Source: a virus. Taken from it: a DNA stretch of 59,537 nucleotides. The stretch is taken from positions 1 to 59,537 of the IMG/VR virus record IMGVR_UViG_3300042154_002141; one strand, written 5' to 3'. The position numbers and the translations under genes were made by a program. The notes under the pieces are model-generated. The model did not search any database, was not told where the DNA came from, and saw only the letters and a list, made by a program, of their open reading frames with translations. Each line of letters begins with the position of its first letter. Positions within the stretch are counted from its first letter, which is position 1. Positions 1 through 59,537 of this stretch are shown piece by piece.

Positions 1-3000
1 GGTTCCCTGTATGCCTGTGGCACCTTGAATACCTGTAGAGCCAGTCGTTCCTTGCGCACCTACTGAACCTTGAATACCAGTAGCACCTGTTGAGCCCTGA
101 ATACCGGTCGAACCAGTAATACCTTGTAAGCCCGTCGCTCCTGTATTACCTGTAGTTCCAGTTGTACCCTGAGAACCTGTCGCACCGGTCGTACCAGTAA
201 TACCTTGCGCACCTGTTGAACCAGTTGCTCCCGTAGTTCCCTGGGCACCTGTAGAACCCGTAGCACCAGTAGAGCCTATAATACCCTGAGCGCCTGTTGC
301 GCCAGTCGTACCCTGAGCACCGGTTGTGCCTACAGTCCCCTGAGCACCAGTAGCACCCGTTGTTCCCGTAGTTCCTTGAGAACCGGTAGCACCGGTTGTA
401 CCAGTTGTTCCTTGAATACCTGTCGCTCCAGTTGAACCTGTTGTTCCCTGAATACCTGTTGTACCCTGCGTTCCAGTCGTGCCCTGCGAACCAGTGGCTC
501 CTGTACTACCTGTAGCTCCAGTTAGCCCCTGAAGTCCAGTAGTGCCGGTCGTGCCTTGCGCACCTAGTGTGCCCTGAACACCTTGAGAACCGGTAGTTCC
601 GGTAGTTCCTTGTGAGCCAGTTGCGCCTGTTGTTCCAGTCGCGCCTGTAGTTCCTTGTGAGCCAGTTGCGCCTGTTGTTCCTTGAATACCAGTAGAACCT
701 GTCGCACCAGTGGAACCAGTGATACCTTGTGAGCCTGTAGCACCAGTCGTGCCCTGTGCTCCAGTTGTTCCCAGGGTTCCTTGCGCGCCGGTCGCACCAG
801 TTGTGCCTTGAATACCTAGTAAACCTTGAACTCCTTGAGCACCGGTTGCACCAGTGTTACCAGTTGTTCCAGTCGTGCCCTGCGAACCAGTGGCTCCCGT
901 TGCGCCAGTTACACCCTGTAAGCCTGTGGTACCGGTGGCACCCTGAACACCAGTTGAACCTGTCGCTCCTGTTGAGCCTGTAATACCCTGAGACCCGGTC
1001 GCGCCTGTTGTTCCTTGAACACCAGTAGCCCCCGTCGTTCCTTGAATGCCTGTAGAGCCGGTAAGACCTTGAGAACCTGTAGCACCTGTAGAACCTGTTG
1101 CTCCCGTAGTTCCTTGAGAACCATTAGTTCCCGATATACCCTGAATGCCTGTGGCACCCGTTGTTCCAGTTGTGCCTTGTGAACCAATTGCTCCCTGAAT
1201 ACCAGTAGACCCTGTAGCACCGGTCGTACCAGTTGTACCTTGACTTCCGGTTGCTCCCGTAGTTCCCTGGATGCCAGTGGAGCCGGTTGTTCCCTGTATG
1301 CCTGTCGTACCCGTTGTTCCCTGACTTCCGGTCGAACCGGTCAGACCTTGCACACCGGTAGAACCTGTAGTGCCTTGAGTTCCGACACCGCCTTGAATAC
1401 CCTGCGGTCCGGTCGTGCCCTGTGGCCCGGTTGCACCCGTGGTTCCCTGAATACCTGTAGAACCTAGCACACCCTGAACACCCTGCGTACCAGTTGTTCC
1501 TTGCGCACCAGTGTCACCAATGTCACCGGTTCGCTGGAATGTTAGGTAGAATACCTCTGTGTCAGCTGGAGTAAATGTATTTCCGCTAACAAAAGAAATT
1601 GGAACATTGAAATGGTCGTCGTCGTGAACGTGGCTTCCTGTGATGTTAAAGAAAGCAAACTCGTTAGTGTCAGTCTTTTTTGTAGCTTTAAACGTACCCT
1701 TGATTTGAGATGTAGAGTCGTCGATTGTTTGTAGGAAGTTGTATATGTTTACGCCAAGGTCGTCATTGAACGAGATGTACATAACGTTTGCCAGAGTTGG
1801 GTCGGCGTTGTTTAGTCTGAATGTTCCTGTGTCAAGAGTTGCTGGGTCTGTAGTTCCATTGTCAAACTCGTACTCAAATGTTGCACCGCCGAATGAGCCA
1901 GTCAGACCTTGAACACCAGTAGTTCCTTGAGTTCCAGTAGTTCCCTGTGCTCCCGTTGTGCCGGTGGTTCCTTGTGTACCCGTGACACCTTGCGTTCCAG
2001 TTGTACCCTGCGTGCCTGTCTCTCCAGTAGAGCCGGTTGTGCCTTGGCTTCCCGTTGCACCGATTGTTCCTTGCGCGCCATTTGTACCTGAAGTTCCTTG
2101 GCTTCCAATAGTTCCTTGAGAACCCGTTGAACCTACAGCACCTTGGATACCTGTGGAGCCAGTCGTACCCTGAGCACCAGTAGCACCAATTGTGCCCTGA
2201 CTTCCAATGGTTCCTTGTGAGCCTGTAGTTCCAGTTGTTCCTTGAGTTCCGGTCACACCTGTGGTGCCCTGAACGCCTGTCAAACCTTGAGTACCGGTCG
2301 TACCCTGAGGGCCGAGCTGGGTGTACATAACCTGAGTGATACTAACGATTACTGAAGGAGTTACTGGGTGAGTCGGTGATGTCCCTGCAGCACTATGCTC
2401 TAAGGACAAACTTGTATTTGTGCCATGCCAATAAATTTGAACGTAGTCATTGGCACTAGTTGAAGTTCCAGTAAAAGTAAGAGTCATTAACTGGAAAGAT
2501 GGCTCACTTGAAGATTTGCGAGGCTGCAAGGTGACTGTAGTTGCAGAGTTCGGGTAGTCGTTGTTGTTTAGTTTTAGCCAGAACGTTGCTTCTTGAACGG
2601 AGTTTGCGTCATTAGATACCCTTGCAATAACCGTCATTGTGTAGGTTCCTGGATTAGCAATAGTTATTTCGCTACCATCAAGAACTGAAATTCCACTGTA
2701 ACCGTTTGGATAAACTGAGTTTATTGTAACTGCTTGAGCCACGGACGGTGTGACTATTCGTTGGTCTGTAGTGTCAAAGAAAGAGCCGTAGTATCCCTGA
2801 GATCCACCGGCACCTGGAGTTCCGTCTACACCCTGAAGACCTTGAATCGAAAGACCCTGAATACCCTGAACACCTTGTGAGCCAGTCCCTCCAGTAATAC
2901 CCTGGATTCCAGTAGAGCCTATTGTTCCTTGAGCTCCCGTGGCTCCGACTGTTCCTTGCGTACCGGTGGTTCCTTGTGCGCCCGTTGAGCCCGTTGTACC

Positions 3001-4482
3001 TACTGCACCCTGAATACCCGTGTCGCCGGTGGTCCCCGTCGTGCCTTGTGCTCCTGTAGTTCCTTGAGCTCCAGTTGTACCGATTGTGCCTTGAGCACCA
3101 GTGGTCCCTGTTATACCTTGAATACCAGTTGAACCTACTGCACCTTGCGCACCAGTGGTGCCCAGTGCTCCTTGGACGCCAGTTGAACCTGTCACACCCT
3201 GAGAACCGACGTCTCCCGTAAGGCCTTGCGTACCCGTGGTGCCTTGGATACCAGTGGAACCCGTGGTGCCAGTTGTACCCTGAGAACCAGTATTGCCGGT
3301 AGCTCCTGTAATCCCCTGCGCTCCGGTCTCCCCTAGTGTTCCTTGTGCGCCTGTTGTACCTTGAGCACCAGTTGAACCCTTTTCTGTAAATAAATCCCAA
3401 GCCGGGCTAGAGCCTGGTACAACATTAACAACACCATTATCGCGGCAGATGTAGGTAGAACCATTGTAAGTTACTACAAAGTACTCGTTGTAAGTTGCTC
3501 CTGGAGTGTATGGACCTCGAAAATCAAATCCTTGTCCAGTTGCACCTTGTGGGCCTGTTTCACCAGGCAGACCTGTATCGCCAGTTGGACCTGTTGTGCC
3601 TTGTGTACCTGTTGTGCCTTGCGTTCCTTGGATGCCCGTGTTGCCTTGGATACCTGTTGTGCCTTGTGCACCATTAAAACCCTGGATTCCTGTTGTGCCC
3701 TGGGAGCCGACTACTCCCTGAGCTCCAGTTGTGCCAACCGCACCCTGAACACCAGTTGAACCTGTGGTTCCTTGAGCGCCTACATCTCCTGTAATTCCTT
3801 GTGAGCCTGTGACACCTTGTACACCAGTAGAGCCAGTGGTTCCGGTCACACCCTGTGAGCCTGTTGCGCCCGTTGTGCCTTGTGAGCCTGTTATACCTTG
3901 CGAGCCTACAAAACCTGTAGTTCCCTGAGAACCTGTTGTGCCAGTCGTCCCCTGTGCGCCCGTAACACCTTGCAAACCTGTAGAACCTGTTACACCCTGT
4001 ACACCTGTAGAACCTGTTACACCCTGTGCACCGGTATCGCCAGTGTTGCCCTGTGAACCTATTTGACCCTGAACACCTGTAATACCTTGTGAGCCAGTTG
4101 TGCCCTGCGTTCCGGTCACACCCTGAGCTCCAACGGTGCCTTGCGATCCAGTTTGCCCTGCTGCACCCTGTACACCTGTGGAGCCGGTCACACCTTGTGA
4201 GCCTTGAATACCTGTTGTGCCTTGAGCACCGGTAGAGCCTATTACACCTTGTGCTCCAGTTGTACCGAGTATGCCCTGTGTTCCAACTGCGCCTTGAGTA
4301 CCTGTGGCTCCTTGATTGCCCTTAGTGCCTTGAACTCCTTGAGTCCCCTGAGCACCTTCTTGTCCTTGCGGGCCGCCTATGCCAACTTCAACCTTGTTTA
4401 TGACATCTTGAACTATGACCTTGTTCTGGTCACGCTGGTTGATTATTACTTTTCTATTTGTGTCTTCAAACTCTACAGCCAC
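1..4482 (-). CDS. Collagen-like phage fibre protein (3' end outside window)
   Basis: This frame is open from a GTG start at 4482 (overlapping the upstream stop as TAGTG) to the left edge, at least 1,494 codons. I checked the non-collagen stretches for stops and found none. A short head (about 45 residues, beginning [11 protein letters not shown]) leads into long Gly-X-Y repeats, mostly of GTQG, GTTG and GSTG type. Three globular inserts interrupt them. At about 3370-3540 is a carbohydrate-binding-like module ([16 protein letters not shown], then PAWDLF). At about 2300-2810 is a jelly-roll-like domain ([18 protein letters not shown]) resembling C1q/TNF-type domains of phage collagen-like proteins. 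At about 1530-1890 is a third domain I do not recognise. Likely a trimeric virion fibre or adhesin; the virion location is inferred. The C-terminus is not visible. Confidence 0.9.
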
Positions 4483-4841
4483 TAGCGCGTCACCTCGGCC
4501 TTAACGTTAAAGTTACCTTCAATAAGACGGGTTACAACGTTAGCCGAAGAGACGAGTTCTAGGTCGTATACATAAAGACCTGCAGTTAAGTTCGCTGTGT
4601 CTGTTGCGGCAATAGTTAGGGTCACGGTTCCAGCTGCGCCGCCTAGTGTGATTCGGCTGTTTTCTGTTGTGAGCGTGATAGCGGTGGTATTAGCGGTAAC
4701 ATTGGATCTAACGTGCATTCTAGCGGTATAGCCGGTAATGTTGTATGGCGAGCGTGCTGAGTCGGTCCAAGTGATGACTCGCGAGAAAGTGGCACCTTGA
4801 TCACAGGATATGTTGTAAACACCAGAAATTGAGCAGCTCAT
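4482..4841 (-). CDS. Small beta-rich structural protein paired with the fibre gene
   Basis: 119 residues, beginning [19 protein letters not shown]. The sequence is rich in Thr, Ile and Val with alternating polar and apolar residues, as expected for an all-beta (Ig-like or baseplate-type) domain. It has no signal peptide or membrane segment. Its TAG stop shares a base with the GTG start of the collagen-like gene, so the two are probably translationally coupled. Similar small proteins sit upstream of tail-fibre genes in many phages, but I cannot name a family. The upstream gap (4842-4926) must hold divergent promoters, because the next gene runs the other way. Confidence 0.7.
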
Positions 4842-4926
4842 TGACGTCCTTAGTGGGAGATAACGCTTCTCTTATTTTACCTTAATTATTGCATGGTAAG
4901 TTTTATCGGGTACAATAAAAGTATCT

Positions 4927-5871
4927 ATGTCAAGCAAAAACACCTCATTTTCCGACCTTGGAGGCGAAACTTGGCGCGTTCTTAGGTTTGTAGACGAAAA
5001 TGACAAACGTTGGTCTGCTTTTAACCCGTCCGTGGCCTATTCGCCGGAACATGGGTATGTGATTTTATTTAGGTCCAGTAACTATTTTTTCGACCCTCAG
5101 ACTGGGGATGCGGTTGCCACTATTGGAAATAGGGTTAAAAATAGGATGTTTATGGCCAGCCTCGACAAAAATTGGCAAATAGACAGCTCCACCCTAGAAG
5201 AGATTGATTTTTCCGAATGCGGTCGGTTTTTGCGTGGGCCGGAGGATGGTCGCTTGTATTGGCAAGACGGCGCTTGGCATATTCTTTCTGTAATGCGTGA
5301 GCCGTATATTAGTGACGACATCCCTAGGATTGCTAAATACAAGCTAGACGGCACTAAAGCTGTGCTATTGAAACTCCACACTGAGGGTGATCTGCAGCCG
5401 ATCGAGAAGAACTGGATGCCGTTCTATAAAAAACCAGACGACTGCGACTATGTATATAGTGGCGCATCCGTGTATAAGTCTGAGGTAGGTAAGATATATA
5501 GAAGAGACAAGGACGAGTCTTTATTGAATAAGATTCGTGGGGGTAGTGCTTTGTGGAGCATGGGCGACTATAACTTGGCAATCGTGCATGAGGTTGTGAC
5601 CTGGGAAGAGACCAACTATTCTCCTAGAAAGTTTGGGCTGGTGACTAAAACTAAAAGAAGTTATTTTCACAGATTCGCTCGGTACAGCGACAACGGAACA
5701 CTGACTCACCTCTCTGATAAGTTTAAGCTTTCTGATGCCGACATTGAGTTTGCGGCTGGTTTGGTGGTATGCGGTGATGATGTTGTGGTATCCTATGGGT
5801 ATAAAGATGTGGCCTCGTATCTTGGTAAAATTAAACTGGAAGCAGTTTTAGAAAGTTTGAAGGAAATTTAG
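4927..5871 (+). CDS. Predicted beta-propeller glycosidase-like protein
   Basis: 314 residues. Motifs FNPSV near residue 37, ILFRS near 49, GPEDGRLYW near 101 and KNWMPFY near 160 match the pattern of five-bladed beta-propeller glycoside hydrolases and phosphorylases (GH43/GH130-like), in which acidic residues of the blades form the active site. The specific substrate cannot be read. It could act on host or virion glycans; it lies next to the fibre genes but on the opposite strand. A TACAAT box at 4911-4916 lies just upstream of the ATG, leaving room for a 5' leader of only a few bases. The stop overlaps the next GTG (TAGTG). Confidence 0.6.
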   Translation: MSSKNTSFSDLGGETWRVLRFVDENDKRWSAFNPSVAYSPEHGYVILFRSSNYFFDPQTGDAVATIGNRVKNRMFMASLDKNWQIDSSTLEEIDFSECGRFLRGPEDGRLYWQDGAWHILSVMREPYISDDIPRIAKYKLDGTKAVLLKLHTEGDLQPIEKNWMPFYKKPDDCDYVYSGASVYKSEVGKIYRRDKDESLLNKIRGGSALWSMGDYNLAIVHEVVTWEETNYSPRKFGLVTKTKRSYFHRFARYSDNGTLTHLSDKFKLSDADIEFAAGLVVCGDDVVVSYGYKDVASYLGKIKLEAVLESLKEI

Positions 5872-6101
5872 TGTCCGTAGACGTGCTTGAGAAGCCAGAT
5901 GTTGACCTAGATGTTGATGAAAAAGATGATGATCCTATGGCTCATTATGCGGAGGCGGCAAAGGTCACCGAGGGCTACGTAATGGGAACCCCTGTAGTTG
6001 CCTTGTGTGGTAAAGTTTTTATACCTCACCGCGACCCTCAGAAGCTAAAAGTCTGCCCGATTTGCAAAGACATAGTAGATGCGGTATCATCATTCAAGTA
6101 G
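5871..6101 (+). CDS. DUF3039-like zinc-ribbon protein
   Basis: 76 residues from a GTG start overlapping the previous stop. An acidic N-terminus (VDLDVDEKDDD) precedes a conserved core, GTPVVALCGKVFIPHRDP, then CPICKDI. This core is typical of the DUF3039 family found in actinobacteria and their phages, where three cysteines probably bind a metal. The biochemical function is unknown. It lies just before the ribonucleotide reductase genes, separated by a 67-base gap with no obvious terminator. Confidence 0.75.
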   Translation: MSVDVLEKPDVDLDVDEKDDDPMAHYAEAAKVTEGYVMGTPVVALCGKVFIPHRDPQKLKVCPICKDIVDAVSSFK

Positions 6102-6168
6102 AAAATCGATTTTTGATTTTTGACTTATACTGGAATACCCCACCCTCCCTCATCTAGAAAGATCTCTA

Positions 6169-6390
6169 ATGGTAACCGTTTATACTCTCCCAGCCTGTGT
6201 CCAATGCGATAGCACCAAGCGTATGCTTACAAAGAACGGAACGCCATTTGAAGTAGTTGACCTAAGTCAAGACTCTGAGGCTATGGACATGGTTCGTGAG
6301 CTAGGGTATGCGGCTGCTCCTGTTGTTATTTCAGGTGACACCCACTGGAGTGGATTTCGTCCAGACAAGATTTCATCACTGGCCGAATAG
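6169..6390 (+). CDS. nrdH: NrdH glutaredoxin-like redoxin
   Basis: 73 residues. The redox site CVQC at residues 11-14 and the C-terminal WSGFRPDKI are diagnostic of NrdH, the thioredoxin-like electron donor that reduces the class Ib ribonucleotide reductase NrdEF. The preceding 67 bases contain an AT-rich stretch (about 6100-6140) that may be the promoter of an nrdH-nrdI-nrdE-nrdF operon. It is followed after 6 bases by nrdI. Phages carry this set to raise the dNTP supply during infection. Confidence 0.95.
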   Translation: MVTVYTLPACVQCDSTKRMLTKNGTPFEVVDLSQDSEAMDMVRELGYAAAPVVISGDTHWSGFRPDKISSLAE

Positions 6391-6776
6391 TTAATCATGG
6401 AGATTGTATATTTCTCCAACTATTCTGGCAACACTCATCGGTTTATTGAAAAACTGGACCTACCATCGACTAGAATTCCTATTAGATGGGACGATGAGGC
6501 ACCAACTTTAGTGGACATTGATTACATACTATTTGTACCGACATACGGTGGTGGGAGTGAACCCCACTCTGTTCCTAGGCAAGTAGTTAAGTTTCTCAAT
6601 GTTCCACAAAATAGATCCCACATCAAAGGTGTTGTGGGGTTGGGTAACACAAACTTTGGCGAGCATTACTGTAAAGCCGCAGAAATCGTTTCAGCAAAAA
6701 CGGGAGTTCCATTGCTGCATCGAATAGAAATATTTGGAACTCCTGACGATGTACTCGAAGTTAAAAGGAAGATGGA

Positions 6777-9864
<3,088 letters not shown>

Positions 9865-9865
<1 letters not shown>

Positions 9866-9912
9866 TGTTTGGTTGTGAGTGCGGTAGCTGCTCTTGCTGC
9901 TCTAATAAGTAA
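9865..9912 (+). CDS. 15-residue cysteine-rich micro-ORF after nrdF
   Basis: GTG start overlaps the nrdF stop (TAGTG). The product MFGCECGSCSCCSNK has 5 cysteines in 15 residues, arranged CxCxxCxCC. A terminator follows 5 bases after its stop, so it is the last ORF of the nrd operon. The pattern recalls metallothionein-like or redox-active peptides, but nothing this short can be assigned by family. It could also be a chance ORF; the overlap junction, of a kind used often in this genome, argues that it is translated. Confidence 0.45.
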
Positions 9913-9917
9913 ATGAG

Positions 9918-9942
9918 AACCTCTCCCTCGGGAGGGGTTTTC
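9918..9942 (+). terminator. Rho-independent terminator of the nrd operon
   Basis: Stem ACCTCTCC / GGAGGGGT around a CTCG tetraloop, followed by TTT. It separates the nrd operon from the next, leaderless gene. Confidence 0.85.
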
Positions 9943-9964
9943 CTTTATGCGGTATGATTGTGAT

Positions 9965-10156
9965 ATGCCTACCTATGAATACAAATGCTCTGAAAATAGC
10001 GAGCACAAATACAGCGAAGAACGCAGCATGTCCGAGGACCAGAAGCAGCTGACTTGCGTTAGCGAGGGTTGCTCTGGTAAACTTCAGAGAGTGTTTACTG
10101 CACCACCAATTAGTTTTAAGGGTGGCGGATTCAGCACTAACAAGCCCTTCGTGTAG
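9965..10156 (+). CDS. FmdB-family zinc-ribbon protein
   Basis: 63 residues from ATG 9965. MPTYEYKC at the start and an Arg-Val-Phe then FKGGGFSTN end are typical of the FmdB/CxxC_CxxC_SSSS zinc-ribbon family of small putative regulators. The first cysteine pair is altered (CSENSEH) and the second is C-x4-C, so metal binding may use a histidine. TATGAT at 9953-9958 lies exactly 6 bases before the ATG, so the mRNA is probably leaderless. An upstream in-frame ATG at 9947 would precede this -10 box and is less likely. Confidence 0.75.
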   Translation: MPTYEYKCSENSEHKYSEERSMSEDQKQLTCVSEGCSGKLQRVFTAPPISFKGGGFSTNKPFV

Positions 10157-10176
10157 AACGAAAGAGACAGAGACGC

Positions 10177-10503
10177 ATGACAATTTTTGTATTCCAGCCA
10201 GAAGAAGACTACCCAGACTTCGAGCTGTATGGTCCGCCTCCTTGCACAGAGTCTAACCCTGAAGCATTTTTCTCGGAAGATGCTCCGGAGGGCTCGATGA
10301 AGAAGGCTCGCGGGCGATACACCTACGAGCGTGAAGCTAAGAAGATATGCGGTGGCTGTGAGTACATGCACGCGTGTCGTGCCTACGCTATGAAGCGTCC
10401 TGAACTTGAAGGAATCTGGGGCGGAACCACTGAGATTGATCGCTCAAAGATTCGTCGCGGTCTTCGTATCACGCCAATCATACCGTCTCGTCGTCATACA
10501 TAA
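10177..10503 (+). CDS. WhiB-family iron-sulfur transcription regulator
   Basis: 108 residues. Cysteines in PPPCTES (residue 24) and in KKICGGCEYMHACRAY (CxxC-x5-C) match the four Fe-S ligands of Wbl proteins, followed by the GIWGGTT turn and a basic tail (RSKIRRGLRI). Wbl proteins bind sigma factor domain 4 and redirect host transcription; phage copies can reprogramme host gene expression. It follows the FmdB-like gene by 20 bases with an AAAGAGA ribosome binding site, so the two are probably cotranscribed. This is one of two Wbl genes here. Confidence 0.93.
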   Translation: MTIFVFQPEEDYPDFELYGPPPCTESNPEAFFSEDAPEGSMKKARGRYTYEREAKKICGGCEYMHACRAYAMKRPELEGIWGGTTEIDRSKIRRGLRITPIIPSRRHT

Positions 10504-10510
10504 TCTGATG

Positions 10511-10568
10511 TATAATTGGATTAGACCTGGGAGAGGGTTATTCATTAACCTACCCCTGGGAGATCCAA
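10511..10568 (+). promoter_or_regulatory. Promoter and leader before the 10.6 kb membrane gene
   Basis: TATAAT at 10511-10516 is a perfect -10 box. The leader that follows holds a direct repeat of CCTGGGAGA (about 10527 and 10553) flanking GGGTTA...TAACC complementary segments, so it can fold. The second copy places GGGAG before the ATG at 10569 and acts as the ribosome binding site; pairing in the leader could control access to it. Confidence 0.5.
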
Positions 10569-10835
10569 ATGGAAATTGCAAAGAAGATTTTCAAGAGAAC
10601 TATTGCTCTTGTGATCCTAAAAGTTAGCGGTGTTCTAGCCGCTGGTTCAATCGCCGGAGTCGAACTCTGGCAGTCAGCCCTTGTCGCCGCATTTGTTGGT
10701 GTCATGGAAGTTGCTGAGTCTCTAGCACGTGCCTACGTTGTAGACGGTGTTCTTGACGAAGACGAAATCAACGTTGCTTTTGCATCGTCTGCTGAAGCAG
10801 AGGTTGCTAAGAACAAGGCTGCATCAGAACTCTAA
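10569..10835 (+). CDS. Small membrane protein, possible holin
   Basis: 88 residues. A basic start (KKIFKR) precedes two hydrophobic segments (about 12-29 and 34-50), then a soluble acidic tail DGVLDEDEINVAF and an Ala/Glu/Lys-rich end. This topology fits small phage holins or membrane anchors, but no hydrolase is adjacent on this strand, so the role is uncertain. It has its own promoter and a strong terminator. Confidence 0.6.
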   Translation: MEIAKKIFKRTIALVILKVSGVLAAGSIAGVELWQSALVAAFVGVMEVAESLARAYVVDGVLDEDEINVAFASSAEAEVAKNKAASEL

Positions 10836-10844
10836 ACTGAGTAA

Positions 10845-10878
10845 AAAGATACCCCCTCTTTCGAGGGGGTATTCTTTT
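10845..10878. terminator. Bidirectional terminator
   Basis: Stem GATACCCCCTC / GAGGGGGTATTC with a TTTC loop, flanked by A-run and T-run, so it can stop transcription from both converging genes. Confidence 0.9.
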
Positions 10879-11353
10879 ACAGGGCGTCTTGTCGACTATT
10901 GAGTCTTGATCGAGTCACTGCATAGTAGAGTGGGTTGGCTGAGCTAAGCCCGAGCTCCTTAGCAAGCTTCGCTAGGGATATCTTGTTGACCTCGTACTCA
11001 TGGCGGATCTGGTCGTGGTATGCGGCTGACCCATCCTCTAGGTGAGCCAACTTAACTCGTACTGCGGCTTCTACCACTTCATGCGGTGAGGACTTGCTGT
11101 TCTTACCTTTTGGCTCTGCTGGAATTTCATCGGTCAAAATTCTTCTGCGGATGCCAGGGTAGGTTACGTCCAGACGCTTTGCCATCTGTATTAGGCTCCC
11201 GCCCTTGCGGTAGAACTCGACTAGGAGTCGAGTGTACTCGCGGGAAGCGTCATGCTGCGGCGACTTGGTTGTTCTAGAGCCGTAGGCTTTTCTAGCTAGC
11301 GGAAGCAGTGGCTCCATCTGTATCGCGTAGTATTCGAAGATCTCTTCGTTCAT
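10877..11353 (-). CDS. Helix-turn-helix protein, putative regulator
   Basis: 158 residues. Two helix-turn-helix-like segments are visible: SLIQMAKRLDVTYPGIRRRI (about residues 52-71) and ISLAKLAKELGLSSANPLYY (about 124-143). The centre is basic. It is the only minus-strand gene between 4.9 and 23 kb and faces a divergent promoter region (11354-11461), the arrangement typical of a phage repressor or autoregulator. It shows no integrase, recombinase or nuclease motif. The RBS is AAGGAG just before the ATG. Confidence 0.7.
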   Translation of the reverse strand: MNEEIFEYYAIQMEPLLPLARKAYGSRTTKSPQHDASREYTRLLVEFYRKGGSLIQMAKRLDVTYPGIRRRILTDEIPAEPKGKNSKSSPHEVVEAAVRVKLAHLEDGSAAYHDQIRHEYEVNKISLAKLAKELGLSSANPLYYAVTRSRLNSRQDAL

Positions 11354-11461
11354 GTTGCTCCTTTTATCTGGTACTTACATAATAATAGGTGTAATGATAA
11401 ATTGCAAACTAATTTTTGCTAATCTTTGTGTTAGAATGTAGTTCTGAAGACAGGAGCCCAA
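11354..11461. promoter_or_regulatory. Divergent promoter region
   Basis: AT-rich gap between the minus-strand HTH gene and the plus-strand genes. A plus-strand -10 candidate TAGAAT lies near 11433, followed by AGGAG before the ATG at 11462. The stretch ACATAATAATAGGTGTAATGATAAATTG holds possible minus-strand promoter boxes and imperfect TAAT repeats that could be operators for the HTH protein. Confidence 0.5.
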
Positions 11462-11596
11462 ATGGCAAAAGGTAAAGGCGGAGGCGGACAGAAGTCCGGT
11501 CCAGCTCGTAACGACTCACGCACGAACGGTAAGGCTGCTAAGAAGCGTCCAAAGATTTTTGACGCAATCAAGCGCCGACTGGTTACTCGCGACTAA
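11462..11596 (+). CDS. 44-residue basic protein
   Basis: MAKGKGGGGQKSGPARNDSR at the N-terminus, then KAAKKRPKIFDAIKRRLVTRD. It is very basic with a Gly-rich, probably disordered N-terminus, which suggests nucleic-acid or ribosome binding. ATG follows an AGGAG box. Its stop overlaps the next ATG (TAATG), so it is coupled to the HAD gene. I do not recognise a family. Confidence 0.8.
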   Translation: MAKGKGGGGQKSGPARNDSRTNGKAAKKRPKIFDAIKRRLVTRD

Positions 11597-12333
11597 TGGG
11601 TCTTAAGCTCATTGCTTTCGATCTCGATGGGACCCTTGCACCTAGCAAGGGTCCTATTTCGTGCGAGATGGCTAAGGCTCTTAAGAGTCTTCTAGATATC
11701 ACGCAGGTGTGCATCATTAGCGGCGGTACCGAGCAGCAGATTATGTCTCAGGTAGTTAGTAAGCTTCCTGCCGGTGCTAACCTCCGAAACCTACACCTAA
11801 TGCCGACAAGCGGTGCTCGTTACCTCAAGCGCCACTTTGGTCGTTGGCGTACTGTATACTCGGAAGACTTTACTCCAGCTCAGGCTGAGAGAATTATTAG
11901 TGTGTTGCACGTGTCTGCTGCATTGCTTGGGGTGTGGCCGGACAATCCATATGGCGAGGTAATCGACAATCGCGGCTCTCAGATAACATTCTCCGCTCTA
12001 GGGCAAGATGCCCCGTTGGAAGAGAAAGAAGCCTGGGATCCTGATAAATCTAGGCGTGATCAGCTGAGGAGAACCGTAGCTTCAATGCTGCCTGAGTTCG
12101 ATGTGCGGTCAGGTGGGTCTACTAGCATAGACATTACTAGGCTTGGTATCGATAAAAGCTATGGAATCTATGAGCTCTGCAAGCGTACTCACATATCCCC
12201 AGACAGTATTCTGTTTGTTGGAGATCGGCTTGAGCCTGGCGGCAACGACTTCCCTGTTATAGGTACTGGAGTAGACTTTCAGCATGTGTTTAGCCCGGAA
12301 GAGACGCTAGTCCTAATTCGTAATCTGCTGTAA
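11596..12333 (+). CDS. HAD-superfamily phosphatase (phosphomannomutase/Cof-like)
   Basis: 245 residues. HAD motif I FDLDGTLAPSKG at residues 8-19 carries both catalytic aspartates, motif II is IISGGT near 43, the motif III Lys is in GIDKSYGI near 192, and motif IV FVGDRLEPGGND is near 209-220. The cap and the GIDKS..G pattern fit the HAD-IIB group, which includes eukaryotic-type phosphomannomutases and sugar phosphatases. A sugar-phosphate substrate is likely; it may act with the cupin-like sugar gene at 19.2 kb and the nucleotidyltransferase at 16.2 kb, but that link is inference. Confidence 0.85.
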   Translation: MGLKLIAFDLDGTLAPSKGPISCEMAKALKSLLDITQVCIISGGTEQQIMSQVVSKLPAGANLRNLHLMPTSGARYLKRHFGRWRTVYSEDFTPAQAERIISVLHVSAALLGVWPDNPYGEVIDNRGSQITFSALGQDAPLEEKEAWDPDKSRRDQLRRTVASMLPEFDVRSGGSTSIDITRLGIDKSYGIYELCKRTHISPDSILFVGDRLEPGGNDFPVIGTGVDFQHVFSPEETLVLIRNLL

Positions 12334-12342
12334 AATAGAAGC

Positions 12343-12738
12343 ATGGGCTATACAGGAAAAAAGAAACGCGACTACCAGCTCGCCTTTGTAACTAAACGCA
12401 AACGCGAGTGGATTGAGTCCAAGGGCGGTAAGTGCGTCAAGTGTGGCTCTACTCGGAACCTTGAAGTTGATCACAAGGACCAAGACAACAAGACCTTCAA
12501 TCCTCGAGACATCTGGTCTCGTAGCGAAGAGGTTCGTAAGAAAGAGCTTAAGGACTGCCAAGTTCTGTGTGAGTCGTGTCACGAAGACAAGACTGCTCTC
12601 CAGAACAGCAAGAATGGCGAAGCTGCCCTTCTCGCTTGTGGTACAGCAGAAAAGTTTGAGAATGGTTGCCGCTGCTTTACATGTAAAGAAGAACACATCC
12701 TCAGCTGGCGCGATGCGCAAAAATCTGCTACACTTTAA
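12343..12738 (+). CDS. HNH endonuclease
   Basis: 131 residues. CVKCGS near residue 31, LEVDHKDQDNKTFNP near 42-56 (HNH core with the catalytic His after Asp) and CQVLCESCHEDKT near 74-87 form the zinc-bound beta-beta-alpha metal HNH fold. A second small cysteine cluster, CRCFTCKEEH, ends the protein. TAAAAT at 12331-12336 lies exactly 6 bases upstream of ATG, predicting a leaderless transcript separate from the HAD gene. Such small HNH genes are free-standing homing nucleases or packaging cofactors. Confidence 0.88.
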   Translation: MGYTGKKKRDYQLAFVTKRKREWIESKGGKCVKCGSTRNLEVDHKDQDNKTFNPRDIWSRSEEVRKKELKDCQVLCESCHEDKTALQNSKNGEAALLACGTAEKFENGCRCFTCKEEHILSWRDAQKSATL

Positions 12739-12759
12739 TTACAACTGAATAGTGTTCAC

Positions 12760-13102
12760 GGGGATGACAGGTTTCGACGTTAAATCTGAAGTCGGTGAAG
12801 CAAGCAGAGACGGCCACGCACTCTTAAGTGTGGCAAACCCCTAAATGCAAACTCACGTTCCGCATTCGCACTAGCAGCGTAGCCTCGCTACTCCGCTAAG
12901 GCCCCTGACAAAGCAGTAGTTCTAGCTGGGCAGTCAGGTTCTAAATAAGTAGAACAACCTGTAGTACGTCGATGCTGTGGACGTTAAACCCCAGCACCAC
13001 AGGATGTGGCAGTTCGGTCCTGGAAATATAAACTGCCTAAGCTTGTAGAAGAACGATTAAATATTTAGCGGACGGGGCTCTCGGATGCCCCCATCTCCAC
13101 TA
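12760..13102 (+). ncRNA. ssrA: Phage-encoded tmRNA
   Basis: The 5' end GGGGATGACAGGTTTCGACG and 3' CATCTCC form the 7-bp tRNA-like acceptor with one G-U pair. The tag frame starts at GCA and reads ANSRSAFALAA then TAG, ending in the ALAA proteolysis signal. The 3' end is ACTA, so CCA is not encoded. The T-arm is GGGGC / GCCCC with an unusual 8-base loop TCTCGGAT. tmRNA with SmpB frees stalled ribosomes and tags products for ClpXP. A GACCG...CGGTC hairpin and a palindromic GGCCGTCCGGACGGTC follow before the terminator. Confidence 0.95.
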
Positions 13103-13170
13103 ACCAGACCGTTAGGCGGTCGAACAGGTAATGGCCGTCCGGACGGTCGGCTCGATGCCTGGGGATAAAG

Positions 13171-13198
13171 CCTCATCTTCGGATGAGGTTTTTATTTT
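13171..13198 (+). terminator. Terminator after tmRNA
   Basis: CCTCATC-TTCG-GATGAGG stem-loop followed by TTTTTATTTT. Confidence 0.9.
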
Positions 13199-13239
13199 GT
13201 GTGCTATGATAAGCATGTCCCCTCAATGATAGAAGACGT

Positions 13240-13611
13240 ATGAAAAAGACACTTGCCATTTTTGGCATCGCTGGCCTATTGGCAGCAACACTTTCCGGAT
13301 GCGCTGCAGGGCCTACCACACTTCAGAAGGTTTCTGAAGAGTGCAACCTGTCTGACGGTTTTCGGATTGGTGACGAAGGTAAGACCCTGTCCCTAGACAT
13401 GATGGGTGAAGACGAATACACTGGTGCCAACATCGATGATATCGTCTGCGTAGTTCAGTCGCAGCGTATCAAGATGCCTGAGTTTATCATCAACAGTATC
13501 GAGACTACTCGTGCTCTTGACGGTAAGCAGACTGGTGACTGGGACGGCTTTGAGGCTGAGTGGTCATACCACCCAGACAATGGCCTAGACCTAATGATTC
13601 ACCAGAAGTAG
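13240..13611 (+). CDS. Small lipoprotein
   Basis: 123 residues. MKK start, hydrophobic segment and lipobox LSGC at residues 18-21 (lipidated Cys 21) mark a lipoprotein anchored on the outer face of the host membrane. The mature domain (about 100 residues, two further cysteines in EECN and DIVCVV that may form a disulfide) has no family I recognise. Phage lipoproteins expressed during infection often block superinfection; that role is only inferred. A TATGAT box sits near 13205. The next gene starts at a GTG two bases after its stop. Confidence 0.8.
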   Translation: MKKTLAIFGIAGLLAATLSGCAAGPTTLQKVSEECNLSDGFRIGDEGKTLSLDMMGEDEYTGANIDDIVCVVQSQRIKMPEFIINSIETTRALDGKQTGDWDGFEAEWSYHPDNGLDLMIHQK

Positions 13612-13613
13612 TC

Positions 13614-14168
13614 GTGACCGAACTTCCAGACTCTAAGTACCAGGTTATCCTTATGGATCCACCCTGGTCTTATTATGGTGCCCAGGATAAGATGGGTGCA
13701 GCTGCGAAGTTCTATCCGACTATGTCGGACGAAGATCTGATGGCAATGGACATCAAGGGCATTTTGGAAAAGCCTGGAGTGGTTTTTATGTGGGTTACCT
13801 CTCCTCGCTTGGACTTTGCCATCGATCTTCTCCGGCATTGGGGGCTAACTTATCGTGGGGTAGCGTTCACCTGGATTAAGACCAGGGCGGATGGAGTTAC
13901 TCCAATCGGGGCGCAGGGTGTTCGCCCAAGCGTAGTGAAGCCAACAGCCGAGTACGTGCTGGTTGCTTCGAACATTCCTAAAGGCAGACCGCTGCCTATT
14001 TCAGATGAGGGTGTGCCTCATACTATTCTTGCTGCTAAGATGGAGCATTCGCGGAAGCCGGACGAGGTCCACCGCAGGATTGAGCGTCTATACCCAGACG
14101 CTACAAAGCTGGAGATGTTTGCCAGACGTCCAATGGAAGGTTGGAGCGTTTGGGGGAATGAGGTATAG
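13614..14168 (+). CDS. MT-A70 family adenine methyltransferase
   Basis: About 184 residues from GTG 13614. VILMDPPWSYYG holds the catalytic DPPW motif; VVFMWVTSP and AEYVLVASN continue the MT-A70 Rossmann fold, and KMEHSRKPDEVHRRIERLYP is the conserved C-terminal part with the SAM-contacting region. It methylates adenine N6 in DNA (or RNA). No partner restriction enzyme is adjacent, so it is probably an orphan methylase that protects phage DNA or marks regulatory sites. It is preceded by the lipoprotein and overlaps the next gene's GTG start. Confidence 0.9.
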   Translation: MTELPDSKYQVILMDPPWSYYGAQDKMGAAAKFYPTMSDEDLMAMDIKGILEKPGVVFMWVTSPRLDFAIDLLRHWGLTYRGVAFTWIKTRADGVTPIGAQGVRPSVVKPTAEYVLVASNIPKGRPLPISDEGVPHTILAAKMEHSRKPDEVHRRIERLYPDATKLEMFARRPMEGWSVWGNEV

Positions 14169-14512
14169 TGGGTAGGAAAAAGAGCAAGGGTCCTGAAGGA
14201 CCTCGCCCTAACGACAGCTGGAAGTACATCCTGGAGATGCAGATCAACGGGAGGAACGTCAGCAAGGGAACCGAGCTGAAGATACGCGGGGAGCGTGGGC
14301 GTTATAGATTTGTCCAATACATTGTCACTCCGACAACCGAGTGGTTAGATGTGTGGGGCGGAAAGAAGGGGGCTGAGCAGATGCGAAGCTTCAAGCTGGA
14401 CCGAGTAAAGACAGTCCACTACAAGAACCAAACCGTACAGAACCTTGCTGCTGAATACAAGCAGAAGTTAAAAGATAAGAAAGAAGAACTCAATGAGTCA
14501 GATCAAGATTAA
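14168..14512 (+). CDS. Conserved small protein, function unknown
   Basis: 114 residues from GTG 14168, overlapping the methylase stop. Basic N-terminus (GRKKSKGPEGPRP), then a beta-rich core RGERGRYRFVQYIV...EWLDVWGGKKGAEQMRSF with the block DRVKTVHYKNQ, and a charged helical tail. The core pattern resembles small proteins common in actinophages, some of them annotated only as hypothetical. It may bind nucleic acid. It overlaps the GroES gene by 20 bases. Confidence 0.75.
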   Translation: MGRKKSKGPEGPRPNDSWKYILEMQINGRNVSKGTELKIRGERGRYRFVQYIVTPTTEWLDVWGGKKGAEQMRSFKLDRVKTVHYKNQTVQNLAAEYKQKLKDKKEELNESDQD

Positions 14513-14762
14513 GCCAATCGGCAACCGAGTTGCCATCCTGCAGAAAGATGCAGAGCAGACAACTGCCTCTGGACTAATCATTCCAGACGTAGCGCAGGAG
14601 AAGCCGCAGCAGGGTGAAGTAGTTGCCATCGGCAGTAAGGTAGAGGACATCGCTGTAGGCGACACCGTAATCTACTCGAAGTACGCTGGCACTACCCTGA
14701 CCCTTGGATCTAAGGAATACCTAGTCCTTGCAGAAGAAGATGTCTTCGCTGTATTAGGCTAA
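14493..14762 (+). CDS. groES: GroES-like co-chaperonin
   Basis: 89 residues. MSQIKIKPIGNRVAILQKDAE matches the GroES N-terminus, TTASGLIIPDVAQEKPQQGE is the mobile loop with the hydrophobic LII tripeptide that contacts GroEL, and GDTVIYSKYAGT...EYLVLAEEDVFAVL completes the fold. As in T4 Gp31, a phage-made cap could adapt the host GroEL chamber for capsid protein folding. The length is slightly short for the family. Confidence 0.93.
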   Translation: MSQIKIKPIGNRVAILQKDAEQTTASGLIIPDVAQEKPQQGEVVAIGSKVEDIAVGDTVIYSKYAGTTLTLGSKEYLVLAEEDVFAVLG

Positions 14763-14799
14763 ATAAGTCAGTCATATAAAGTTAAGATATACTAGAGTT

Positions 14800-15489
14800 A
14801 TGAGCTGCGTATATGGTTTATTCTCAACTAAAGAGCCTGATAGGATTCGTTACATTGGGATTAGTAAATATGAGAATGCTGATAAAAGATTTGCTGCCCA
14901 CCTTAGCTCGGCTAGAAACGGCAATAAGGTAAAACATCTTCCGGTCTACAAATGGATAAACAGACATGAGTCAGATGGATTCTCTATTGGGTATGTGATA
15001 CTAGAGTCTGGCCTATCCTGGGATGAAGCCTGCGTCTTAGAGGCTTCTCATATTAGCGACTATCGAGTAAAAGATTCTAGTCTACTTAATGTCACTGATG
15101 GCGGAGATGGTTTTGTTGGCGGGTCTCACACTAGTGAGTCTATAGAAAAGATTAGGGCCTACTGGACTCCGGAAAAGAGGGCGGCTCAGAGGGATAGGAC
15201 TATGAGCAGGCCTAAGCATGTCTTCACTGAAGAGCAGATCAAGTTAATGAGTGAAAAAGCTAAAGGTAGACATCAAAGCCTTAGGGATAGCGGGTTGGTG
15301 TGGGGGATGGATGTTGGCCCCAAGGATAAAACGCCTAAAGAGGTAAAGGATAGGATTTTAGCGGAGCGTAGGTCTGGTACTAGTTTTGGTAAAATAGCCG
15401 CGGGTTTAAATAAGGATAGCGTACCTACATCTAATGGTGGTAAGTGGTATCCAACTAGTGTAAAAAACATATATGACAGGCTCAGCTAG
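14800..15489 (+). CDS. GIY-YIG homing endonuclease with NUMOD and recombinase-like tail
   Basis: 229 residues. The GIY-YIG core begins CVYGLFS and continues IRYIGISK, with RFAAHLSSAR carrying the usual Arg and a Glu near residue 80 (VLEASHISDY). A NUMOD3-like DNA-binding motif, GFVGGSHTSESIEKIRAY, lies near 107-124. The C-terminal 55 residues (ILAERRSGTSFGKIAAGLN, then PTSNGGKWYPTSVKNIYDR) match the DNA-binding helix pattern of large serine recombinases. TATACT at 14788-14793 is exactly 6 bases upstream of ATG (leaderless). Probably a free-standing mobile gene. Confidence 0.85.
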   Translation: MSCVYGLFSTKEPDRIRYIGISKYENADKRFAAHLSSARNGNKVKHLPVYKWINRHESDGFSIGYVILESGLSWDEACVLEASHISDYRVKDSSLLNVTDGGDGFVGGSHTSESIEKIRAYWTPEKRAAQRDRTMSRPKHVFTEEQIKLMSEKAKGRHQSLRDSGLVWGMDVGPKDKTPKEVKDRILAERRSGTSFGKIAAGLNKDSVPTSNGGKWYPTSVKNIYDRLS

Positions 15490-15708
15490 TAAAACCGTAT
15501 AAGATTATAAATAGTTTAGGTTTAAGTTTACACGCACAAAAGAGGCTCCCTTCGGGGGGCCTTTTCTGTACAATATGATACTTTATATAATAAAATCTCG
15601 ACGTCCGGTAGAAGTTTGAACGAAGCTTCGTGATAAGTTGTGTCGGAGCTAGATCCGCGCGTTCGTGCTGATTTGACATATTTCTTTGGGGGGATGTAAG
15701 ATGTAGAT
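15490..15708. promoter_or_regulatory. Intergenic region with terminator and leaderless promoter
   Basis: A terminator (GGCTCCC-TTCG-GGGGGCC then TTTT) lies at about 15543-15566 downstream of the endonuclease gene. Between 15575 and 15660 is an AT-rich then mixed stretch, with CTCGACGTCC (a near copy of the dispersed GTCGACGTCC repeat) at 15597 and GAACGAAGCTTCGTG, an inverted repeat. The promoter is TTGACA 15673-15678, 18-base spacer, TAAGAT 15697-15702, then 6 bases to ATG. Confidence 0.7.
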
Positions 15709-16032
15709 ATGAGTAAAGATTTCTTTGAACTGTTCAGCAAGTACAATCCGCTGAAAGCTAAGGATACTGAAGAGTATTCTCTGGATGAGCACATTCACAC
15801 CTTCTACAAGACTCCGCAAGGTGGAGCCAAGTATGTATGCAACTGTGGTAAGTCCATGTCGAATGATGAGGTCTTCGAGACCGATTTGTCGACGTCCATA
15901 AGGAAACTATCGGAAACAGAAGAGATTCTGGACCTGATTGACAAGATGATGAAAAACCCTCCGATGCGTGGAGACATTGCGCTATCGGACCTGAAAAGAC
16001 AGATACTAGAGATGCTAGGAGAGCAGAAGTAG
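15709..16032 (+). CDS. Hypothetical protein with short zinc-site-like motif
   Basis: 107 residues. KYVCNCGKSMSN near residue 42 and HIHTFY near 28 could bind a metal; the rest is helical and charged, ending in an amphipathic helix (LSDLKRQILEMLGE). No family recognised. It opens a run of tightly overlapping genes; its stop overlaps the next GTG (TAGTG). A GTCGACGTCC repeat lies inside at 15888, read here as L-S-T-S-I. Confidence 0.75.
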   Translation: MSKDFFELFSKYNPLKAKDTEEYSLDEHIHTFYKTPQGGAKYVCNCGKSMSNDEVFETDLSTSIRKLSETEEILDLIDKMMKNPPMRGDIALSDLKRQILEMLGEQK

Positions 16033-16202
16033 TGTGCAAGATTGACAGTTGCGAGAAAAAGGTTTTTGGGCGGGGGATGTGCTCAATGCACTACTTCCGC
16101 GAAAAGCGAAGTGGCGACGTCCAGGAAGTCAGCGATGAAATCTATATCGAGGACATGGAGGACTTCTGGCAGTTCGTTAAGAAGGAACTTAACATTGCCT
16201 AA
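16032..16202 (+). CDS. 56-residue CCCH-type zinc-finger protein
   Basis: MCKIDSCEKKVFGRGMCSMH gives C-x4-C-x9-C-x2-H, the small zinc-finger pattern seen in phage HNH-like or DNA-binding proteins (compare CkvegCdrpvhargLCskHy in many phage ORFs). An acidic helix with DFWQFVKKELNIA follows. GTG start overlaps the previous stop; its own stop overlaps the TTG start of the next gene (ATTGCCTAA). Confidence 0.75.
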   Translation: MCKIDSCEKKVFGRGMCSMHYFREKRSGDVQEVSDEIYIEDMEDFWQFVKKELNIA

Positions 16203-16644
16203 AAAGATTGTTCTGGTGACCGGAGGGTTCGACCCTGTGCACTCCGGTCACATCTCGTACATCCGAGCCGCGCGTGGGTTGGGCGACGTCCTTATTGTTG
16301 GAGTCAACTCGGACGCTTGGTTGGCTCGCAAGAAAGGTGAGCCTTTCATGCCCTTTGACGAGCGTGGCGGCATCATTGAGGAGTTCAAGTCTGTCGACGT
16401 CGTTATTGAGTTTGATGACGCAGATGGTACAGCAATAGACGCGATTAAGCAGGTTCTCGAGCTTTACCCTGAGGACGAGGTTATCTTTGCCAATGGCGGG
16501 GATAGGACGCTTGAGAATATCCCTGAGATGGTGGTAGAGTCGGAAAGACTTCACTTCGTTTTTGGCGTAGGTGGGGAAGACAAGAAGAACAGCTCGAGCT
16601 GGATTCTGAAAGACTATAAGGAGAGAGTTAATGGCACTAAGTAG
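16195..16644 (+). CDS. Cytidylyltransferase-like nucleotidyltransferase (RfaE2/TagD type)
   Basis: 149 residues from TTG 16195. VTGGFDPVHSGHISYIRAAR holds the T/GGFDxxHxGH nucleotide-binding signature; DVLIVGVNSDAWLARKKG and a late SSSWILKDY (compare ISSTxI) complete the family. Such enzymes join CTP or ATP to glycerol phosphate, heptose or a related substrate for surface polymers. The substrate is not readable. A longer in-frame extension to 16042 would overlap the zinc-finger gene in another frame and is not needed. A GTCGACGTCG copy lies inside at 16393. Confidence 0.82.
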   Translation: MPKKIVLVTGGFDPVHSGHISYIRAARGLGDVLIVGVNSDAWLARKKGEPFMPFDERGGIIEEFKSVDVVIEFDDADGTAIDAIKQVLELYPEDEVIFANGGDRTLENIPEMVVESERLHFVFGVGGEDKKNSSSWILKDYKERVNGTK

Positions 16645-16876
16645 TGAGTGTGAAGTACATGGTTGGAGCTGGGACCCTGCTGACGACATGGGTTGCCCCA
16701 TCTGTCACGCGACTAAGGTTGAGCGCGAGCGCACGCTGACTATCCTAGAGCGTAAGATGTCTGAGATGGTCGACGTCCTTAAGGGGTCAATGTCAGTCAA
16801 CGACCTAAATGACTTGATTGACGAGATTGCGTTTTCGGACAAGGTTGAGTTTGATAGAGACGGAGAGAACGAGTGA
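16631..16876 (+). CDS. Small protein with CPIC knuckle and coiled coil
   Basis: 81 residues. CEVHGWSWDPADDMGCPICH suggests a small metal knuckle at residues 7-25, followed by an amphipathic helix (KVERERTLTILERKMSEMVDV). The ATG follows AAGGAGAGAG and overlaps the previous stop by 14 bases. GTCGACGTCC at 16769 is read as V-D-V-L. Function unknown. Confidence 0.72.
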   Translation: MALSSECEVHGWSWDPADDMGCPICHATKVERERTLTILERKMSEMVDVLKGSMSVNDLNDLIDEIAFSDKVEFDRDGENE

Positions 16877-17118
16877 GAGACTGGAAATACTATGTCGCAC
16901 GTTCGTGGATGACAACTGTTTACGTTGTGCTTGGCGCTGCTCTTTTTGGGCTGCTTGGGCTATTTGTTTATGCAGCTACCCAGGTCCTTGAGATTCAGAT
17001 CTTCCTGCTTTTTGTGGCGGCTGGGATAGTTATTACCCTAGTCGTTAGTTTCACTAAGTGGGCAGATCGCTATATCGAGAAAGTTCGCATCGCGGAGAAA
17101 AAGAAGGTTAAGAAATAA
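16873..17118 (+). CDS. Two-helix membrane protein
   Basis: 81 residues from GTG 16873. Two hydrophobic segments (about 13-33 and 40-59) with a short turn, and a strongly basic tail KVRIAEKKKVKK. By the positive-inside rule the C-terminus is cytoplasmic. It sits next to a WhiB-like gene (1 base apart) and may be a membrane anchor or a holin/antiholin; nothing specific supports either. Confidence 0.7.
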   Translation: MRDWKYYVARSWMTTVYVVLGAALFGLLGLFVYAATQVLEIQIFLLFVAAGIVITLVVSFTKWADRYIEKVRIAEKKKVKK

Positions 17119-17649
17119 ATGTTTGATATGACTCAAGGAGTCTGCAAAGACGAAAAAGATTTGGACGTCTTCTTTCCAGATGATGATGGTGCCTATGACC
17201 GCGAGACCCTGCGTTATGCAAAGTCTATTTGCATGAGATGCCCTGTTCAAAAGGAGTGTCGAGACATGGGGCTGACAATGCTTGATGAAGTTGGAGTCTG
17301 GGGTGGTCTAACGGAGAGGGAGAGACGCCGAGTTGCCAGGGGCACTGACAAGCCGAAAGGTCATGCATTGGTAGTGGCCAGGGCCGTAAACGCTGACCGG
17401 CCAAGAATGGCTTTGGAGGCAAGCATTCACCTATACAAGCAGGCCCTAGAAGAGCAACGGGAAGGTATGCCTCTGGAGACCTTTGACATACTTCAGGCGC
17501 GAATCAATAATCCAGACCTCTCATTGAGCGAGATCGGAAAGCTGCTTGGTACATCTAAAGACATAATCTCTGGTAGGTTGCGTAGAGTGAAAGAGGCTGT
17601 AGCCTCTGGTAGAAAGATTGACTGGACTCAAGGAAGGCAAGGAATCTAG
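17119..17649 (+). CDS. WhiB-like domain fused to a WhiA-like helix-turn-helix
   Basis: 176 residues. The N-terminal half is a Wbl domain: VCKDEKDLDVFFPDDDG, then ICMRCPVQKECRDMG (CxxC-x5-C) and GVWGGLTERERRRVARG. The C-terminal part, INNPDLSLSEIGKLLGTSKD followed by IISGRLRRVKEAV (about residues 130-162), fits the WhiA sporulation-regulator HTH pattern (SL.ELG.L...TKD.I.GR.RRL). Known Wbl proteins are usually short; the added HTH would give sequence-specific DNA binding. It probably acts as a phage transcription factor on host RNA polymerase. Confidence 0.87.
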   Translation: MFDMTQGVCKDEKDLDVFFPDDDGAYDRETLRYAKSICMRCPVQKECRDMGLTMLDEVGVWGGLTERERRRVARGTDKPKGHALVVARAVNADRPRMALEASIHLYKQALEEQREGMPLETFDILQARINNPDLSLSEIGKLLGTSKDIISGRLRRVKEAVASGRKIDWTQGRQGI

Positions 17650-17654
17650 GGCTT

Positions 17655-17798
17655 ATGTCAGAAAACGAAAACGTCGACGTCCAGAGGGAAATCCTTGGAG
17701 AGAAGATTGAGATTGTGGAGATTACTTTGAAAGTGCTCCGTGAGAAACTAGACCTTATTGAAGCACAGCTTGATGTTCTGCAAAGGTTGACTGACTAG
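17655..17798 (+). CDS. 47-residue coiled-coil peptide
   Basis: MSENENVDVQREILGEKIEI and onward form one continuous amphipathic helix with heptad Leu/Ile spacing, predicted to dimerise. GTCGACGTCC at 17673 is read V-D-V. The ATG lies 5 bases after the WhiB-like gene, with AGGAATCTAGGG as a weak ribosome binding site. Function unknown. Confidence 0.65.
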   Translation: MSENENVDVQREILGEKIEIVEITLKVLREKLDLIEAQLDVLQRLTD

Positions 17799-17804
17799 GT
17801 GTGC

Positions 17805-17899
17805 TAGAATAATCTCGAATCAGGCGCTATTTGGTGGTTCTTCTATGCGCCTTGCCGGAACGGTTCCGGACACGCCAGTAAGGATTCATCTGGCAAACT
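17805..17899 (+). promoter_or_regulatory. Promoter and structured precursor 5' of tRNA-Thr
   Basis: TAGAAT at 17805 is a -10 candidate. The following 90 bases form GGCGC (17823) / GCGCC (17847) and a tight CCGGAAC (17855) / GTTCCGG (17863) hairpin, ending just before the tRNA. This looks like a structured tRNA leader, or a small RNA processed off by RNase P. Confidence 0.45.
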
Positions 17900-17974
17900 G
17901 CCCTTATAGCTCAACGGTAGAGCGCCGCTCTTGTAAAGCGGAGGTTGTGATCTCGGAATTCACTGGGGGCTCCA
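17900..17974 (+). tRNA. tRNA-Thr (anticodon UGU)
   Basis: Acceptor GCCCTTA / TGGGGGC (two G-U pairs), D-stem GCTC/GAGC, anticodon stem CCGCT/AGCGG with loop CTTGTAA giving UGU, discriminator T and encoded CCA. The T-arm GTGAT-CTCGGAA-TTCAC is atypical: the loop has C in place of the first T of TTCRA, and the inner stem pair is T-T. It probably helps decode ACA codons. Confidence 0.88.
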
Positions 17975-17993
17975 GATAAGTTACAATAGAAGT

Positions 17994-18224
17994 ATGAAAG
18001 ATCCGCACTCTCCCGCGGGGCTAGAAGACATTGACTTCGAACTAGAAAAACTAGAAGCCTACGCTGTGGACCAAGTTAGAAGAGCCGAGCAACTCGGTGA
18101 AGACCGTCAGCGCGTTGAGTTCTTTGAGAAGCTCCGAGAGCTGATTGGGGAGAAGGATGCTGCCGGAGATTCGGTGGCGGTAGAAGTTCTCTCTTGGGTC
18201 TACGAAAAACTTTCTGAACTCTGA
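17994..18224 (+). CDS. Acidic helical protein
   Basis: 76 residues, almost all charged helix (ELEKLEAYAVDQVRRAEQLG, later EKLRELIGEKDAAGD). No motif recognised. Its promoter TACAAT at 17982-17987 is exactly 6 bases from ATG (leaderless) and begins 7 bases after the tRNA. Confidence 0.7.
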   Translation: MKDPHSPAGLEDIDFELEKLEAYAVDQVRRAEQLGEDRQRVEFFEKLRELIGEKDAAGDSVAVEVLSWVYEKLSEL

Positions 18225-18225
18225 C

Positions 18226-18261
18226 TTGACAAAATGTCGTCGACGTCCCTAAGATGTATAT
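18226..18261 (+). promoter_or_regulatory. Leaderless promoter containing a GTCGACGTCC repeat
   Basis: TTGACA at 18226-18231, 18-base spacer, TAAGAT at 18250-18255, then exactly 6 bases to ATG. The spacer holds GTCGACGTCC at 18239-18248, directly abutting the -10 box, so a protein bound to the repeat would block or change polymerase binding. Confidence 0.75.
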
Positions 18262-18402
18262 ATGAACGACTTTCAAAAAGAGTGTGAGCGCGTCGCTAAG
18301 CAAATAAAGCTTGAGCGTTTGATGCAGCAAAAGCGCCTGTATGAACAAGCAAAACGTCAACGTAAGGAAGAAAGGTTGAGTCGCTGTGAGCGCAACGTAT
18401 AG
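18262..18402 (+). CDS. 46-residue basic coiled-coil peptide
   Basis: MNDFQKECERVAKQIKLERL then a run of Gln, Lys, Arg-rich helix. Very basic; two cysteines (residues 8 and 42). It overlaps the next GTG by 17 bases. Function unknown. Confidence 0.62.
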   Translation: MNDFQKECERVAKQIKLERLMQQKRLYEQAKRQRKEERLSRCERNV

Positions 18403-18541
18403 TAAGAAGTCTCTAGAGGAGATCCTCCGCGAGGCTGTAAATACTCCGCGCTGTGTGTGTGGTTGTGGCCGATACTCTGCTGAGAATACTTTCTCTAGCC
18501 CTGAGTGCTTCAACCGTGAAGAAGAGGAAGTGATTTACTAA
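18386..18541 (+). CDS. 51-residue zinc-knuckle protein ending EEEEVIY
   Basis: From GTG 18386. RCVCGCGRYSAENTFSSPEC is a compact cysteine cluster likely to bind zinc, as in small actinophage proteins with C-x-C-G-x(n)-SPEC. The C-terminus EEEEVIY is a variant of the EEPDIVY ending seen on its neighbours. Stop and next start share TAATG. Confidence 0.72.
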   Translation: MSATYSKKSLEEILREAVNTPRCVCGCGRYSAENTFSSPECFNREEEEVIY

Positions 18542-18759
18542 TGGGCTGGAGAAGTATGGAGGCGGACTGGGACAACGGAATCGCGTATTGCGGAGAGTGT
18601 GCGCGTGAGTTCAGTGCTGCAGATAGTGTCGTGGAGGGCGGGGCTGAAGATGCAATTTGCTCGGATGAGTGCTACGATAAATACATAGGTGGTCCTGTTG
18701 TAGTGAACACCTTTTATATTCCGGAAAACAATGGTGAGGAGCCAGACGTTGTCTACTAA
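18541..18759 (+). CDS. 72-residue zinc-ribbon protein ending EEPDVVY
   Basis: CGECAREF near residue 17 and CSDECYDKY near 40 form a four-cysteine treble-clef-like site. It ends GEEPDVVY. The bases coding this ending (GAGGAGCC...GTTGTCTACTAA) also provide the ribosome binding site and TTG start of the next gene, which overlaps by 11 bases. No family name can be given. Confidence 0.75.
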   Translation: MGWRSMEADWDNGIAYCGECAREFSAADSVVEGGAEDAICSDECYDKYIGGPVVVNTFYIPENNGEEPDVVY

Positions 18760-19024
18760 AGAAACAGTGTCGTTGAAGATTGGGGATCGAATCGTCGACG
18801 TCCCTAAGTATCTAGATCTTCCTGTAAAAACTATGATGGTAATCCTTAAGGAAAAGGATCCTAACCAACAGTTCATGTTGTCTTTGGAGGCTCTGTGCGA
18901 GCAACTGGAGGAGGAGGACGTGGACGTGATTGACGGTATGTCTGCTAGTGAGGCGGTTGCTTTGGTTACTGAGTGGATGAGCAAGTCAACGGAGCGTGAT
19001 GGAGAGGAGCCAGAGATTGTCTAG
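18749..19024 (+). CDS. Unknown acidic protein, overlap-started, ending EEPEIV
   Basis: 91 residues from TTG 18749 (MSTKETVSLKIGDRIVDVPK). The order of a short beta segment, helix LPVKTMMVILKE and late ALVTEWMSKS is like phage tail-assembly or small regulatory proteins, but not clearly so. GTCGACGTCCCTAAG at 18794 codes VDVPK. An alternative ATG at 18731 lies upstream of the GAGGAG box and is unlikely. It ends GEEPEIV, with TAG in place of the tyrosine codon. Confidence 0.75.
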   Translation: MSTKETVSLKIGDRIVDVPKYLDLPVKTMMVILKEKDPNQQFMLSLEALCEQLEEEDVDVIDGMSASEAVALVTEWMSKSTERDGEEPEIV

Positions 19025-19241
19025 GATTGCTGAGCACGCTATTGGTTCTAGTATCGGTATAGAGACTATCCCTTGGCCTAGGTGCAAGGTTTGCGATGGA
19101 GCTATCTATAAGGGGTTCAACGAGGACCGCGTTCGTAATGTCGCTACAGATGATGATGGAAAGCTCTACCACATCTTCGCGATTGACTGTATGCTGAGTC
19201 CTAGAGTTTTTAACAAAGAGGAGCCGGACATTGTTTATTGA
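19017..19241 (+). CDS. Unknown protein with cysteine pair, ending EEPDIVY
   Basis: 74 residues from TTG 19017, overlapping the previous stop by 8 bases. WPRCKVCDGAIYKGF is a CxxC knuckle, and the later Cys in AIDCMLSP may contribute. It ends KEEPDIVY with the TTG of the next gene inside. Confidence 0.72.
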   Translation: MSRIAEHAIGSSIGIETIPWPRCKVCDGAIYKGFNEDRVRNVATDDDGKLYHIFAIDCMLSPRVFNKEEPDIVY

Positions 19242-19566
19242 GAGACCTTGGGGCGGCTACATGATTGTTTACAGTAGCCCTGAAGTTACCATGAAGATTC
19301 TCAAGGTGCTTCCTGGAAAGCGCCTGTCGCTGCAAACTCACGCTCTTCGTTCGGAAGAGTGGCGTCCGATTACTGGCGGGCTGTCAGCTCGCATAGGCGC
19401 TGGTATGTATGATTTGGTGGTTGGCAAAACCTATATCGTCGACGTCGGTATGGTTCATAGACTAATCAATGATGGGAGTGATGTTGGATATGTTGCGGAA
19501 ATCATAAAAGGTGTGTACCATGAAGAAGACATTGAAAGATTGGAAGATGACTATGGCAGATCTTGA
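19231..19566 (+). CDS. Cupin-type mannose-6-phosphate isomerase-like protein
   Basis: 111 residues from TTG 19231. ERPWGGYMIVY at the start, VTMKILKVLPGKRLSLQTHA (cupin motif 1 with metal-ligand His), RSEEWRPITGG, and VGMVHRLIND (cupin motif 2), ending VAEIIKGVYHEEDIERLEDD. This matches the isomerase domain of type II mannose-6-phosphate isomerase / mannose-1-phosphate guanylyltransferase. It interconverts fructose- and mannose-phosphates or binds a related sugar. A GTCGACGTCG copy (19438) sits inside. Confidence 0.87.
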   Translation: MFIERPWGGYMIVYSSPEVTMKILKVLPGKRLSLQTHALRSEEWRPITGGLSARIGAGMYDLVVGKTYIVDVGMVHRLINDGSDVGYVAEIIKGVYHEEDIERLEDDYGRS

Positions 19567-19849
19567 GTTTCGAGTTGGTGGGTTTCCTTTTGTGGCTAAG
19601 AACTACAAAGAGGACATTGAGCTGAACTTTGGTATGACGCGTTCGCTAGCTATGAGTGGTGGGGAGATTACGTTTTCTTTTCTGCCTTACATGCTTTCGG
19701 CTTTGAAGACTAAGCGTGACAAAGATGTTTTTAACTCGTTAGCGAATCCTGTGAAGCTTCGCGTAATCAAAGTTTGGTATGACGCCTGTAATGGTGTAGG
19801 TTTGTCGACGTCCCTAAATAATGGAGAAGAGCCTGACATTGTCTACTGA
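19553..19849 (+). CDS. Unknown protein ending EEPDIVY
   Basis: 98 residues from ATG 19553, overlapping the cupin stop by 14 bases with GGAAG as ribosome binding site; an in-frame ATG at 19520 would add 11 residues. The N-terminus is beta-rich (LEFRVGGFPFVAKNY), the middle helical. GTCGACGTCCCTAAA at 19804 is read S-T-S-L-N, a different frame from other copies. It ends GEEPDIVY. Confidence 0.72.
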   Translation: MADLEFRVGGFPFVAKNYKEDIELNFGMTRSLAMSGGEITFSFLPYMLSALKTKRDKDVFNSLANPVKLRVIKVWYDACNGVGLSTSLNNGEEPDIVY

Positions 19850-20084
19850 TTTACAGCTTGGGGATTACGCTGTCTTTAAAAACAGCCCTGACATACACAC
19901 CGCTGACGTCTATAAGGTTGTTCGTATCGTTACGAGTGGTTATGGCTTTAATATTGAGCGTGTAGTTATGGTTGCTTCGGAAGATGGAAAAGAGTACCCT
20001 GTGACTGATAATCAACTTATTCGAGTTGCTGGACCAGTGGTGAGTCATCTTAATCTTGGTGAGGAGCCAAATATTGTCTACTGA
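19839..20084 (+). CDS. Small beta-barrel-like protein ending EEPNIVY
   Basis: 81 residues from TTG 19839 (MSTDLQLGDYAVFKNSP). The pattern LGDYAVF...VYKVVRIV...FNIERVVMVASEDGKEYPVT is that of a small SH3-like or KOW-like barrel. It ends GEEPNIVY and overlaps both neighbours by 11 bases. Confidence 0.72.
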   Translation: MSTDLQLGDYAVFKNSPDIHTADVYKVVRIVTSGYGFNIERVVMVASEDGKEYPVTDNQLIRVAGPVVSHLNLGEEPNIVY

Positions 20085-20361
20085 CATTAGAATCAATCAC
20101 AAGGGTATGGTTCTCTTTGCTAAGCCTCTGCTCGAACTGCAGGGGGAAACTGGTGGAGAGTATGTTCCTTACATAATCAAATACCGCGCTATGAATATAG
20201 CTGAGGATACGTTTGCTAGATACGCTCTCGTTAAGTCCACTGAATATACCTATCAAATGTTTGTGGACCTTGAGCCGCATGAACGTAGGGGTATCGTGGA
20301 GCGCTGGTTAGATGAATCTCTGATTCCTGGTAAATATGAGGAACCGGACATTGTCTACTGA
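20074..20361 (+). CDS. Unknown protein ending EEPDIVY
   Basis: 95 residues from TTG 20074 (MSTDIRINHKGMVLFAKPLL). Mixed alpha/beta, no cysteines, no clear motif. It ends YEEPDIVY, again carrying the next gene's ribosome binding site and TTG start. Confidence 0.72.
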   Translation: MSTDIRINHKGMVLFAKPLLELQGETGGEYVPYIIKYRAMNIAEDTFARYALVKSTEYTYQMFVDLEPHERRGIVERWLDESLIPGKYEEPDIVY

Positions 20362-20689
20362 GCCTGAGTTTGGCATAGAGGATTACCCTGAGCCGGACTA
20401 CCGCTGCTTTAGATGTGGTGAAGATCTTTCGGATGAAGATGAAGAGACTTATAGTGAGTGGGCTGCAGTAGATACTGGTGAGCCTATCCTCCTACATAAT
20501 GAGGATTGCCTTGAGCCTCCTGCAATGTCGTTCTTTAGGACCTGTGAGTGCTGCGAGTCTGAGTTTGATTTGTCTGATCAGAGGTTTGTGGTGGGGGAGG
20601 GTAAGACTTGGTACTGCAGCGAAGGGTGTAAGATTAGACATGAACGTGTTTGTCTTATGAATGTTGAGGAACCTGATATTGTCTACTAA
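20351..20689 (+). CDS. Double zinc-ribbon protein ending EEPDIVY
   Basis: 112 residues from TTG 20351. CFRCGEDLSDEDE, HNEDCLEPPA, CECCESEFDLSD and CSEGCKIRHE give four cysteine pairs, consistent with two treble-clef zinc sites. It ends VEEPDIVY. Function unknown. Confidence 0.75.
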   Translation: MSTEPEFGIEDYPEPDYRCFRCGEDLSDEDEETYSEWAAVDTGEPILLHNEDCLEPPAMSFFRTCECCESEFDLSDQRFVVGEGKTWYCSEGCKIRHERVCLMNVEEPDIVY

Positions 20690-20858
20690 CTCCTTTGTCG
20701 GAAAAAAGGTTTCCATCGGACTTCGATATGTAATCGAGATGGGTGCAGCTGAGGGTGTAGTTATTGAGGAGAGTTCAATAGGGGTTCTTGTTCAGGTAAA
20801 ACGTAATACTGTGTTCTACCCGTGGACGTCCATTGTGTATCTTCGTATTGACGAATAA
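20679..20858 (+). CDS. Small KOW/SH3-like protein, last of the overlap chain
   Basis: 59 residues from TTG 20679 (MSTNSFVGKKVSIGLRYVIE). GKKVSIGLRYVIEMGAAEGVV and VLVQVKRNTVFYPWTSIVYL suggest one small beta-barrel. Unlike its neighbours it does not end in EEPDIVY, and no coupled gene follows: thyX has its own promoter. CGTGGACGTCC (20822) is a degenerate repeat copy. Confidence 0.7.
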   Translation: MSTNSFVGKKVSIGLRYVIEMGAAEGVVIEESSIGVLVQVKRNTVFYPWTSIVYLRIDE

Positions 20859-20883
20859 CAAAACGCTGTGCTAGTATTGCGTT

Positions 20884-21579
20884 ATGGAAATCAAATACCG
20901 CAGTGACATGACCGTTAAGCTTGTGCAGAGCATGGCTTCGGACTCGGCAGTAACACTGGCTGCCCGCGTATCAACTGGTGCTGTGGAGAGCACTCCGGAA
21001 AAAGAAGCCGGACTAATCAACTACCTGATGCGAGATCGTCATGGTTCTCCGTTTGAACACAACGCTTTTACGTTCTACATTGAAGCTCCTATCTTCGTGT
21101 TCCGTGAGTTTATGCGTCACCGCATGGCTTCTTACAATGAGGAGAGTGGACGTTACAAGGAGCTGGAGCCTGTGTTCTACGTCCCTAACCTAGAACGTAA
21201 GTTGGTTCAAAAAGGTAAGCCAGGTGCTTACGAGTTTGAGCTTGGAGACATTAGTCAGTTGGCTACTGTTTATCGCTCAAGTTACAATGCGAACAAGGCT
21301 GCCTATGAGGAGTATCAGAAGATGTTGCACGCTGGTGTAGCCCGAGAGATTGCTCGTGGAGTTCTTCCTGTTGGTTTGTATTCTTCTATGTATGTAACTA
21401 TGAATGCTCGTGCTTTGATGAACTTCCTGTCGTTACGTACTACCCGTGAGGGAACGCACTTCCCTAGTTTCCCTCAGCGTGAAATCGAAATGGTTGCTGA
21501 GCAGATGGAGTGCCACTTCGCAGAGAAGATGCCTCTTACCTATGAAGCCTTCAACAAGAACGGACGCGTGGCACCATAA
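20884..21579 (+). CDS. thyX: Flavin-dependent thymidylate synthase ThyX
   Basis: 231 residues. The ThyX motif RHRMASYNEESGRY (near residues 78-91) and the downstream ARALMNFLSLRT block (R/S contacts with dUMP) are intact. It makes dTMP from dUMP using FAD, NADPH and methylene-tetrahydrofolate, complementing the NrdEF genes. TAGTAT at 20872-20877 is exactly 6 bases upstream of ATG (leaderless). Its stop overlaps the next ATG. Confidence 0.97.
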   Translation: MEIKYRSDMTVKLVQSMASDSAVTLAARVSTGAVESTPEKEAGLINYLMRDRHGSPFEHNAFTFYIEAPIFVFREFMRHRMASYNEESGRYKELEPVFYVPNLERKLVQKGKPGAYEFELGDISQLATVYRSSYNANKAAYEEYQKMLHAGVAREIARGVLPVGLYSSMYVTMNARALMNFLSLRTTREGTHFPSFPQREIEMVAEQMECHFAEKMPLTYEAFNKNGRVAP

Positions 21580-21770
21580 TGGATTCTTATGGCGTAGTTA
21601 CTATGGGGCCGTGGTTGTTCTCGATTCCGGGACTTCTTGTTTATCTTCTAGGGATCTTCATCATCTTGTTCTGGTCGCGTGACCGTGCTCTTTGGGAGTT
21701 CGTTATCTCCACTATTATGTTCAACGTTCTCTGGAACTTGCTTGGATTCGCTTTTGTTGTTCGTGCATAA
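21579..21770 (+). CDS. Two-helix membrane protein
   Basis: 63 residues. Hydrophobic segments at about 10-31 (WLFSIPGLLVYLLGIFIILF) and 38-60. ATG overlaps the thyX stop, so it is coupled to thyX. Function unknown. Confidence 0.7.
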   Translation: MDSYGVVTMGPWLFSIPGLLVYLLGIFIILFWSRDRALWEFVISTIMFNVLWNLLGFAFVVRA

Positions 21771-21794
21771 AACGACATATTTAGCAAACATTGT

Positions 21795-21904
21795 GATACA
21801 ATTTAGTTAGTGCGGGAGTTGTTGCCAGCACTAGCATGGACGTTATCAGCCATGTTTCTCCTTTCTGTCAAGAAAAGCCCCTCGAGAAATCGGGGGGTTT
21901 TTCG
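21795..21904 (+). ncRNA. Candidate small RNA with own promoter and terminator
   Basis: TACAAT near 21799 is a -10 box. The region downstream has hairpins AGTGC...GCACT (about 21809-21832) and CATGG...CCATG (about 21835-21854), then a terminator AGCCCC..CGGGGGGT followed by TTTTT at 21875-21902. There is no ORF with a ribosome binding site. The predicted transcript is about 95 bases. It could be a trans-acting RNA or an attenuated leader of the next gene. Confidence 0.5.
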
Positions 21905-21941
21905 ACTTGACAAACTATTTGTGTAGTGCTAATTTCTAACT

Positions 21942-22421
21942 ATGCAAACATTTCTACCTTTTATTGAGTTCAGTGAGTCAGCTAAGGCCCTGGACAGCAA
22001 GCGACTAAACAAGCAAATCCTTGAGGGATACCAGATCCTCAACGTCCTTAGTAATGACGACCCTCGCGCTGGATGGCGCAATCACCCTGCAGTAAAGATG
22101 TGGAGAGGTCACGAGGTGGCTCTATGGAACTATATCTTCGAGTGTGTTGAAGAGGCTGACCGCCGAGGCATCAAGACAGACAAGAACGTAGAGAACCTGC
22201 GAGCCTTGCGTGATCGTGCTGGTCACATGTGGGGCTATGGTCTTCCTGAGTGGTTTAGCAATGCAGAGGCTCTCAATCGTGTCGTTATGACGCACAGAGC
22301 CAACCTCTATAAGAAAGACCCTTACTTCTATGTGGACTTCTGTAATGCTGTGGAGGACGCGTGGAATGAGCCATGCTGCGAGAAGTGCAACTACTACTGG
22401 GTGACGCACGTTCCTGCCTAA
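21942..22421 (+). CDS. DenV-like pyrimidine-dimer DNA glycosylase family protein
   Basis: 159 residues. MQTFLPFIEFSESAKALDSK followed by RLNKQILEGYQIL, and GWRNHPAVKMWRGHEVALWNY, are hallmark blocks of the MSMEG_6728 family, related to T4 endonuclease V, which nicks DNA at UV-induced dimers. CCEKCNYYW at the end is an added cysteine motif. TTGACA at 21907 with a TAAT-type -10 box precedes it. It probably repairs phage DNA. Confidence 0.82.
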   Translation: MQTFLPFIEFSESAKALDSKRLNKQILEGYQILNVLSNDDPRAGWRNHPAVKMWRGHEVALWNYIFECVEEADRRGIKTDKNVENLRALRDRAGHMWGYGLPEWFSNAEALNRVVMTHRANLYKKDPYFYVDFCNAVEDAWNEPCCEKCNYYWVTHVPA

Positions 22422-22440
22422 GATATGGTAGGATGGCGCT

Positions 22441-22947
22441 ATGAGAAACAAAACTACTGAAGTTGTTGCTGTCGACGTCCCTGAGATTATAAATCTGGGT
22501 GGAGATTCGTTCTTTGCAACTGTTGAAATCATCAAGACGGATGGTGGCTATAGTACTGAGTGGTGGGTGTCCGGTAACTTTGAGGGGGAGTTACTGGTTG
22601 TCGGCTCCCTGTGTGTGCCTGTGTGGGGTGAGACACTGGAAGATGCCAGTAAGAAGGTCGTACACTTACGGAAGACCGTTTTAGACCTGATTCTAAGCGT
22701 GTATGACGGGGGTGCAAAGGTGCATTCAACGCCTACAAAGAGCCTAAAGTTCGAGATTGCCAGACGTCATATCACTTACTATGTGGATTCTGGGGTGTTT
22801 GTCGGTGCTAAAGATCGTTTTGTGGCTGCTTACAGCCTTGCTCAGCAGTTCCGAGTCAAGGAAATCGCTCAACTACTCTCTGACATTCTTAATGTAAACG
22901 TGAGAACTGTCCACGACTGGATCTATCAAGCCCGCCAACGCGGGTAA
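22441..22947 (+). CDS. Unknown protein with C-terminal helix-turn-helix
   Basis: 168 residues. N-terminal half beta-rich (FFATVEIIKTDGGYSTEWWV). The C-terminal part, YSLAQQFRVKEIAQLLSDIL then NVNVRTVHDWIYQARQRG, looks like a winged or simple HTH. TAGGAT at 22429-22434 is exactly 6 bases from ATG (leaderless). GTCGACGTCCCTGAG at 22471 encodes VDVPE. Possible transcription regulator. Confidence 0.7.
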   Translation: MRNKTTEVVAVDVPEIINLGGDSFFATVEIIKTDGGYSTEWWVSGNFEGELLVVGSLCVPVWGETLEDASKKVVHLRKTVLDLILSVYDGGAKVHSTPTKSLKFEIARRHITYYVDSGVFVGAKDRFVAAYSLAQQFRVKEIAQLLSDILNVNVRTVHDWIYQARQRG

Positions 22948-22950
22948 AAG

Positions 22951-22981
22951 AAGCCCCCCTACCTCGAAAGGTGGGGGGTTC
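22951..22981. terminator. Terminator between converging genes
   Basis: AGCCCCCCTACCT-CGAA-AGGTGGGGGGTT stem-loop between the plus-strand chain and the minus-strand lysis genes. Confidence 0.85.
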
Positions 22982-23027
22982 TCTCTACCGGCGTATTGTA
23001 TTATGTAATAATTACTTTTATTTCCGG

Positions 23028-23858
23028 TTAGCCTAGTTTGGCCCAGGTTGCAGCGTCAACAACGCCTGTCGCTGGGATTCCGTGCTTGGTTTGGTATGCC
23101 TTTAAAGCAGCCTGAGTCTTTGGACCAAATGCTCCGTCAGGGGCAACACCAATCTTCTTCTGGACTACCTTTACAGCAGTTCCCTTTGAGCCTACCTTTA
23201 GTATTTGCTTAGCAGTAGGGGCGGCAACTGGTGCAGCAACTACAGCCTCTGGCTTCACAATAGGGGCTTCCTTTGGAACTGCAACTGTTGGGATCTCTGG
23301 TACAGAGTGAGTTGGAGCGAGAGTTACTGGGGCATCTTCAGGGGTTTCCTTGCCTGCTTCGACGTGAGCTCTCTCAAACTCAATGACAGCCTTGCAGAAA
23401 GTCATTGGGTTGTAGTAGCCCTTACCATTGTGGAAGCCTGCCATTGGCTGACCCTTGATGTGTCCTGCCCAGATTTCCCAGTGGAGGTGCTTACCAGTTG
23501 CGAAACCGGTCATACCCATCTTGCCGATGATTGTGCCAGCTTCGACGCGCTGACCCTTCTTGACTTTGATTGAACCCTTGACCATGTGGAAGTAGGTCCA
23601 TGTGACCTTCTTGCCCATGACTGTTGATTGGACAATAACTGAATGTCCGCCTGATGTTGGTGAGTCGTTAGGCTTAACTGCAATTACTTTTCCGTCAGCC
23701 CATGCCTCTAGGTAGGTGGGTTCTCCACCCTTCCAGATGTCAACACCGTTGTGGTGCTTCTTTGTTTTCTTGATAGGGTGGACGCGCCAACCGAACGGGC
23801 TGGTTACCTTCCACGCCTTACCAGGTTTGCCGTCTACCGGCCACTGTGATTTTGCCAT
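23028..23858 (-). CDS. Endolysin: M23 peptidase plus peptidoglycan-binding domain
   Basis: 276 residues. Metal ligands: HHNGVDIW (H-x3-D near residues 36-40) and HLHWEIW near 125-131, with YFHM near 90; this is the LytM/M23 lysostaphin-like fold that cuts peptide cross-links. A Pro/Ala/Val/Glu linker (about 170-215) leads to a PG_binding_1 domain (ILKVGSKGTAVKVVQKKIG...FGPKTQAALKAYQTKHG). No signal peptide, so release needs a holin; a candidate lies two genes upstream on this strand. Confidence 0.95.
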   Translation of the reverse strand: MAKSQWPVDGKPGKAWKVTSPFGWRVHPIKKTKKHHNGVDIWKGGEPTYLEAWADGKVIAVKPNDSPTSGGHSVIVQSTVMGKKVTWTYFHMVKGSIKVKKGQRVEAGTIIGKMGMTGFATGKHLHWEIWAGHIKGQPMAGFHNGKGYYNPMTFCKAVIEFERAHVEAGKETPEDAPVTLAPTHSVPEIPTVAVPKEAPIVKPEAVVAAPVAAPTAKQILKVGSKGTAVKVVQKKIGVAPDGAFGPKTQAALKAYQTKHGIPATGVVDAATWAKLG

Positions 23859-23894
23859 TACTTATTCCTTCGAAGTGAATATGAGAGAGGTTCT

Positions 23895-24125
23895 CTACTT
23901 ACTAATTTTACTCTTGCTTGGGTTTAGTGATTCGATTGCAGTGGTTGCATAGGCAGTTCTGTAGTGCTTTTCATAGCCTGCTAGGTAGTTTTGGCAGAAC
24001 GTCATATCATAACGCTTGTCTTTGTTGGTACCCACATAGTCGCGCCAGCTCTTCGTTGCAAGTTTCTGGACATCGTACTTGTTTGGTTCGCTGTAGAACT
24101 TTAGATAAAGAAAGAAGCGTTTCAT
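23895..24125 (-). CDS. Small protein between holin candidate and endolysin
   Basis: 76 residues. The sequence DVQKLATKSWRDYVGT, MTFCQNYLAGYEKHYRTAYA has no membrane segment. Its start overlaps the stop of the 61-residue gene. It may be a lysis accessory factor, based only on position. Confidence 0.65.
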   Translation of the reverse strand: MKRFFLYLKFYSEPNKYDVQKLATKSWRDYVGTNKDKRYDMTFCQNYLAGYEKHYRTAYATTAIESLNPSKSKISK

Positions 24126-24310
24126 TAGTCTTCATCCTTGTCGCGACGTAGAGGGAACGTAAGAACCCAGACGCAAAGAGTTATCAGGATGAGGTTTCCT
24201 GTTAAATCTTTAGCAGAGCCTTCAAGTACGAGCCATGCGACTGCCATACCTAAAAGGGTCCAAGCCTGTTCGATTATGTCTTTAAATAGTCCCAGTAGAA
24301 ACTTCTTCAT
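24125..24310 (-). CDS. Holin candidate
   Basis: 61 residues. KKFLLGLFKDIIEQ start, two hydrophobic segments (about 16-29 and 36-53) and a charged tail RRDKDED. Small size, two predicted helices, charged C-terminus and position in the endolysin operon fit a class II holin. Confidence 0.68.
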   Translation of the reverse strand: MKKFLLGLFKDIIEQAWTLLGMAVAWLVLEGSAKDLTGNLILITLCVWVLTFPLRRDKDED

Positions 24311-24311
24311 A

Positions 24312-26984
24312 TTATTTTCCTATCTTTCTAGATCCGCTTGATGAAACGGAAGCTGTTGAGGCAGCGGCTGCTGCACTTTGAATGGCTGCTCCAGCGGCAA
24401 CAACCGCTGTAACAACCACCTTCTCGGACTCTTCACGAGTCTTTGGAGACATATCTGAGCCTGCGTTGCCAAAGAAGTTAACAAGCTCTGTAGCGGCTGC
24501 TAGACCCGGAATCGCGGCTAAAGATGGGTCAAGCACAATGTCATCTTGCTCCGCGGCTAGATAGAGGGCGTCAAGGGCTTGCTCATATTCGGCGGAGCCT
24601 TCTTCGGCTGTGAGGAATACTTCGAGGGCTGCTTCCTTTAGTTCTTCAGCCTGCTCTGGTGTCATCTCTGTTGGGTCAACTTGGGTTAGGTCGGTTTCAA
24701 GTAGGGAGTCGGCTGTGATCTCTGCGGGAAGTTCTTGTGAACCTTCCTCCGGAATGGATTCGATTTCGTTAGATGTTGTGCTTGCTTTTTGTGATGCTTG
24801 TGTGTATGTTTGTGCAGCAACATTTAATGAAGTCGCTTCTGTTGTTTTAGCTTGAGTAACCTGAGCTTCTGTTTCGCTGAGCTGAGTGTTAGATTCTTCG
24901 TGCAAAGTAGACGCCGCCTGGAAGGTTTGTTCGGCGGCGACAACATTTGATGAAGCAACTTCGACGTTCGTTGTAGCTTCTGTAACTTGAGAAACTGCTT
25001 GTTGTTCCTGAACCTGGATGTCCTGAACCGTTGCTTGTTTTGCTTCGTAAGAAGTTGTGATAGCGTCGAGCTCCTGCATCTCCGTTAGAAGTGTTGCTTC
25101 TGCCGATGTCTTAAGTTCTTGCAACGAGTTCTTCGTTGAAAGTTTTGCGTCGTAGCTAGTTTGTGCTTCAGTAAACGCTGCTTGCTTCTGTTGAAGAATT
25201 GGTAGAAGTGCTGGGTCTTTGATGAGTGGTGCAGTAGGAGCGCCTAGGTACGAGATAGTCCCTGTGATGTGCTTGTATTGTCCGCCACAAGGGTCACCCC
25301 AAACAGAGTTGAGTGCTTGGATTGTGATGCTAGAAAGTCCGTTGATGTTTGGTGCAATGTTACGCCCGCAAGTTGGGTTGTTGATTGATTCGTAGCGTAG
25401 GTTAGATGAGGTAAAGGTTGCACCTGCTGGTGCGTTGAAAGTTGCTTGACCGCCTTCATTAATCTTTACATTGAGAGTTCCCTCGGTGGTAACTAGTTCG
25501 GTGGTGTAGTAGGTCTCGTAGGTGTAGTAGGTTTCCTGCTCGTAAGTGATGACTTCTTCATAGGTTGTTTCAGTCACCATCTGCCCGTGAGAAACTTGAA
25601 GAACTGGGTTCTTAACGTGAGGTCCATAAACTCCGTACCAAAAACCAGAGTCAACACCCGTAAATGAGACTGTGATGTAGGAAACAGGACCTGTTGCTGT
25701 GAGTGAGACAGACTTTCTATCCCAGTCGTGTGCTCCGGTTGATGTGTAGGTCGCTGAACCTACTGTGTTTTGATTGATGTCCTTAGCTTCGACAGTCATC
25801 GAGTAGTTGTCTACCCTGCCCGTGTTGGAATCATTGTTAAACCAGTCGGCAGATAGGGTGAGGGTAGCGTTCTGGAAAGGACCAGAGAACAGACCTTGAC
25901 TTACTGTTTGAGTTTGGTAAGAGAATACAACCTCCCCATTTATAAGTGCTGGGTTGGAGCCTTGCCACCCTGGGTTTACACCAGACCAACCCTCTGTGCC
26001 TCGTGAGAAGTCTGAGTTGAAGAGTAGGTTTGGGATTACTTGTTCCTGAAGTGTGGTGGTTGTGTGTGGAACAAGAGTACGAACTTCTACCGTTCTGGTG
26101 TTCTCGACTGTGCGGATGTTTTCTTTTTGATAAGTAGGTGCTGTCCAGTCTGGGTCTGGAATGAGGTTGTTGTCGTAGTTGTGCTGTGCTTGCTGAAGTT
26201 CTTGCGTGGCGATTGCGAGTTGCTGACTTGCAGTTTCCAAGTCTGCTGTTGCTAAGACGAAAGCCTCTTGACGTGCAGTTAGATTTTCCTGTGCTTGGTT
26301 CTTGACTTCTGTCTGAGCAATCATTGACGTGTTGTAGGCATCAAGTTCTGTCTGTGCTTGGCTTAGAAGAGTCCGGGTCTCTGCTAGGGAAGCCTGTGCA
26401 GCAGTCTGGATTGCTTGAATCTCTGTAAGAGTGAGCTTCTTTGCCTCTAGCTCTGCTTGGGCAGTAGTTTTTTGAGTTAGAAGTGTCTCGTTAGTGCTTT
26501 TTTGCTTCTCAAGGTCGCTTAGAAGAGTCTTGAGGGTTGCTTGAGCACGTTCGTATGAGGTTCTAGCATCTTTTGCATCTTGGATTGCTGTTTCGAGGTC
26601 GGAGATTTGACCCTGGATGCTGGAAATGGTTGTGGGATTAACTTTTTTGCTTTTTAGCGTATTTAGTTGAGTTTTTAGGTTACTTAGTGTAAACTCGAGG
26701 TTGTTGATATCCTCTAAAGAAGGGAGTGAAGATGCTAGTAACCGTGAACTTGGATTCGTTCTGGGTTGGTTTTGTAGTAGGTGTGTTGAGCCTGCTTGTG
26801 ATTGCAACCATAGTGACTGTCCGTAATACAAAGAAGTTGGAACAGGCGCAGTTGCAGAAGGTCGCTGAAAAGAAGACCCCTGGAAAGAAGTAGCGTGCGC
26901 TGATTCTGCTATGCAGATTGGTGCAGCAAAAATGAGGGCCACTGTAATAAACAGTGGTCCTCTTCCTTTGGGGGACTTTTTCAT
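24312..26984 (-). CDS. Large exported coiled-coil protein with beta-sandwich domain
   Basis: 890 residues. The N-terminus has basic residues, a hydrophobic core (FITVALIFAAPICIA) and SAHA, a signal-peptidase-like site near residue 32. Residues about 90-290 are coiled coil rich in Gln, Thr, Ala, Glu. Residues about 325-480 form a beta-sandwich (LLFNSDFSRGTEGWSGVNPG, VSYITVSFTGVDSGFWYGVY) like carbohydrate-binding modules. Coiled coil resumes to about 760, followed by an acidic region and an Ala/Ser tail ending SGSRKIGK. It could be an exported adhesin or a virion fibre. The signal peptide is unusual for a virion protein. Confidence 0.75.
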   Translation of the reverse strand: MKKSPKGRGPLFITVALIFAAPICIAESAHATSFQGSSFQRPSATAPVPTSLYYGQSLWLQSQAGSTHLLQNQPRTNPSSRLLASSLPSLEDINNLEFTLSNLKTQLNTLKSKKVNPTTISSIQGQISDLETAIQDAKDARTSYERAQATLKTLLSDLEKQKSTNETLLTQKTTAQAELEAKKLTLTEIQAIQTAAQASLAETRTLLSQAQTELDAYNTSMIAQTEVKNQAQENLTARQEAFVLATADLETASQQLAIATQELQQAQHNYDNNLIPDPDWTAPTYQKENIRTVENTRTVEVRTLVPHTTTTLQEQVIPNLLFNSDFSRGTEGWSGVNPGWQGSNPALINGEVVFSYQTQTVSQGLFSGPFQNATLTLSADWFNNDSNTGRVDNYSMTVEAKDINQNTVGSATYTSTGAHDWDRKSVSLTATGPVSYITVSFTGVDSGFWYGVYGPHVKNPVLQVSHGQMVTETTYEEVITYEQETYYTYETYYTTELVTTEGTLNVKINEGGQATFNAPAGATFTSSNLRYESINNPTCGRNIAPNINGLSSITIQALNSVWGDPCGGQYKHITGTISYLGAPTAPLIKDPALLPILQQKQAAFTEAQTSYDAKLSTKNSLQELKTSAEATLLTEMQELDAITTSYEAKQATVQDIQVQEQQAVSQVTEATTNVEVASSNVVAAEQTFQAASTLHEESNTQLSETEAQVTQAKTTEATSLNVAAQTYTQASQKASTTSNEIESIPEEGSQELPAEITADSLLETDLTQVDPTEMTPEQAEELKEAALEVFLTAEEGSAEYEQALDALYLAAEQDDIVLDPSLAAIPGLAAATELVNFFGNAGSDMSPKTREESEKVVVTAVVAAGAAIQSAAAAASTASVSSSGSRKIGK
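26732..26893 (+). CDS. Possible 53-residue membrane protein antisense to the 890-residue gene
   Basis: ATG 26732 follows AAGGGAGTGAAG, a good ribosome binding site. Product MLVTVNLDSFWVGFVVGVLS then LLVIATIVTVRN and a Lys-rich tail: one membrane helix with a positive C-terminus. It lies inside residues about 31-84 of the opposite-strand gene, a low-complexity Ser/Thr/Pro stretch after the signal peptide. Either it is a real nested gene or a chance ORF. Confidence 0.3.
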   Translation: MLVTVNLDSFWVGFVVGVLSLLVIATIVTVRNTKKLEQAQLQKVAEKKTPGKK

Positions 26985-27061
26985 TGGGGAGAGTGCCTTC
27001 TGTATGCTCTCCCAAGCCCTTCAATTGTAGCAAATTCGGGGCGGGCTGACTTTATTTTGGG

Positions 27062-27316
27062 CTATGAAGCCATGTCGTACATCCATGTAAAGAGAGCTGC
27101 GCAGACAGAAATCAGAGATGCATAGAAGAAGATGTTGTATGTGTATGGGGTGGTGAGGGCAAAATAAAGAGTGGTGACTGTAATAATGGACGTCAGTATT
27201 GTGGTTGCTTTGGTATTTTTGGTTAGGTGTTGGATGGCATATCCGAGAGTCAGAGGCCAAAAAATAGATAATAAAACGATCCAAATTGCGATTGGCATGA
27301 GTGACATGGTTAGCAT
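27062..27316 (-). CDS. Three-helix membrane protein
   Basis: 84 residues, hydrophobic almost throughout (MSLMPIAIWIVLLSIFW; TILTSIITVTTLYFALT; IFFYASLISVCAALF). AAGGAG lies 9 bases before ATG 27316. It begins the minus-strand lysis-side operon and is followed by the 890-residue gene. Role unknown. Confidence 0.7.
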   Translation of the reverse strand: MLTMSLMPIAIWIVLLSIFWPLTLGYAIQHLTKNTKATTILTSIITVTTLYFALTTPYTYNIFFYASLISVCAALFTWMYDMAS

Positions 27317-27632
27317 GTTGCTTACTCCTTAAAGTATTAGTTTTTAGTTCTGTATTGGATACTATGAGCTTTTGGAAAATATGTCAAGTCGAAACGTATA
27401 GTATCTCTGAAAAAGGGTGTTGGAGATACTATAAGAAAAGAGGAAAAATAAATTGGTAAAAACGTATAGTATGTCAACCTATGTCAACCTATTTACGATT
27501 GTCAACTTAATTTACTATACGCGTGTGCGCGTGTGTATAGGGTGGCAGAATATTTAATCGGAACTCGTAGACTCGAGGTAACTTGTGAAGTTTGGTTGAC
27601 AAAAGGTTGGTAAGTTGTGCTAGGATGTGAAT
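27317..27632. promoter_or_regulatory. Divergent control region with TATAGTATC operator-like repeats
   Basis: 316 bases without a gene. ACGTATAGTAT occurs near 27394 and 27462, GATACTATA in inverse form near 27432, GATACTATG at 27357, and TTACTATACG near 27511. TATAGTATCTC and GAGATACTATA form an 11-bp inverted repeat. TGTCAACCTA is repeated at about 27474 and 27485, with TTGTCAAC near 27498. A plus-strand promoter TTGACA 27596, TAGGAT 27621-27626 lies 6 bases before ATG 27633. Confidence 0.65.
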
Positions 27633-28100
27633 ATGGAAAATAAAGAAAACCCGTTCGAGTTCTTTGACTTCGATGTTGAAGAAGTTCGAACCGCTGAAGA
27701 AAAGATCAAAGGTATGTCTCGCCCGGATAGGGATAAGAGAATCTGCACCTGTGGTCATCCGATGAATAGTCACACTGTAAGTTCGAGTGGGATTGTTCTT
27801 TGTACGCCATCAAGAATGGTGTGCCCTTGTAAGAATGTTCGACCAGTGTTGTTAGCTGGAGATGCTCGCAAGTTTTTGCGTAAGACTATGGGACCTGGAC
27901 CAGAGCATGCATTGGCTCGAGGTATCTTGGCATCGTATGACGATGGCAAAGATGTTGAGTGGCTGATTGATATGATTTGCGATAAGTGCGGTGCAGAGGG
28001 TAATGTTAGTCCTGTACCAACAACTCGCGAAGGTATTGTACAATTTGAAGCAACAGGCTATGATGCATTATTGTGCAGAAACTGCCGTTCAGGGAACTAA
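27633..28100 (+). CDS. Zinc-binding protein, function unknown
   Basis: 155 residues from ATG 27633 (leaderless: TAGGAT then 6 bases). CTCGHPMNSHT, CTPSRMVCPCKNVR, CDKCGAEG and CRNCRSG give several CxC and CxxC pairs, consistent with two zinc sites around a helical middle. An in-frame ATG at 27627 lies too close to the -10 box. It opens the next plus-strand run. Confidence 0.75.
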   Translation: MENKENPFEFFDFDVEEVRTAEEKIKGMSRPDRDKRICTCGHPMNSHTVSSSGIVLCTPSRMVCPCKNVRPVLLAGDARKFLRKTMGPGPEHALARGILASYDDGKDVEWLIDMICDKCGAEGNVSPVPTTREGIVQFEATGYDALLCRNCRSGN

Positions 28101-28137
28101 GTGTGTTACAGTAAATAAACAGAAAGGAAATTAACAG

Positions 28138-28488
28138 ATGGGAAAACGCGACGATAATCGCAGAGTAAAAATGATTAACGAGGCATTCAAGGATGTTGTA
28201 GATCTGATGGAGATTCAAACTACAATGGGTGCAGTTCAGTTAATCTCACTTGAGGAGATTCCACTATTGCAGATGCAAGAGATTATGGAAAACTCTGGAG
28301 AGGGTCGGATGCTGTTGATGGTCGAGGCCTTCCAACTTTGTCTAGTTGATCCAGAAGACTGGGATAGAAAGTTCTCATCTATGTCGATGAAAGAACTGAA
28401 CCGTATCATGCAACAGTGGATGGTAACAAGTAACAGACTCTCCAGCATTGGAGGTCCTGAAGATGATGCTAAGAGTGGAGAGTTCTAA
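28138..28488 (+). CDS. Helical protein, possibly chaperone-like
   Basis: 116 residues behind GAAAGGAAATTAACAG. Segments LVDPEDWDRKFSSMSMKELN and RIMQQWMVTSN resemble the helical end of actinophage tail-assembly chaperones, but no tape measure gene follows and no frameshift is evident. I leave the function open. Stop overlaps the next ATG. Confidence 0.65.
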   Translation: MGKRDDNRRVKMINEAFKDVVDLMEIQTTMGAVQLISLEEIPLLQMQEIMENSGEGRMLLMVEAFQLCLVDPEDWDRKFSSMSMKELNRIMQQWMVTSNRLSSIGGPEDDAKSGEF

Positions 28489-28721
28489 TGTCAGCGTTTG
28501 AAGAAAACTTTGTTTACGACACCTGCCCTCAATGCGAGGGCCAAGGTCAGATACCAAAGATTGGGTTTGACGAAGATGGCTACGCAATCCAAGACCTTTG
28601 GAAAGAATGCGCCCACTGCGAAGAGGGAACAATCTGCGGACTCTGCGACAGCACCCCAACTACTTGCGAACTGAATGGTCAGTGCTACCCGGAAGATGAG
28701 AATGTCCAAACCACACTATAA
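28488..28721 (+). CDS. DnaJ-type cysteine-rich zinc protein
   Basis: 77 residues. CPQCEGQGQIPK, CAHCEEGTICGLCDS and later CELNGQC form CxxCxGxG-like repeats as in the DnaJ zinc domain, usually seen in small phage hypothetical proteins. It overlaps the glycosyltransferase start by 20 bases. Confidence 0.72.
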   Translation: MSAFEENFVYDTCPQCEGQGQIPKIGFDEDGYAIQDLWKECAHCEEGTICGLCDSTPTTCELNGQCYPEDENVQTTL

Positions 28722-29370
28722 CGTTCTCATTGCAACGCCTGGCAAAAGTATGGAGCCAGCCTTTGTCGAGAGTTTGGTCAAGACTTGTGCTTGGCTAAGT
28801 TCGCAAGGACTGACTTACAAGTTCCTAACCAAAGCAAGTTCATTCATTCCATCAGGTCGAGAGCTAACCGCTTTAGATTTGTATCAGAATGACTGGGATA
28901 CCCGAGAGGTTGGAGCAGGTCAATACACCTACGACAAAATCTTCTGGATTGATTCAGATATCGAATGGGAAGTCTCGGACTTCCAAAAGTTATACGAACA
29001 CGAACTAGATATCATCGGAGGTTTGTATCAGAGTCATCCAAATGGAACTGTCGCCTGCTCATTCCGAGATGCGCTAGGCCTACCTGAAAAAGTCCATGAG
29101 ACAGATTTCTTTATGGCAGATGAACCTGTCGAAGTGTTCGGAGTCGGATTTGGATTTGTGGCAATCAAGCAAGGTGTCTTTGAGAAGTGCGATAGACCTT
29201 GGTTCAAGATTGAACACATTCGATGGTTCGAACTAGACTTCGACACCAATGTTGGTGAAGACTACTCGTTCTGTATGAACGCCTATCGCAATGGATTCAA
29301 AACCTATGTCGAGCCAACCGTTCGAGTCAAGCATCACAAATCTGTAATCTACGAGTTGCCACCAGCGTGA
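28702..29370 (+). CDS. GT-A fold glycosyltransferase-like protein
   Basis: 222 residues from ATG 28702. A Rossmann-like start (YNVLIATPGKSMEPAF), the acidic motif FWIDSDIEWE (DxD) near residue 85, IIGGLYQSHPNG, and VGEDYSFCMNAYRNGFKTYV (catalytic ED region) with VKHHKS at the end fit GT-A glycosyltransferases of the type found in many phages. It may modify a virion protein, phage DNA or host surface sugars; the substrate is unknown. Confidence 0.83.
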   Translation: MSKPHYNVLIATPGKSMEPAFVESLVKTCAWLSSQGLTYKFLTKASSFIPSGRELTALDLYQNDWDTREVGAGQYTYDKIFWIDSDIEWEVSDFQKLYEHELDIIGGLYQSHPNGTVACSFRDALGLPEKVHETDFFMADEPVEVFGVGFGFVAIKQGVFEKCDRPWFKIEHIRWFELDFDTNVGEDYSFCMNAYRNGFKTYVEPTVRVKHHKSVIYELPPA

Positions 29371-29597
29371 GTCGAGGAGCAACAGGTAGCACCAGATGTG
29401 GGTGGTGCTTGACAGGAAACCATGAAGACTGTAAAACTAGTATTACCTATTTCGATAAGGTCTGGGATTGTAGTTGTGAAAAATGTCACCCCCAGAGGGT
29501 AGACTCAAAGAATGCTCAAGACGAGCAGGAAGAAGGAATGACGAATGAAGAAGTGGTTGAAGAACCTATTCAAGACGAAGAAACAAAAGCAAGCTGA
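29367..29597 (+). CDS. Zinc-ribbon protein with acidic tail
   Basis: 76 residues from GTG 29367. STRCGWCLTGNHEDCKTSIT then WDCSCEKCHPQ has six cysteines and a His, a small treble-clef pattern common in actinophages. The tail is acidic (QEEGMTNEEVVEEPIQDEET). Confidence 0.73.
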   Translation: MSRGATGSTRCGWCLTGNHEDCKTSITYFDKVWDCSCEKCHPQRVDSKNAQDEQEEGMTNEEVVEEPIQDEETKAS

Positions 29598-29667
29598 ACT
29601 CGAGAAGTTACAGGCTTCAAAGAAACGTCACCCAGTATCTCAAAAGAGGGCTAATGCTAAAAAGTAG
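29545..29667 (+). CDS. 40-residue basic peptide
   Basis: MKKWLKNLFKTKKQKQAELE then KLQASKKRHPVSQKRANAKK. Amphipathic and very basic at both ends; could bind nucleic acid or membrane. It overlaps the previous gene by 53 bases in another frame and the next gene by 14. AAGGAATG lies just upstream. Confidence 0.5.
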   Translation: MKKWLKNLFKTKKQKQAELEKLQASKKRHPVSQKRANAKK

Positions 29668-29776
29668 AGCCAGTGCTTTTTGCCCCATCCACAAAGTTCA
29701 ACTGACCCAGCGACCATTCGAGTCCCAAGAAAAGTTGATGGCTAGATTAGAACGGATGTGCAATCATGCTGGTTGA
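29654..29776 (+). CDS. 40-residue peptide with CPIH...CNH
   Basis: MLKSRASAFCPIHKVQLTQR then PFESQEKLMARLERMCNHAG. The two Cys/His pairs could form a single small zinc site. It overlaps both neighbours, as is usual in this run. Confidence 0.5.
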   Translation: MLKSRASAFCPIHKVQLTQRPFESQEKLMARLERMCNHAG

Positions 29777-29996
29777 TAGGAAAGTCGCTGCGACACTCTG
29801 CGGAGTCAGCCCAGAGATGATTACCTATCTCACCAAGCGTGGCTATGTGAAGAAACACTTCACCCTTGGCAACAAATGGAACTACCAAGTCGACCCAATC
29901 GAAGTCCAAGAGCAACTTGAGTTAGGACAACAACGCCGAGGTAACAGAACTTCAAAGGCATATCGCAAGAGAAAGAAAGACGGAACTTTCGTCTAA
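29766..29996 (+). CDS. MerR/excisionase-like helix-turn-helix protein
   Basis: 76 residues. VDRKVAATLCGVSPEMITYL then TKRGYVKKHFTLGNKWNYQV fits the winged helix of small excisionase/MerR-type proteins (helix 17 family), followed by a basic tail (RRGNRTSKAYRKRKKDG). No integrase is present, so a role in transcription control is more likely than excision. Confidence 0.75.
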   Translation: MLVDRKVAATLCGVSPEMITYLTKRGYVKKHFTLGNKWNYQVDPIEVQEQLELGQQRRGNRTSKAYRKRKKDGTFV

Positions 29997-30016
29997 TTCT
30001 CAAAGCATTTTAAAAA

Positions 30017-30062
30017 GAGACCCTGTCAAAATCAGACCCCTTGATTTTACAGGGTTTTTCTT
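30017..30062 (+). terminator. Terminator
   Basis: ACCCTGTCAAAATCA / TTGATTTTACAGGGT with a short loop, followed by TTTTTC. Confidence 0.9.
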
Positions 30063-30232
30063 TTGTTTGTAAAGAGAAAATGCTGCTATCTCTCTCCACG
30101 AGCGAAAAAAACTTTTTGAACTCCATGTAACAATGTAACTATCGAACTTCGTCAAAACTTAGTTCGACGGAAGAGACTACCTCTACTGAAGTTCTTATCG
30201 ACGTTGAAACTTAGATAATAAAACCTCAAAAA
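30063..30232 (+). promoter_or_regulatory. Leader region of the small-terminase-like gene
   Basis: AT-rich, containing GAACTTCGTC and AACTTAGTTCGACG near 30135-30160, degenerate forms of the AACTTTYAACGAA repeat family. No clear Shine-Dalgarno box precedes ATG 30233; the promoter is not obvious. Confidence 0.4.
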
Positions 30233-31252
30233 ATGTTAGTCGGGCCACAAGTCTCTCCCCAGCTGGCCCGGCTAACTTTAAACGAAGGACGTTCATTGGA
30301 TAACGAAGCGCTCGACGATACCGACCCATTCGGCAAGCCGATTGAAGAGAAACCTATTATAGAAATTGACACCGCTGTCAATCTACGTCCAGACCTATCG
30401 GAACTCGGCATCGACGAAACAGATCGCGGCATCTGCGAAGATACATATGAGAACCGTCACATCTTACGTCGAGCTCGTATGAACTGGATCCCGGTATATG
30501 CAACGAACGGCGTGCCAACCGGATTGATCCAAGCAGTCTCCCAGGAGATGGCCACGCAGAAGCGCATCATCTCTTTGGGAGAGAAGCGGCCTCTCCTTGT
30601 AGACCCTAATAACCGTAACAGCGATTACATAACCGGATACGACCTCCTAGCCGAAGAAGCCTCTGACTATCTCGTACCGCCTTGGGTTGTAGGTGCTACA
30701 CGTGCTTGGACTAAAGAACAGAATGAACCGCCTAAGTCTGGTAAACGTCAACCAGCTACACTTCCAACGAGATGTGCCGCCGTCAAGGACGACGGGATCA
30801 GATGCCAGTTGTGGTCATCGGGACGTCTACAGGATGACTCGCTATGTCGCGTGCACCTACGTTCGATCAAACATCGTCCGGGAGATGACATTGAACGAGC
30901 TCGTGCAAAGTTGACCCAGGCGGCCCCTTACGCAGTCGACGTCCTCGAGACTATGATGGAGTTCGCGGAGTCCGAGCCCGTAAAGCTAAAAGCTGCCACG
31001 GAGATTTTGGATCGCGCCGGCATCCGGGGTGGAGTAGAACTTGACACGAACGTCAATATCGATGTCCGCCCCGCGGCCAGCATCATTGCTGAACGTTTGA
31101 ACAGACTCGCGGTCAACGCAGCTGACGCAGCTGCAAGATTGCACGACGCCGGGATCGCGATAACTTCTAACGACGTTGAAGCGGCGGATCCAAAGATCGT
31201 CGACGCTGAGATTGTGACTGACGAGTCACCGGAAGCCGGAGAAAAAGAATGA
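30233..31252 (+). CDS. Small terminase-like DNA-binding protein
   Basis: 339 residues. TRCAAVKDDGIRCQLWSSGR followed by LCRVHLRS is a Cys/His site like those of phage HNH-adjacent DNA-binding proteins. The block AAPYAVDVLETMMEFAESEP then VKLKAATEILDRAGIRGG is typical of actinophage small terminase subunits, where helices oligomerise around packaging DNA. An acidic tail ends the protein. The large terminase is 26 kb away, which is unusual. AACTTTAAACGAAG at 30274 and GTCGACGTCC at 30935 are repeat copies inside it. Confidence 0.6.
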   Translation: MLVGPQVSPQLARLTLNEGRSLDNEALDDTDPFGKPIEEKPIIEIDTAVNLRPDLSELGIDETDRGICEDTYENRHILRRARMNWIPVYATNGVPTGLIQAVSQEMATQKRIISLGEKRPLLVDPNNRNSDYITGYDLLAEEASDYLVPPWVVGATRAWTKEQNEPPKSGKRQPATLPTRCAAVKDDGIRCQLWSSGRLQDDSLCRVHLRSIKHRPGDDIERARAKLTQAAPYAVDVLETMMEFAESEPVKLKAATEILDRAGIRGGVELDTNVNIDVRPAASIIAERLNRLAVNAADAAARLHDAGIAITSNDVEAADPKIVDAEIVTDESPEAGEKE

Positions 31253-31428
31253 ACGAAACTACGTTAGAACTTGCGAAGGCTTTGGCCCGGCAACTTGCCG
31301 ATGACGTAAAGTTGGCATCGACGCGCATCGAGCATGTAAGATTAACTACAAGGGCCAACGAGGCCGCGCTGCTTGTGCAGCAGATCGAAGAGACGTTAAA
31401 TGTTCAAAAAGAAATCCACGGCAGCTAG
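31249..31428 (+). CDS. 59-residue helical protein
   Basis: MNETTLELAKALARQLADDV then KLASTRIEHVRLTTRANEAA and LLVQQIEETLNVQ: a single long amphipathic helix. ATG overlaps the previous stop (AATGA). Its end overlaps the next gene by 29 bases. Function unknown. Confidence 0.65.
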   Translation: MNETTLELAKALARQLADDVKLASTRIEHVRLTTRANEAALLVQQIEETLNVQKEIHGS

Positions 31429-32185
31429 CCGACTCATCCAGGAAGCCGAGTCCCATGTTGGATACACGGCGAATCAATCTGTAGCCGATATGTTTAGTTC
31501 TGCAGTTGGACGGCCAGGCATTCCATGGGCAGGTCCATTCATTGACGTCTGTGCAAAGAAGGCCGGCCTGCATCTGCCGTCGTTTATATCAACCGCGAGC
31601 GCTTTGGCGAGCTTCATTAAAACTAACCGGATCTTCCCGCGGCCAGAACCTGGAGACATCGTCTTTTTTCAAACGGCCAGTGATTCGAATCTCGGCCAGC
31701 CACACGTGGGAATAGTAACCGACGTCTCTCACTACAGTAAGCATGGGATGTTCCAGTGCATCGAAGGTCAAACAGACAGCGGCACGCCAAAGGGACTCGC
31801 AGCACGCAACGGTGTGTATCGACGTAACCGCTATGCATACGACGTGCTCGCCTTCGCCCGCCCAAACTTTCAACGAGCTGAGCTTGAAGCTTCCCGGATG
31901 TCGGATCCAGGAGAACTTTTAACGAAAGAGATTCCAGTCATCCAGGGGCCCTCGATCAAACTTGGCATGAAGCACCCGTACGTCGCGCTCATCCAGGTAG
32001 CACTTTCGATGACTGTTGGTTTGAAGTCTGCGCCGCGGGGAGAGTTTGATCACAAGACCAGGGCCGCCTTCGCAAACTTTCAACGAAGCCTTGGTTATAT
32101 CGGAGACGCAGCTTCCGGTGTACCCGACGTCAACTCATTGCGAGTACTTGCAAAGTTGACTGGCGTGTTCCGCGTAGTTGAGTAA
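31400..32185 (+). CDS. CHAP-like protein with peptidoglycan-binding end, catalytic Cys absent
   Basis: 261 residues. LIQEAESHVGYT, then GIPWAGPFIDVCAKKAG, GDIVFFQTASDSNLGQPHVG and CIEGQT follow the order of phage CHAP/NlpC amidase domains. In active members the block reads PWC.xFV; here it is PWAGPFI, so the nucleophile cysteine appears replaced, while the catalytic His (QPHVG) remains. The C-terminus (KLGMKHPYVALIQVALSM...FDHKTRAAFANFQRSLGY) is a PG_binding_1 domain. It may bind rather than cut cell wall. Two AAACTTTCAACGA copies lie inside. Confidence 0.78.
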   Translation: MFKKKSTAASRLIQEAESHVGYTANQSVADMFSSAVGRPGIPWAGPFIDVCAKKAGLHLPSFISTASALASFIKTNRIFPRPEPGDIVFFQTASDSNLGQPHVGIVTDVSHYSKHGMFQCIEGQTDSGTPKGLAARNGVYRRNRYAYDVLAFARPNFQRAELEASRMSDPGELLTKEIPVIQGPSIKLGMKHPYVALIQVALSMTVGLKSAPRGEFDHKTRAAFANFQRSLGYIGDAASGVPDVNSLRVLAKLTGVFRVVE

Positions 32186-32459
32186 CTCCAGGTAAAACTT
32201 TTAACGAACCTCATTCGATGTCCCGCCGCCGGGCCCGGATCCGGAAGGCGACATCAACTTTTAACGAACGATGTCCCGCCGACGGGTGAAGGCGGATCCG
32301 GCGGAAACTTTTAACGAAGATTCGTGCGAAGCTCGCAGCTTGACTGACGAGTCACGGCATGCAAAAACTTGCAGGCGTGCAACCGTTGCTAATATTTGAA
32401 CCGCTCGAGATGATAGAATCGAGACAGCGGCCTGCTATAGGGCCAGGAAAGGTTAACCG
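32186..32459 (+). repeat. Non-coding region with AACTTTTAACGAA and GATGTCCCGCCG repeats
   Basis: AACTTTTAACGAA occurs at about 32196, 32256 and 32306. GATGTCCCGCCG followed by a CGGG block occurs at about 32218 and 32270, and GCGGATCCGG-type blocks twice. A 15-base repeat TGACTGACGAGTCAC (32341) also occurs at 31215. A TAGAAT -10 candidate lies at about 32415, before the next gene. Confidence 0.7.
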
Positions 32460-32711
32460 ATGGACTTCGAGGCATGGCTACAGATTGGTATTGATAACGG
32501 ATGGGCTGGCCCGCCAGTATGTGAAACGCATGACGGCATGCCTATGACCCAGGATGAGGAAACCGCGTTCGAAGATGGCGAGGACCCATGCGTCCACATC
32601 CTACGTCTGTATGAGGACCCTGAAGCCAAGGCGAGTATCGAAGCTAACCACTCGGCCAGTGTATGGCGTGCCACGAACCGTGGCTTGTCTTTGGGAGACA
32701 CAGGCCTGTAA
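32460..32711 (+). CDS. Unknown 83-residue acidic protein
   Basis: MDFEAWLQIGIDNGWAGPPV, CETHDGMPMTQDEETAFEDG, then DPCVHILRLYEDPE. The CETHDG and CVHILRLY blocks are shared by small hypothetical proteins of actinophages; function unknown. GAAAGG precedes ATG. Confidence 0.75.
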   Translation: MDFEAWLQIGIDNGWAGPPVCETHDGMPMTQDEETAFEDGEDPCVHILRLYEDPEAKASIEANHSASVWRATNRGLSLGDTGL

Positions 32712-32756
32712 CCGCGCCTAAAATAGGCAACCGCTAGATGTTTTAAGATGTTACGT

Positions 32757-32984
32757 ATGGAACACTTCGAAGTACATCTGCTCACGAGCGACATTGACAT
32801 TACCCACGCCATCACTGCTGGTCTCCTTGAACCTGAAGAGAAACTTCAGTGCGAGAACTGCGAAGAGGTGGTCGGCTCTGACCTTGACGAGTTCTATCCA
32901 TTTGCTGTTGTCCTATCTGCTGATGAAGTTTGGTTTGTATGTGATGAGTGTTACACGCCTGTCATAGACCCACAAGGCTTTTAG
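32757..32984 (+). CDS. Zinc-ribbon protein
   Basis: 75 residues from ATG 32757. CENCEEVVG near residue 32 and CDECYTPV near 63 form a four-cysteine zinc site. TAAGAT (32744-32749) lies 7 bases before this ATG, favouring a leaderless start here rather than ATG 32748. Confidence 0.73.
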   Translation: MEHFEVHLLTSDIDITHAITAGLLEPEEKLQCENCEEVVGSDLDEFYPFAVVLSADEVWFVCDECYTPVIDPQGF

Positions 32985-33012
32985 GCGTATCGTTACCATT
33001 TCGTTATAAACA

Positions 33013-33098
33013 CTTTTCACGAACTTTCGTAATAACTTGCCAAATGTCGGTGGCGTGTGCTTTACTTCTCTTATGGCACTTTTACGAGAGGACACACC
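33013..33098 (+). promoter_or_regulatory. Promoter with ACGAACTTTCGT palindrome and leader ORF
   Basis: ACGAACTTTCGT (33019-33030) is an inverted repeat just upstream of TTGCCA (33037-33042) and a TTTACT -10 candidate near 33061. The predicted transcript starts near 33073 and contains GAGAGGACACACC, the same ribosome-binding leader as the neighbouring genes. Confidence 0.55.
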
Positions 33099-33662
33099 AT
33101 TCACACAATCCAAATAATTCTGGTCGAGGCAGACAGCCCAGAGGAGGCGTTTCGAGAAATCGAGATGACCTTAGAAAACGACCACACCCCCGCTTGGTCT
33201 GATTGGCACAATGCCAGCGACTACGCAAGTATGAACTTCGCTGGGCGTTGGTCTGGTCAGGTTTTCATCACACCAGAGCAAGAGGCTCTTATTGAGGCTG
33301 GCACTCTGGACAAGGACACCATTCCTAACTACCTCTGCTACGCAGACAATCCCGAACTTGCTGACTATGTAATGGACAGGTTTCTCGGCTATCGCAAACA
33401 GGCTATGCGTGAGTGCGTTCCAGCAGTAGGTATTCCAGACCTATCAACTTTGGTTGATGAATACAACCCAGCAGGTGTTCCATTCCTTGCTCACGATTTC
33501 TGGAAACTAGGAAAACTAATCGAACTGCTCGGTGATGATTGGAACTATGAGAGTGCTATCTATGACTTATCTTCTTGGACAGCCTCACTTCGCGACTACC
33601 ACGAACGCTGTGCGAAGAACCCACAAAAGCAATACCTAATCCCTGTTGATTTCCACCACTAA
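33057..33662 (+). CDS. Unknown protein; start uncertain
   Basis: Up to 201 residues from GTG 33057. The core HTIQIILVEADSPEEAFREI then EMTLENDHTPAWSDWHN, and later WKLGKLIELLGDDWNYESAI, has no family I recognise. The GTG lies at or before the -10 box, so it may not be transcribed. The leader GAGAGGACACACC places a ribosome at ATT 33099, giving 187 residues and a rare start codon. Confidence 0.7.
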   Translation: MLYFSYGTFTRGHTIHTIQIILVEADSPEEAFREIEMTLENDHTPAWSDWHNASDYASMNFAGRWSGQVFITPEQEALIEAGTLDKDTIPNYLCYADNPELADYVMDRFLGYRKQAMRECVPAVGIPDLSTLVDEYNPAGVPFLAHDFWKLGKLIELLGDDWNYESAIYDLSSWTASLRDYHERCAKNPQKQYLIPVDFHH

Positions 33663-33742
33663 AAAAATAAATCAAAATAAACTTGACACGAACTTTCAAC
33701 GAGAGTAATGTCAGTAATGTCAGACAAACGAAAGGACAAACA

Positions 33743-34231
33743 ATGTCAGACCACGCAAACCTAATCGGCAAGGCACTCTACCTTGAATTCCGCAAAGGTG
33801 TAAACACAGCACAAATCGTTATCACGCCAGAGGGCTTTGACAGCGAGGGGAACTATGTTCCTGTATCAACTTGGCGTAGGCAGATTTCTACTTGGTCGCC
33901 TAAAAAGCCTTGGAAATGCTACACAGCACCAAACGAGGCTACGCTCTCGGAACGCAAGGAACAGAATGTCGGCAAGGTAGTTCCACTACCAGAGGGTATT
34001 GACCCAGAGCCAATGGCACAGGAAATGATTGTCGAATTGACAAAGACCCTGAACAACCTCCACAATAACAAGTGGGAACTTTACAAAGCCCCAATCGTTC
34101 TGGAATTCTCTATGGAGGACTTGCTGAACACTAAGGAATGGGAAACTCCCTCGGCTCTGGTTCGTAGAATAATGCGAGCAAGAAAAGAACTAGGTTTCCC
34201 AGATGAACTACTAAACGAAAACGCAGAGTAG
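33743..34231 (+). CDS. Unknown protein upstream of the AAA+/VWA pair
   Basis: 162 residues from ATG 33743 (MSDHANLIGKALYLEFRKGV), behind AACGAAAGGACAAACA. Beta-rich N-terminus, helical C-terminus. The promoter is TTGACA at 33683 followed by AACTTTCAACGAG, a copy of the repeat family, in the spacer. It probably heads an operon with the two following genes. Confidence 0.75.
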   Translation: MSDHANLIGKALYLEFRKGVNTAQIVITPEGFDSEGNYVPVSTWRRQISTWSPKKPWKCYTAPNEATLSERKEQNVGKVVPLPEGIDPEPMAQEMIVELTKTLNNLHNNKWELYKAPIVLEFSMEDLLNTKEWETPSALVRRIMRARKELGFPDELLNENAE

Positions 34232-34243
34232 AGAGGACAAACA

Positions 34244-35284
34244 ATGACTACTGCGAATTACACAGAAATCGAGTTCGAGGAACTCAACACCAAAGACAGA
34301 ATTTCGACCTCTGATAGAATGTTTGAGGGTCTAGGCGACCTGATTGTATCTATCGCTGGTCAGGGTCTTAGCGAAAAGTTCGCTACCAACCCAGCCCTTG
34401 ACACCTACTTTCCCAACGCTGGCAAACTGACCAAGCGTGGGGCAGGAACGAAAGAGGAAACTGCTGTGGAAACAGAGGCACTCGTTGGCGAGGGAACTTA
34501 CATTCGCCCGAATGGAGTGGCGTATCACGCTCGCAAGTGGGGGTCTACTGACAACGCTGATGTTGAGGTGTTGCGAATGGCTCGCTCGAAGAAACTTTAC
34601 ACCTTGCTTTATGGTAGTCCGGGCTGTGGCAAAACTGCTCTGGTCGAGGCGGCTTTTGGTGAGGACTTGTTCACTATCCTCGGCTCTGGCGACACAGAAT
34701 TAGCAGACTTCATTGGTGGCTATGTTCAGACACCAAGTGGCGGTTTCGAGTGGGTAGACGGAGATTTGGTAAAAGCGGCTGAACAGGGTCGCCCACTACT
34801 GATTGACGAGATTGGTCTGATTGACACTAAGGTTCTCTCGGCTCTCTATGGCTTGATAGATGGTCGTGGCGAAATCACAATCACGCAAAACCCAGAGCGA
34901 GGGCTGGTCAAAGCCCAAGAGGGTTTCTTCGTGATTGGTGCTACCAATCCAAACGCACCTGGCGTTCGCTTGTCCGAGGCTCTGCTATCTCGTTTCATCA
35001 TTCAGGCTGAAATGACGACAGACTATGGACTAGCCAAAAAACTTGGTATCCCTGCTATGGCTATCACAGCCTCGCTCAACCTCGCAAAAAAGCAACAAGA
35101 GGGTCAAATCTCTTGGTCGCCTCAAATGCGAGAGTTGGAGGGTTTCCGAGATAACGCAAACACCTTTGGCACTAAGTTCGCAATCGAGAACTTGCTCGCC
35201 TCCTCACCTGAAAATGACAGGGCAGTAGTCGCTGAAACATTTACCAGAGTGTTTGGCGAGGAGTGCCGACCAGCCAAAATCTAG
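34244..35284 (+). CDS. MoxR/CobS-type AAA+ ATPase
   Basis: 346 residues. Walker A GSPGCGKT near 126-133, Walker B RPLLIDEIGLID near 180-191, sensor 1 GATNPN near 229, arginine finger region LLSRF near 246. This is the MoxR/CobS class, which works with a VWA-domain partner to remodel or insert metal into protein complexes. The partner is the next gene. A strong terminator lies between them. Confidence 0.92.
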   Translation: MTTANYTEIEFEELNTKDRISTSDRMFEGLGDLIVSIAGQGLSEKFATNPALDTYFPNAGKLTKRGAGTKEETAVETEALVGEGTYIRPNGVAYHARKWGSTDNADVEVLRMARSKKLYTLLYGSPGCGKTALVEAAFGEDLFTILGSGDTELADFIGGYVQTPSGGFEWVDGDLVKAAEQGRPLLIDEIGLIDTKVLSALYGLIDGRGEITITQNPERGLVKAQEGFFVIGATNPNAPGVRLSEALLSRFIIQAEMTTDYGLAKKLGIPAMAITASLNLAKKQQEGQISWSPQMRELEGFRDNANTFGTKFAIENLLASSPENDRAVVAETFTRVFGEECRPAKI

Positions 35285-35310
35285 TTATTTGTCCAACTAG
35301 ATTTTGTTGA

Positions 35311-35350
35311 GAGGGAGGGTAGTTCCCCCACTACCCTCCCTCGTTTTTTA
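35311..35350 (+). terminator. Terminator
   Basis: GAGGGAGGGTAG / CTACCCTCCCTC around TTCCCCCA, followed by TTTTTT. Confidence 0.92.
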
Positions 35351-35414
35351 TCAGACTTGACAAACAAATCAAATCTGGTAACTTGGACTTAGACGACAAA
35401 CGAGAGGAAAACAA

Positions 35415-37226
35415 ATGTCGCACTTCGGAACTAGCAAAACAGCAGTAAAGAACACTCCTAGCGAGTGGCTCAAAGTTGGCTCACAGGTTGGGCAACTTGT
35501 AAACAAGTGGGCTGAACGAAACGACCTAGTGGTTTATGTTGGTGAGGTTATGTCTGCCCCAGCCCCAGCCCTATTCGACCCACGCACAGCAGAAATCGAA
35601 GTCAATACCAAAGTGGCTTTCGGGGTTACTGAACCAGAAATCATTGGCGACCTGAACGATAGGGAAATGATGTTCGAGTTCCCAAGAGCCACAGGTGCTA
35701 TCCTCCACGAAGCCTTACACGCTCGGTTCACTCAATGGGATTTGATGAAGTCCAACGAAGATTTGACCAGAGGGCAGAATGAGGCACTCCACTTGTTAGA
35801 GGAGGGTCGCATTGAGGCTATGGGCGTTTTGACTTTCCCGAAGAACAGAGTGTTCCTCCGAGCCTGTGCTATGGAAATCGTTATCGCTGACCTCAACCCA
35901 GACGACCTCGGACTACACAGCACCACGCGAGCCTGTGCCAAAATCGCAGGGCTGGTCGGGGCAAGAATTGATGCTGGCGTTTTGGAACTTTCTGATGTAG
36001 CAGATGTGATTGACCTAGTGAAGTTCAACCTCGGTGAAGAACTTTATGGGCAACTACGCACTATCTGGCGTAAGGCTCAAAACTACACAATCCACAACAA
36101 CGCTGAACCTCTTTACCAACTTGCTATCGAGTGGGATAAGTTGGTCGAGGACAAAGCCAAAGAGAATGGCGAGGGCGAGGGCGAGGGCGAGGGTGGCGAG
36201 GGTGGCTGTGGTTTCCCAATGCCCCAAGAGATGATTGACAAAATCAAAGAGGCTCTCGAAAATGGTGCGGAGGAAACAGGTTTCCAAGTTGTCGTTGAGA
36301 TTGGCGACCAGCAACAAGACGAACGCTGGGAGAACGAAGTCAAGGAAAAGTCCAACGACAGCAAACGCCGAGATGAAAACAAGAAAGAGGCTAACAAGAC
36401 CTTTGCCAAGAACTCTGGTGCTGGTGAAACCTCCTCCTCCTCAAAACTTTCCGAAGTTCGCAAGCCAACCTCGGTTGAGCGAGTAGCCTCGGTCAAGGTC
36501 GCCCAGATGTTAGAAAAGGCAAAGTATCGCGAGCGTGATGTAACTATCGTTCGCTCGGTCTTGCCACAGGGTCGCTTGAAGTCGAGGGCATTGGTTCAGG
36601 CACAGGCTCTCAAATCAAAAGGTATCCACACGCAGGTCGAGGCGTGGGAACACAAAACTCGCAAGCACACAGACGAGCCAACCTTGTCCATTGGAGTAAT
36701 GGTAGACATTTCAGGCTCAATGGGTGGGGCTATGACACCAATGGCGATTACAGCGTGGGTGCTGGCAAACGCTGGTCGGCGTATCCAAGCCTCAACTGCT
36801 ATGGTCTACTTCGGCTCTGGCGTATTCCCAACGCTTAGAAAAGGTGAGCCACTTGATGAAGTCAGGGTCTACACAGCCCCAGACGGAACAGAGAAGTTCG
36901 ACCAAGCGTTCCGAGCCATTGACGGACACCTCAACTTGCTAGACGGAAAAGGTGCGAGGTTGCTGGTAATCGTTTCTGACGGACACTACGCAGGGTCAGA
37001 GCCAAGCCACGCTAAGAAGTGGATTGCCGAGTGCGACAGACTTGGCGTGGCGGTTCTCTGGCTGACTTTCGACAACAGCACCTCACAGGTCGAAAACTAC
37101 TTCGGGGCTGGCAGTTCGGCTCACGCTGTTTCGCTATCTGGCAAGTCGGTTGAGCAATCGGCAATCCTGATTGGTGAGGCTGGGGCAAAGGCTCTCGAAA
37201 GCATTGGTAAGCGAAACGCTTACTGA
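35415..37226 (+). CDS. CobT-like VWA-domain protein with HEALH motif
   Basis: 603 residues. The N-terminal domain holds HEALHARFT near 97 (metalloprotease-like HExxH) with EEGRIEAMG about 30 residues later, as in CobT/VWA-like peptidase-fold proteins. An acidic Gly/Glu stretch (about 252-263) precedes a charged linker. The C-terminal VWA domain carries MIDAS residues VDISGSMGG near 431 and VSDGHYAGS near 520. It pairs with the AAA+ ATPase. The target is unknown. Promoter TTGACA at 35356. Confidence 0.9.
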   Translation: MSHFGTSKTAVKNTPSEWLKVGSQVGQLVNKWAERNDLVVYVGEVMSAPAPALFDPRTAEIEVNTKVAFGVTEPEIIGDLNDREMMFEFPRATGAILHEALHARFTQWDLMKSNEDLTRGQNEALHLLEEGRIEAMGVLTFPKNRVFLRACAMEIVIADLNPDDLGLHSTTRACAKIAGLVGARIDAGVLELSDVADVIDLVKFNLGEELYGQLRTIWRKAQNYTIHNNAEPLYQLAIEWDKLVEDKAKENGEGEGEGEGGEGGCGFPMPQEMIDKIKEALENGAEETGFQVVVEIGDQQQDERWENEVKEKSNDSKRRDENKKEANKTFAKNSGAGETSSSSKLSEVRKPTSVERVASVKVAQMLEKAKYRERDVTIVRSVLPQGRLKSRALVQAQALKSKGIHTQVEAWEHKTRKHTDEPTLSIGVMVDISGSMGGAMTPMAITAWVLANAGRRIQASTAMVYFGSGVFPTLRKGEPLDEVRVYTAPDGTEKFDQAFRAIDGHLNLLDGKGARLLVIVSDGHYAGSEPSHAKKWIAECDRLGVAVLWLTFDNSTSQVENYFGAGSSAHAVSLSGKSVEQSAILIGEAGAKALESIGKRNAY

Positions 37227-37232
37227 CCAAAC

Positions 37233-37272
37233 TTGGGGGAGGGCAAATTCCTCTCTGCCCTCCTCCAAAATC
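37233..37272 (+). terminator. Terminator
   Basis: TTGGGGGAGGGCA / TGCCCTCCTCCAA stem, followed directly by the next promoter. Confidence 0.85.
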
Positions 37273-37273
37273 C

Positions 37274-37336
37274 AACTTGACACGAAGTTTCGTTGGAACT
37301 AACATTGAGGTATAGCCAAACGAAAGGACAAACGAA
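37274..37336 (+). promoter_or_regulatory. Promoter with ACGAAGTTTCGT operator
   Basis: TTGACA at about 37275 is followed by CGAAGTTTCGTTGGAACT, which includes the palindrome ACGAA-GT-TTCGT and the reverse form of the AACTTTYAACGAA repeat. The leader ends AACGAAAGGACAAACGAA before ATG. Confidence 0.65.
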
Positions 37337-38077
37337 ATGGCAAACTATGTAAGCAATTGGTTTGGTGTCAGCGGTAGCACCGAGGACATTCAGGCTTTTA
37401 TGGCTAAGGCTGGAAAGCCTTACTCCCAGAAATGGTCGAACAGCGACAAAGAAGAAGTTATGGATTGCGGATTTGCTTTCTGGAACTTCGTGCGACCACC
37501 AGAGGAGGACTTGGACTACTACTATGGTCGCAAGCAAGAGGAAAAGCCAAAGGGCTATGAGAAGTGGTCAGACGAAAAGCAGTTGGCTTGGCGAATGTCT
37601 TTCTCTGGCAAGAACGCCTCCGATTGGAACTATCGCAATTGGGGCATTAGCCACGACATTTGGGAACTGACCAACCCAGCCGAGATTGAGATTTCTGATG
37701 ACGGAAAAACTGCCAGCGTGAACTACTCGTTCGAGAGCAAGTGGTCTATCCCAGAGCAGGGATTTAGGGCTATTACTGAACAGCACCCAGAGTTGTCATT
37801 CGACTTCGAGGGCGAAGAAGAACAGGGCTGGGGGGCTACCTACTCTGGTGTCGAGGGTGAGTTCACTATTACGGAAACTTGGGACATACCAGACAGCCAC
37901 GAAGATAACGCCAAGCGTGATAGAACTTGCCAATGCGAGTGGTCAGAAGATGAACCTCACGATTGGTATGACGATTGCCCAGACAAGGCACTCGAAATCA
38001 AGCGACACCACCTCGAATACGGCTATGACGGCTGTGAGTGCGAGGGTGCTGTCGAAGAACCAGATGTGGTCTACTAA
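37337..38077 (+). CDS. Api92/YubB ferredoxin-fold-like protein ending EEPDVVY
   Basis: 246 residues. NYVSNWFGVSGSTEDIQAFM at the start, DCGFAFWNFVRPPEE, and WRMSFSGKNASDWNYRNWGI match the order of the DUF1281/YubB ferredoxin-like domain of plasmid and phage proteins. Late cysteines (CQCEWSEDEPHDWYDDC, CECEG) may bind metal. It ends EEPDVVY although the next gene uses ATG in TAATG, not an internal TTG. Confidence 0.75.
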   Translation: MANYVSNWFGVSGSTEDIQAFMAKAGKPYSQKWSNSDKEEVMDCGFAFWNFVRPPEEDLDYYYGRKQEEKPKGYEKWSDEKQLAWRMSFSGKNASDWNYRNWGISHDIWELTNPAEIEISDDGKTASVNYSFESKWSIPEQGFRAITEQHPELSFDFEGEEEQGWGATYSGVEGEFTITETWDIPDSHEDNAKRDRTCQCEWSEDEPHDWYDDCPDKALEIKRHHLEYGYDGCECEGAVEEPDVVY

Positions 38078-38394
38078 TGAGTTACACAGCAAAAGACCTG
38101 ATTGACAGGCTATCAAAAATGCCACCAGACACTCTGCTCTGGTGGGCTTACGCTGGCAAAGATGATGTTAGCGAATACTTCGTTGAGGGCTGTGAAATCT
38201 CTGATGATGATTTCACGAAGTTCATAAATGAATTTAGTGGCGATTGGGAGTATGTAGTCGAAACGCTGGCGGATTGCGTGGACGGAGAGTTCCTATGCGA
38301 CAAGTGTGGGCTGTATGACTACAAAGCCCAAGACCTAGACAAACGAGGGTTTATTTGCTCGAAGTGCGGAGAAGAAAAAGAAATCGTTTACTAA
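38077..38394 (+). CDS. Zinc-ribbon protein ending EEKEIVY (paralogue 1)
   Basis: 105 residues from ATG 38077. N-terminal helix TAKDLIDRLSKMPPDTLLWW, acidic middle, then CDKCGLYDYKAQDLDKRGFI and CSKCGEEKEIVY. It shares layout with the genes at 38868 and 39215: helix, Asp-rich middle, C-terminal zinc ribbon and the E-E-x-E-(I/V)-V-Y ending. It starts inside TAATG. Confidence 0.78.
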   Translation: MSYTAKDLIDRLSKMPPDTLLWWAYAGKDDVSEYFVEGCEISDDDFTKFINEFSGDWEYVVETLADCVDGEFLCDKCGLYDYKAQDLDKRGFICSKCGEEKEIVY

Positions 38395-38431
38395 ACTTGA
38401 CACGAAGTTCGTTAGAACTTAGGATTTAGGT

Positions 38432-38857
38432 ATGGACAGAAAAATCTACGAAGAACCAGACTTGGTTACGCCCCCAATAATGTATTCGGGCTATCGCAAC
38501 TATGACATAAACATCTGGTCGCTCGAAAGCGGAGTGCTGAACATCACAGCGTATCAACTATCGGTTGATAAAGACGACCCAGAGGAAGTCCTCGGCACAG
38601 ATTACAGCGCAGAGTATTTCACAGAGAACTTTTACCCCGATAAAGAGGCAGACTACAAAATGATTGACTACCTGCTCTGCTACAAACTCGGTATGCCAGA
38701 TTGGTTAGCAATAGGCGACCTAGACGAGTGGACTACCTACTTGGGCAACACCTCCGACTATGTGAACGACCTAGTGAACAAAAGCGGTGGGATTGCCCCA
38801 AGAAAGTTAGTCGAATGGCTTGACAGCCTCCCTGCTTATGAACCAAACTTGATTTAG
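38432..38857 (+). CDS. Unknown protein with EEPDL near the N-terminus
   Basis: 141 residues. TTGACA at 38399, TAGGAT 38420-38425 and exactly 6 bases to ATG (leaderless). The promoter spacer holds CGAAGTTCGTTAGAACTT. KIYEEPDLVTPP at residues 4-15 and the end YEPNLI echo the EEPDIVY theme. No family recognised. Confidence 0.7.
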   Translation: MDRKIYEEPDLVTPPIMYSGYRNYDINIWSLESGVLNITAYQLSVDKDDPEEVLGTDYSAEYFTENFYPDKEADYKMIDYLLCYKLGMPDWLAIGDLDEWTTYLGNTSDYVNDLVNKSGGIAPRKLVEWLDSLPAYEPNLI

Positions 38858-38867
38858 AGAGGACAAA

Positions 38868-39215
38868 ATGAAAGTTAGCAAAGTTTTAGAGGCACTCTCT
38901 GGGTTAGACCCAGAAGATGAAATCATCATCACTTGGTTTGACCGCCGAGATGTGGAGAGCAGTTTCTACGGAGGCGGGTTTGACGCTCGTTTCAAAATCA
39001 AAGACGAGCATTGGGCGACAATCGCTACTGCTGTCGAAAATCGAAGTAGGATTTACGAGGGCTATTACGAGGACTTCTCGGACAGCGTTTATGATGTAAT
39101 GTCGGGCTATAAGTGCGAACAATGCGACACTCTCGACTACGAACTCAAAAACGCTGGCGACACAGGCGAGAACATCTGTAAGGGCTGTGGCGAAGAAGAA
39201 GATGAGGTCTACTAA
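38868..39215 (+). CDS. Zinc-ribbon protein ending EEEDEVY (paralogue 2)
   Basis: 115 residues behind AGAGGACAAA. KVSKVLEALSGLDPEDEIII start, then FKIKDEHWATIATAVENRSR, and the zinc ribbon CEQCDTLDYELKNAGDTGEN followed by CKGCGEEEDEVY. Similar to the gene that follows (KDE.W, zinc ribbon, ending). Stop and next start share TAATG. Confidence 0.77.
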   Translation: MKVSKVLEALSGLDPEDEIIITWFDRRDVESSFYGGGFDARFKIKDEHWATIATAVENRSRIYEGYYEDFSDSVYDVMSGYKCEQCDTLDYELKNAGDTGENICKGCGEEEDEVY

Positions 39216-39562
39216 TGGCTGTTTACACGAATAAGTGGCTCGCGGACTATTTCGCAAGGAAAGACCCTGACGAGCAGGTTTTCGCAATCATCTACGACAA
39301 AGACGAGGTTGCTGAACTCCACAACGGAGATGTGGAGGACTTCGAGATAAAAGACGAAGATTGGTTGAAAGTTATTGACGGAATGGACACCGACTATCTG
39401 GCCGACATTACGCAGGACACTTTCAGAAGTTCGCTACACGACACTCTCGTAAAGTTCAAATGTCAAGATTGCTTTGGTTATGACTACAATGCCAAAGAAA
39501 AAGACAAGGGAGAGAAAGTCTGCGTGTCTTGTTCAGGCGAAGAAAAAGAAATCGTTTACTAA
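39215..39562 (+). CDS. Zinc-ribbon protein ending EEKEIVY (paralogue 3)
   Basis: 115 residues. KWLADYFARKDPDEQVFAII, FEIKDEDWLKVIDGMDTDYL, CQDCFGYDYNAKEKDKGEKV then CVSCSGEEKEIVY. Closest to the two preceding zinc-ribbon genes; probably tandem duplicates. The following gene has its own promoter (TTGACA 39564, TAGACT 39583), so this C-terminal sequence is not used for overlap translation. Confidence 0.77.
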   Translation: MAVYTNKWLADYFARKDPDEQVFAIIYDKDEVAELHNGDVEDFEIKDEDWLKVIDGMDTDYLADITQDTFRSSLHDTLVKFKCQDCFGYDYNAKEKDKGEKVCVSCSGEEKEIVY

Positions 39563-39622
39563 ACTTGACAAGCACCACCAAAAGACTAGACTTGGATTAG
39601 ACCCAGAGAAAGGACAAACAAA

Positions 39623-39934
39623 ATGGGCGACAGAGCAAGTATCTACATCACTTCGGAACAATTCGAAAAACCAATCCACCTCTACGGGCATTGGTCAGGC
39701 GAAGATAACATCAAGGCAGTTGAGGAAGTGCTAACTCACACAGACCGAGTTGGCGACCCCTCTTACTTGACAGCACAGATTTTCCACAAGTTCGCTGAAC
39801 TCGGCAACTACACAGGCAACCTCGGTTTCGGGATTAGCGTTGCCAGCGACATTGACTACGCTGACGACAACCCACCTGTCATTGTCAATGCCGATACCGG
39901 TGCGATTGAGTATGAGCCGAGGGAGGTCGAGTAG
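39623..39934 (+). CDS. Conserved small protein (GDRA-type)
   Basis: 103 residues. MGDRASIYITSEQFEKPIHL then YGHWSGEDNIKAVEEVL. Proteins beginning MGDRANI... with YxHWxG occur in actinobacteria and their phages; function unknown. Ribosome binding site AGAAAGGACAAACAAA. GTG of the next gene overlaps its stop. Confidence 0.73.
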   Translation: MGDRASIYITSEQFEKPIHLYGHWSGEDNIKAVEEVLTHTDRVGDPSYLTAQIFHKFAELGNYTGNLGFGISVASDIDYADDNPPVIVNADTGAIEYEPREVE

Positions 39935-40356
39935 TGGCTCTCATTGAGAACCTTAGTGCCTATGGCACAGACCTCGACCAGCAAGACGCTATTTTTTACA
40001 CAAGCGGTGATGTAGAGGTTGTCTGGAAATCTGACGATTGCGACTTCTATGTTGTCGCCTGTGGCGATACTCGAATACTTCTCGTAGACGAGGAGGGCAA
40101 AGAACACGACATTAGGCAACCAGCCGACTTAGAGGAGGCAGGTATCAAAAGCGACACCGACCTCAAACGACTAGCCGACAAAGACCTAATAACTTGGTAT
40201 AACAATCCTTGGTTCGAGGTTTACTCGGACACCGACCTCGATTATTACTCCGAGCCAATCTTTGAACTAGACGAGGCAGTTGCTTTTGCGTATGCTCAAC
40301 AAGAGGAACGCAATAAGCCAGACCTCAACCCAGAAGAACCAAACCTTATTTACTAG
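39934..40356 (+). CDS. Unknown protein ending EEPNLIY
   Basis: 140 residues from GTG 39934. An N-terminal beta part (VEVVWKSDDCDFYVVACGDT) is followed by a Lon-like or helical segment and an acidic end. The C-terminus NPEEPNLIY is a clear variant of EEPDIVY, with a normal GGAG-ATG start for the next gene. Confidence 0.72.
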   Translation: MALIENLSAYGTDLDQQDAIFYTSGDVEVVWKSDDCDFYVVACGDTRILLVDEEGKEHDIRQPADLEEAGIKSDTDLKRLADKDLITWYNNPWFEVYSDTDLDYYSEPIFELDEAVAFAYAQQEERNKPDLNPEEPNLIY

Positions 40357-40364
40357 GAGTGAAA

Positions 40365-40649
40365 ATGAAATTCAACCACGCAATCGGAGAAATCATAAAA
40401 GAAATCCGCACCGAGGAGAAAATGCTAACGCTACGCCAACTTTCAACGAAGTCGTCTGTGGCTCTTGGTTACATCTCGGAAGTCGAGCGAGGGCAGAAAG
40501 AAGGTTCGTCAGAAATCTTGGAGTGCCTAGCAAAAGCGTTAGATTACGACCTATGCGACTTAGTTATTTTGGCGGGCTGGAGAATGAAAATGCGAGCGAC
40601 AGAATTCGACAAAAAGTTCCTTCTTGACTTGGAACTCCAAAACAAGTAG
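40365..40649 (+). CDS. ClgR-like XRE-family regulator
   Basis: 94 residues from ATG 40365 (AGGAG 5 bases before). IGEIIKEIRTEEKMLTLRQL, then STKSSVALGYISEVERGQKE and GSSEILECLAKALDYDL match the HTH of ClgR/PopR, the actinobacterial activator of clp protease and stress genes (LGYxSEVERGQKExSSE). A phage copy could alter host proteolysis or control phage genes. CAACTTTCAACGAAG (40438) is a repeat copy coding part of the HTH. Confidence 0.88.
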   Translation: MKFNHAIGEIIKEIRTEEKMLTLRQLSTKSSVALGYISEVERGQKEGSSEILECLAKALDYDLCDLVILAGWRMKMRATEFDKKFLLDLELQNK

Positions 40650-40670
40650 ACTTTCAGTAGAAAGGTAAAA

Positions 40671-40940
40671 ATGACCAACTACGCAATCTACGACACCAAC
40701 ACCGATAACATCACGCTCATTGAGGTTCTACCAAGCCTCAAAAAAGCACTCGAACTTCTAAACGAGCAGACCTCCGCAGAACTACGAGTGTTCCGAGCAA
40801 TCACAGAAACACAAATCAAATCACTATGCTACTCCGAGGCTGTGGCTGTGGAAACCAAATTCCGTAGCGAACGCCAAGAAGTAGTCCAAATGATTTCAGA
40901 AACCAAACTAACCAAGCACCAACGCCGATACGGAAAGTAG
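40671..40940 (+). CDS. Unknown 89-residue protein
   Basis: MTNYAIYDTNTDNITLIEVL then SLKKALELLNEQTSAELRVF. Basic C-terminus (KLTKHQRRYGK). AGAAAGGTAAAA precedes ATG. No motif recognised; it lies 6 bases before ssb. Confidence 0.7.
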   Translation: MTNYAIYDTNTDNITLIEVLPSLKKALELLNEQTSAELRVFRAITETQIKSLCYSEAVAVETKFRSERQEVVQMISETKLTKHQRRYGK

Positions 40941-40946
40941 GACAAA

Positions 40947-41345
40947 ATGGCAAAAATCACAATCACAGGTCTAGTAGCGACCACACCACGACACATAGTA
41001 ACCGCAGAGGGATTACCAATAACTTCATTCCGAGTAGCGGAAACCGAGGGCTACACCAGCAACGCTGACGGAAAATACAAGGAACACACGAATTGGTATA
41101 CAATCACTTCGTTCCGTCAGTTGGCTATCAACACCGCAGGTTCTATCCACAAAGGCGAGCGTGTATCTCTAACAGGAAGTATCGTTATCCGAGATTGGGA
41201 TAACGGAGAGCGAGCAGGAACTTCTGTCGAGATTGAGGCAGACAGCATTTCACACGACCTAGCGTGGGGAAACTCCTCATTCACTCGTAATGTCTTGGTT
41301 CGTGAAAAGCCAAGTGCGTTAGAGCCAGAACCAGAAATCGTGTAA
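40947..41345 (+). CDS. ssb: Single-stranded DNA-binding protein
   Basis: 132 residues, OB fold: ITGLVATTPRHIVTAEGLPI, TSFRVAETEGYT, NWYTITSFRQLAINTAGSIH, GERVSLTGSIVIRDW. This is the SSB/PriB fold of actinophages. It ends LEPEPEIV rather than the acidic DDLPF tip typical of bacterial SSBs; that end resembles the EEPEIV tails here. It protects ssDNA in replication. Confidence 0.88.
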   Translation: MAKITITGLVATTPRHIVTAEGLPITSFRVAETEGYTSNADGKYKEHTNWYTITSFRQLAINTAGSIHKGERVSLTGSIVIRDWDNGERAGTSVEIEADSISHDLAWGNSSFTRNVLVREKPSALEPEPEIV

Positions 41346-41464
41346 CAACTTATCGGTAGGTTTTTTATTCTCATTTCCCCTACCGATAACCGCAGAGGGC
41401 TTTGTTTACTTTCACCTCTGCCGAACCCCCCTAGATTGGTTGCTAGGGGGGTTCACCCTTTCTG
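41341..41464 (+). terminator. Two strong hairpins after ssb
   Basis: TTATCGGTAGG / CCTACCGATAA is an 11-bp inverted repeat (about 41349-41390) whose loop is T-rich. It is followed by AACCCCCCTAG / CTAGGGGGGTT (about 41424-41454). The second is a terminator. They mark the edge of the cassette array. Confidence 0.8.
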
Positions 41465-41468
41465 GCCG

Positions 41469-41505
41469 GAAATTGAATAATTCGTGCTCCGCACAGCCAG
41501 AATAA
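41469..41505 (+). repeat. Covarying TCC-loop element, copy 1
   Basis: GAAATTGAATAA box, hairpin GTGC-TCC-GCAC (41484-41494), then CCAGAATAA. First copy of the array. Confidence 0.8.
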
Positions 41506-41585
41506 CTAAAACCTTTTTCAAAAGAAAAAGAACGCCGACCTCGACCCACGCTTGACTTGTCAGCCCAAACCGCTAGACTTGTATT

Positions 41586-41846
41586 ATGGAAAGGAACACA
41601 ATGACTAAACCAACCAAAAAATCAGTTATGTATCTAACCCACGCAGACTACGAATGGCGTGGTATGGAGGAGGGCTGGCGAACAGATGTAATCTACCAAG
41701 ATGAAATGGGTCGCCAAACCGACTACTTCTACTCACCAGACGGAGTAGGTTGCTTGTGGGTAGACACGCTAGAAGAACTACTAACGAACTCGTATGACTA
41801 TGACGAGAACACACCAATCATTATTCTAAGACCAAAGGAGGACTAA
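41586..41846 (+). CDS. Unknown 86-residue protein
   Basis: KSVMYLTHADYEWRGMEEGW then RTDVIYQDEMGRQTDYFYSP. TAGACT (41574-41579) lies exactly 6 bases before ATG 41586; a second ATG at 41601, 5 bases after AAAGGA, would remove 5 residues. Stop and next start overlap (TAATG). Confidence 0.7.
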   Translation: MERNTMTKPTKKSVMYLTHADYEWRGMEEGWRTDVIYQDEMGRQTDYFYSPDGVGCLWVDTLEELLTNSYDYDENTPIIILRPKED

Positions 41847-42094
41847 TGAGTAGCAACTACCCAGAGGGTTCTATGCGTGGGTCTGGTATCTACGCACAGG
41901 AAGTTTCGTATGACGAGTTCGATTGCGAGAACGAGGAGTGCGAAAAAACCAACGAGGCAAGTCAAGCAACAACTGACGATTGGGGCAACTACTCTGTGGA
42001 ATGTGAGTTCTGCGGAGTAACCAACCGAGAGAGTAGCCTCGACCAAGACCGAGATGATTACTTCGCGGACTATGACCCGAATGACGAAAGGTAA
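41846..42094 (+). CDS. Acidic zinc-ribbon protein
   Basis: 82 residues. FDCENEECEKTNEAS and VECEFCGVTNRESS give a C-x4-C and CxxC zinc site; the rest is strongly acidic (DQDRDDYFADYDPNDER). Confidence 0.72.
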   Translation: MSSNYPEGSMRGSGIYAQEVSYDEFDCENEECEKTNEASQATTDDWGNYSVECEFCGVTNRESSLDQDRDDYFADYDPNDER

Positions 42095-42098
42095 CAAA

Positions 42099-42494
42099 GT
42101 GAAAGCCAAAATCACAATCGTAATGGAATACGACACCGAGGACTTGTCCTTTATGATGGGAGAAGAAGTCAATGACGGAAACTTCCTTGAAGTCATAAAT
42201 GACAGGATTATCGAGGACATACTTGACGCATACCGACAAGGTGGCGTTGATGCCCTAGCAACAAAAATCAAACTAACCGAAAGTGAAAAAATGTCAAACA
42301 TCAAATACCCAGATGTAAAAGTAAAACTCACAGGCACAGACGGAAACGCCTTTGCGATTATGGGTGCTGTTCAAAAGGCACTCCGTAAGGCTGGCGTTCC
42401 ACAGACGGAACTTGACGAATACTACAAGGAAAGCACAAGTGGCGACTACGACCACTTGCTACAAACCGCTAGTCGTTGGGTCAAAGTTTCCTAA
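42099..42494 (+). CDS. Two-part protein with YPDVKVKLTGTDGN domain
   Basis: 131 residues from GTG 42099. The second part (from MSNIKYPDVKVKLTGTDGNA, then IMGAVQKALRKAGVP and SGDYDHLLQTASRWV) is a widespread actinobacterial/phage domain usually seen as a stand-alone protein. Here it follows a first part (MKAKITIVMEYDTEDLSFMM) in the same frame, so it is a fusion, or an internal start at ATG 42291 makes it separately. AAAGG lies upstream of the GTG. Confidence 0.72.
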   Translation: MKAKITIVMEYDTEDLSFMMGEEVNDGNFLEVINDRIIEDILDAYRQGGVDALATKIKLTESEKMSNIKYPDVKVKLTGTDGNAFAIMGAVQKALRKAGVPQTELDEYYKESTSGDYDHLLQTASRWVKVS

Positions 42495-42540
42495 CCGATA
42501 GCCCGAATGGAGAAATCCGTTCGGGCTTTGGTTTGCCAGC

Positions 42541-42578
42541 GGAAATTGAATAATTGAGCTCCGCTCAAAACAGAATAA
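42541..42578 (+). repeat. Covarying TCC-loop element, copy 2
   Basis: Hairpin TTGAGC-TCC-GCTCAA (42554-42568) between GGAAATTGAATAA and AACAGAATAA. Confidence 0.85.
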
Positions 42579-42700
42579 TTAAAAACCTTTTTCAAAAGAA
42601 AAAAGTCGCGACCCTCCAAAGTTGGTATTGACAAATGTCGGTGCTGTGTGGTTAGATTGTTATGTGAGGCAAATAGACAATCTCACAAGGAGAAATACAA

Positions 42701-43021
42701 ATGAGCAATAACGAATTTCAGTTGCCAGACGACGCAGTATCTATCACTTCAAAAAAGGTGAAAGACGCTATCGCTGACTTTGTTCAGGCAAAGGCAGACG
42801 AAAAATCAGCAAAGGAACGCAAGGCACAAGCCGAGCAACTACTTCGCGAGGCTCTTGACAAGGCTGGCAAAAAGGTTGGCTATGTTGGCAAGACCAAAGC
42901 GTTCTCGTTGGTATCTAGCAAGAACACTTCGTTTGACCGAGAGATGTTGGAAACTATGTTTCCAGAGGCTTTCCAAGCCACTCTACGGACAACCGAATAC
43001 GACTACATCAGAACTGCGTAG
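42701..43021 (+). CDS. Coiled-coil protein, function unknown
   Basis: 106 residues. LPDDAVSITSKKVKDAIADF then a Lys/Ala/Glu helix, and FSLVSSKNTSFDREMLETMF at the end, a pattern seen in phage proteins next to recombination nucleases, but no nuclease is here. Leader hairpin TGTGAG...CTCACA and AAGGAG precede ATG. Pseudoknot copy 1 starts 11 bases after its stop. Confidence 0.72.
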   Translation: MSNNEFQLPDDAVSITSKKVKDAIADFVQAKADEKSAKERKAQAEQLLREALDKAGKKVGYVGKTKAFSLVSSKNTSFDREMLETMFPEAFQATLRTTEYDYIRTA

Positions 43022-43032
43022 TCGCACCCTCC

Positions 43033-43060
43033 ACAACCTAAGCAAGTTGTAAAACTGCTT
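43033..43060 (+). ncRNA. H-type pseudoknot, copy 1
   Basis: Stem 1 ACAAC (43033-43037) / GTTGT (43046-43050); stem 2 AAGCA (43040-43044) / TGCTT (43056-43060). The two stems interlock, with A-rich loop AAAAC crossing stem 1. Lies in the gap 43022-43465. Confidence 0.65.
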
Positions 43061-43141
43061 ACCACCAAGACTTCGCCTTGTAAGTTCAACATTGAGGTAG
43101 TTTCCCCCCAAACTACATTATTCAGAGATGACATTGGCAAG

Positions 43142-43168
43142 TAACCTGAGCAAGTTAGAAAAAGGCTC
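43142..43168 (+). ncRNA. H-type pseudoknot, copy 2
   Basis: Stem 1 TAAC / GTTA (43142-43145, 43154-43157); stem 2 GAGC / GCTC (43148-43151, 43165-43168); loop GAAAAAG. Both stems differ from copy 1 by paired changes. No gene is evident in the rest of 43022-43465 apart from the hairpin element, terminator-like TACCGAG/CTCGGTA (43215-43243) and the next promoter. Confidence 0.62.
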
Positions 43169-43261
43169 TATTCATAGAAATCTCCTTTCTGTAAATAGTG
43201 TGTTGAGGTCGTCTACCGAGGCGTTATGCTTTCTCCTCGGTAGGCGACTAACGCCTTTGAG

Positions 43262-43299
43262 CGGAAATTGAAAATTGGGCTCCGCCCAAAACAGAATAA
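43262..43299 (+). repeat. Covarying TCC-loop element, copy 3
   Basis: Hairpin TTGGGC-TCC-GCCCAA (43275-43289); GAAATTGAAAA before, AACAGAATAA after. Confidence 0.85.
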
Positions 43300-43383
43300 T
43301 TAAAACCTTTTTCAAAAAAGAAAAAGTCCGCCGACCTCAAACTTGTATTGACAAATGTCAGGGCTTTCGTTTAGACTTGACTT

Positions 43384-43442
43384 AGAACCGAGTGAGATAG
43401 AGTAAAGACCTCCCCCTCATTCACTCTCTCACTCGGTTCTAC
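43384..43442 (+). promoter_or_regulatory. Large leader hairpin
   Basis: GAACCGAGTGAGA / TCTCACTCGGTTC, a 13-bp perfect inverted repeat spanning the expected mRNA 5' end, upstream of AGGAG and ATG 43466. Replaces the short ACAACCAA hairpin used by other cassettes. Confidence 0.7.
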
Positions 43443-43465
43443 CTATCAACCAACTAGGAGAAAAA

Positions 43466-43621
43466 ATGGCAATCAATTACCGAAGAACTTTTCAGGGTGC
43501 GTGGGAACTTTACGCCTCCGACAAAAACGGATACTTAGTATCTCGTCAGTATTTCTTTTACACCAAGCGTGAGGCAACGCAGTTGTTTCGTGCGGAAATG
43601 AAGAAGATAAATAATGGCTAA
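43466..43621 (+). CDS. 51-residue protein
   Basis: MAINYRRTFQGAWELYASDK then NGYLVSRQYFFYTKREATQL. Aromatic and basic, probably a small beta-beta-alpha unit as in many phage hypotheticals. AGGAG precedes ATG by 5 bases. Overlaps the next gene by 8 bases. Confidence 0.72.
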   Translation: MAINYRRTFQGAWELYASDKNGYLVSRQYFFYTKREATQLFRAEMKKINNG

Positions 43622-43835
43622 TGTAGTTTTTATTCAAGACATAAATGGCGACACCATTGACGAAGTTCTCTACTGCTCTGACACCTGTGCCAAATCTGAT
43701 GTTTGGTATTCTGGCTGGTATGGCTGTATGGATAACTACACAACCCCGTTCTGCCCAAACTGCCAAACCGCTATGTATTGGACAGACGAAAACACAAACA
43801 CTCACTATCTAGGAAATGAGGAACAAAATGAGTGA
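43614..43835 (+). CDS. Zinc-ribbon protein
   Basis: 73 residues. CSDTCAKSDVWYSGWYGC and CPNCQTAMYW form a treble-clef zinc site. ATG within the end of the previous gene. Confidence 0.72.
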   Translation: MANVVFIQDINGDTIDEVLYCSDTCAKSDVWYSGWYGCMDNYTTPFCPNCQTAMYWTDENTNTHYLGNEEQNE

Positions 43836-44202
43836 AAAACTAGAAGTAAAAAAGAACTACGGAAGTATCATTATTCCGTTCGCTGTTGATGTAAGAGAGT
43901 TCTGGTCTTGCGTTCTCGGTAGTGGCTGGGAGGAAGGCTCTTGGTGGCAGAAGTGGAAATACAGCGAAGGCTCGGATTGGAACGAACCAGGGTTACTTAC
44001 GCTCTGGTGTGAGGACCCCGAAGATTACGACAAGTTCGTAAAGAAGGAACTCAACATTGATGACCTTGTTCGTGGCTACGCTCTCGCAATCAAAGACGAC
44101 TACCACCACTGCGGGGCAAAGATAGATTGGGAGGACTTGGACTTTTGTGGTTCAGACGCAATCCTTCAATACGCTTTCTTTGGAAAGTTAGTCTACGGAT
44201 AA
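43828..44202 (+). CDS. Unknown acidic, Trp-rich protein
   Basis: 124 residues from ATG 43828 behind GAGGAACAAA. FWSCVLGSGWEEGSWWQKWK, then LRGYALAIKDDYHHC-like helix. A domain of this order (GSGWEE..WW) occurs in phage hypotheticals, function unknown. A terminator (AACCCTCAAC-GAAA-GTTGGGGGTT) follows. Confidence 0.7.
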   Translation: MSEKLEVKKNYGSIIIPFAVDVREFWSCVLGSGWEEGSWWQKWKYSEGSDWNEPGLLTLWCEDPEDYDKFVKKELNIDDLVRGYALAIKDDYHHCGAKIDWEDLDFCGSDAILQYAFFGKLVYG

Positions 44203-44251
44203 ACATTCAACGAACAACCCTCAACGAAAGTTGGGGGTTTTTCGTTGCTCG

Positions 44252-44289
44252 GCGGAAATTGAAATTAGTGCTCCGCACAAACAGAATAA
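44252..44289 (+). repeat. Covarying TCC-loop element, copy 4
   Basis: Hairpin GTGC-TCC-GCAC (44268-44278); GGAAATTGAAATT before, AACAGAATAA after. Confidence 0.85.
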
Positions 44290-44328
44290 TTAAAAACTAT
44301 TTTCAGAAGAAAAAAGTCCGCCGACCCC

Positions 44329-44401
44329 TACTTGACTTGGAATACGGATTGTGGTTGAATTATTATGTGGATACAACCAACCACAGAAAGCAGAGGGCAT
44401 T
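44329..44401 (+). promoter_or_regulatory. Cassette promoter and leader hairpin (type example)
   Basis: TTGACT at about 44332, then the leader hairpin TGTGG-ATACAACCAA-CCACA (44366-44385) and AGAGGG before ATG 44402. In other cassettes the -10 box (TAGACT/TAAACT) lies 17 bases after TTGAC and the mRNA should start at or just before this hairpin. Confidence 0.7.
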
Positions 44402-44848
44402 ATGTCCGAACACGAAAACCCAGAAACACCAACCGAGGAAGTTTCTATTGAAACCCTACTCGCAAAGGTAGCCTCTCTTGAAAGCAACTTGGCTTACAAG
44501 ACCTCGCAGTTTGACCGAGCAATCGCAGACCGCAACGAACTCAAAAGCCAAATCACACAAGCCGAAAATCTTGTCGTTGAGGCTGTCAAGGAAGAAGTGC
44601 TTGACGGCGACAGCGAGTTTGTTACTAGCCTTGCTGAAATCTTTGAGTGGGAACTAACCGAAGAACACTCTGTCAAAATCATCATTGAAGTTACAGGAAC
44701 GATTACCACTCCGCTTGGTAAGTCGCTTGAAGGCTTGGAAGATGAGATTGAAGCCGAAATCTCGCTGTCGTATGACCGCCGAAATGACGGATACGACCTT
44801 GACCTTGACTACGGAACAGAAGTAGAAATCAAAGACCGAGGCTACTAA
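44402..44848 (+). CDS. Coiled-coil protein with acidic beta tail
   Basis: 148 residues from ATG 44402. IETLLAKVASLESNLAYKTS then FDRAIADRNELKSQI is coiled coil; the C-terminal half is beta-rich (TGTITTPLGKSLEGLEDEIE). Followed by a terminator CCACACC-GAAA-GGTGTGG. Function unknown. Confidence 0.7.
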   Translation: MSEHENPETPTEEVSIETLLAKVASLESNLAYKTSQFDRAIADRNELKSQITQAENLVVEAVKEEVLDGDSEFVTSLAEIFEWELTEEHSVKIIIEVTGTITTPLGKSLEGLEDEIEAEISLSYDRRNDGYDLDLDYGTEVEIKDRGY

Positions 44849-44894
44849 ACCGAACCAGAGCCACACCGAAAGGTGTGGTTTCTGGCTTTCTGGC

Positions 44895-44930
44895 CAAAAA
44901 TTGAAATTAGGGCTCCGCCCAGACAGAATA
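44895..44930 (+). repeat. Covarying TCC-loop element, copy 5
   Basis: Hairpin GGGC-TCC-GCCC (44910-44920); AAAAATTGAAATT before, GACAGAATAA after. Confidence 0.85.
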
Positions 44931-45039
44931 AGAAAAACTATTTTCAGAAGAAAAAAGTCCGACGAACCGCTCTTGACGAATGTCAGGCTATCGTGATAAC
45001 CTTGACCTGTGGATACAACCAGCCACAAGGGAGAACACT

Positions 45040-45429
45040 ATGTTATCTGAATACGAATACAACAAAATCATTGAGGCTCTTGGACACGCCGAGCGTAACT
45101 CTCACCCATTCAACCGTTCGTCTTGGCGAGAACTTGCCGAGCGAGCAAAAGCCGAACTTCCATACCTAATGTCGTCAAACGGAGGCAGTTGCCAATGTGA
45201 GGATAGACCCTGTTGCTCTTGCGACAGCGACACCTATCTAACTCCATACAACACCGAGGCAGACCCCGGTGATGTTGCGGACGCTTGGCGTGAGCGTATG
45301 GAGTATGACAATGATGATGATGATGAAGAAGTTTATTGTCACTATTGTAAGCAACTAATCGAAAGCGACAACGAAGATGAGTTGATGAATGGTTTTCACG
45401 ACTTATGCGGAGAAACTCGCGGAGAGTAG
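45040..45429 (+). CDS. Unknown acidic protein with cysteine clusters
   Basis: 129 residues from ATG 45040. A helical start (YNKIIEALGHAERNSHPFNR), CQCEDRPCCSCDSD in the middle, then a very acidic region (DNDDDDEEVYCHYCKQLIES) with a CxxC pair. Its leader hairpin TGTGG...CCACA is at 45008-45027. A terminator CCCTTAGCC-GAAA-GGCTAGGGG follows. Confidence 0.7.
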   Translation: MLSEYEYNKIIEALGHAERNSHPFNRSSWRELAERAKAELPYLMSSNGGSCQCEDRPCCSCDSDTYLTPYNTEADPGDVADAWRERMEYDNDDDDEEVYCHYCKQLIESDNEDELMNGFHDLCGETRGE

Positions 45430-45468
45430 TCAAGACCCTTAGCCGAAAGGCTAGGGGTTTTTCCGCTG

Positions 45469-45503
45469 GAAAATTGAAATTAGGGCTCCGCCCAGACAGA
45501 ATA
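45469..45503 (+). repeat. Covarying TCC-loop element, copy 6
   Basis: Hairpin GGGC-TCC-GCCC (45483-45493). Confidence 0.85.
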
Positions 45504-45612
45504 AGAAAAGCATTTTCCAAAGAAAAAAGCTCGCGACCGACCCACGACTTGACTCAAGTCGCGAAGTGTGAAAGACTAGACTTACGGGACAATCCGTAGA
45601 ATGAGGGAACAA

Positions 45613-46116
45613 ATGACAGAGGAAACACAAGAATACAAGGCAACACTAACCAGCGACTGTGTCTGTGAAATCTATGACGAAGAAACAGGCGAGGCAAAGT
45701 TAGACGAGTACGGCTATCCAGAACGACCTGAATGGTGCTATGACTGTTATCGAGAAGAAGTCTTTCAGTTTTACGACAACTTCCTACCTATTTGGCTAGA
45801 ACGCCGAGGCTTGAAAGACGATGGCAAGGTTATGGTTATCGCTGAGAGTATTCGATGGAATCGTACAAACGGAGCAGGTTTCGTTGATGTGTCTGAAATC
45901 CACAAGGTTATGGAAATCGACGGTGACTTCAAGAACAAGTTTACTATCAAGGGTAACGAGTTGTATGCCGTTCGTTATTCTCACGATGAACCGACAGGGA
46001 CAGGCAGGTGGACATTCACGCCAGCCGAGTCTTGCTCGCAATGTGACGGAGGTATTCCTGCCGAAGTCTACGAAGACGAGAACGGTATCTGTGCCAACTG
46101 TAAGGAATACGAGTAG
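45613..46116 (+). CDS. Zinc-binding protein, function unknown
   Basis: 167 residues from ATG 45613, behind GAGGGAACAA. CVCEIYDEETG and CYDCYREE near the N-terminus, and CSQCDGGIPAEVYEDENGIC then CKEYE at the C-terminus, suggest two zinc sites around a mixed domain. Terminator CCTCTCC-GAAA-GGAGAGG follows. Confidence 0.72.
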   Translation: MTEETQEYKATLTSDCVCEIYDEETGEAKLDEYGYPERPEWCYDCYREEVFQFYDNFLPIWLERRGLKDDGKVMVIAESIRWNRTNGAGFVDVSEIHKVMEIDGDFKNKFTIKGNELYAVRYSHDEPTGTGRWTFTPAESCSQCDGGIPAEVYEDENGICANCKEYE

Positions 46117-46162
46117 TATTCAAGCCGAACCTCTCCGAAAGGAGAGGTGAGGCTGGCTGGCC

Positions 46163-46200
46163 GGAAATTGAATAATTTGAACTCCGTTCAAACAGAATAA
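46163..46200 (+). repeat. Covarying TCC-loop element, copy 7
   Basis: Hairpin TTTGAAC-TCC-GTTCAAA (46176-46192), a 7-bp stem with paired changes against TTTGAGC copies. Confidence 0.87.
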
Positions 46201-46306
46201 GAAAAACAAACATCCAAAGAAAAAAGTCCGCCCGACCATACTTGACCGAGGTTGCCGTAAATGGTAACCTTGTAGTGTGGACACAACCAACCATAAGGAG
46301 ATAAAA

Positions 46307-46591
46307 ATGATGAACACTTCCGCAACCAATAAAACTTGGACACAAATCCAAAAGGCAAATCCTACTTGGTTTAGCCCAGAGTCAATGAAGTTTTGGCAAT
46401 CTATCGTCTACTTCGACACCCTAGCCAAGCACGACGACGGCTGGCGTTTTGTGTCAAGCGAAAAAAACTTTGACGGAACTAAAAACCTTTACACCGTCAG
46501 AGTTGCCACCAAACAAGGAATAGAAACTCTTGGCGAGTTTCAGGGATACACAACCCTGAAAGACGCAAAAGAGGCTTTGCTAATCCTCTAA
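46307..46591 (+). CDS. Unknown 94-residue protein
   Basis: From ATG 46307 after AAGGAGATAAAA. TWTQIQKANPTWFSPESMKF, WQSIVYFDTL, then KNLYTVRVATKQGIETLGEF. Leader hairpin TGTGG...CCATA (46276-46295). Confidence 0.7.
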   Translation: MMNTSATNKTWTQIQKANPTWFSPESMKFWQSIVYFDTLAKHDDGWRFVSSEKNFDGTKNLYTVRVATKQGIETLGEFQGYTTLKDAKEALLIL

Positions 46592-46650
46592 CCAAAGACC
46601 GCCTCAAGCCGAGCCTCCCCCCAATCCCTCGGCTTGAGGTTTTGGTGCGT

Positions 46651-46686
46651 GAAATTCTAAATTGCGCTCCGCGCAAACAGAATAAT
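46651..46686 (+). repeat. Covarying TCC-loop element, copy 8
   Basis: Hairpin TTGCGC-TCC-GCGCAA (46662-46676). Confidence 0.85.
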
Positions 46687-46796
46687 CAAAACCAGAAATC
46701 CAAAAAAAAAAAAAGAACGCGCCGCCTCTCTTGACAGATGTCAGGCAGAACCGCTAAACTGATTATGCGGACACAACCAACCGCGAAGGAGAAACT

Positions 46797-47105
46797 ATGC
46801 TTTCAGCAAGAAACCCAAATGAGTTACCAGACTTCGACTTGTCTCAAGAAGAAGTCAAGAACCTTGTTGCTCTCTGTGGAATTATGGCGATGACCATTCA
46901 CTACGGAGTAGACCCAGATGTTCCAGCAGACGCACTTCCAAAAGACATTGTGGAACACGGCGGAATGCTAGGCTTGATGATGAATGGCATTAGAGCCGCC
47001 GACAAGGCTGGCGAACTAGTCCACAACATTATCGAACGAGCCGAGAAAGCCGAAACCGACAAAGTCAACAAGGCGTTCGAGGAAATCGTAAGTCCGTCTG
47101 AATAA
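46797..47105 (+). CDS. Unknown helical protein
   Basis: 102 residues. LPDFDLSQEEVKNLVALCGI then MAMTIHYGVDPDVP. Leader hairpin TGCGG...CCGCG (46766-46785), AAGGAG. Pseudoknot copy 3 follows the stop by 5 bases. Confidence 0.7.
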   Translation: MLSARNPNELPDFDLSQEEVKNLVALCGIMAMTIHYGVDPDVPADALPKDIVEHGGMLGLMMNGIRAADKAGELVHNIIERAEKAETDKVNKAFEEIVSPSE

Positions 47106-47110
47106 ACCAC

Positions 47111-47137
47111 CCACCTGAGCAAGTGGCTAAACTGCTC
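47111..47137 (+). ncRNA. H-type pseudoknot, copy 3
   Basis: Stem 1 CCAC / GTGG (47111-47114, 47123-47126); stem 2 GAGCA / TGCTC (47117-47121, 47133-47137); loop CTAAAC. The following 47138-47270 has no ORF I can support; a terminator GGGGCTA...TAGCCCC lies at about 47273-47294. Confidence 0.65.
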
Positions 47138-47307
47138 ACTACGAGCCAAGACAGTTTTCTAGAATGTGCTGAGACTTGGCGTCTGCTAGTAGACCGCAAT
47201 ACTAGCCGTTGGTAAGCGGAGTGAGGGCTTAGGAGCAATCCGAAGTTGAGACACGAAAAACTATCGCCAGCAGGGGCTATCTTCGGGTAGCCCCTGTGAC
47301 CTACCGC

Positions 47308-47343
47308 TGAAATTGAAATTCGCGCTCCGCGCAAGCAGAATAA
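47308..47343 (+). repeat. Covarying TCC-loop element, copy 9
   Basis: Hairpin GCGC-TCC-GCGC (47322-47332). Confidence 0.85.
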
Positions 47344-47459
47344 CTAAAAACCTTTTCAGAAGAAAAAAACGCCCGCGCCGACCTCTTGTGTTTGACAAGA
47401 CCGCGTAAGTGTGAAAGAATTATTATGCGGACACAACCAACCGCAGAAAGCAGGACACT

Positions 47460-47852
47460 ATGTCCCTAGATTGGAACGCAGAACGCGTCGCTAATTGGAG
47501 CGAAGGCACTGAGGAGTGGAAAGAAAGCGTTGCTTACTTTTGCTACGCACTTATGGCAATCGGAGTGAACAAGGTTACTAAGGAAAACTTAGGCGACATT
47601 TACACCCGTATCAAAATCTGGAACGCCCTTTACGGCCCCGTTCGTTACCGCTACGACGAGGAAACCAAAGTCAAGACTTCGCTCTATGACTACGACTTCC
47701 TACTAAGCGTAATCGGCTACGGAACCAACGTCAGCAACGAAACGTTCGGCCAATGGATAAAGCGTATCGGCAACCGCACCATTGAGGACAGCCAGCGTAA
47801 CTTCGCTAAATCGCTTGAAAAGGCCGAGGGAATAGAACCCGTCGCAGTATAG
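47460..47852 (+). CDS. Unknown 130-residue protein
   Basis: MSLDWNAERVANWSEGTEEW then FCYALMAIGVNKVTKENLGD. Helical, with a basic C-terminal half. Leader hairpin TGCGG...CCGCA (47426-47445). Terminator CCACCTAA...TTAGGTGG follows. Confidence 0.7.
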   Translation: MSLDWNAERVANWSEGTEEWKESVAYFCYALMAIGVNKVTKENLGDIYTRIKIWNALYGPVRYRYDEETKVKTSLYDYDFLLSVIGYGTNVSNETFGQWIKRIGNRTIEDSQRNFAKSLEKAEGIEPVAV

Positions 47853-47898
47853 CCAACGCCACCTAATCAGAAATGGTTAGGTGGCTTCGGCCATTCGC

Positions 47899-47935
47899 TG
47901 AAATTGAAATTAGCGCTCCGCGCAGACAGAATAAC
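47899..47935 (+). repeat. Covarying TCC-loop element, copy 10
   Basis: Hairpin GCGC-TCC-GCGC (47913-47923). Confidence 0.85.
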
Positions 47936-48045
47936 AAAACCCATTTTCAGAAGAAAAAGACCGCGACAAAATCGGTGTTTGACATACCGCACCGTCTGTG
48001 GAAGAATTGTAGTGTGGACACAACCAACCACAATAGGAGAAATCT

Positions 48046-48384
48046 ATGATTAGCAGATACAGCGAAATCCAATGCGACAGTTGTTCGGTCTTTCACGACG
48101 GCGACCCATTCGCTCTGGTGGAAATCAACGCAAGTATTCCAGAGGGCATCAAAGACTCACAGAAGGCTCGCGAACTGACTTACTTCTGGCTGTGCCGAGA
48201 TTGTAAAGAGGGCTACCCGAACGGTGCTACCGACTTCTTCATCAAGGAGTATTTCACCGAGGACTTGCTTTACCTTTGTAACTACTGTAACGAGTTCATT
48301 CCCGAAGATGTGCGTGACGCTTATGACGACACCGAGGTTTGCCTGACTTGCTCGCCACCGATTGAGGAGAGCGACAATGAGTAA
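48046..48384 (+). CDS. Multi-cysteine zinc protein
   Basis: 112 residues. CDSCSVFHDG, CRDCKEGY, CNYCNEFIPED and CLTCSPPIEE give four CxxC pairs, i.e. two zinc ribbons. Leader hairpin TGTGG...CCACA (48013-48032). Confidence 0.75.
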   Translation: MISRYSEIQCDSCSVFHDGDPFALVEINASIPEGIKDSQKARELTYFWLCRDCKEGYPNGATDFFIKEYFTEDLLYLCNYCNEFIPEDVRDAYDDTEVCLTCSPPIEESDNE

Positions 48385-48544
48385 GCCCAAGACCGTCTAT
48401 GTCCTCGGTCGCAACTTCGCAATCATTGAAGTTGTTACCGACTCCGACTACGCCTATGAGTGGCTGGCTCACCCCAGCCGACCTAAGAAGGACGGGTTTT
48501 TTGTAAAAGAAGTCCTACTTGACGAATACCTCACCGCAAGGTGA
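48377..48544 (+). CDS. Unknown 55-residue protein
   Basis: From ATG 48377 inside the previous gene's end. MSKPKTVYVLGRNFAIIEVV then a short helix. The terminator CCTCACCG-CAA-GGTGAGG overlaps the stop codon. Confidence 0.66.
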   Translation: MSKPKTVYVLGRNFAIIEVVTDSDYAYEWLAHPSRPKKDGFFVKEVLLDEYLTAR

Positions 48545-48560
48545 GGCTATTCGCCGTTCC

Positions 48561-48597
48561 GGAAATTGAAATTCGCGCTCCGCGCAAACAGAATAAT
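48561..48597 (+). repeat. Covarying TCC-loop element, copy 11
   Basis: Hairpin GCGC-TCC-GCGC (48575-48585). Confidence 0.85.
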
Positions 48598-48708
48598 TAA
48601 ATCAAGATATCCAAAAAGAAAACCGCGCCGGCAGCCACACTTGACCGCCGCACCCTGTCCGGCTAGACTGGACTTAGGGGAAGGCTTCCCCGGAAAAGAG
48701 GTGAGAAG

Positions 48709-48945
48709 ATGACCACGACACTAAGAAAAGCAAGAACCCTCGTAACCGCTATTGCCGTAGACCGCACCCAGGAGGACAGCGACTACCTACCAGAAGGCAA
48801 GGTTGTCCAACTAACTCTATCAACTCACGTTGAGAGAGGCGGGATTATCTCGTCAAGCGACACCGCTTTTTCGCTAGAAGAAACGATTGAACTAATCGCA
48901 AAACTTTCTTCGGCGTTAGAGAAAGCAACAACTTTCACCGAGTAA
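48709..48945 (+). CDS. Unknown 78-residue protein
   Basis: MTTTLRKARTLVTAIAVDRT then LTLSTHVERGGIISSSDTAF. Promoter TTGACC, TAGACT; the leader hairpin is GGGGAAG-CTTCCCC (48677-48691). Confidence 0.68.
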   Translation: MTTTLRKARTLVTAIAVDRTQEDSDYLPEGKVVQLTLSTHVERGGIISSSDTAFSLEETIELIAKLSSALEKATTFTE

Positions 48946-48994
48946 CCAAAGACCAGCCAGCTGCTTTCAGCAGGTGGCTGGTTTGGTTCGCTGC

Positions 48995-49030
48995 CGGAAA
49001 TTGAATTAGCGCTCCGCGCATACAAAATAA
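48995..49030 (+). repeat. Covarying TCC-loop element, copy 12 (variant tail)
   Basis: Hairpin GCGC-TCC-GCGC (49009-49019); the tail is ACAAAATAA rather than ACAGAATAA. Confidence 0.82.
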
Positions 49031-49138
49031 TTAAAACCGGAATCCAAAAAAGAAAACCGCGCCCCGGGGGTTCTTGACATACCTAGCCATCTGTGAAAGG
49101 ATTGAGGTGTGGATACAACCAGCCACACAGGAGAAATA

Positions 49139-49513
49139 ATGAAGAAAGCACTAGTAGTCCAGACCGACGGAAAATCGGAAATCGTTGAATTCAACAACGA
49201 CAACTCACTCGCAGTTTTACAGAAAGCCGTTGATGGTTTGATACAGCCCGTAGATGTTCGACCACCGAACCTAACTATGTGGTGTAACGAGGAAGGCTTA
49301 TTCCGCAACGACTTCACCGAAAACTTTATGGCAACTGCCATTTACGAAGATGCCGTTGGCGTAGAGAACCAATGTATCCTCGGTCCTGTCGTCTTTACAG
49401 GCGGAACAGACCCAGAGGGATACACCGAAGGTTTGAATGACCAAATGCTAGAACTAGTAATGCGAATGGCAGAAGTCCAGCGACAAGCACTCGAACAACT
49501 TTACAAGGAATAG
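49139..49513 (+). CDS. Unknown protein
   Basis: 124 residues from ATG 49139, after AGGAG. MKKALVVQTDGKSEIVEFNN, then MWCNEEGLFRNDFTENFMAT. The layout (KSEIVEF...L..AV.G.I..V.......WCNEEG) matches DUF3846-like proteins of actinobacteria and phages. Leader hairpin TGTGG...CCACA (49108-49127). Terminator CTGCCCGAAAGGGTAG follows. Confidence 0.75.
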   Translation: MKKALVVQTDGKSEIVEFNNDNSLAVLQKAVDGLIQPVDVRPPNLTMWCNEEGLFRNDFTENFMATAIYEDAVGVENQCILGPVVFTGGTDPEGYTEGLNDQMLELVMRMAEVQRQALEQLYKE

Positions 49514-49554
49514 CCAAGAGCGACCTGCCCGAAAGGGTAGGTCGTTTGGCATTT

Positions 49555-49590
49555 GAAAATTGAAAATTGAGCTCCGCTCAAACAGAATAA
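49555..49590 (+). repeat. Covarying TCC-loop element, copy 13
   Basis: Hairpin TTGAGC-TCC-GCTCAA (49567-49581). Confidence 0.85.
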
Positions 49591-49697
49591 AAGAACCCTT
49601 CTCAGAAAAAAAAGTCGCCGCGGTCAGCCTACTTGACTAACCTCACTATCTATGAAAGACTTAGAGAGCGGATACAACCAACCGCAGAGGAGAACCT

Positions 49698-50285
49698 ATG
49701 TTTGATGTCTACAAAGCACGAACCCACTTCCTAGACGACAGCGTTGATAGCATACCAACGCACAGAGTTTTGGAAACGCCAGCCGATAACAAAATCCTTA
49801 TGCCCTCGCAGTTTGTCAAGTATGACTACCCAAAGCCGAGAGATTACGGACAAATCGGCGGATACAGCAAAACCGCCGAACCACTAAAAATCGCTCTTGT
49901 TGATAACGACTACGAGTGGAGGGTTGCTGTTGAGAATTGGATAGATAGCGATTTGTTCATTCGTCAGCCGTTCGGTCTGGAAGAACTTATCCGCAGACCG
50001 AGAGCCGAGCGAGGTAGATACCGACTTCACTACGCTAGGTTTGTGTTGCCAAGCGACAACTACCGCGGAGTGCCTAGTTGGAGTAAGTATTGGTCTGATT
50101 ACTTCTTTGCCTACTACTTCAACAGAAATGGTGAGCGACTATTCATTCACGAAACCGTCGTGGAGGTTGCTTTCAATGATGCCCCTATCTCTTGGCACAA
50201 CAGCAAGCGAGCCTACACCATTCCGCAGGATTGGCTGACCAATCGCATAGACGAGAACAGGCACAAATACGACTTGTTCGCCTAG
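49698..50285 (+). CDS. Unknown 195-residue protein
   Basis: MFDVYKARTHFLDDSVDSIP, then EWRVAVENWIDSDLFIRQPF, RGRYRLHYARFVLPSDNYRG. The largest gene of the array; rich in aromatic residues, no family recognised. Leader hairpin GCGG...CCGC (49668-49685). Terminator GCCTAGCCCGAAAGGGTTAGGC follows. Confidence 0.72.
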   Translation: MFDVYKARTHFLDDSVDSIPTHRVLETPADNKILMPSQFVKYDYPKPRDYGQIGGYSKTAEPLKIALVDNDYEWRVAVENWIDSDLFIRQPFGLEELIRRPRAERGRYRLHYARFVLPSDNYRGVPSWSKYWSDYFFAYYFNRNGERLFIHETVVEVAFNDAPISWHNSKRAYTIPQDWLTNRIDENRHKYDLFA

Positions 50286-50329
50286 CACCGAGAGCCTAGC
50301 CCGAAAGGGTTAGGCTTTTCGGCGTGCCG

Positions 50330-50366
50330 TGAAATTGAAATTTGAGCTCCGCTCAAACAGAATAAG
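50330..50366 (+). repeat. Covarying TCC-loop element, copy 14
   Basis: Hairpin TTTGAGC-TCC-GCTCAAA (50341-50357). Confidence 0.87.
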
Positions 50367-50474
50367 AAACCCCTGAATCCAAAGAAAAAGCCGCCGCGGC
50401 TCGGTTCTTGACTTATGTCAGGCTGGCGTGATAACCTAGGTATGCGGATACAACCAATCCGTAAGGAGATAAAA

Positions 50475-50831
50475 ATGACCACACCCAAAAAACAAGAAGG
50501 CATTGACGAAGTGTTGCTTGCCGTTAGTGAGTTTATCGCCAATGGCGGAACGCTCACCGCTGAAAACTTTGACGACTTCGCGAAGTCATTTGAGCCAAAG
50601 CCAAATCCGTATCTTGAGTATTCGCTAGACACACTTCGCGAAGTATCTAGGATTTACACTTCCTCAATGGATTTAGGTAAGACGATTGTCGTTGATGAAG
50701 TGGAATACACCTACGCCGAGGCTCTTGCTTTTGTTGATGACGCAATCGCTCACCGACAAGAAACCGACTTTTGTCCCCACGATTGGTTTATTCACCAAGA
50801 AGGTCTGTGCGGCTATTGTGAAAGCGAGTAG
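50475..50831 (+). CDS. Unknown protein with terminal Cys/His cluster
   Basis: 118 residues from ATG 50475 after AAGGAGATAAAA. A helical body, then CPHDWFIHQEGLCGYCESE at the end, a likely zinc site. Leader hairpin TGCGGAT...ATCCGTA (50443-50463). Confidence 0.72.
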   Translation: MTTPKKQEGIDEVLLAVSEFIANGGTLTAENFDDFAKSFEPKPNPYLEYSLDTLREVSRIYTSSMDLGKTIVVDEVEYTYAEALAFVDDAIAHRQETDFCPHDWFIHQEGLCGYCESE

Positions 50832-50872
50832 ACGAGAGAGCCAGCCGAAAGGTTGGCTCTTTCTTCGTGCCG

Positions 50873-50908
50873 GGAAATTGAAATTGGAGCTCCGCTCAAA
50901 CAGAATAA
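50873..50908 (+). repeat. Covarying TCC-loop element, copy 15
   Basis: Hairpin GAGC-TCC-GCTC (50887-50897). Confidence 0.84.
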
Positions 50909-51037
50909 CAAAACCAGGAATCCAAAAAAGAAAATCCGCCGCGGTCGCTTAGTATTTGACTTGGCTGCCCCAATCGTGATAGGCTCGTAGTGTCCAGCCC
51001 GCAAGGGGAAGCCTCTAACAAATCGAGAGGAGGAGAA

Positions 51038-51238
51038 ATGACCAAGTTTGTTTTTGCGAAAGCACAAGGCGAAGGTTTTCTCCGAGTAGATAAGAACGAG
51101 TTCAAATTCGTTACTGCCTACCGAGCATTTGCCAAGCACAACGATTTCGTCTGGTTAGACGAATACGACGCCAGCGACTTTCTAGTTGAGTTGCGTCAGC
51201 GTGGAGTGAAGTTTGAAGTAGTTCAGACCGCTCTCTAA
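51038..51238 (+). CDS. Unknown 66-residue protein
   Basis: From ATG 51038. MTKFVFAKAQGEGFLRVDKN then FKFVTAYRAFAKHNDFVWLD. The leader hairpin CCTCT...AGAGG (51012-51030) replaces the usual form. Pseudoknot copy 4 follows the stop by 5 bases. Confidence 0.68.
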   Translation: MTKFVFAKAQGEGFLRVDKNEFKFVTAYRAFAKHNDFVWLDEYDASDFLVELRQRGVKFEVVQTAL

Positions 51239-51243
51239 GTTCC

Positions 51244-51271
51244 ACAACCCGAGCAAGTTGTAAAAAGGCTC
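51244..51271 (+). ncRNA. H-type pseudoknot, copy 4
   Basis: Stem 1 ACAAC / GTTGT (51244-51248, 51257-51261); stem 2 GAGC / GCTC (51251-51254, 51268-51271); loop AAAAAG. It sits between two genes of one transcript, 28 bases before the next ATG. Confidence 0.65.
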
Positions 51272-51299
51272 ACCACAACCAAGAAGAAAAGAGAAACAA

Positions 51300-51449
51300 A
51301 TGGCAACGATAATCCATACTCTCGCTATGCTTTCAGGAGATACCACCGTTCCGGCGGACTTGCTTTCTGAAAACGCCGAGTTGGTAAAAATGGTTTCAGA
51401 TGGAAAATCATACAGAGAACTCTTAGAGTTCATCAACGAAAATTGGTAA
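51300..51449 (+). CDS. 49-residue protein
   Basis: ATG 51300 after AAGAGAAACAA. MATIIHTLAMLSGDTTVPAD then LLSENAELVKMVSDGKSYRE. Followed by the terminator CCCCCTAAC-TTCG-GTTAGGGGG. Function unknown. Confidence 0.66.
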   Translation: MATIIHTLAMLSGDTTVPADLLSENAELVKMVSDGKSYRELLEFINENW

Positions 51450-51486
51450 TCACTGCCCCCTAACTTCGGTTAGGGGGTTTTTCGTT

Positions 51487-51522
51487 GAAATTGAAATTTG
51501 AGCTCCGCTCAAACAGAATAAG
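51487..51522 (+). repeat. Covarying TCC-loop element, copy 16
   Basis: Hairpin TTTGAGC-TCC-GCTCAAA (51497-51513). Confidence 0.87.
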
Positions 51523-51628
51523 AAAACCAGGAATCCAAAAAGAGAAACCGACGCGACCATCCTTGACTTGTCTTGCGATGTGCCGTAGACTTGAAGAGCG
51601 GAGCCAACCAATCCGCAAGGAGAAACAG

Positions 51629-51916
51629 ATGAACCACGAAATTATCGACACTTGGTATGAGTCAACCAACGACTACCGAGCCGCTTGTAGTTGCGGAGCA
51701 ATCTTCGCTAACGATGCTAGAAATAGTCTAGAGCACATCATCGCCGTAGTCAAAAGTGAACTTTCTCTTGCTACCGACTTCTACAAGTCAATGGCACTAG
51801 ACGATGACCTAGATGCCAACTACCGCCAGACTCAGTTTGAGACTGCTTGCGACATCACCGACCGCGTGTTCAATAAAGAAGAAGGCACTACACTCGACGA
51901 GCACCGAGACGAGTAA
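51629..51916 (+). CDS. Unknown 95-residue protein
   Basis: From ATG 51629 after AAGGAGAAACAG. IDTWYESTNDYRAACSCGAI has a CxC motif, then a helical region. Promoter TTGACT-N17-TAGACT; leader hairpin GCGGA...TCCGC (51598-51616). Terminator near 51929-51962 follows. Confidence 0.7.
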   Translation: MNHEIIDTWYESTNDYRAACSCGAIFANDARNSLEHIIAVVKSELSLATDFYKSMALDDDLDANYRQTQFETACDITDRVFNKEEGTTLDEHRDE

Positions 51917-51971
51917 AAGACCACCTAGCCCTGCTACTTGAAGGAAGTAGTGGGGCTAGGTTCTTGCGGCC

Positions 51972-52007
51972 GGAAATTGAAATTTGAGCTCCGCTCAAAC
52001 AGAATAA
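51972..52007 (+). repeat. Covarying TCC-loop element, copy 17
   Basis: Hairpin TTTGAGC-TCC-GCTCAAA (51983-51999). Confidence 0.87.
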
Positions 52008-52118
52008 GAAACCCCTGAATCCAAAGAAAAAGCCGGCGACGCTGCGGTGTTTGACTCGGCTCACCCGACAGCGTAGACTGGAAGAGCGGACACAACCAGC
52101 CGCAAGGAGAAGATACAA

Positions 52119-52418
52119 ATGTCCACCAAAACGACATTTTCAGACCTAACTGAAAACCCACCGAAGAACGCCGACAAGGTTGCCTATCTTGCCGAATGGT
52201 CTACCAACTACGACGCACGAAAAGGAACGCCGTTTATGTTGTTCCTCGACCTAATCGGTTTCAGCGAAGAGTATTTTGGCACTACGCAGACCACCATTCA
52301 CAGCGAGATTACTGGCTTTCTTGAGGCAGGACTAATTGGCGAAGCACTTGTCCAGTTTTCCGACCACCCGCAAGATGTAGTGAACTACTGCCAGCAACTT
52401 GTAAACGCCGAGCAGTAA
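52119..52418 (+). CDS. Unknown 99-residue protein
   Basis: MSTKTTFSDLTENPPKNADK, then FMLFLDLIGFSEEYFG. Helical. Leader hairpin GCGG...CCGC (52086-52103), AAGGAG. Terminator GCCCTGCCACTT...AAGTGGCAGGGC follows. Confidence 0.7.
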   Translation: MSTKTTFSDLTENPPKNADKVAYLAEWSTNYDARKGTPFMLFLDLIGFSEEYFGTTQTTIHSEITGFLEAGLIGEALVQFSDHPQDVVNYCQQLVNAEQ

Positions 52419-52473
52419 CCCCAAGACCGCCCTGCCACTTTCCCCCAAGTGGCAGGGCTCTCGGCGTGCGGCC

Positions 52474-52510
52474 GAAAATTGAAATTGAGCTCCGCTCAAA
52501 CAGAATAATT
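52474..52510 (+). repeat. Covarying TCC-loop element, copy 18
   Basis: Hairpin TTGAGC-TCC-GCTCAA (52485-52499). Confidence 0.86.
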
Positions 52511-52621
52511 TTCTTTTGTTGTCCAAAGAAAAAAGCCCGCGGTGACCTCCTTGACCAATGTCACCCTGTTCGGCTAAACTGAAAGAGCGGAGCCGACAAA
52601 TCCGCAAGGAGAAAACACCAG

Positions 52622-52894
52622 ATGAACGATGACAACACTACCCAAACAGAGCGGAACGCCGTCTTTGCTGTGGAGGCTCTAGCCGAGGTCTTCGGCAGAG
52701 AACTCCGCTCGTACGAGTACGACTTCTTTCTCGTCAAGTGCTTCAACCACCCAGAGATTGACCCACTTGCGACCAAGTGCCTCACCGAGCCTGTCCACTA
52801 CGCGGAGCAGAACTTTGAGAACCTTCAAGCAAAACTCCGCGAGTTGTTTCTTATCCGCCGACCGAACAGCGACCCAGAGACTCCGCCGTTCTAG
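52622..52894 (+). CDS. Unknown 90-residue protein
   Basis: MNDDNTTQTERNAVFAVEAL, then CFNHPEIDPLATKCLTEPVH. Helical. Promoter TTGACC-N17-TAAACT; leader hairpin GCGGA...TCCGC (52587-52605). Terminator CCTGCCACTT...GAGTGGCAGG follows. Confidence 0.7.
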   Translation: MNDDNTTQTERNAVFAVEALAEVFGRELRSYEYDFFLVKCFNHPEIDPLATKCLTEPVHYAEQNFENLQAKLRELFLIRRPNSDPETPPF

Positions 52895-52946
52895 CCAAGA
52901 CCGCCCTGCCACTTCCCCCGAGTGGCAGGGTTTTGGTTTGCTCGGT

Positions 52947-52980
52947 GGAAATTCAATTTGGGCTCCGCCCACGCAGAATA
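52947..52980 (+). repeat. Covarying TCC-loop element, copy 19
   Basis: Hairpin TGGGC-TCC-GCCCA (52959-52971), box GGAAATTCAATT, tail CGCAGAATAA. Confidence 0.83.
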
Positions 52981-53230
52981 ACTTTGCACCCCGTTCTCGC
53001 TCGGTTCGCAAGCTGCCGCGATCTTTGCGGCTCGATAGCTGAACGCTCCTTCGTCGCTTTTCAGCCTCGCCGCTGCAGACGCCGGCAGCGCGCTCACCTC
53101 TCGCTCGGCTCCCCGGCTGCCGCGATCCTCCCAGGCTGCGAGCTGCCCGGCTTCGCTTCGCTCAGACAGGGCAGCGCCTTGCCTGGCTCGGACGCTGGCG
53201 GCCGGCTCGCTTGTCGCCGGACTGCGTACC
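52981..53230. other. GC-rich block without a gene, bracketed by two elements
   Basis: About 250 bases much richer in G and C than the array around it, with repeated GCTGCCGCGATC (about 53010, 53117), GCTTCGCTTCGCTC and many short palindromes. No ORF has a ribosome binding site or plausible codon use. It sits exactly between elements 19 and 20, where other cassettes carry a gene. Confidence 0.6.
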
Positions 53231-53265
53231 GAAATTGAAATTCGCACTCCGTGCAAACAGAATAA
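53231..53265 (+). repeat. Covarying TCC-loop element, copy 20
   Basis: Hairpin GCAC-TCC-GTGC (53244-53254). Confidence 0.85.
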
Positions 53266-53308
53266 CTTTCTTCGTTCTCTGAAGAAAAAAGCGCCGACCC
53301 TGCCGTTC

Positions 53309-53422
53309 TTGACTTATCTCACCATCTATGGCAGACTAGACTTACAACTGAATAGCGAGGCTCGCTACCCCCCAAGGCGAGCCTCGCACCACCCATCTGT
53401 TCACGAACAAAGGAAAATCCTT
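53309..53422 (+). promoter_or_regulatory. Cassette promoter with 12-bp leader hairpin
   Basis: TTGACT then CAGACT; the leader holds GCGAGGCTCGC / GCGAGCCTCGC (about 53354-53388), a near-perfect inverted repeat, before AAAGGA and ATG 53423. Confidence 0.65.
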
Positions 53423-53710
53423 ATGCTCAAATACATACCAATCAGTTTCGTTACTATCGTTTGCTGGTCGCTAGCGACTATCACGCAGAACGGAGTAACC
53501 CGATACTCCGTCATTGGCGACCTAGAAAGTGCCGAACGCCTACTAGGTGCTATGTGGCTATTCACTGCCGCAAGTCTACTTATGTTCGCCACTCTCGCCC
53601 TAATGCTTGTGTTCGACCTACGCCGAAAGTCAGCCTATCCAATGGAAGTCTGCTCAAGCGAATGCGACAAGAAGTGTGCGGACAACAACCACTACGAGTG
53701 GAACAACTAA
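53423..53710 (+). CDS. Two-helix membrane protein
   Basis: 95 residues from ATG 53423. Helix 1 ISFVTIVCWSLATI, helix 2 LLGAMWLFTAASLLMFATLA. The C-terminal tail CSSECDKKCADNN could bind a metal. The only membrane protein of the array. Confidence 0.72.
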   Translation: MLKYIPISFVTIVCWSLATITQNGVTRYSVIGDLESAERLLGAMWLFTAASLLMFATLALMLVFDLRRKSAYPMEVCSSECDKKCADNNHYEWNN

Positions 53711-53768
53711 CCACCGACCACCTAGCCCTGTCTATTCCCCCAATAGGCAGGGCTAGGCTTTTGTGGCC

Positions 53769-53802
53769 GAAAATTGAATTCGAGCTCCGCTCAAACAGAA
53801 TA
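53769..53802 (+). repeat. Covarying TCC-loop element, copy 21
   Basis: Hairpin GAGC-TCC-GCTC (53782-53792). Confidence 0.85.
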
Positions 53803-53915
53803 AAAAGACCTTGTTCTCCAAAGAAAAAAGCCGCGCCGTTCCCTGTTCTTGACTTACTTCACCAAATCCCGTAGACTGAAAGTGCGGAGCCAACCAATCC
53901 GCAAGGAGAAATAAG

Positions 53916-54245
53916 ATGAACGAAAAGCCCGAAGTTACTCTTGACGAACTACGAGAGAACCTAAACAACAACCCACAATTCGACATTGACCTAGCCCAAA
54001 CGCAAGTGTGGCTAATCGGCAAAGATGTCGAACGCTCGGTAGCGGATGCGGTAAACCAACTAGAAATCGGGACACTTGCCACCGAGAAGTTAGCCGACAT
54101 TGTAAAAATCCAACTACCGACCCTGAAAAAAGTTGTTGAACTTATGTCGTTAGTTGCCTTCTACGACAGCTCAATCGGCAAACCATTTATGACCAGCGTT
54201 CTTCAACGCAATCTTGTTCAGCACAGGGTAGTCAGCGAAGATTAG
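53916..54245 (+). CDS. Unknown 109-residue protein
   Basis: MNEKPEVTLDELRENLNNNP, then EIGTLATEKLADIVKIQLPT. Helical. Promoter TTGACT-N17-TAGACT; leader hairpin TGCGGA...TCCGCA (53883-53903). Terminator GAGCCTAGCC-GAAA-GGTTAGGTTC follows. Confidence 0.7.
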   Translation: MNEKPEVTLDELRENLNNNPQFDIDLAQTQVWLIGKDVERSVADAVNQLEIGTLATEKLADIVKIQLPTLKKVVELMSLVAFYDSSIGKPFMTSVLQRNLVQHRVVSED

Positions 54246-54294
54246 CCGAACCACCGAGAGCCTAGCCGAAAGGTTAGGTTCTCGGTCTGCGGCC

Positions 54295-54328
54295 GAAAAT
54301 TGAATTCGCGCTCCGCGCAAACAGAATA
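54295..54328 (+). repeat. Covarying TCC-loop element, copy 22
   Basis: Hairpin GCGC-TCC-GCGC (54308-54318). Confidence 0.85.
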
Positions 54329-54439
54329 AAAGAACCCTTCACCCAAAGAAAAAAGCCGCGCCGTTTCCCGTTCTTGACTTATCTCACCCGTTCCTGTAAA
54401 CTGAAAATGCGGGTAAGACCAACCCGTAAGGAGAAGATT

Positions 54440-54775
54440 ATGTCCAAATACACGCCCGAACAGGAAAAGGAAATGGTGAACAACGCCGTTTTTGACCTAC
54501 TCACTCTTTTAGAGCGAGAAGTTTTGGAATACAACAAGAGTTTCGCAGACTACTTTGTTGAACTTGTTGAGAAGAACGACACTGAGAAGCTGAAAGAAGT
54601 TGCCCTTGTTTTTGCCAAAGGCGTAAAGCAAGACGCAGACCTACACGAAATCACCACCGCCGTAGTTGCTAATGGCAAACTATCGCTACGCAACGCACTC
54701 GCTATGGCGGATTGGCAACTACAAAGCCAAATCACCGAACGCCACTACGACACCTACTTAGCCCACTTAGGCTAA
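54440..54775 (+). CDS. Unknown helical protein
   Basis: 111 residues from ATG 54440. KYTPEQEKEMVNNAVFDLLT then LEREVLEYNKSFADYFVELV. Promoter TTGACT-N17-TAAACT; leader hairpin GCGGGT...ACCCGT (54409-54427). Last full cassette of the array. Confidence 0.7.
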   Translation: MSKYTPEQEKEMVNNAVFDLLTLLEREVLEYNKSFADYFVELVEKNDTEKLKEVALVFAKGVKQDADLHEITTAVVANGKLSLRNALAMADWQLQSQITERHYDTYLAHLG

Positions 54776-54832
54776 CCAGACCCCTAGCCCTGCTACTTAT
54801 CCCCCAAGTAGCAGGGTTAGGCTTTTGCGGCC

Positions 54833-54868
54833 GGAAATTGAATTTGCGCTCCGCGCAGACAGAATAAC
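54833..54868 (+). repeat. Covarying TCC-loop element, copy 23 (last)
   Basis: Hairpin TGCGC-TCC-GCGCA (54845-54857). Marks the right end of the array; the following promoter and leader are of a different type. Confidence 0.85.
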
Positions 54869-54949
54869 AATTTATTACATTCCGACTCCCCCACCCTTGC
54901 GCCGTCTCACTTAGCACACACAACCACAAGCACGGTGTATCATATATAC

Positions 54950-55174
54950 ATGAAAAACAATCTTCCAGCCCACGTCAAAGAGTCCATCGACAACGTCATT
55001 GCCCTGCACGATCGATACCTGTCCGGTACCCTAAATCTCAAAGCACTTAGTCCGGTAGCCCTGATCGACCTTGAAAGAGATTTCCAGGTAGCCGACAAAC
55101 ACTTGGACTACATCGACTTACGCGGCCTGTCGGACCTCAGGCAGCTGATCCTGTCCGCCGCTACCAGTATCTAA
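54950..55174 (+). CDS. Unknown 74-residue protein
   Basis: MKNNLPAHVKESIDNVIALH, then LKALSPVALIDLERDFQVAD. Helical. TATCAT (54938-54943) lies exactly 6 bases before ATG (leaderless), favouring this start over ATG 54935. Confidence 0.7.
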   Translation: MKNNLPAHVKESIDNVIALHDRYLSGTLNLKALSPVALIDLERDFQVADKHLDYIDLRGLSDLRQLILSAATSI

Positions 55175-55194
55175 CAATCTAGGTACGCCAAATA

Positions 55195-55335
55195 CTTCCG
55201 CCGTTCAATCCGTTTTGACTTAGCACGGTCTTGGTGTACACTATTAAAACGTCTTGAATCCGTTCAAGGCCAGGGAGAACCCAACAAGTAACGACCGAGT
55301 ACTAACTCATAAAACCAGGAAAGGTAGGTCGCCAG
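55195..55335 (+). promoter_or_regulatory. Promoter and long leader of the NlpC/P60 gene
   Basis: TTGACT (about 55216) and TACACT (about 55236) form a promoter. The leader (about 90 bases) has two CCGTTCAA copies (55200, 55260) and CAAGGCCAGGGAG before the gene; AGGAAAGGTAGG is the likely ribosome binding region. Confidence 0.6.
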
Positions 55336-56007
55336 ATGAAAAGGTTACTAACGATTGGAGCACTGGTACTGCTCTTGGCCTCATGTAGCACAGCTACATC
55401 AGTCCAACCAGCCAGCGCCGCAATTAAACCAACACCAATACAACTGAATATCGAAAATGCGCTGTCGAAGAGCACGCCCTTATCTTCGGTCCTCCACGGA
55501 TCTATAGTCAAGGCTAAGAAACTTCAGCAACAGCAGCGCACAGTCCAAAAGCAATTCGCCAACAAAGGCAAGATCGCTACCCTAGTCAAGAAGGTAACGA
55601 AGTACAAGAACAAGACATGGTATGTCTTCTCCGGTTCTTCTCCTCGAGGCTGGGACTGCTCTGGTCTCGTGCGGTGGGCCTATGGACAAGTGGGAGTAAC
55701 ACTCGACCACTCTGCTACTCGACAAATGCGCTCAGGCAAAGTTGTCAAGCAGCCGATGGTCGGAGACATTGTTGCCTTCTACTACGGAAGTGGTAAACGA
55801 TCTTTCCACGTCGGTATCTATACCGGCAATGGCAAGATGATCCACGCCTACTACGCAGGTACTCGTACCCGTATAGATTCCGTAGCCGGTGTTGCTAAAG
55901 CAAACTGGGCCAAAGTCAAGTACGTCCGAATCTTGGACACCTTGCCAGAGGATCAGCAGACCTTTGCAATGAAACATGGGCAACTAGCTAAGGTGGAACA
56001 GCCATAG
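55336..56007 (+). CDS. NlpC/P60 cell-wall hydrolase lipoprotein
   Basis: 223 residues. Lipobox LLASC near residues 13-17. A coiled region (KAKKLQQQQRTVQKQF) precedes the NlpC/P60 domain: catalytic Cys in WDCSGLVRWAYGQVGV near residue 111, His in SFHVGIYTGNGKMIHA near 160. It cuts gamma-D-glutamyl bonds in peptidoglycan. Export as a lipoprotein suggests action from outside the membrane, in remodelling or lysis. Terminator after it. Confidence 0.92.
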   Translation: MKRLLTIGALVLLLASCSTATSVQPASAAIKPTPIQLNIENALSKSTPLSSVLHGSIVKAKKLQQQQRTVQKQFANKGKIATLVKKVTKYKNKTWYVFSGSSPRGWDCSGLVRWAYGQVGVTLDHSATRQMRSGKVVKQPMVGDIVAFYYGSGKRSFHVGIYTGNGKMIHAYYAGTRTRIDSVAGVAKANWAKVKYVRILDTLPEDQQTFAMKHGQLAKVEQP

Positions 56008-56052
56008 TGCTGCTTAGCTGAATAGGCTCTTAGCCTAAACAACTAAACATAC

Positions 56053-56101
56053 GGTAGCCCTTGCTAAAGATCATCTGATCCTTAGCAGGGGCTACTTCTT
56101 T
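56053..56101 (+). terminator. Terminator
   Basis: TAGCCCTTGCTAA-GATCATCTGATC-TTAGCAGGGGCTA, a long stem, followed by CTTCTTT. Confidence 0.88.
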
Positions 56102-56139
56102 ATGGTATGATGTTTATACAAACGTACGGAAGATATATC

Positions 56140-56289
56140 ATGGACCTAATCATCTTTATAGCTGGCCTGACCTTAGTGGCCTTAGTTATAGCCTCAATGG
56201 TTATCGGAGCGTTAATGCTCCTTGCAGCCTTTATTGGCGCACCATCCGGTGACTATGACTTTGATCTATCCGATGACGACCTCTTGTAG
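56140..56289 (+). CDS. Small membrane protein
   Basis: 49 residues from ATG 56140 (GGAAG 8 bases upstream); an in-frame ATG at 56107 lies on the TATGAT -10 box and is unlikely. Long hydrophobic segment IIFIAGLTLVALVIASMVIG then LMLLAAFIGAP and an acidic tail DYDFDLSDDD. First of three small membrane genes. Confidence 0.68.
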   Translation: MDLIIFIAGLTLVALVIASMVIGALMLLAAFIGAPSGDYDFDLSDDDLL

Positions 56290-56303
56290 ATAGGACTATC
56301 CTT

Positions 56304-56480
56304 ATGGAAACCATCATTGCAATACTCTTTGCTGCCGTTGGAGCAGGATGCGGTGCCGCATATCTCTCCATCCGTCGACTTCGTCGCACTACCAAGCTCC
56401 AGCCGCTCCTTGGGGTCGTTGCCCCTCAGAAGGCGCAGGACGCCCCAGAATCGACTAAAACCGTTAGAAAGGTTAAATAG
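56304..56480 (+). CDS. 58-residue protein with one membrane helix
   Basis: METIIAILFAAVGAGCGAAY then LSIRRLRRTTKL. N-terminal hydrophobic helix and a basic cytoplasmic tail. Next ATG is 1 base beyond its stop. Confidence 0.72.
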   Translation: METIIAILFAAVGAGCGAAYLSIRRLRRTTKLQPLLGVVAPQKAQDAPESTKTVRKVK

Positions 56481-56481
56481 T

Positions 56482-56652
56482 ATGTCTCGACTACTTTACG
56501 CCCTCAGAGAGGTCGTCTGGTCCGCTGTGCTTGCGGTGGCCTTCGCGGGCCTTGCTATCGCTTTCGCAATCTTTGCCCCTGCTTCGCTTGGCCTGACGAT
56601 CGCTTTCGCTTCTGCTTCGATCACATCAGCTCTTCTCGCCCAGCGAGCATAG
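56482..56652 (+). CDS. 56-residue membrane protein
   Basis: MSRLLYALREVVWSAVLAVA then FAGLAIAFAIFAPASLGLTI. Two hydrophobic segments, Ala-rich. GAAAGG lies before ATG. Role unknown; holin-like size and topology. Confidence 0.7.
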   Translation: MSRLLYALREVVWSAVLAVAFAGLAIAFAIFAPASLGLTIAFASASITSALLAQRA

Positions 56653-56696
56653 CTTATGCTAAAATCTATATACACCCCTAAACACTAAGGAACCTC

Positions 56697-57191
56697 ATGT
56701 CTGATGAACTCAAGCCGTTACTAGGCTCTATCGAACCTGTCCCTGCTTCTGAACCAGAAGTCGTTGAGGAGAAGATCGATGCGGTCGATGAATCTCCAGA
56801 ACTTCCAACACCTCCAACACCGAAGCCTTTGCCAATCCGTGTCTCAGTTCCTGTAGCTGTCGACATCGATGCGGTCAAGGATGCTTTGCCTCAGCCGGCT
56901 GGCCCAGCCGTTGTGGGCAATGGAGAAGTAGATGAAGTCAAGCTTTCAGCTTGCGTCTACCAGAACACCAGTTCCCAGAAGTCGCTTACGGTGCACCACC
57001 TTCAGCGTCGTCTGATTGAGCTTGGCTTTGCTGAAGCCGGTCTTGATAAAGATGGCTACTATGGAGGAGCTACCAAAGCCGCTGTTCGTAACTTCCAAGC
57101 TTCTAAAAAGCTTGACGTTACTGGCGTCATGGATGCGGTGACCTTCAAAGCCGTCTTCAAAGGTGACCCTAACGTCAAGGTGATCCTCTAA
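56697..57191 (+). CDS. Peptidoglycan-binding-domain protein
   Basis: 164 residues. The N-terminal half is Pro/Glu/Val-rich and probably disordered. The C-terminal domain LTVHHLQRRLIELGFAEAGL then GYYGGATKAAVRNFQASKKL matches PG_binding_1. No catalytic domain. Just upstream of the terminase genes; possibly a virion or lysis-associated wall-binding protein. Confidence 0.82.
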   Translation: MSDELKPLLGSIEPVPASEPEVVEEKIDAVDESPELPTPPTPKPLPIRVSVPVAVDIDAVKDALPQPAGPAVVGNGEVDEVKLSACVYQNTSSQKSLTVHHLQRRLIELGFAEAGLDKDGYYGGATKAAVRNFQASKKLDVTGVMDAVTFKAVFKGDPNVKVIL

Positions 57192-57221
57192 GCCGTTGCG
57201 CGCACGCACGCAGCCGGCAGG

Positions 57222-57234
57222 ACTGGAGTTGAAC
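57222..57234 (+). repeat. ACTGGAGTTGAAC repeat, copy 1
   Basis: Contains the ribosome binding site GGAG; a TTG start lies 16 bases from the repeat's first base, the same distance as for terL. Confidence 0.7.
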
Positions 57235-57237
57235 TTT

Positions 57238-57405
57238 TTGTGTCTATTCAATAAAGAATCTAACTTCAAGTCAGCTATCGCTCCTACTCGAGCTTCGACT
57301 ATCGTCGAGGACATTCGTCCCGCTCTCGTAAAAGCAATCACTGCCTTGCAGGCACAGCCTGTATCACTAAATATACACATGACTGGAGTTGAACTCGATG
57401 GCTAA
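57238..57405 (+). CDS. 55-residue protein before the large terminase
   Basis: From TTG 57238, with spacing from ACTGGAG identical to terL. MCLFNKESNFKSAIAPTRAS then TIVEDIRPALVKAITALQAQ: one amphipathic helix pair. Its end overlaps the terL start and itself encodes the second ACTGGAGTTGAAC copy (MTGVELDG). A longer reading from 57196 lacks a ribosome binding site. Confidence 0.6.
   Translation: MCLFNKESNFKSAIAPTRASTIVEDIRPALVKAITALQAQPVSLNIHMTGVELDG
57382..57394 (+). repeat. ACTGGAGTTGAAC repeat, copy 2
   Basis: Provides GGAG for the terL start at 57398. Confidence 0.7.
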
Positions 57406-58798
57406 AAGCCTGATGGAACAGATATCTTTGATGAGCCCAGAGCAGCAGGCTCTTGCCTTACAAGGCATGGACCCTGATATCCTGCTCTGGGACTGGTCAG
57501 TCTGGGGCAGGCCTGAGCAGCAGGCACCTGAAGGTGACTGGGCCATATGGGCATACATCGCTGGTCGTGGTGCTGGCAAGACCAGGACTGCTGCTGAGTG
57601 GGTAAGAGAGCAGGCCAAGTACACAACAGAGGGACAGCGTCGCTTCGCCCTTGTTGCTCGTACAGCAGCAGATGTTCGTGACGTTATTGTTGAAGGTGAG
57701 TCTGGCATTATGAATGTGACTCCTCCTAGTGAACGCCCACTCTATGAACCTTCCAAGAGAAGGTTGACCTGGCCCAATGGCAACACTGCCACCTGCTTCA
57801 CAGCAGACGAGCCTGACTCACTTCGTGGTCCTCAGTTCACTCACGCCTGGGGCGATGAGATTGCTGCCTGGCGTCAGACCCCTGACGCAGCAGGCATGAC
57901 TGCTTTTGACAACCTTCGTGTTGGTACTCGTCTTGGTAGTCACCCAAAGATTATGGTGACCACTACACCCAAGAGAGTACCTCTGCTCTACAAACTCATC
58001 GAGGAATCTAAGACAGGTCGAGTAGTTATCACTCGTGGTTCTACTCTCGACAACTCAGGTAACCTATCAGGTGCCTACCTCGACGCCATCACTGGCGTCT
58101 ACGCAGGCACACGCCTGGCTGCCCAGGAACTCTATGGTGAGATGCTTGATGATGTCGAAGGAGCCCTCTGGACAGAGGAGCTCATCGAACAATATCGAGC
58201 ATCGTTCATGCCTCAAGGCACTCCACTTCGTATCATTGGAGTGGACCCATCAGTGGCAGAGAACCCACGTGATGAGTGTGGCATTGTTGTCTGTGCTGCC
58301 ACATCAGACAGGGACCTCTACAAGAGGCAGGCCTGGGTCCTGGAAGATGCTTCCATCCTTGGCTCTCCAGAGAAGTGGGCTAACGAAGTTGTTCGTATGG
58401 CCCGGAAGTGGGGCTGTCCTGTTGTAGCAGAAGTGAATCAGGGTGGAGCCCTGGTTCGCAATGCTATCAATGCTATCGACCCCAACATCAAAGTGTTGGA
58501 GGTCCATAGCAAGCATGGTAAAGCACTTCGTGCTGAGCCTGTGACCCTTGCTTATGAGCAAGGTCGTGTTCACCACGTTGGCTACCTTCCTGACTTGGAA
58601 AGTCAGATGTACTCCTGGGTACCAGGAGAAGGTAAATCACCAGACAGAGTAGATGCTATGGTCCACGCTATGACTGCCTTACTTATCAAGCCTCCAATGG
58701 GATTCTCTGGAGGAAAGATTACTGCTCGCTCCATGGGAGCTCGCAGAATCGATAATGGCAAGCCTAATCGTGGTGGAGGCTTCTTTCGCGTTCGCTAA
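57398..58798 (+). CDS. terL: Terminase large subunit
   Basis: 466 residues from ATG 57398. Walker A GRGAGKTRTA near 52-61, Walker B FTHAWGDEIAAW with the catalytic Glu near 155, motif C region MVTTTPKR near 188, and the RNase H-like nuclease starting IIGVDPSVAENPRDECGIVV near 287 with later acidic residues (EVNQGG, DRVDAMVH). It pumps DNA into the prohead and cuts concatemers. The 3-residue longer TTG start at 57389 is not needed. Confidence 0.96.
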   Translation: MAKSLMEQISLMSPEQQALALQGMDPDILLWDWSVWGRPEQQAPEGDWAIWAYIAGRGAGKTRTAAEWVREQAKYTTEGQRRFALVARTAADVRDVIVEGESGIMNVTPPSERPLYEPSKRRLTWPNGNTATCFTADEPDSLRGPQFTHAWGDEIAAWRQTPDAAGMTAFDNLRVGTRLGSHPKIMVTTTPKRVPLLYKLIEESKTGRVVITRGSTLDNSGNLSGAYLDAITGVYAGTRLAAQELYGEMLDDVEGALWTEELIEQYRASFMPQGTPLRIIGVDPSVAENPRDECGIVVCAATSDRDLYKRQAWVLEDASILGSPEKWANEVVRMARKWGCPVVAEVNQGGALVRNAINAIDPNIKVLEVHSKHGKALRAEPVTLAYEQGRVHHVGYLPDLESQMYSWVPGEGKSPDRVDAMVHAMTALLIKPPMGFSGGKITARSMGARRIDNGKPNRGGGFFRVR

Positions 58799-59038
58799 AG
58801 CCTCCCACACTTATATAACTGGAGTTGAACTTTAGTCACGCAGTATCAGGCTTCGCCTGATGCTCGCTGGTCGCTCGCTGAGACTTCGCTTCGCTCAGGC
58901 TCTTTTTATTTCTCGCCAAAGGCTCGAAAGGTCTTTGTCTGTGCTACGCACATACTAAGACTGGAGTTGAACCTAGCCGATACCTAAACCGATACAAAGA
59001 AAAGCCCCCGCTTTTGGCGGGGGCTTCTCGGTGGCTTG
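58799..59038 (+). other. Two gene-less transcripts predicted after terL
   Basis: ACTGGAGTTGAAC occurs at 58818 and 58960, each a few bases after an AT box (TATATA, TACTAA), but no start codon lies at the expected distance. The first is followed by hairpins ATCAGG-CTTCG-CCTGAT and CTGAG...CTCAG then TTTTT (about 58890-58909). The second is followed by AGCCCCCGC-TTTT-GGCGGGGGCT (59002-59024). Each could yield a short non-coding RNA. Confidence 0.5.
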
Positions 59039-59260
59039 TTAGAGAACGTTGCCCTTGTTTGCTTCTTCTCTTGCTTTTACTGCCATCTCACTCCAATTGA
59101 GTTTGTCTAGGTAGCCCTGAGCGTTGCTTAGGAACTTCTCCAAGTCTGCCCCTGCTGGCATTGTGTATACGCCATCTAGGAACATAAGTGAAGCCTCAAA
59201 GAACGAGATGATTTCTACAATCTCACCCTGTAATTCAGTGTTGGTTAGGTGCTTTGGCAT
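59039..59260 (-). CDS. Unknown 73-residue protein
   Basis: MPKHLTNTELQGEIVEIISF then FEASLMFLDGVYTMPAGADL. Helical, no cysteines. AAGGAG 5 bases before ATG on the minus strand. Converges on terL; not recognised. Confidence 0.7.
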   Translation of the reverse strand: MPKHLTNTELQGEIVEIISFFEASLMFLDGVYTMPAGADLEKFLSNAQGYLDKLNWSEMAVKAREEANKGNVL

Positions 59261-59398
59261 TTACTACTCCTTTGGTTGTGGCTTGTCTGGGTGACTTGCC
59301 TAAGGCAAGTCTAATGCCTATTCAACAATCAAGTCAAGTCTATTTGGTAACGATTTGATAACGCTGGCTAATCCGTCTACCTAATCCGTCTAACACTT
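59261..59398. promoter_or_regulatory. Region upstream of the minus-strand gene
   Basis: Contains AAGTCTAATGCC and TAATCCGTCTA repeated twice (about 59368 and 59381). Probably the minus-strand promoter. No gene seen. Confidence 0.35.
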
Positions 59399-59508
59399 TG
59401 GGCTTGGGCTTGGGCTTGGGCTTGGGCTTGGGCTTGGGCTTGGGCTTGGGCTTGGGCTTGGGCTTGGGCTTGGGCTTGGGCTTGGGCTTGGGCTTGGGCT
59501 TGGGCTTG
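59399..59508. repeat. GGGCTT hexanucleotide tandem repeat at the window edge
   Basis: About 18 perfect copies of GGGCTT, then GGCT units and another GGGCTT. It ends the window. No ORF or structure explains it. Confidence 0.9.
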
Positions 59509-59537
59509 CTGGCTGGCTGGCTGGCTGGGCTTGGGCT

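Follow-up and report, generated by a model that had tools for sequence, protein, structure and literature searches.

Covarying hairpins with loops of stable DNA classes precede promoters in a viral array of small gene cassettes

The hairpins that recur through a viral small-gene array stand, with two exceptions among 23, at a fixed distance of about 62 nt upstream of TTGAC promoters, and they probably act at the DNA level near these promoters. New results of this analysis include the fixed promoter distance and the existence of relatives in which this slot is filled by hairpins with different stems and with TNC (every N) or TATC loops. Our favored explanation, offered tentatively and as somewhat short of probable, is that a hairpin extruded by supercoiling acts at each promoter; we infer both the extrusion and its effect on the promoter. 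The window analyzed is the whole stretch of 59,537 nucleotides, positions 1-59,537 of IMGVR_UViG_3300042154_002141, and the genome is incomplete. The phage is a freshwater virus of actinobacteria.

An A-rich element containing a short TCC-loop hairpin occurs 23 times in the array, always on the + strand, with loops at 41488-54850. The elements and the features that accompany them are as follows.

41470..41505, + strand, element 1, stem GTGC, loop TCC
42543..42578, + strand, element 2, stem TTGAGC
43264..43299, + strand, element 3, stem TTGGGC
44256..44289, + strand, element 4, stem GTGC
44898..44931, + strand, element 5, stem GGGC
45471..45504, + strand, element 6, stem GGGC
46165..46200, + strand, element 7, stem TTTGAAC, heptamer ACTCCGT
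46652..46685, + strand, element 8, stem TTGCGC
47310..47343, + strand, element 9, stem GCGC
47901..47934, + strand, element 10, stem GCGC
48563..48596, + strand, element 11, stem GCGC
48998..49030, + strand, element 12, stem GCGC, tail CAAAATAA
49557..49590, + strand, element 13, stem TTGAGC
50332..50365, + strand, element 14, stem TTTGAGC
50875..50908, + strand, element 15, stem GAGC
51488..51521, + strand, element 16, stem TTTGAGC
51974..52007, + strand, element 17, stem TTTGAGC
52476..52508, + strand, element 18, stem TTGAGC
52949..52981, + strand, element 19, stem TGGGC, usual slot without TTGA[CT], no gene until element 20
53232..53265, + strand, element 20, stem GCAC, heptamer ACTCCGT
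53771..53803, + strand, element 21, stem GAGC
54297..54329, + strand, element 22, stem GCGC
54835..54867, + strand, element 23, stem TGCGC, usual slot without TTGA[CT]
41552..54402, + strand, 21 sigma70-like promoters (TTGAC..TAnACT type), 59-68 nt past the loop
44350..54440, + strand, 5' leader hairpins, e.g. TGCGG[ACACAACCAA]CCGCA, about 14 cassettes, 5' of the ribosome binding site
41586..54775, + strand, small array genes, about 28 ORFs, no Pfam match among those tested

The structure of the hairpin is conserved, not its sequence. The 23 copies described in the initial annotation were confirmed by a loop and stem search and by an independent search for the tail CA[AG]AATAA, which recovered the same 23 elements, none of them hairpin-free; two further tail matches in the window lie outside the array. 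The exact pattern GCTCCGCNCANRCAGAATAA has 17 forward matches in the window and none in the reversed control. The hairpin is intact in every copy, and in 14 of the 23 the perfect stem is just 4-5 bp. The paired stem changes noted earlier hold up, with a covariation score for the 23 copies of 0.315, far above that of shuffles (0.117 +/- 0.018; 0/500 equal or higher), and at most 0.078 with a slid partner. For example, column pair 22/30 takes all four Watson-Crick types (AU 9, CG 8, GC 4, UA 2). The flanks are less uniform than had been described: the upstream sequence AAATTGAAATT is exact in 12 copies and inexact in the others, and one copy, element 12, has CAAAATAA as its tail.

Most of the cassettes have their own promoter. 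In the window phage the distance from loop to -35 averages 62.1 nt (sd 2.6), and a scan of all 23 copies for TTGA[CT] 59-68 nt after the loop found it in 21, the exceptions being the copies with loops at 52964 and 54850. The expected single small gene lies in most intervals, while four have two or three ORFs each (41586-42494, 43467-44202, 48046-48544, and 51038-51449) and one, 52964-53248, is gene-free. Leader hairpins, with stems that also vary in a paired fashion, accompany about 14 cassettes, not every one. The idea that the element is itself a sigma70 promoter, its 16-19 nt spacer (TTGAAA..CAGAAT) containing the hairpin, was rejected: it fits only the window phage and, roughly, the relative G006, while G007 has a longer spacer and G013 and G015 lack the hexamers.

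Hairpins with different stems occupy the same promoter slot in three phage lineages. The mean distance from loop to -35 is 65.5 nt in G007, 62.0 in G013, and 63.4 in G015, and it is somewhat shorter, 53.4 nt, in G014. A search for any triloop ranked GCTNCGC cores highest in G013, G014, and G015. The loops of 109 hairpins from one search were TCC (34), TGC (30), TAC (23), and TTC (22), showing that the middle base is free and that the first and last loop bases and the closing C-G pair are kept. The loops of G006 are mostly TATC, and in four G007 copies the loop lies on the opposite strand. Orthologous cassettes whose proteins are up to 97% identical retain the hairpin with both stem and loop replaced. 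G008 (terminase 96% identical) keeps the A-rich tract and promoters and has almost no triloop hairpins, so the hairpin is dispensable. Pattern scans with the window element matched two near-identical contigs only and nothing in bacterial genomes, and when the array was compared at the DNA level with the phage collection there was no match. Scans with the G006-, G007-, and G013/G015-type patterns revealed no new lineages, the isolated matches of one scan not having been inspected singly.

The loops are of DNA types known to be extra-stable, and they match the promoter hairpins of phage N4; both points had been missed in the initial annotation. On the bottom strand TNC becomes c(GNA)g, with c(GGA)g in the window phage, and TATC becomes c(GATA)g. 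A reference quoted in PMC2984261 gives d(cGNNAg) and d(gCNNGc) as named motifs of stable DNA tetraloops. In N4, hairpin extrusion requires a loop-closing C-G pair with G at the 5' and A at the 3' end of the loop, extrusion of N4-type hairpins occurs in vivo at physiological supercoiling, and a sigma70 promoter with the N4 P1 hairpin inserted becomes gyrase-dependent (PMC4496689). When the same hairpin scan was run on the first 9 kb of N4, the sole GCTNCGC hairpins were exactly its promoter hairpins. A three-base loop, a closing C-G pair, and a template-strand loop running from 5' G to 3' A are found in 23/23 window copies, and the N4 positive control was recovered. What is kept across the lineages is the set of N4 extrusion requirements and not every contact of the N4 polymerase.

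An extruded bottom-strand hairpin could also itself be the promoter of a phage RNA polymerase like the N4 virion enzyme, in which case a second start, at the G of CAGAATAA, would lie 5' of the TTGAC promoter. The N4 promoters P1, P2, and P3 are GC[TNC]GC hairpins of this kind, oriented alike and likewise lying ahead of small early genes, and most window copies have the bases recognized by the N4 polymerase (purine at -11 and G at -10 in 23/23, G at -8 in 21/23, and by spacing C at +1 in most). However, about half of the loops in the relatives are TGC or TAC, which places a pyrimidine at -11, G006 has four-base loops, and the elements already have a sigma70-like promoter at a fixed distance. 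No relative of the N4 mini-vRNAP was found in the window, the two near-identical contigs, the other array phages (known as fragments only), or long relatives including the complete DSL-LC01, while the N4 control matched; PF00940 also had no match, but its controls were silent too. Two candidate polymerases were rejected: an 890-aa protein (24312-26984) appears to be an exported coiled-coil with a lectin-like piece, and a search of the 3290-aa protein of DSL-LC01 for T7-type motifs found none convincing. A second start of this kind is very improbable. That the elements are N4-like structure-recognized promoters or switches, read by a phage RNA polymerase or hairpin-binding factor yet to be discovered, with a supercoiling-gated start shared by about two dozen small genes, is only slightly less improbable.

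It is unlikely that the hairpin acts in RNA, as an intrinsic terminator of leftward antisense transcripts from a bidirectional promoter that shields the upstream gene. A simple scan calls about 13 of the 23 copies terminator-like on the - strand, and in G013 and G015 a T-rich stretch follows the bottom-strand hairpin. However, the - strand is T-rich (at least 5 of 8) in just 6/23 window copies and in 0/22 in G014, the + strand has only about 0.7 T per 8 nt after the hairpin, short of a T run, and many stems are 4 bp. The loops are of DNA type, whereas + strand terminators in this DNA often have GAAA loops. There are no G-U pairs in the inner four stem pairs of the 23 copies, a weak contrast because the leaders too show only 3 in 69.

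In the explanation that we favor, a short inverted repeat at the head of each cassette would form a hairpin in DNA and not in RNA, and a cruciform if both strands fold; computed folding energies fail to separate RNA from DNA for each strand. Negative supercoiling, whether introduced by gyrase or arising behind and between the transcription units in tandem, may extrude the hairpin, which could then absorb local supercoiling or mark an open site about 100 bp 5' of the start. The adjacent promoter may thereby be tuned or insulated against its neighbors. The hairpins would be rewritten fast and homogenized within each genome through conversion between copies.

A less likely alternative is that the hairpins arise as a by-product of mutation. 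Perfect inverted repeats in the noncoding DNA of this region would be created, and repeatedly repaired, when replication snaps back (switches template) at c(GNA)g hairpins, and functionless copies would spread by duplication and conversion. The loops are of the stable DNA classes, the arms stay perfect despite sequence change, and the distribution over the terminase tree is patchy, with at least three changes. Noncoding DNA outside promoters, including that of hairpin-less relatives, also has more GCTNCGC than GCGNAGC. For example, L038 has a ratio of 21:0 after its terminase gene, where unrelated inverted repeats of the C[TTC]G type are densely clustered. The patchy distribution and this strand bias make a mutational origin possible. 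In contrast, the GCTNCGC hairpins of G013, G014, and G015 are almost confined to the array, the promoter distance is nearly equal in three lineages, and no window copy is broken.

Genes in the array shuffle as whole transcription units. Gene order in the window phage differs from that of its closest relatives, and in four genome pairs tightly spaced gene pairs were never broken (0/11) while widely spaced ones often were (30/70), bearing out the modular cassettes proposed in the initial annotation. Its proposal that the element is a recombination site is unsupported as stated, and a recombination or cruciform-cleavage site that drives shuffling as PeSL or attC elements might is quite improbable. 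The rearrangement junctions do fall within the repeated element-promoter-leader stretch, and genes for a RuvC-like resolvase and a RecA-like protein are present in a related phage. However, the junctions cannot be placed within the repeat because the entire repeat is similar among copies, and hairpin-less relatives shuffle equally (G011 versus G012, 10 broken and 9 kept at 70% identity; window phage versus G007, 9 broken and 6 kept at 78% identity), showing that the hairpin is unnecessary. G008 is also reshuffled without triloop hairpins. Homology of the entire repeat may matter, and not the hairpin as such; shuffling would then exploit the long repeated intergenic stretch.

If the DNA-level explanation is correct, extruded promoter-side hairpins would be used not only by N4 relatives but also by a large group of actinophages from fresh water. 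These phages offer natural collections, each of dozens of hairpins, in whose loops almost every member of the stable DNA-loop classes has been sampled, and regulation of tandem promoters by cruciforms in vivo becomes testable. Among known systems, the PeSL elements of T4-type phages are a repeated promoter and stem-loop between small shuffling genes. The array likewise has a promoter-linked hairpin between such genes, so the parallel drawn earlier is fair for layout, but the array hairpin is 5' of the promoter, is of DNA type, and is no terminator, and shuffling is independent of it. Integron attC sites have GTTRRRY core sites at their ends; the aligned elements have none, and the attC parallel has no support. 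The Actinomycetia phage DSL-LC01, a relative with a terminase 77% identical, has a repeated operator-promoter in the same layout of single-gene units, but it has GATTCTAAAGATGTTATAATAGAATC with TATAAT within a dyad and lacks the hairpin slot. The ESAS of cluster K mycobacteriophages are conserved 17-bp imperfect inverted repeats with a 4-13 bp spacer, adjoining a 13-bp SAS near the start codon (PMC3203893). They are similarly a many-copy inverted repeat of unknown function 5' of a subset of actinophage genes, but the array arms vary by covariation and lie about 100 bp 5' of the transcription start, outside the ESAS definition. The N4 promoters P1-P3 (Schitoviridae) share with the array a short perfect stem, a three-base loop, the GCTNCGC core on the non-template strand, a template-strand GNA loop of the extra-stable type, and small genes downstream. 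N4 has 3 copies and the window array 23, and unlike N4 the array has a sigma70-like promoter 62 nt 3' of the hairpin, a free middle loop base, and some relatives with four-base or inverted loops.

The 59,537-base IMG/VR record is probably a fragment, and it contains an array of small genes separated by an element that is real and structured. Small plus-strand genes fill 41.4-54.9 kb of the window, and every unit has a promoter and usually a terminator. Hairpins with the loop TCC lie between the units (n=23), and the tail motif used alone as a query recovers the identical 23 elements. In the alignment of these copies the covariation score of the structure is 0.315, a value reached by 0 of 500 shuffles, confirming the 23 covarying copies of the initial annotation. 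Covariation is lost once the stem partner is slid, and all four Watson-Crick types are seen at the third pair counted from the loop. The element is undescribed so far, as far as searches of sequence collections and literature reach. Further features of the window are as follows.

12760-13102: tmRNA gene (Rfam, 98 bits)
17900-17971: tRNA (Rfam, 51 bits)
41470-54867: element, readable also as a weak sigma70 promoter, TTGAAA-(16-19 nt including the hairpin)-CAGAAT
44350-54440: second covarying hairpin, TGCGG[ACACAACCAA]CCGCA type, in the 5' leaders of about 14 cassettes, upstream of the ribosome binding site
52985-53230: noncoding and GC-rich DNA separating element 19 from element 20, with neither gene nor promoter; the related fragment G007 has a similar stretch at the corresponding place
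59396-59537: GGGCTT tandem repeat closing the fragment

ARAGORN detected neither the tmRNA nor the tRNA at these positions. The contigs of many relatives likewise stop shortly past the terminase gene.

Fragments of close relatives fall into three states with respect to the hairpins. By its terminase the window phage groups near Actinomycetia phage DSL-LC01 (77%), followed by Microbacterium and Gordonia phages. In the window phage, G006 and G007 the hairpin lies within the tract AAATTGAAA-hairpin-AGAATAA. G013, G014 and G015 have hairpins with unrelated flanks, some two or three in tandem, while G008, G011 and G012 have the A-rich tract and lack hairpins of these kinds. Hairpin-bearing and hairpin-less records are intermixed in the terminase tree, with at least three changes. 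At orthologous cassettes of the window phage, G006 and G007 the hairpin is mostly retained despite changed stems, which often differ wholly, even beside genes whose proteins are 97% identical. Loop type and flanks are common to the copies inside one genome, which amounts to concerted evolution. The small genes of DSL-LC01 (6789-17517) are preceded by about 25 promoter copies with TATAAT inside a dyad, GATTCTAAAGATGTTATAATAGAATC.

The cassettes are modular, as had been proposed, and the hairpin is not required for their shuffling. Adjacencies were compared by reciprocal best hits in four genome pairs (window phage-G007, window phage-G008, G013-G015 and G011-G012). None of 11 adjacencies with gaps below 100 nt was broken versus 30 of 70 with wider gaps, so the shuffled pieces are transcription units (one-sided hypergeometric probability about 0.004, by hand, although the pairs have a genome in common and genes that are not immediate neighbours count in the wide class). 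Shuffling is as great in the hairpin-less pair G011-G012 (10 broken, 9 kept) as between the window phage and G007 (9 and 6), and the suggested role of the element as a recombination site is not supported in the form proposed.

The position of the hairpin suggests a promoter-related role. In 21 copies of the window phage the loop lies 62.1 +/- 2.6 nt upstream of the promoter hexamer TTGA[CT], and the mean distance is similar in G007, G013 and G015. A hairpin extruded there may take up negative supercoiling or make an open site, and either could insulate tightly packed tandem units from one another. The claim is weakened by G007, where four copies have an inverted loop orientation, and by G008, which manages without these hairpins. 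The chief rival, a neutral, replication-linked mutational origin of the hairpins, is plausible, since GCTNCGC is commoner than GCGNAGC in noncoding DNA outside the array too (for example 21:0 downstream of the terminase gene of the relative L038 and 14:1 in G012). Strand orientation, at first sight strong support for template-strand recognition, therefore does not count as such. The L038 stretch after the terminase gene (9430-11836) is long, noncoding and dense with TCGCTTCGCTCG-like motifs, and has C[TTC]G inverted repeats of a single polarity. It also repeats ACTGGAGTTGAAC, which recurs in the window near the terminase gene (at 57383, 58818 and 58962).

The reading as a promoter-linked DNA hairpin draws on the loops. 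The plus-strand loop is T-N-C with N free (TCC 34, TGC 30, TAC 23, TTC 22) in a search that demanded the form GC-loop-GC or its complement, and an any-triloop search of G013-G015 likewise puts these cores first. The loop of G006 is mainly TATC. On the opposite strand the three-base loops read c(GNA)g and the TATC loop reads c(GATA)g. GNA triloops are specially stable in DNA. The GATA loop falls in the d(cGNNAg) class and a single G007 copy, GCCGAG(CAAG)CTCGGC, in the d(gCNNGc) class, both named as stable DNA tetraloops in a reference quoted by PMC2984261.

Phage N4 has three early promoters in its leftmost 10%, and extrusion there needs a closing C-G and a loop with 5' G and 3' A (PMC4496689). 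This extrusion set is conserved across lineages of the present family, whereas the set read by the N4 polymerase (-11 purine, -10 G, -8 G, +1 C; PMC4496689) is relaxed, with -11 free. It is chiefly this pattern that argues for a DNA hairpin with no N4-type polymerase involved. No match to such a polymerase was found in the records sampled, the array phages all being fragments. In the first 9 kb of N4 the GCTNCGC hairpins from the same scan are exactly three, which we take, in line with the placement of the early promoters above, to be P1, P2 and P3, the promoters of its virion RNA polymerase. A sigma70 promoter became gyrase-dependent once N4 P1 was inserted (PMC4496689), showing that such hairpins are able to act on ordinary promoters. 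The best interpretation of the element is a DNA hairpin that resembles those of N4 and is linked to the promoter, and its function we infer.
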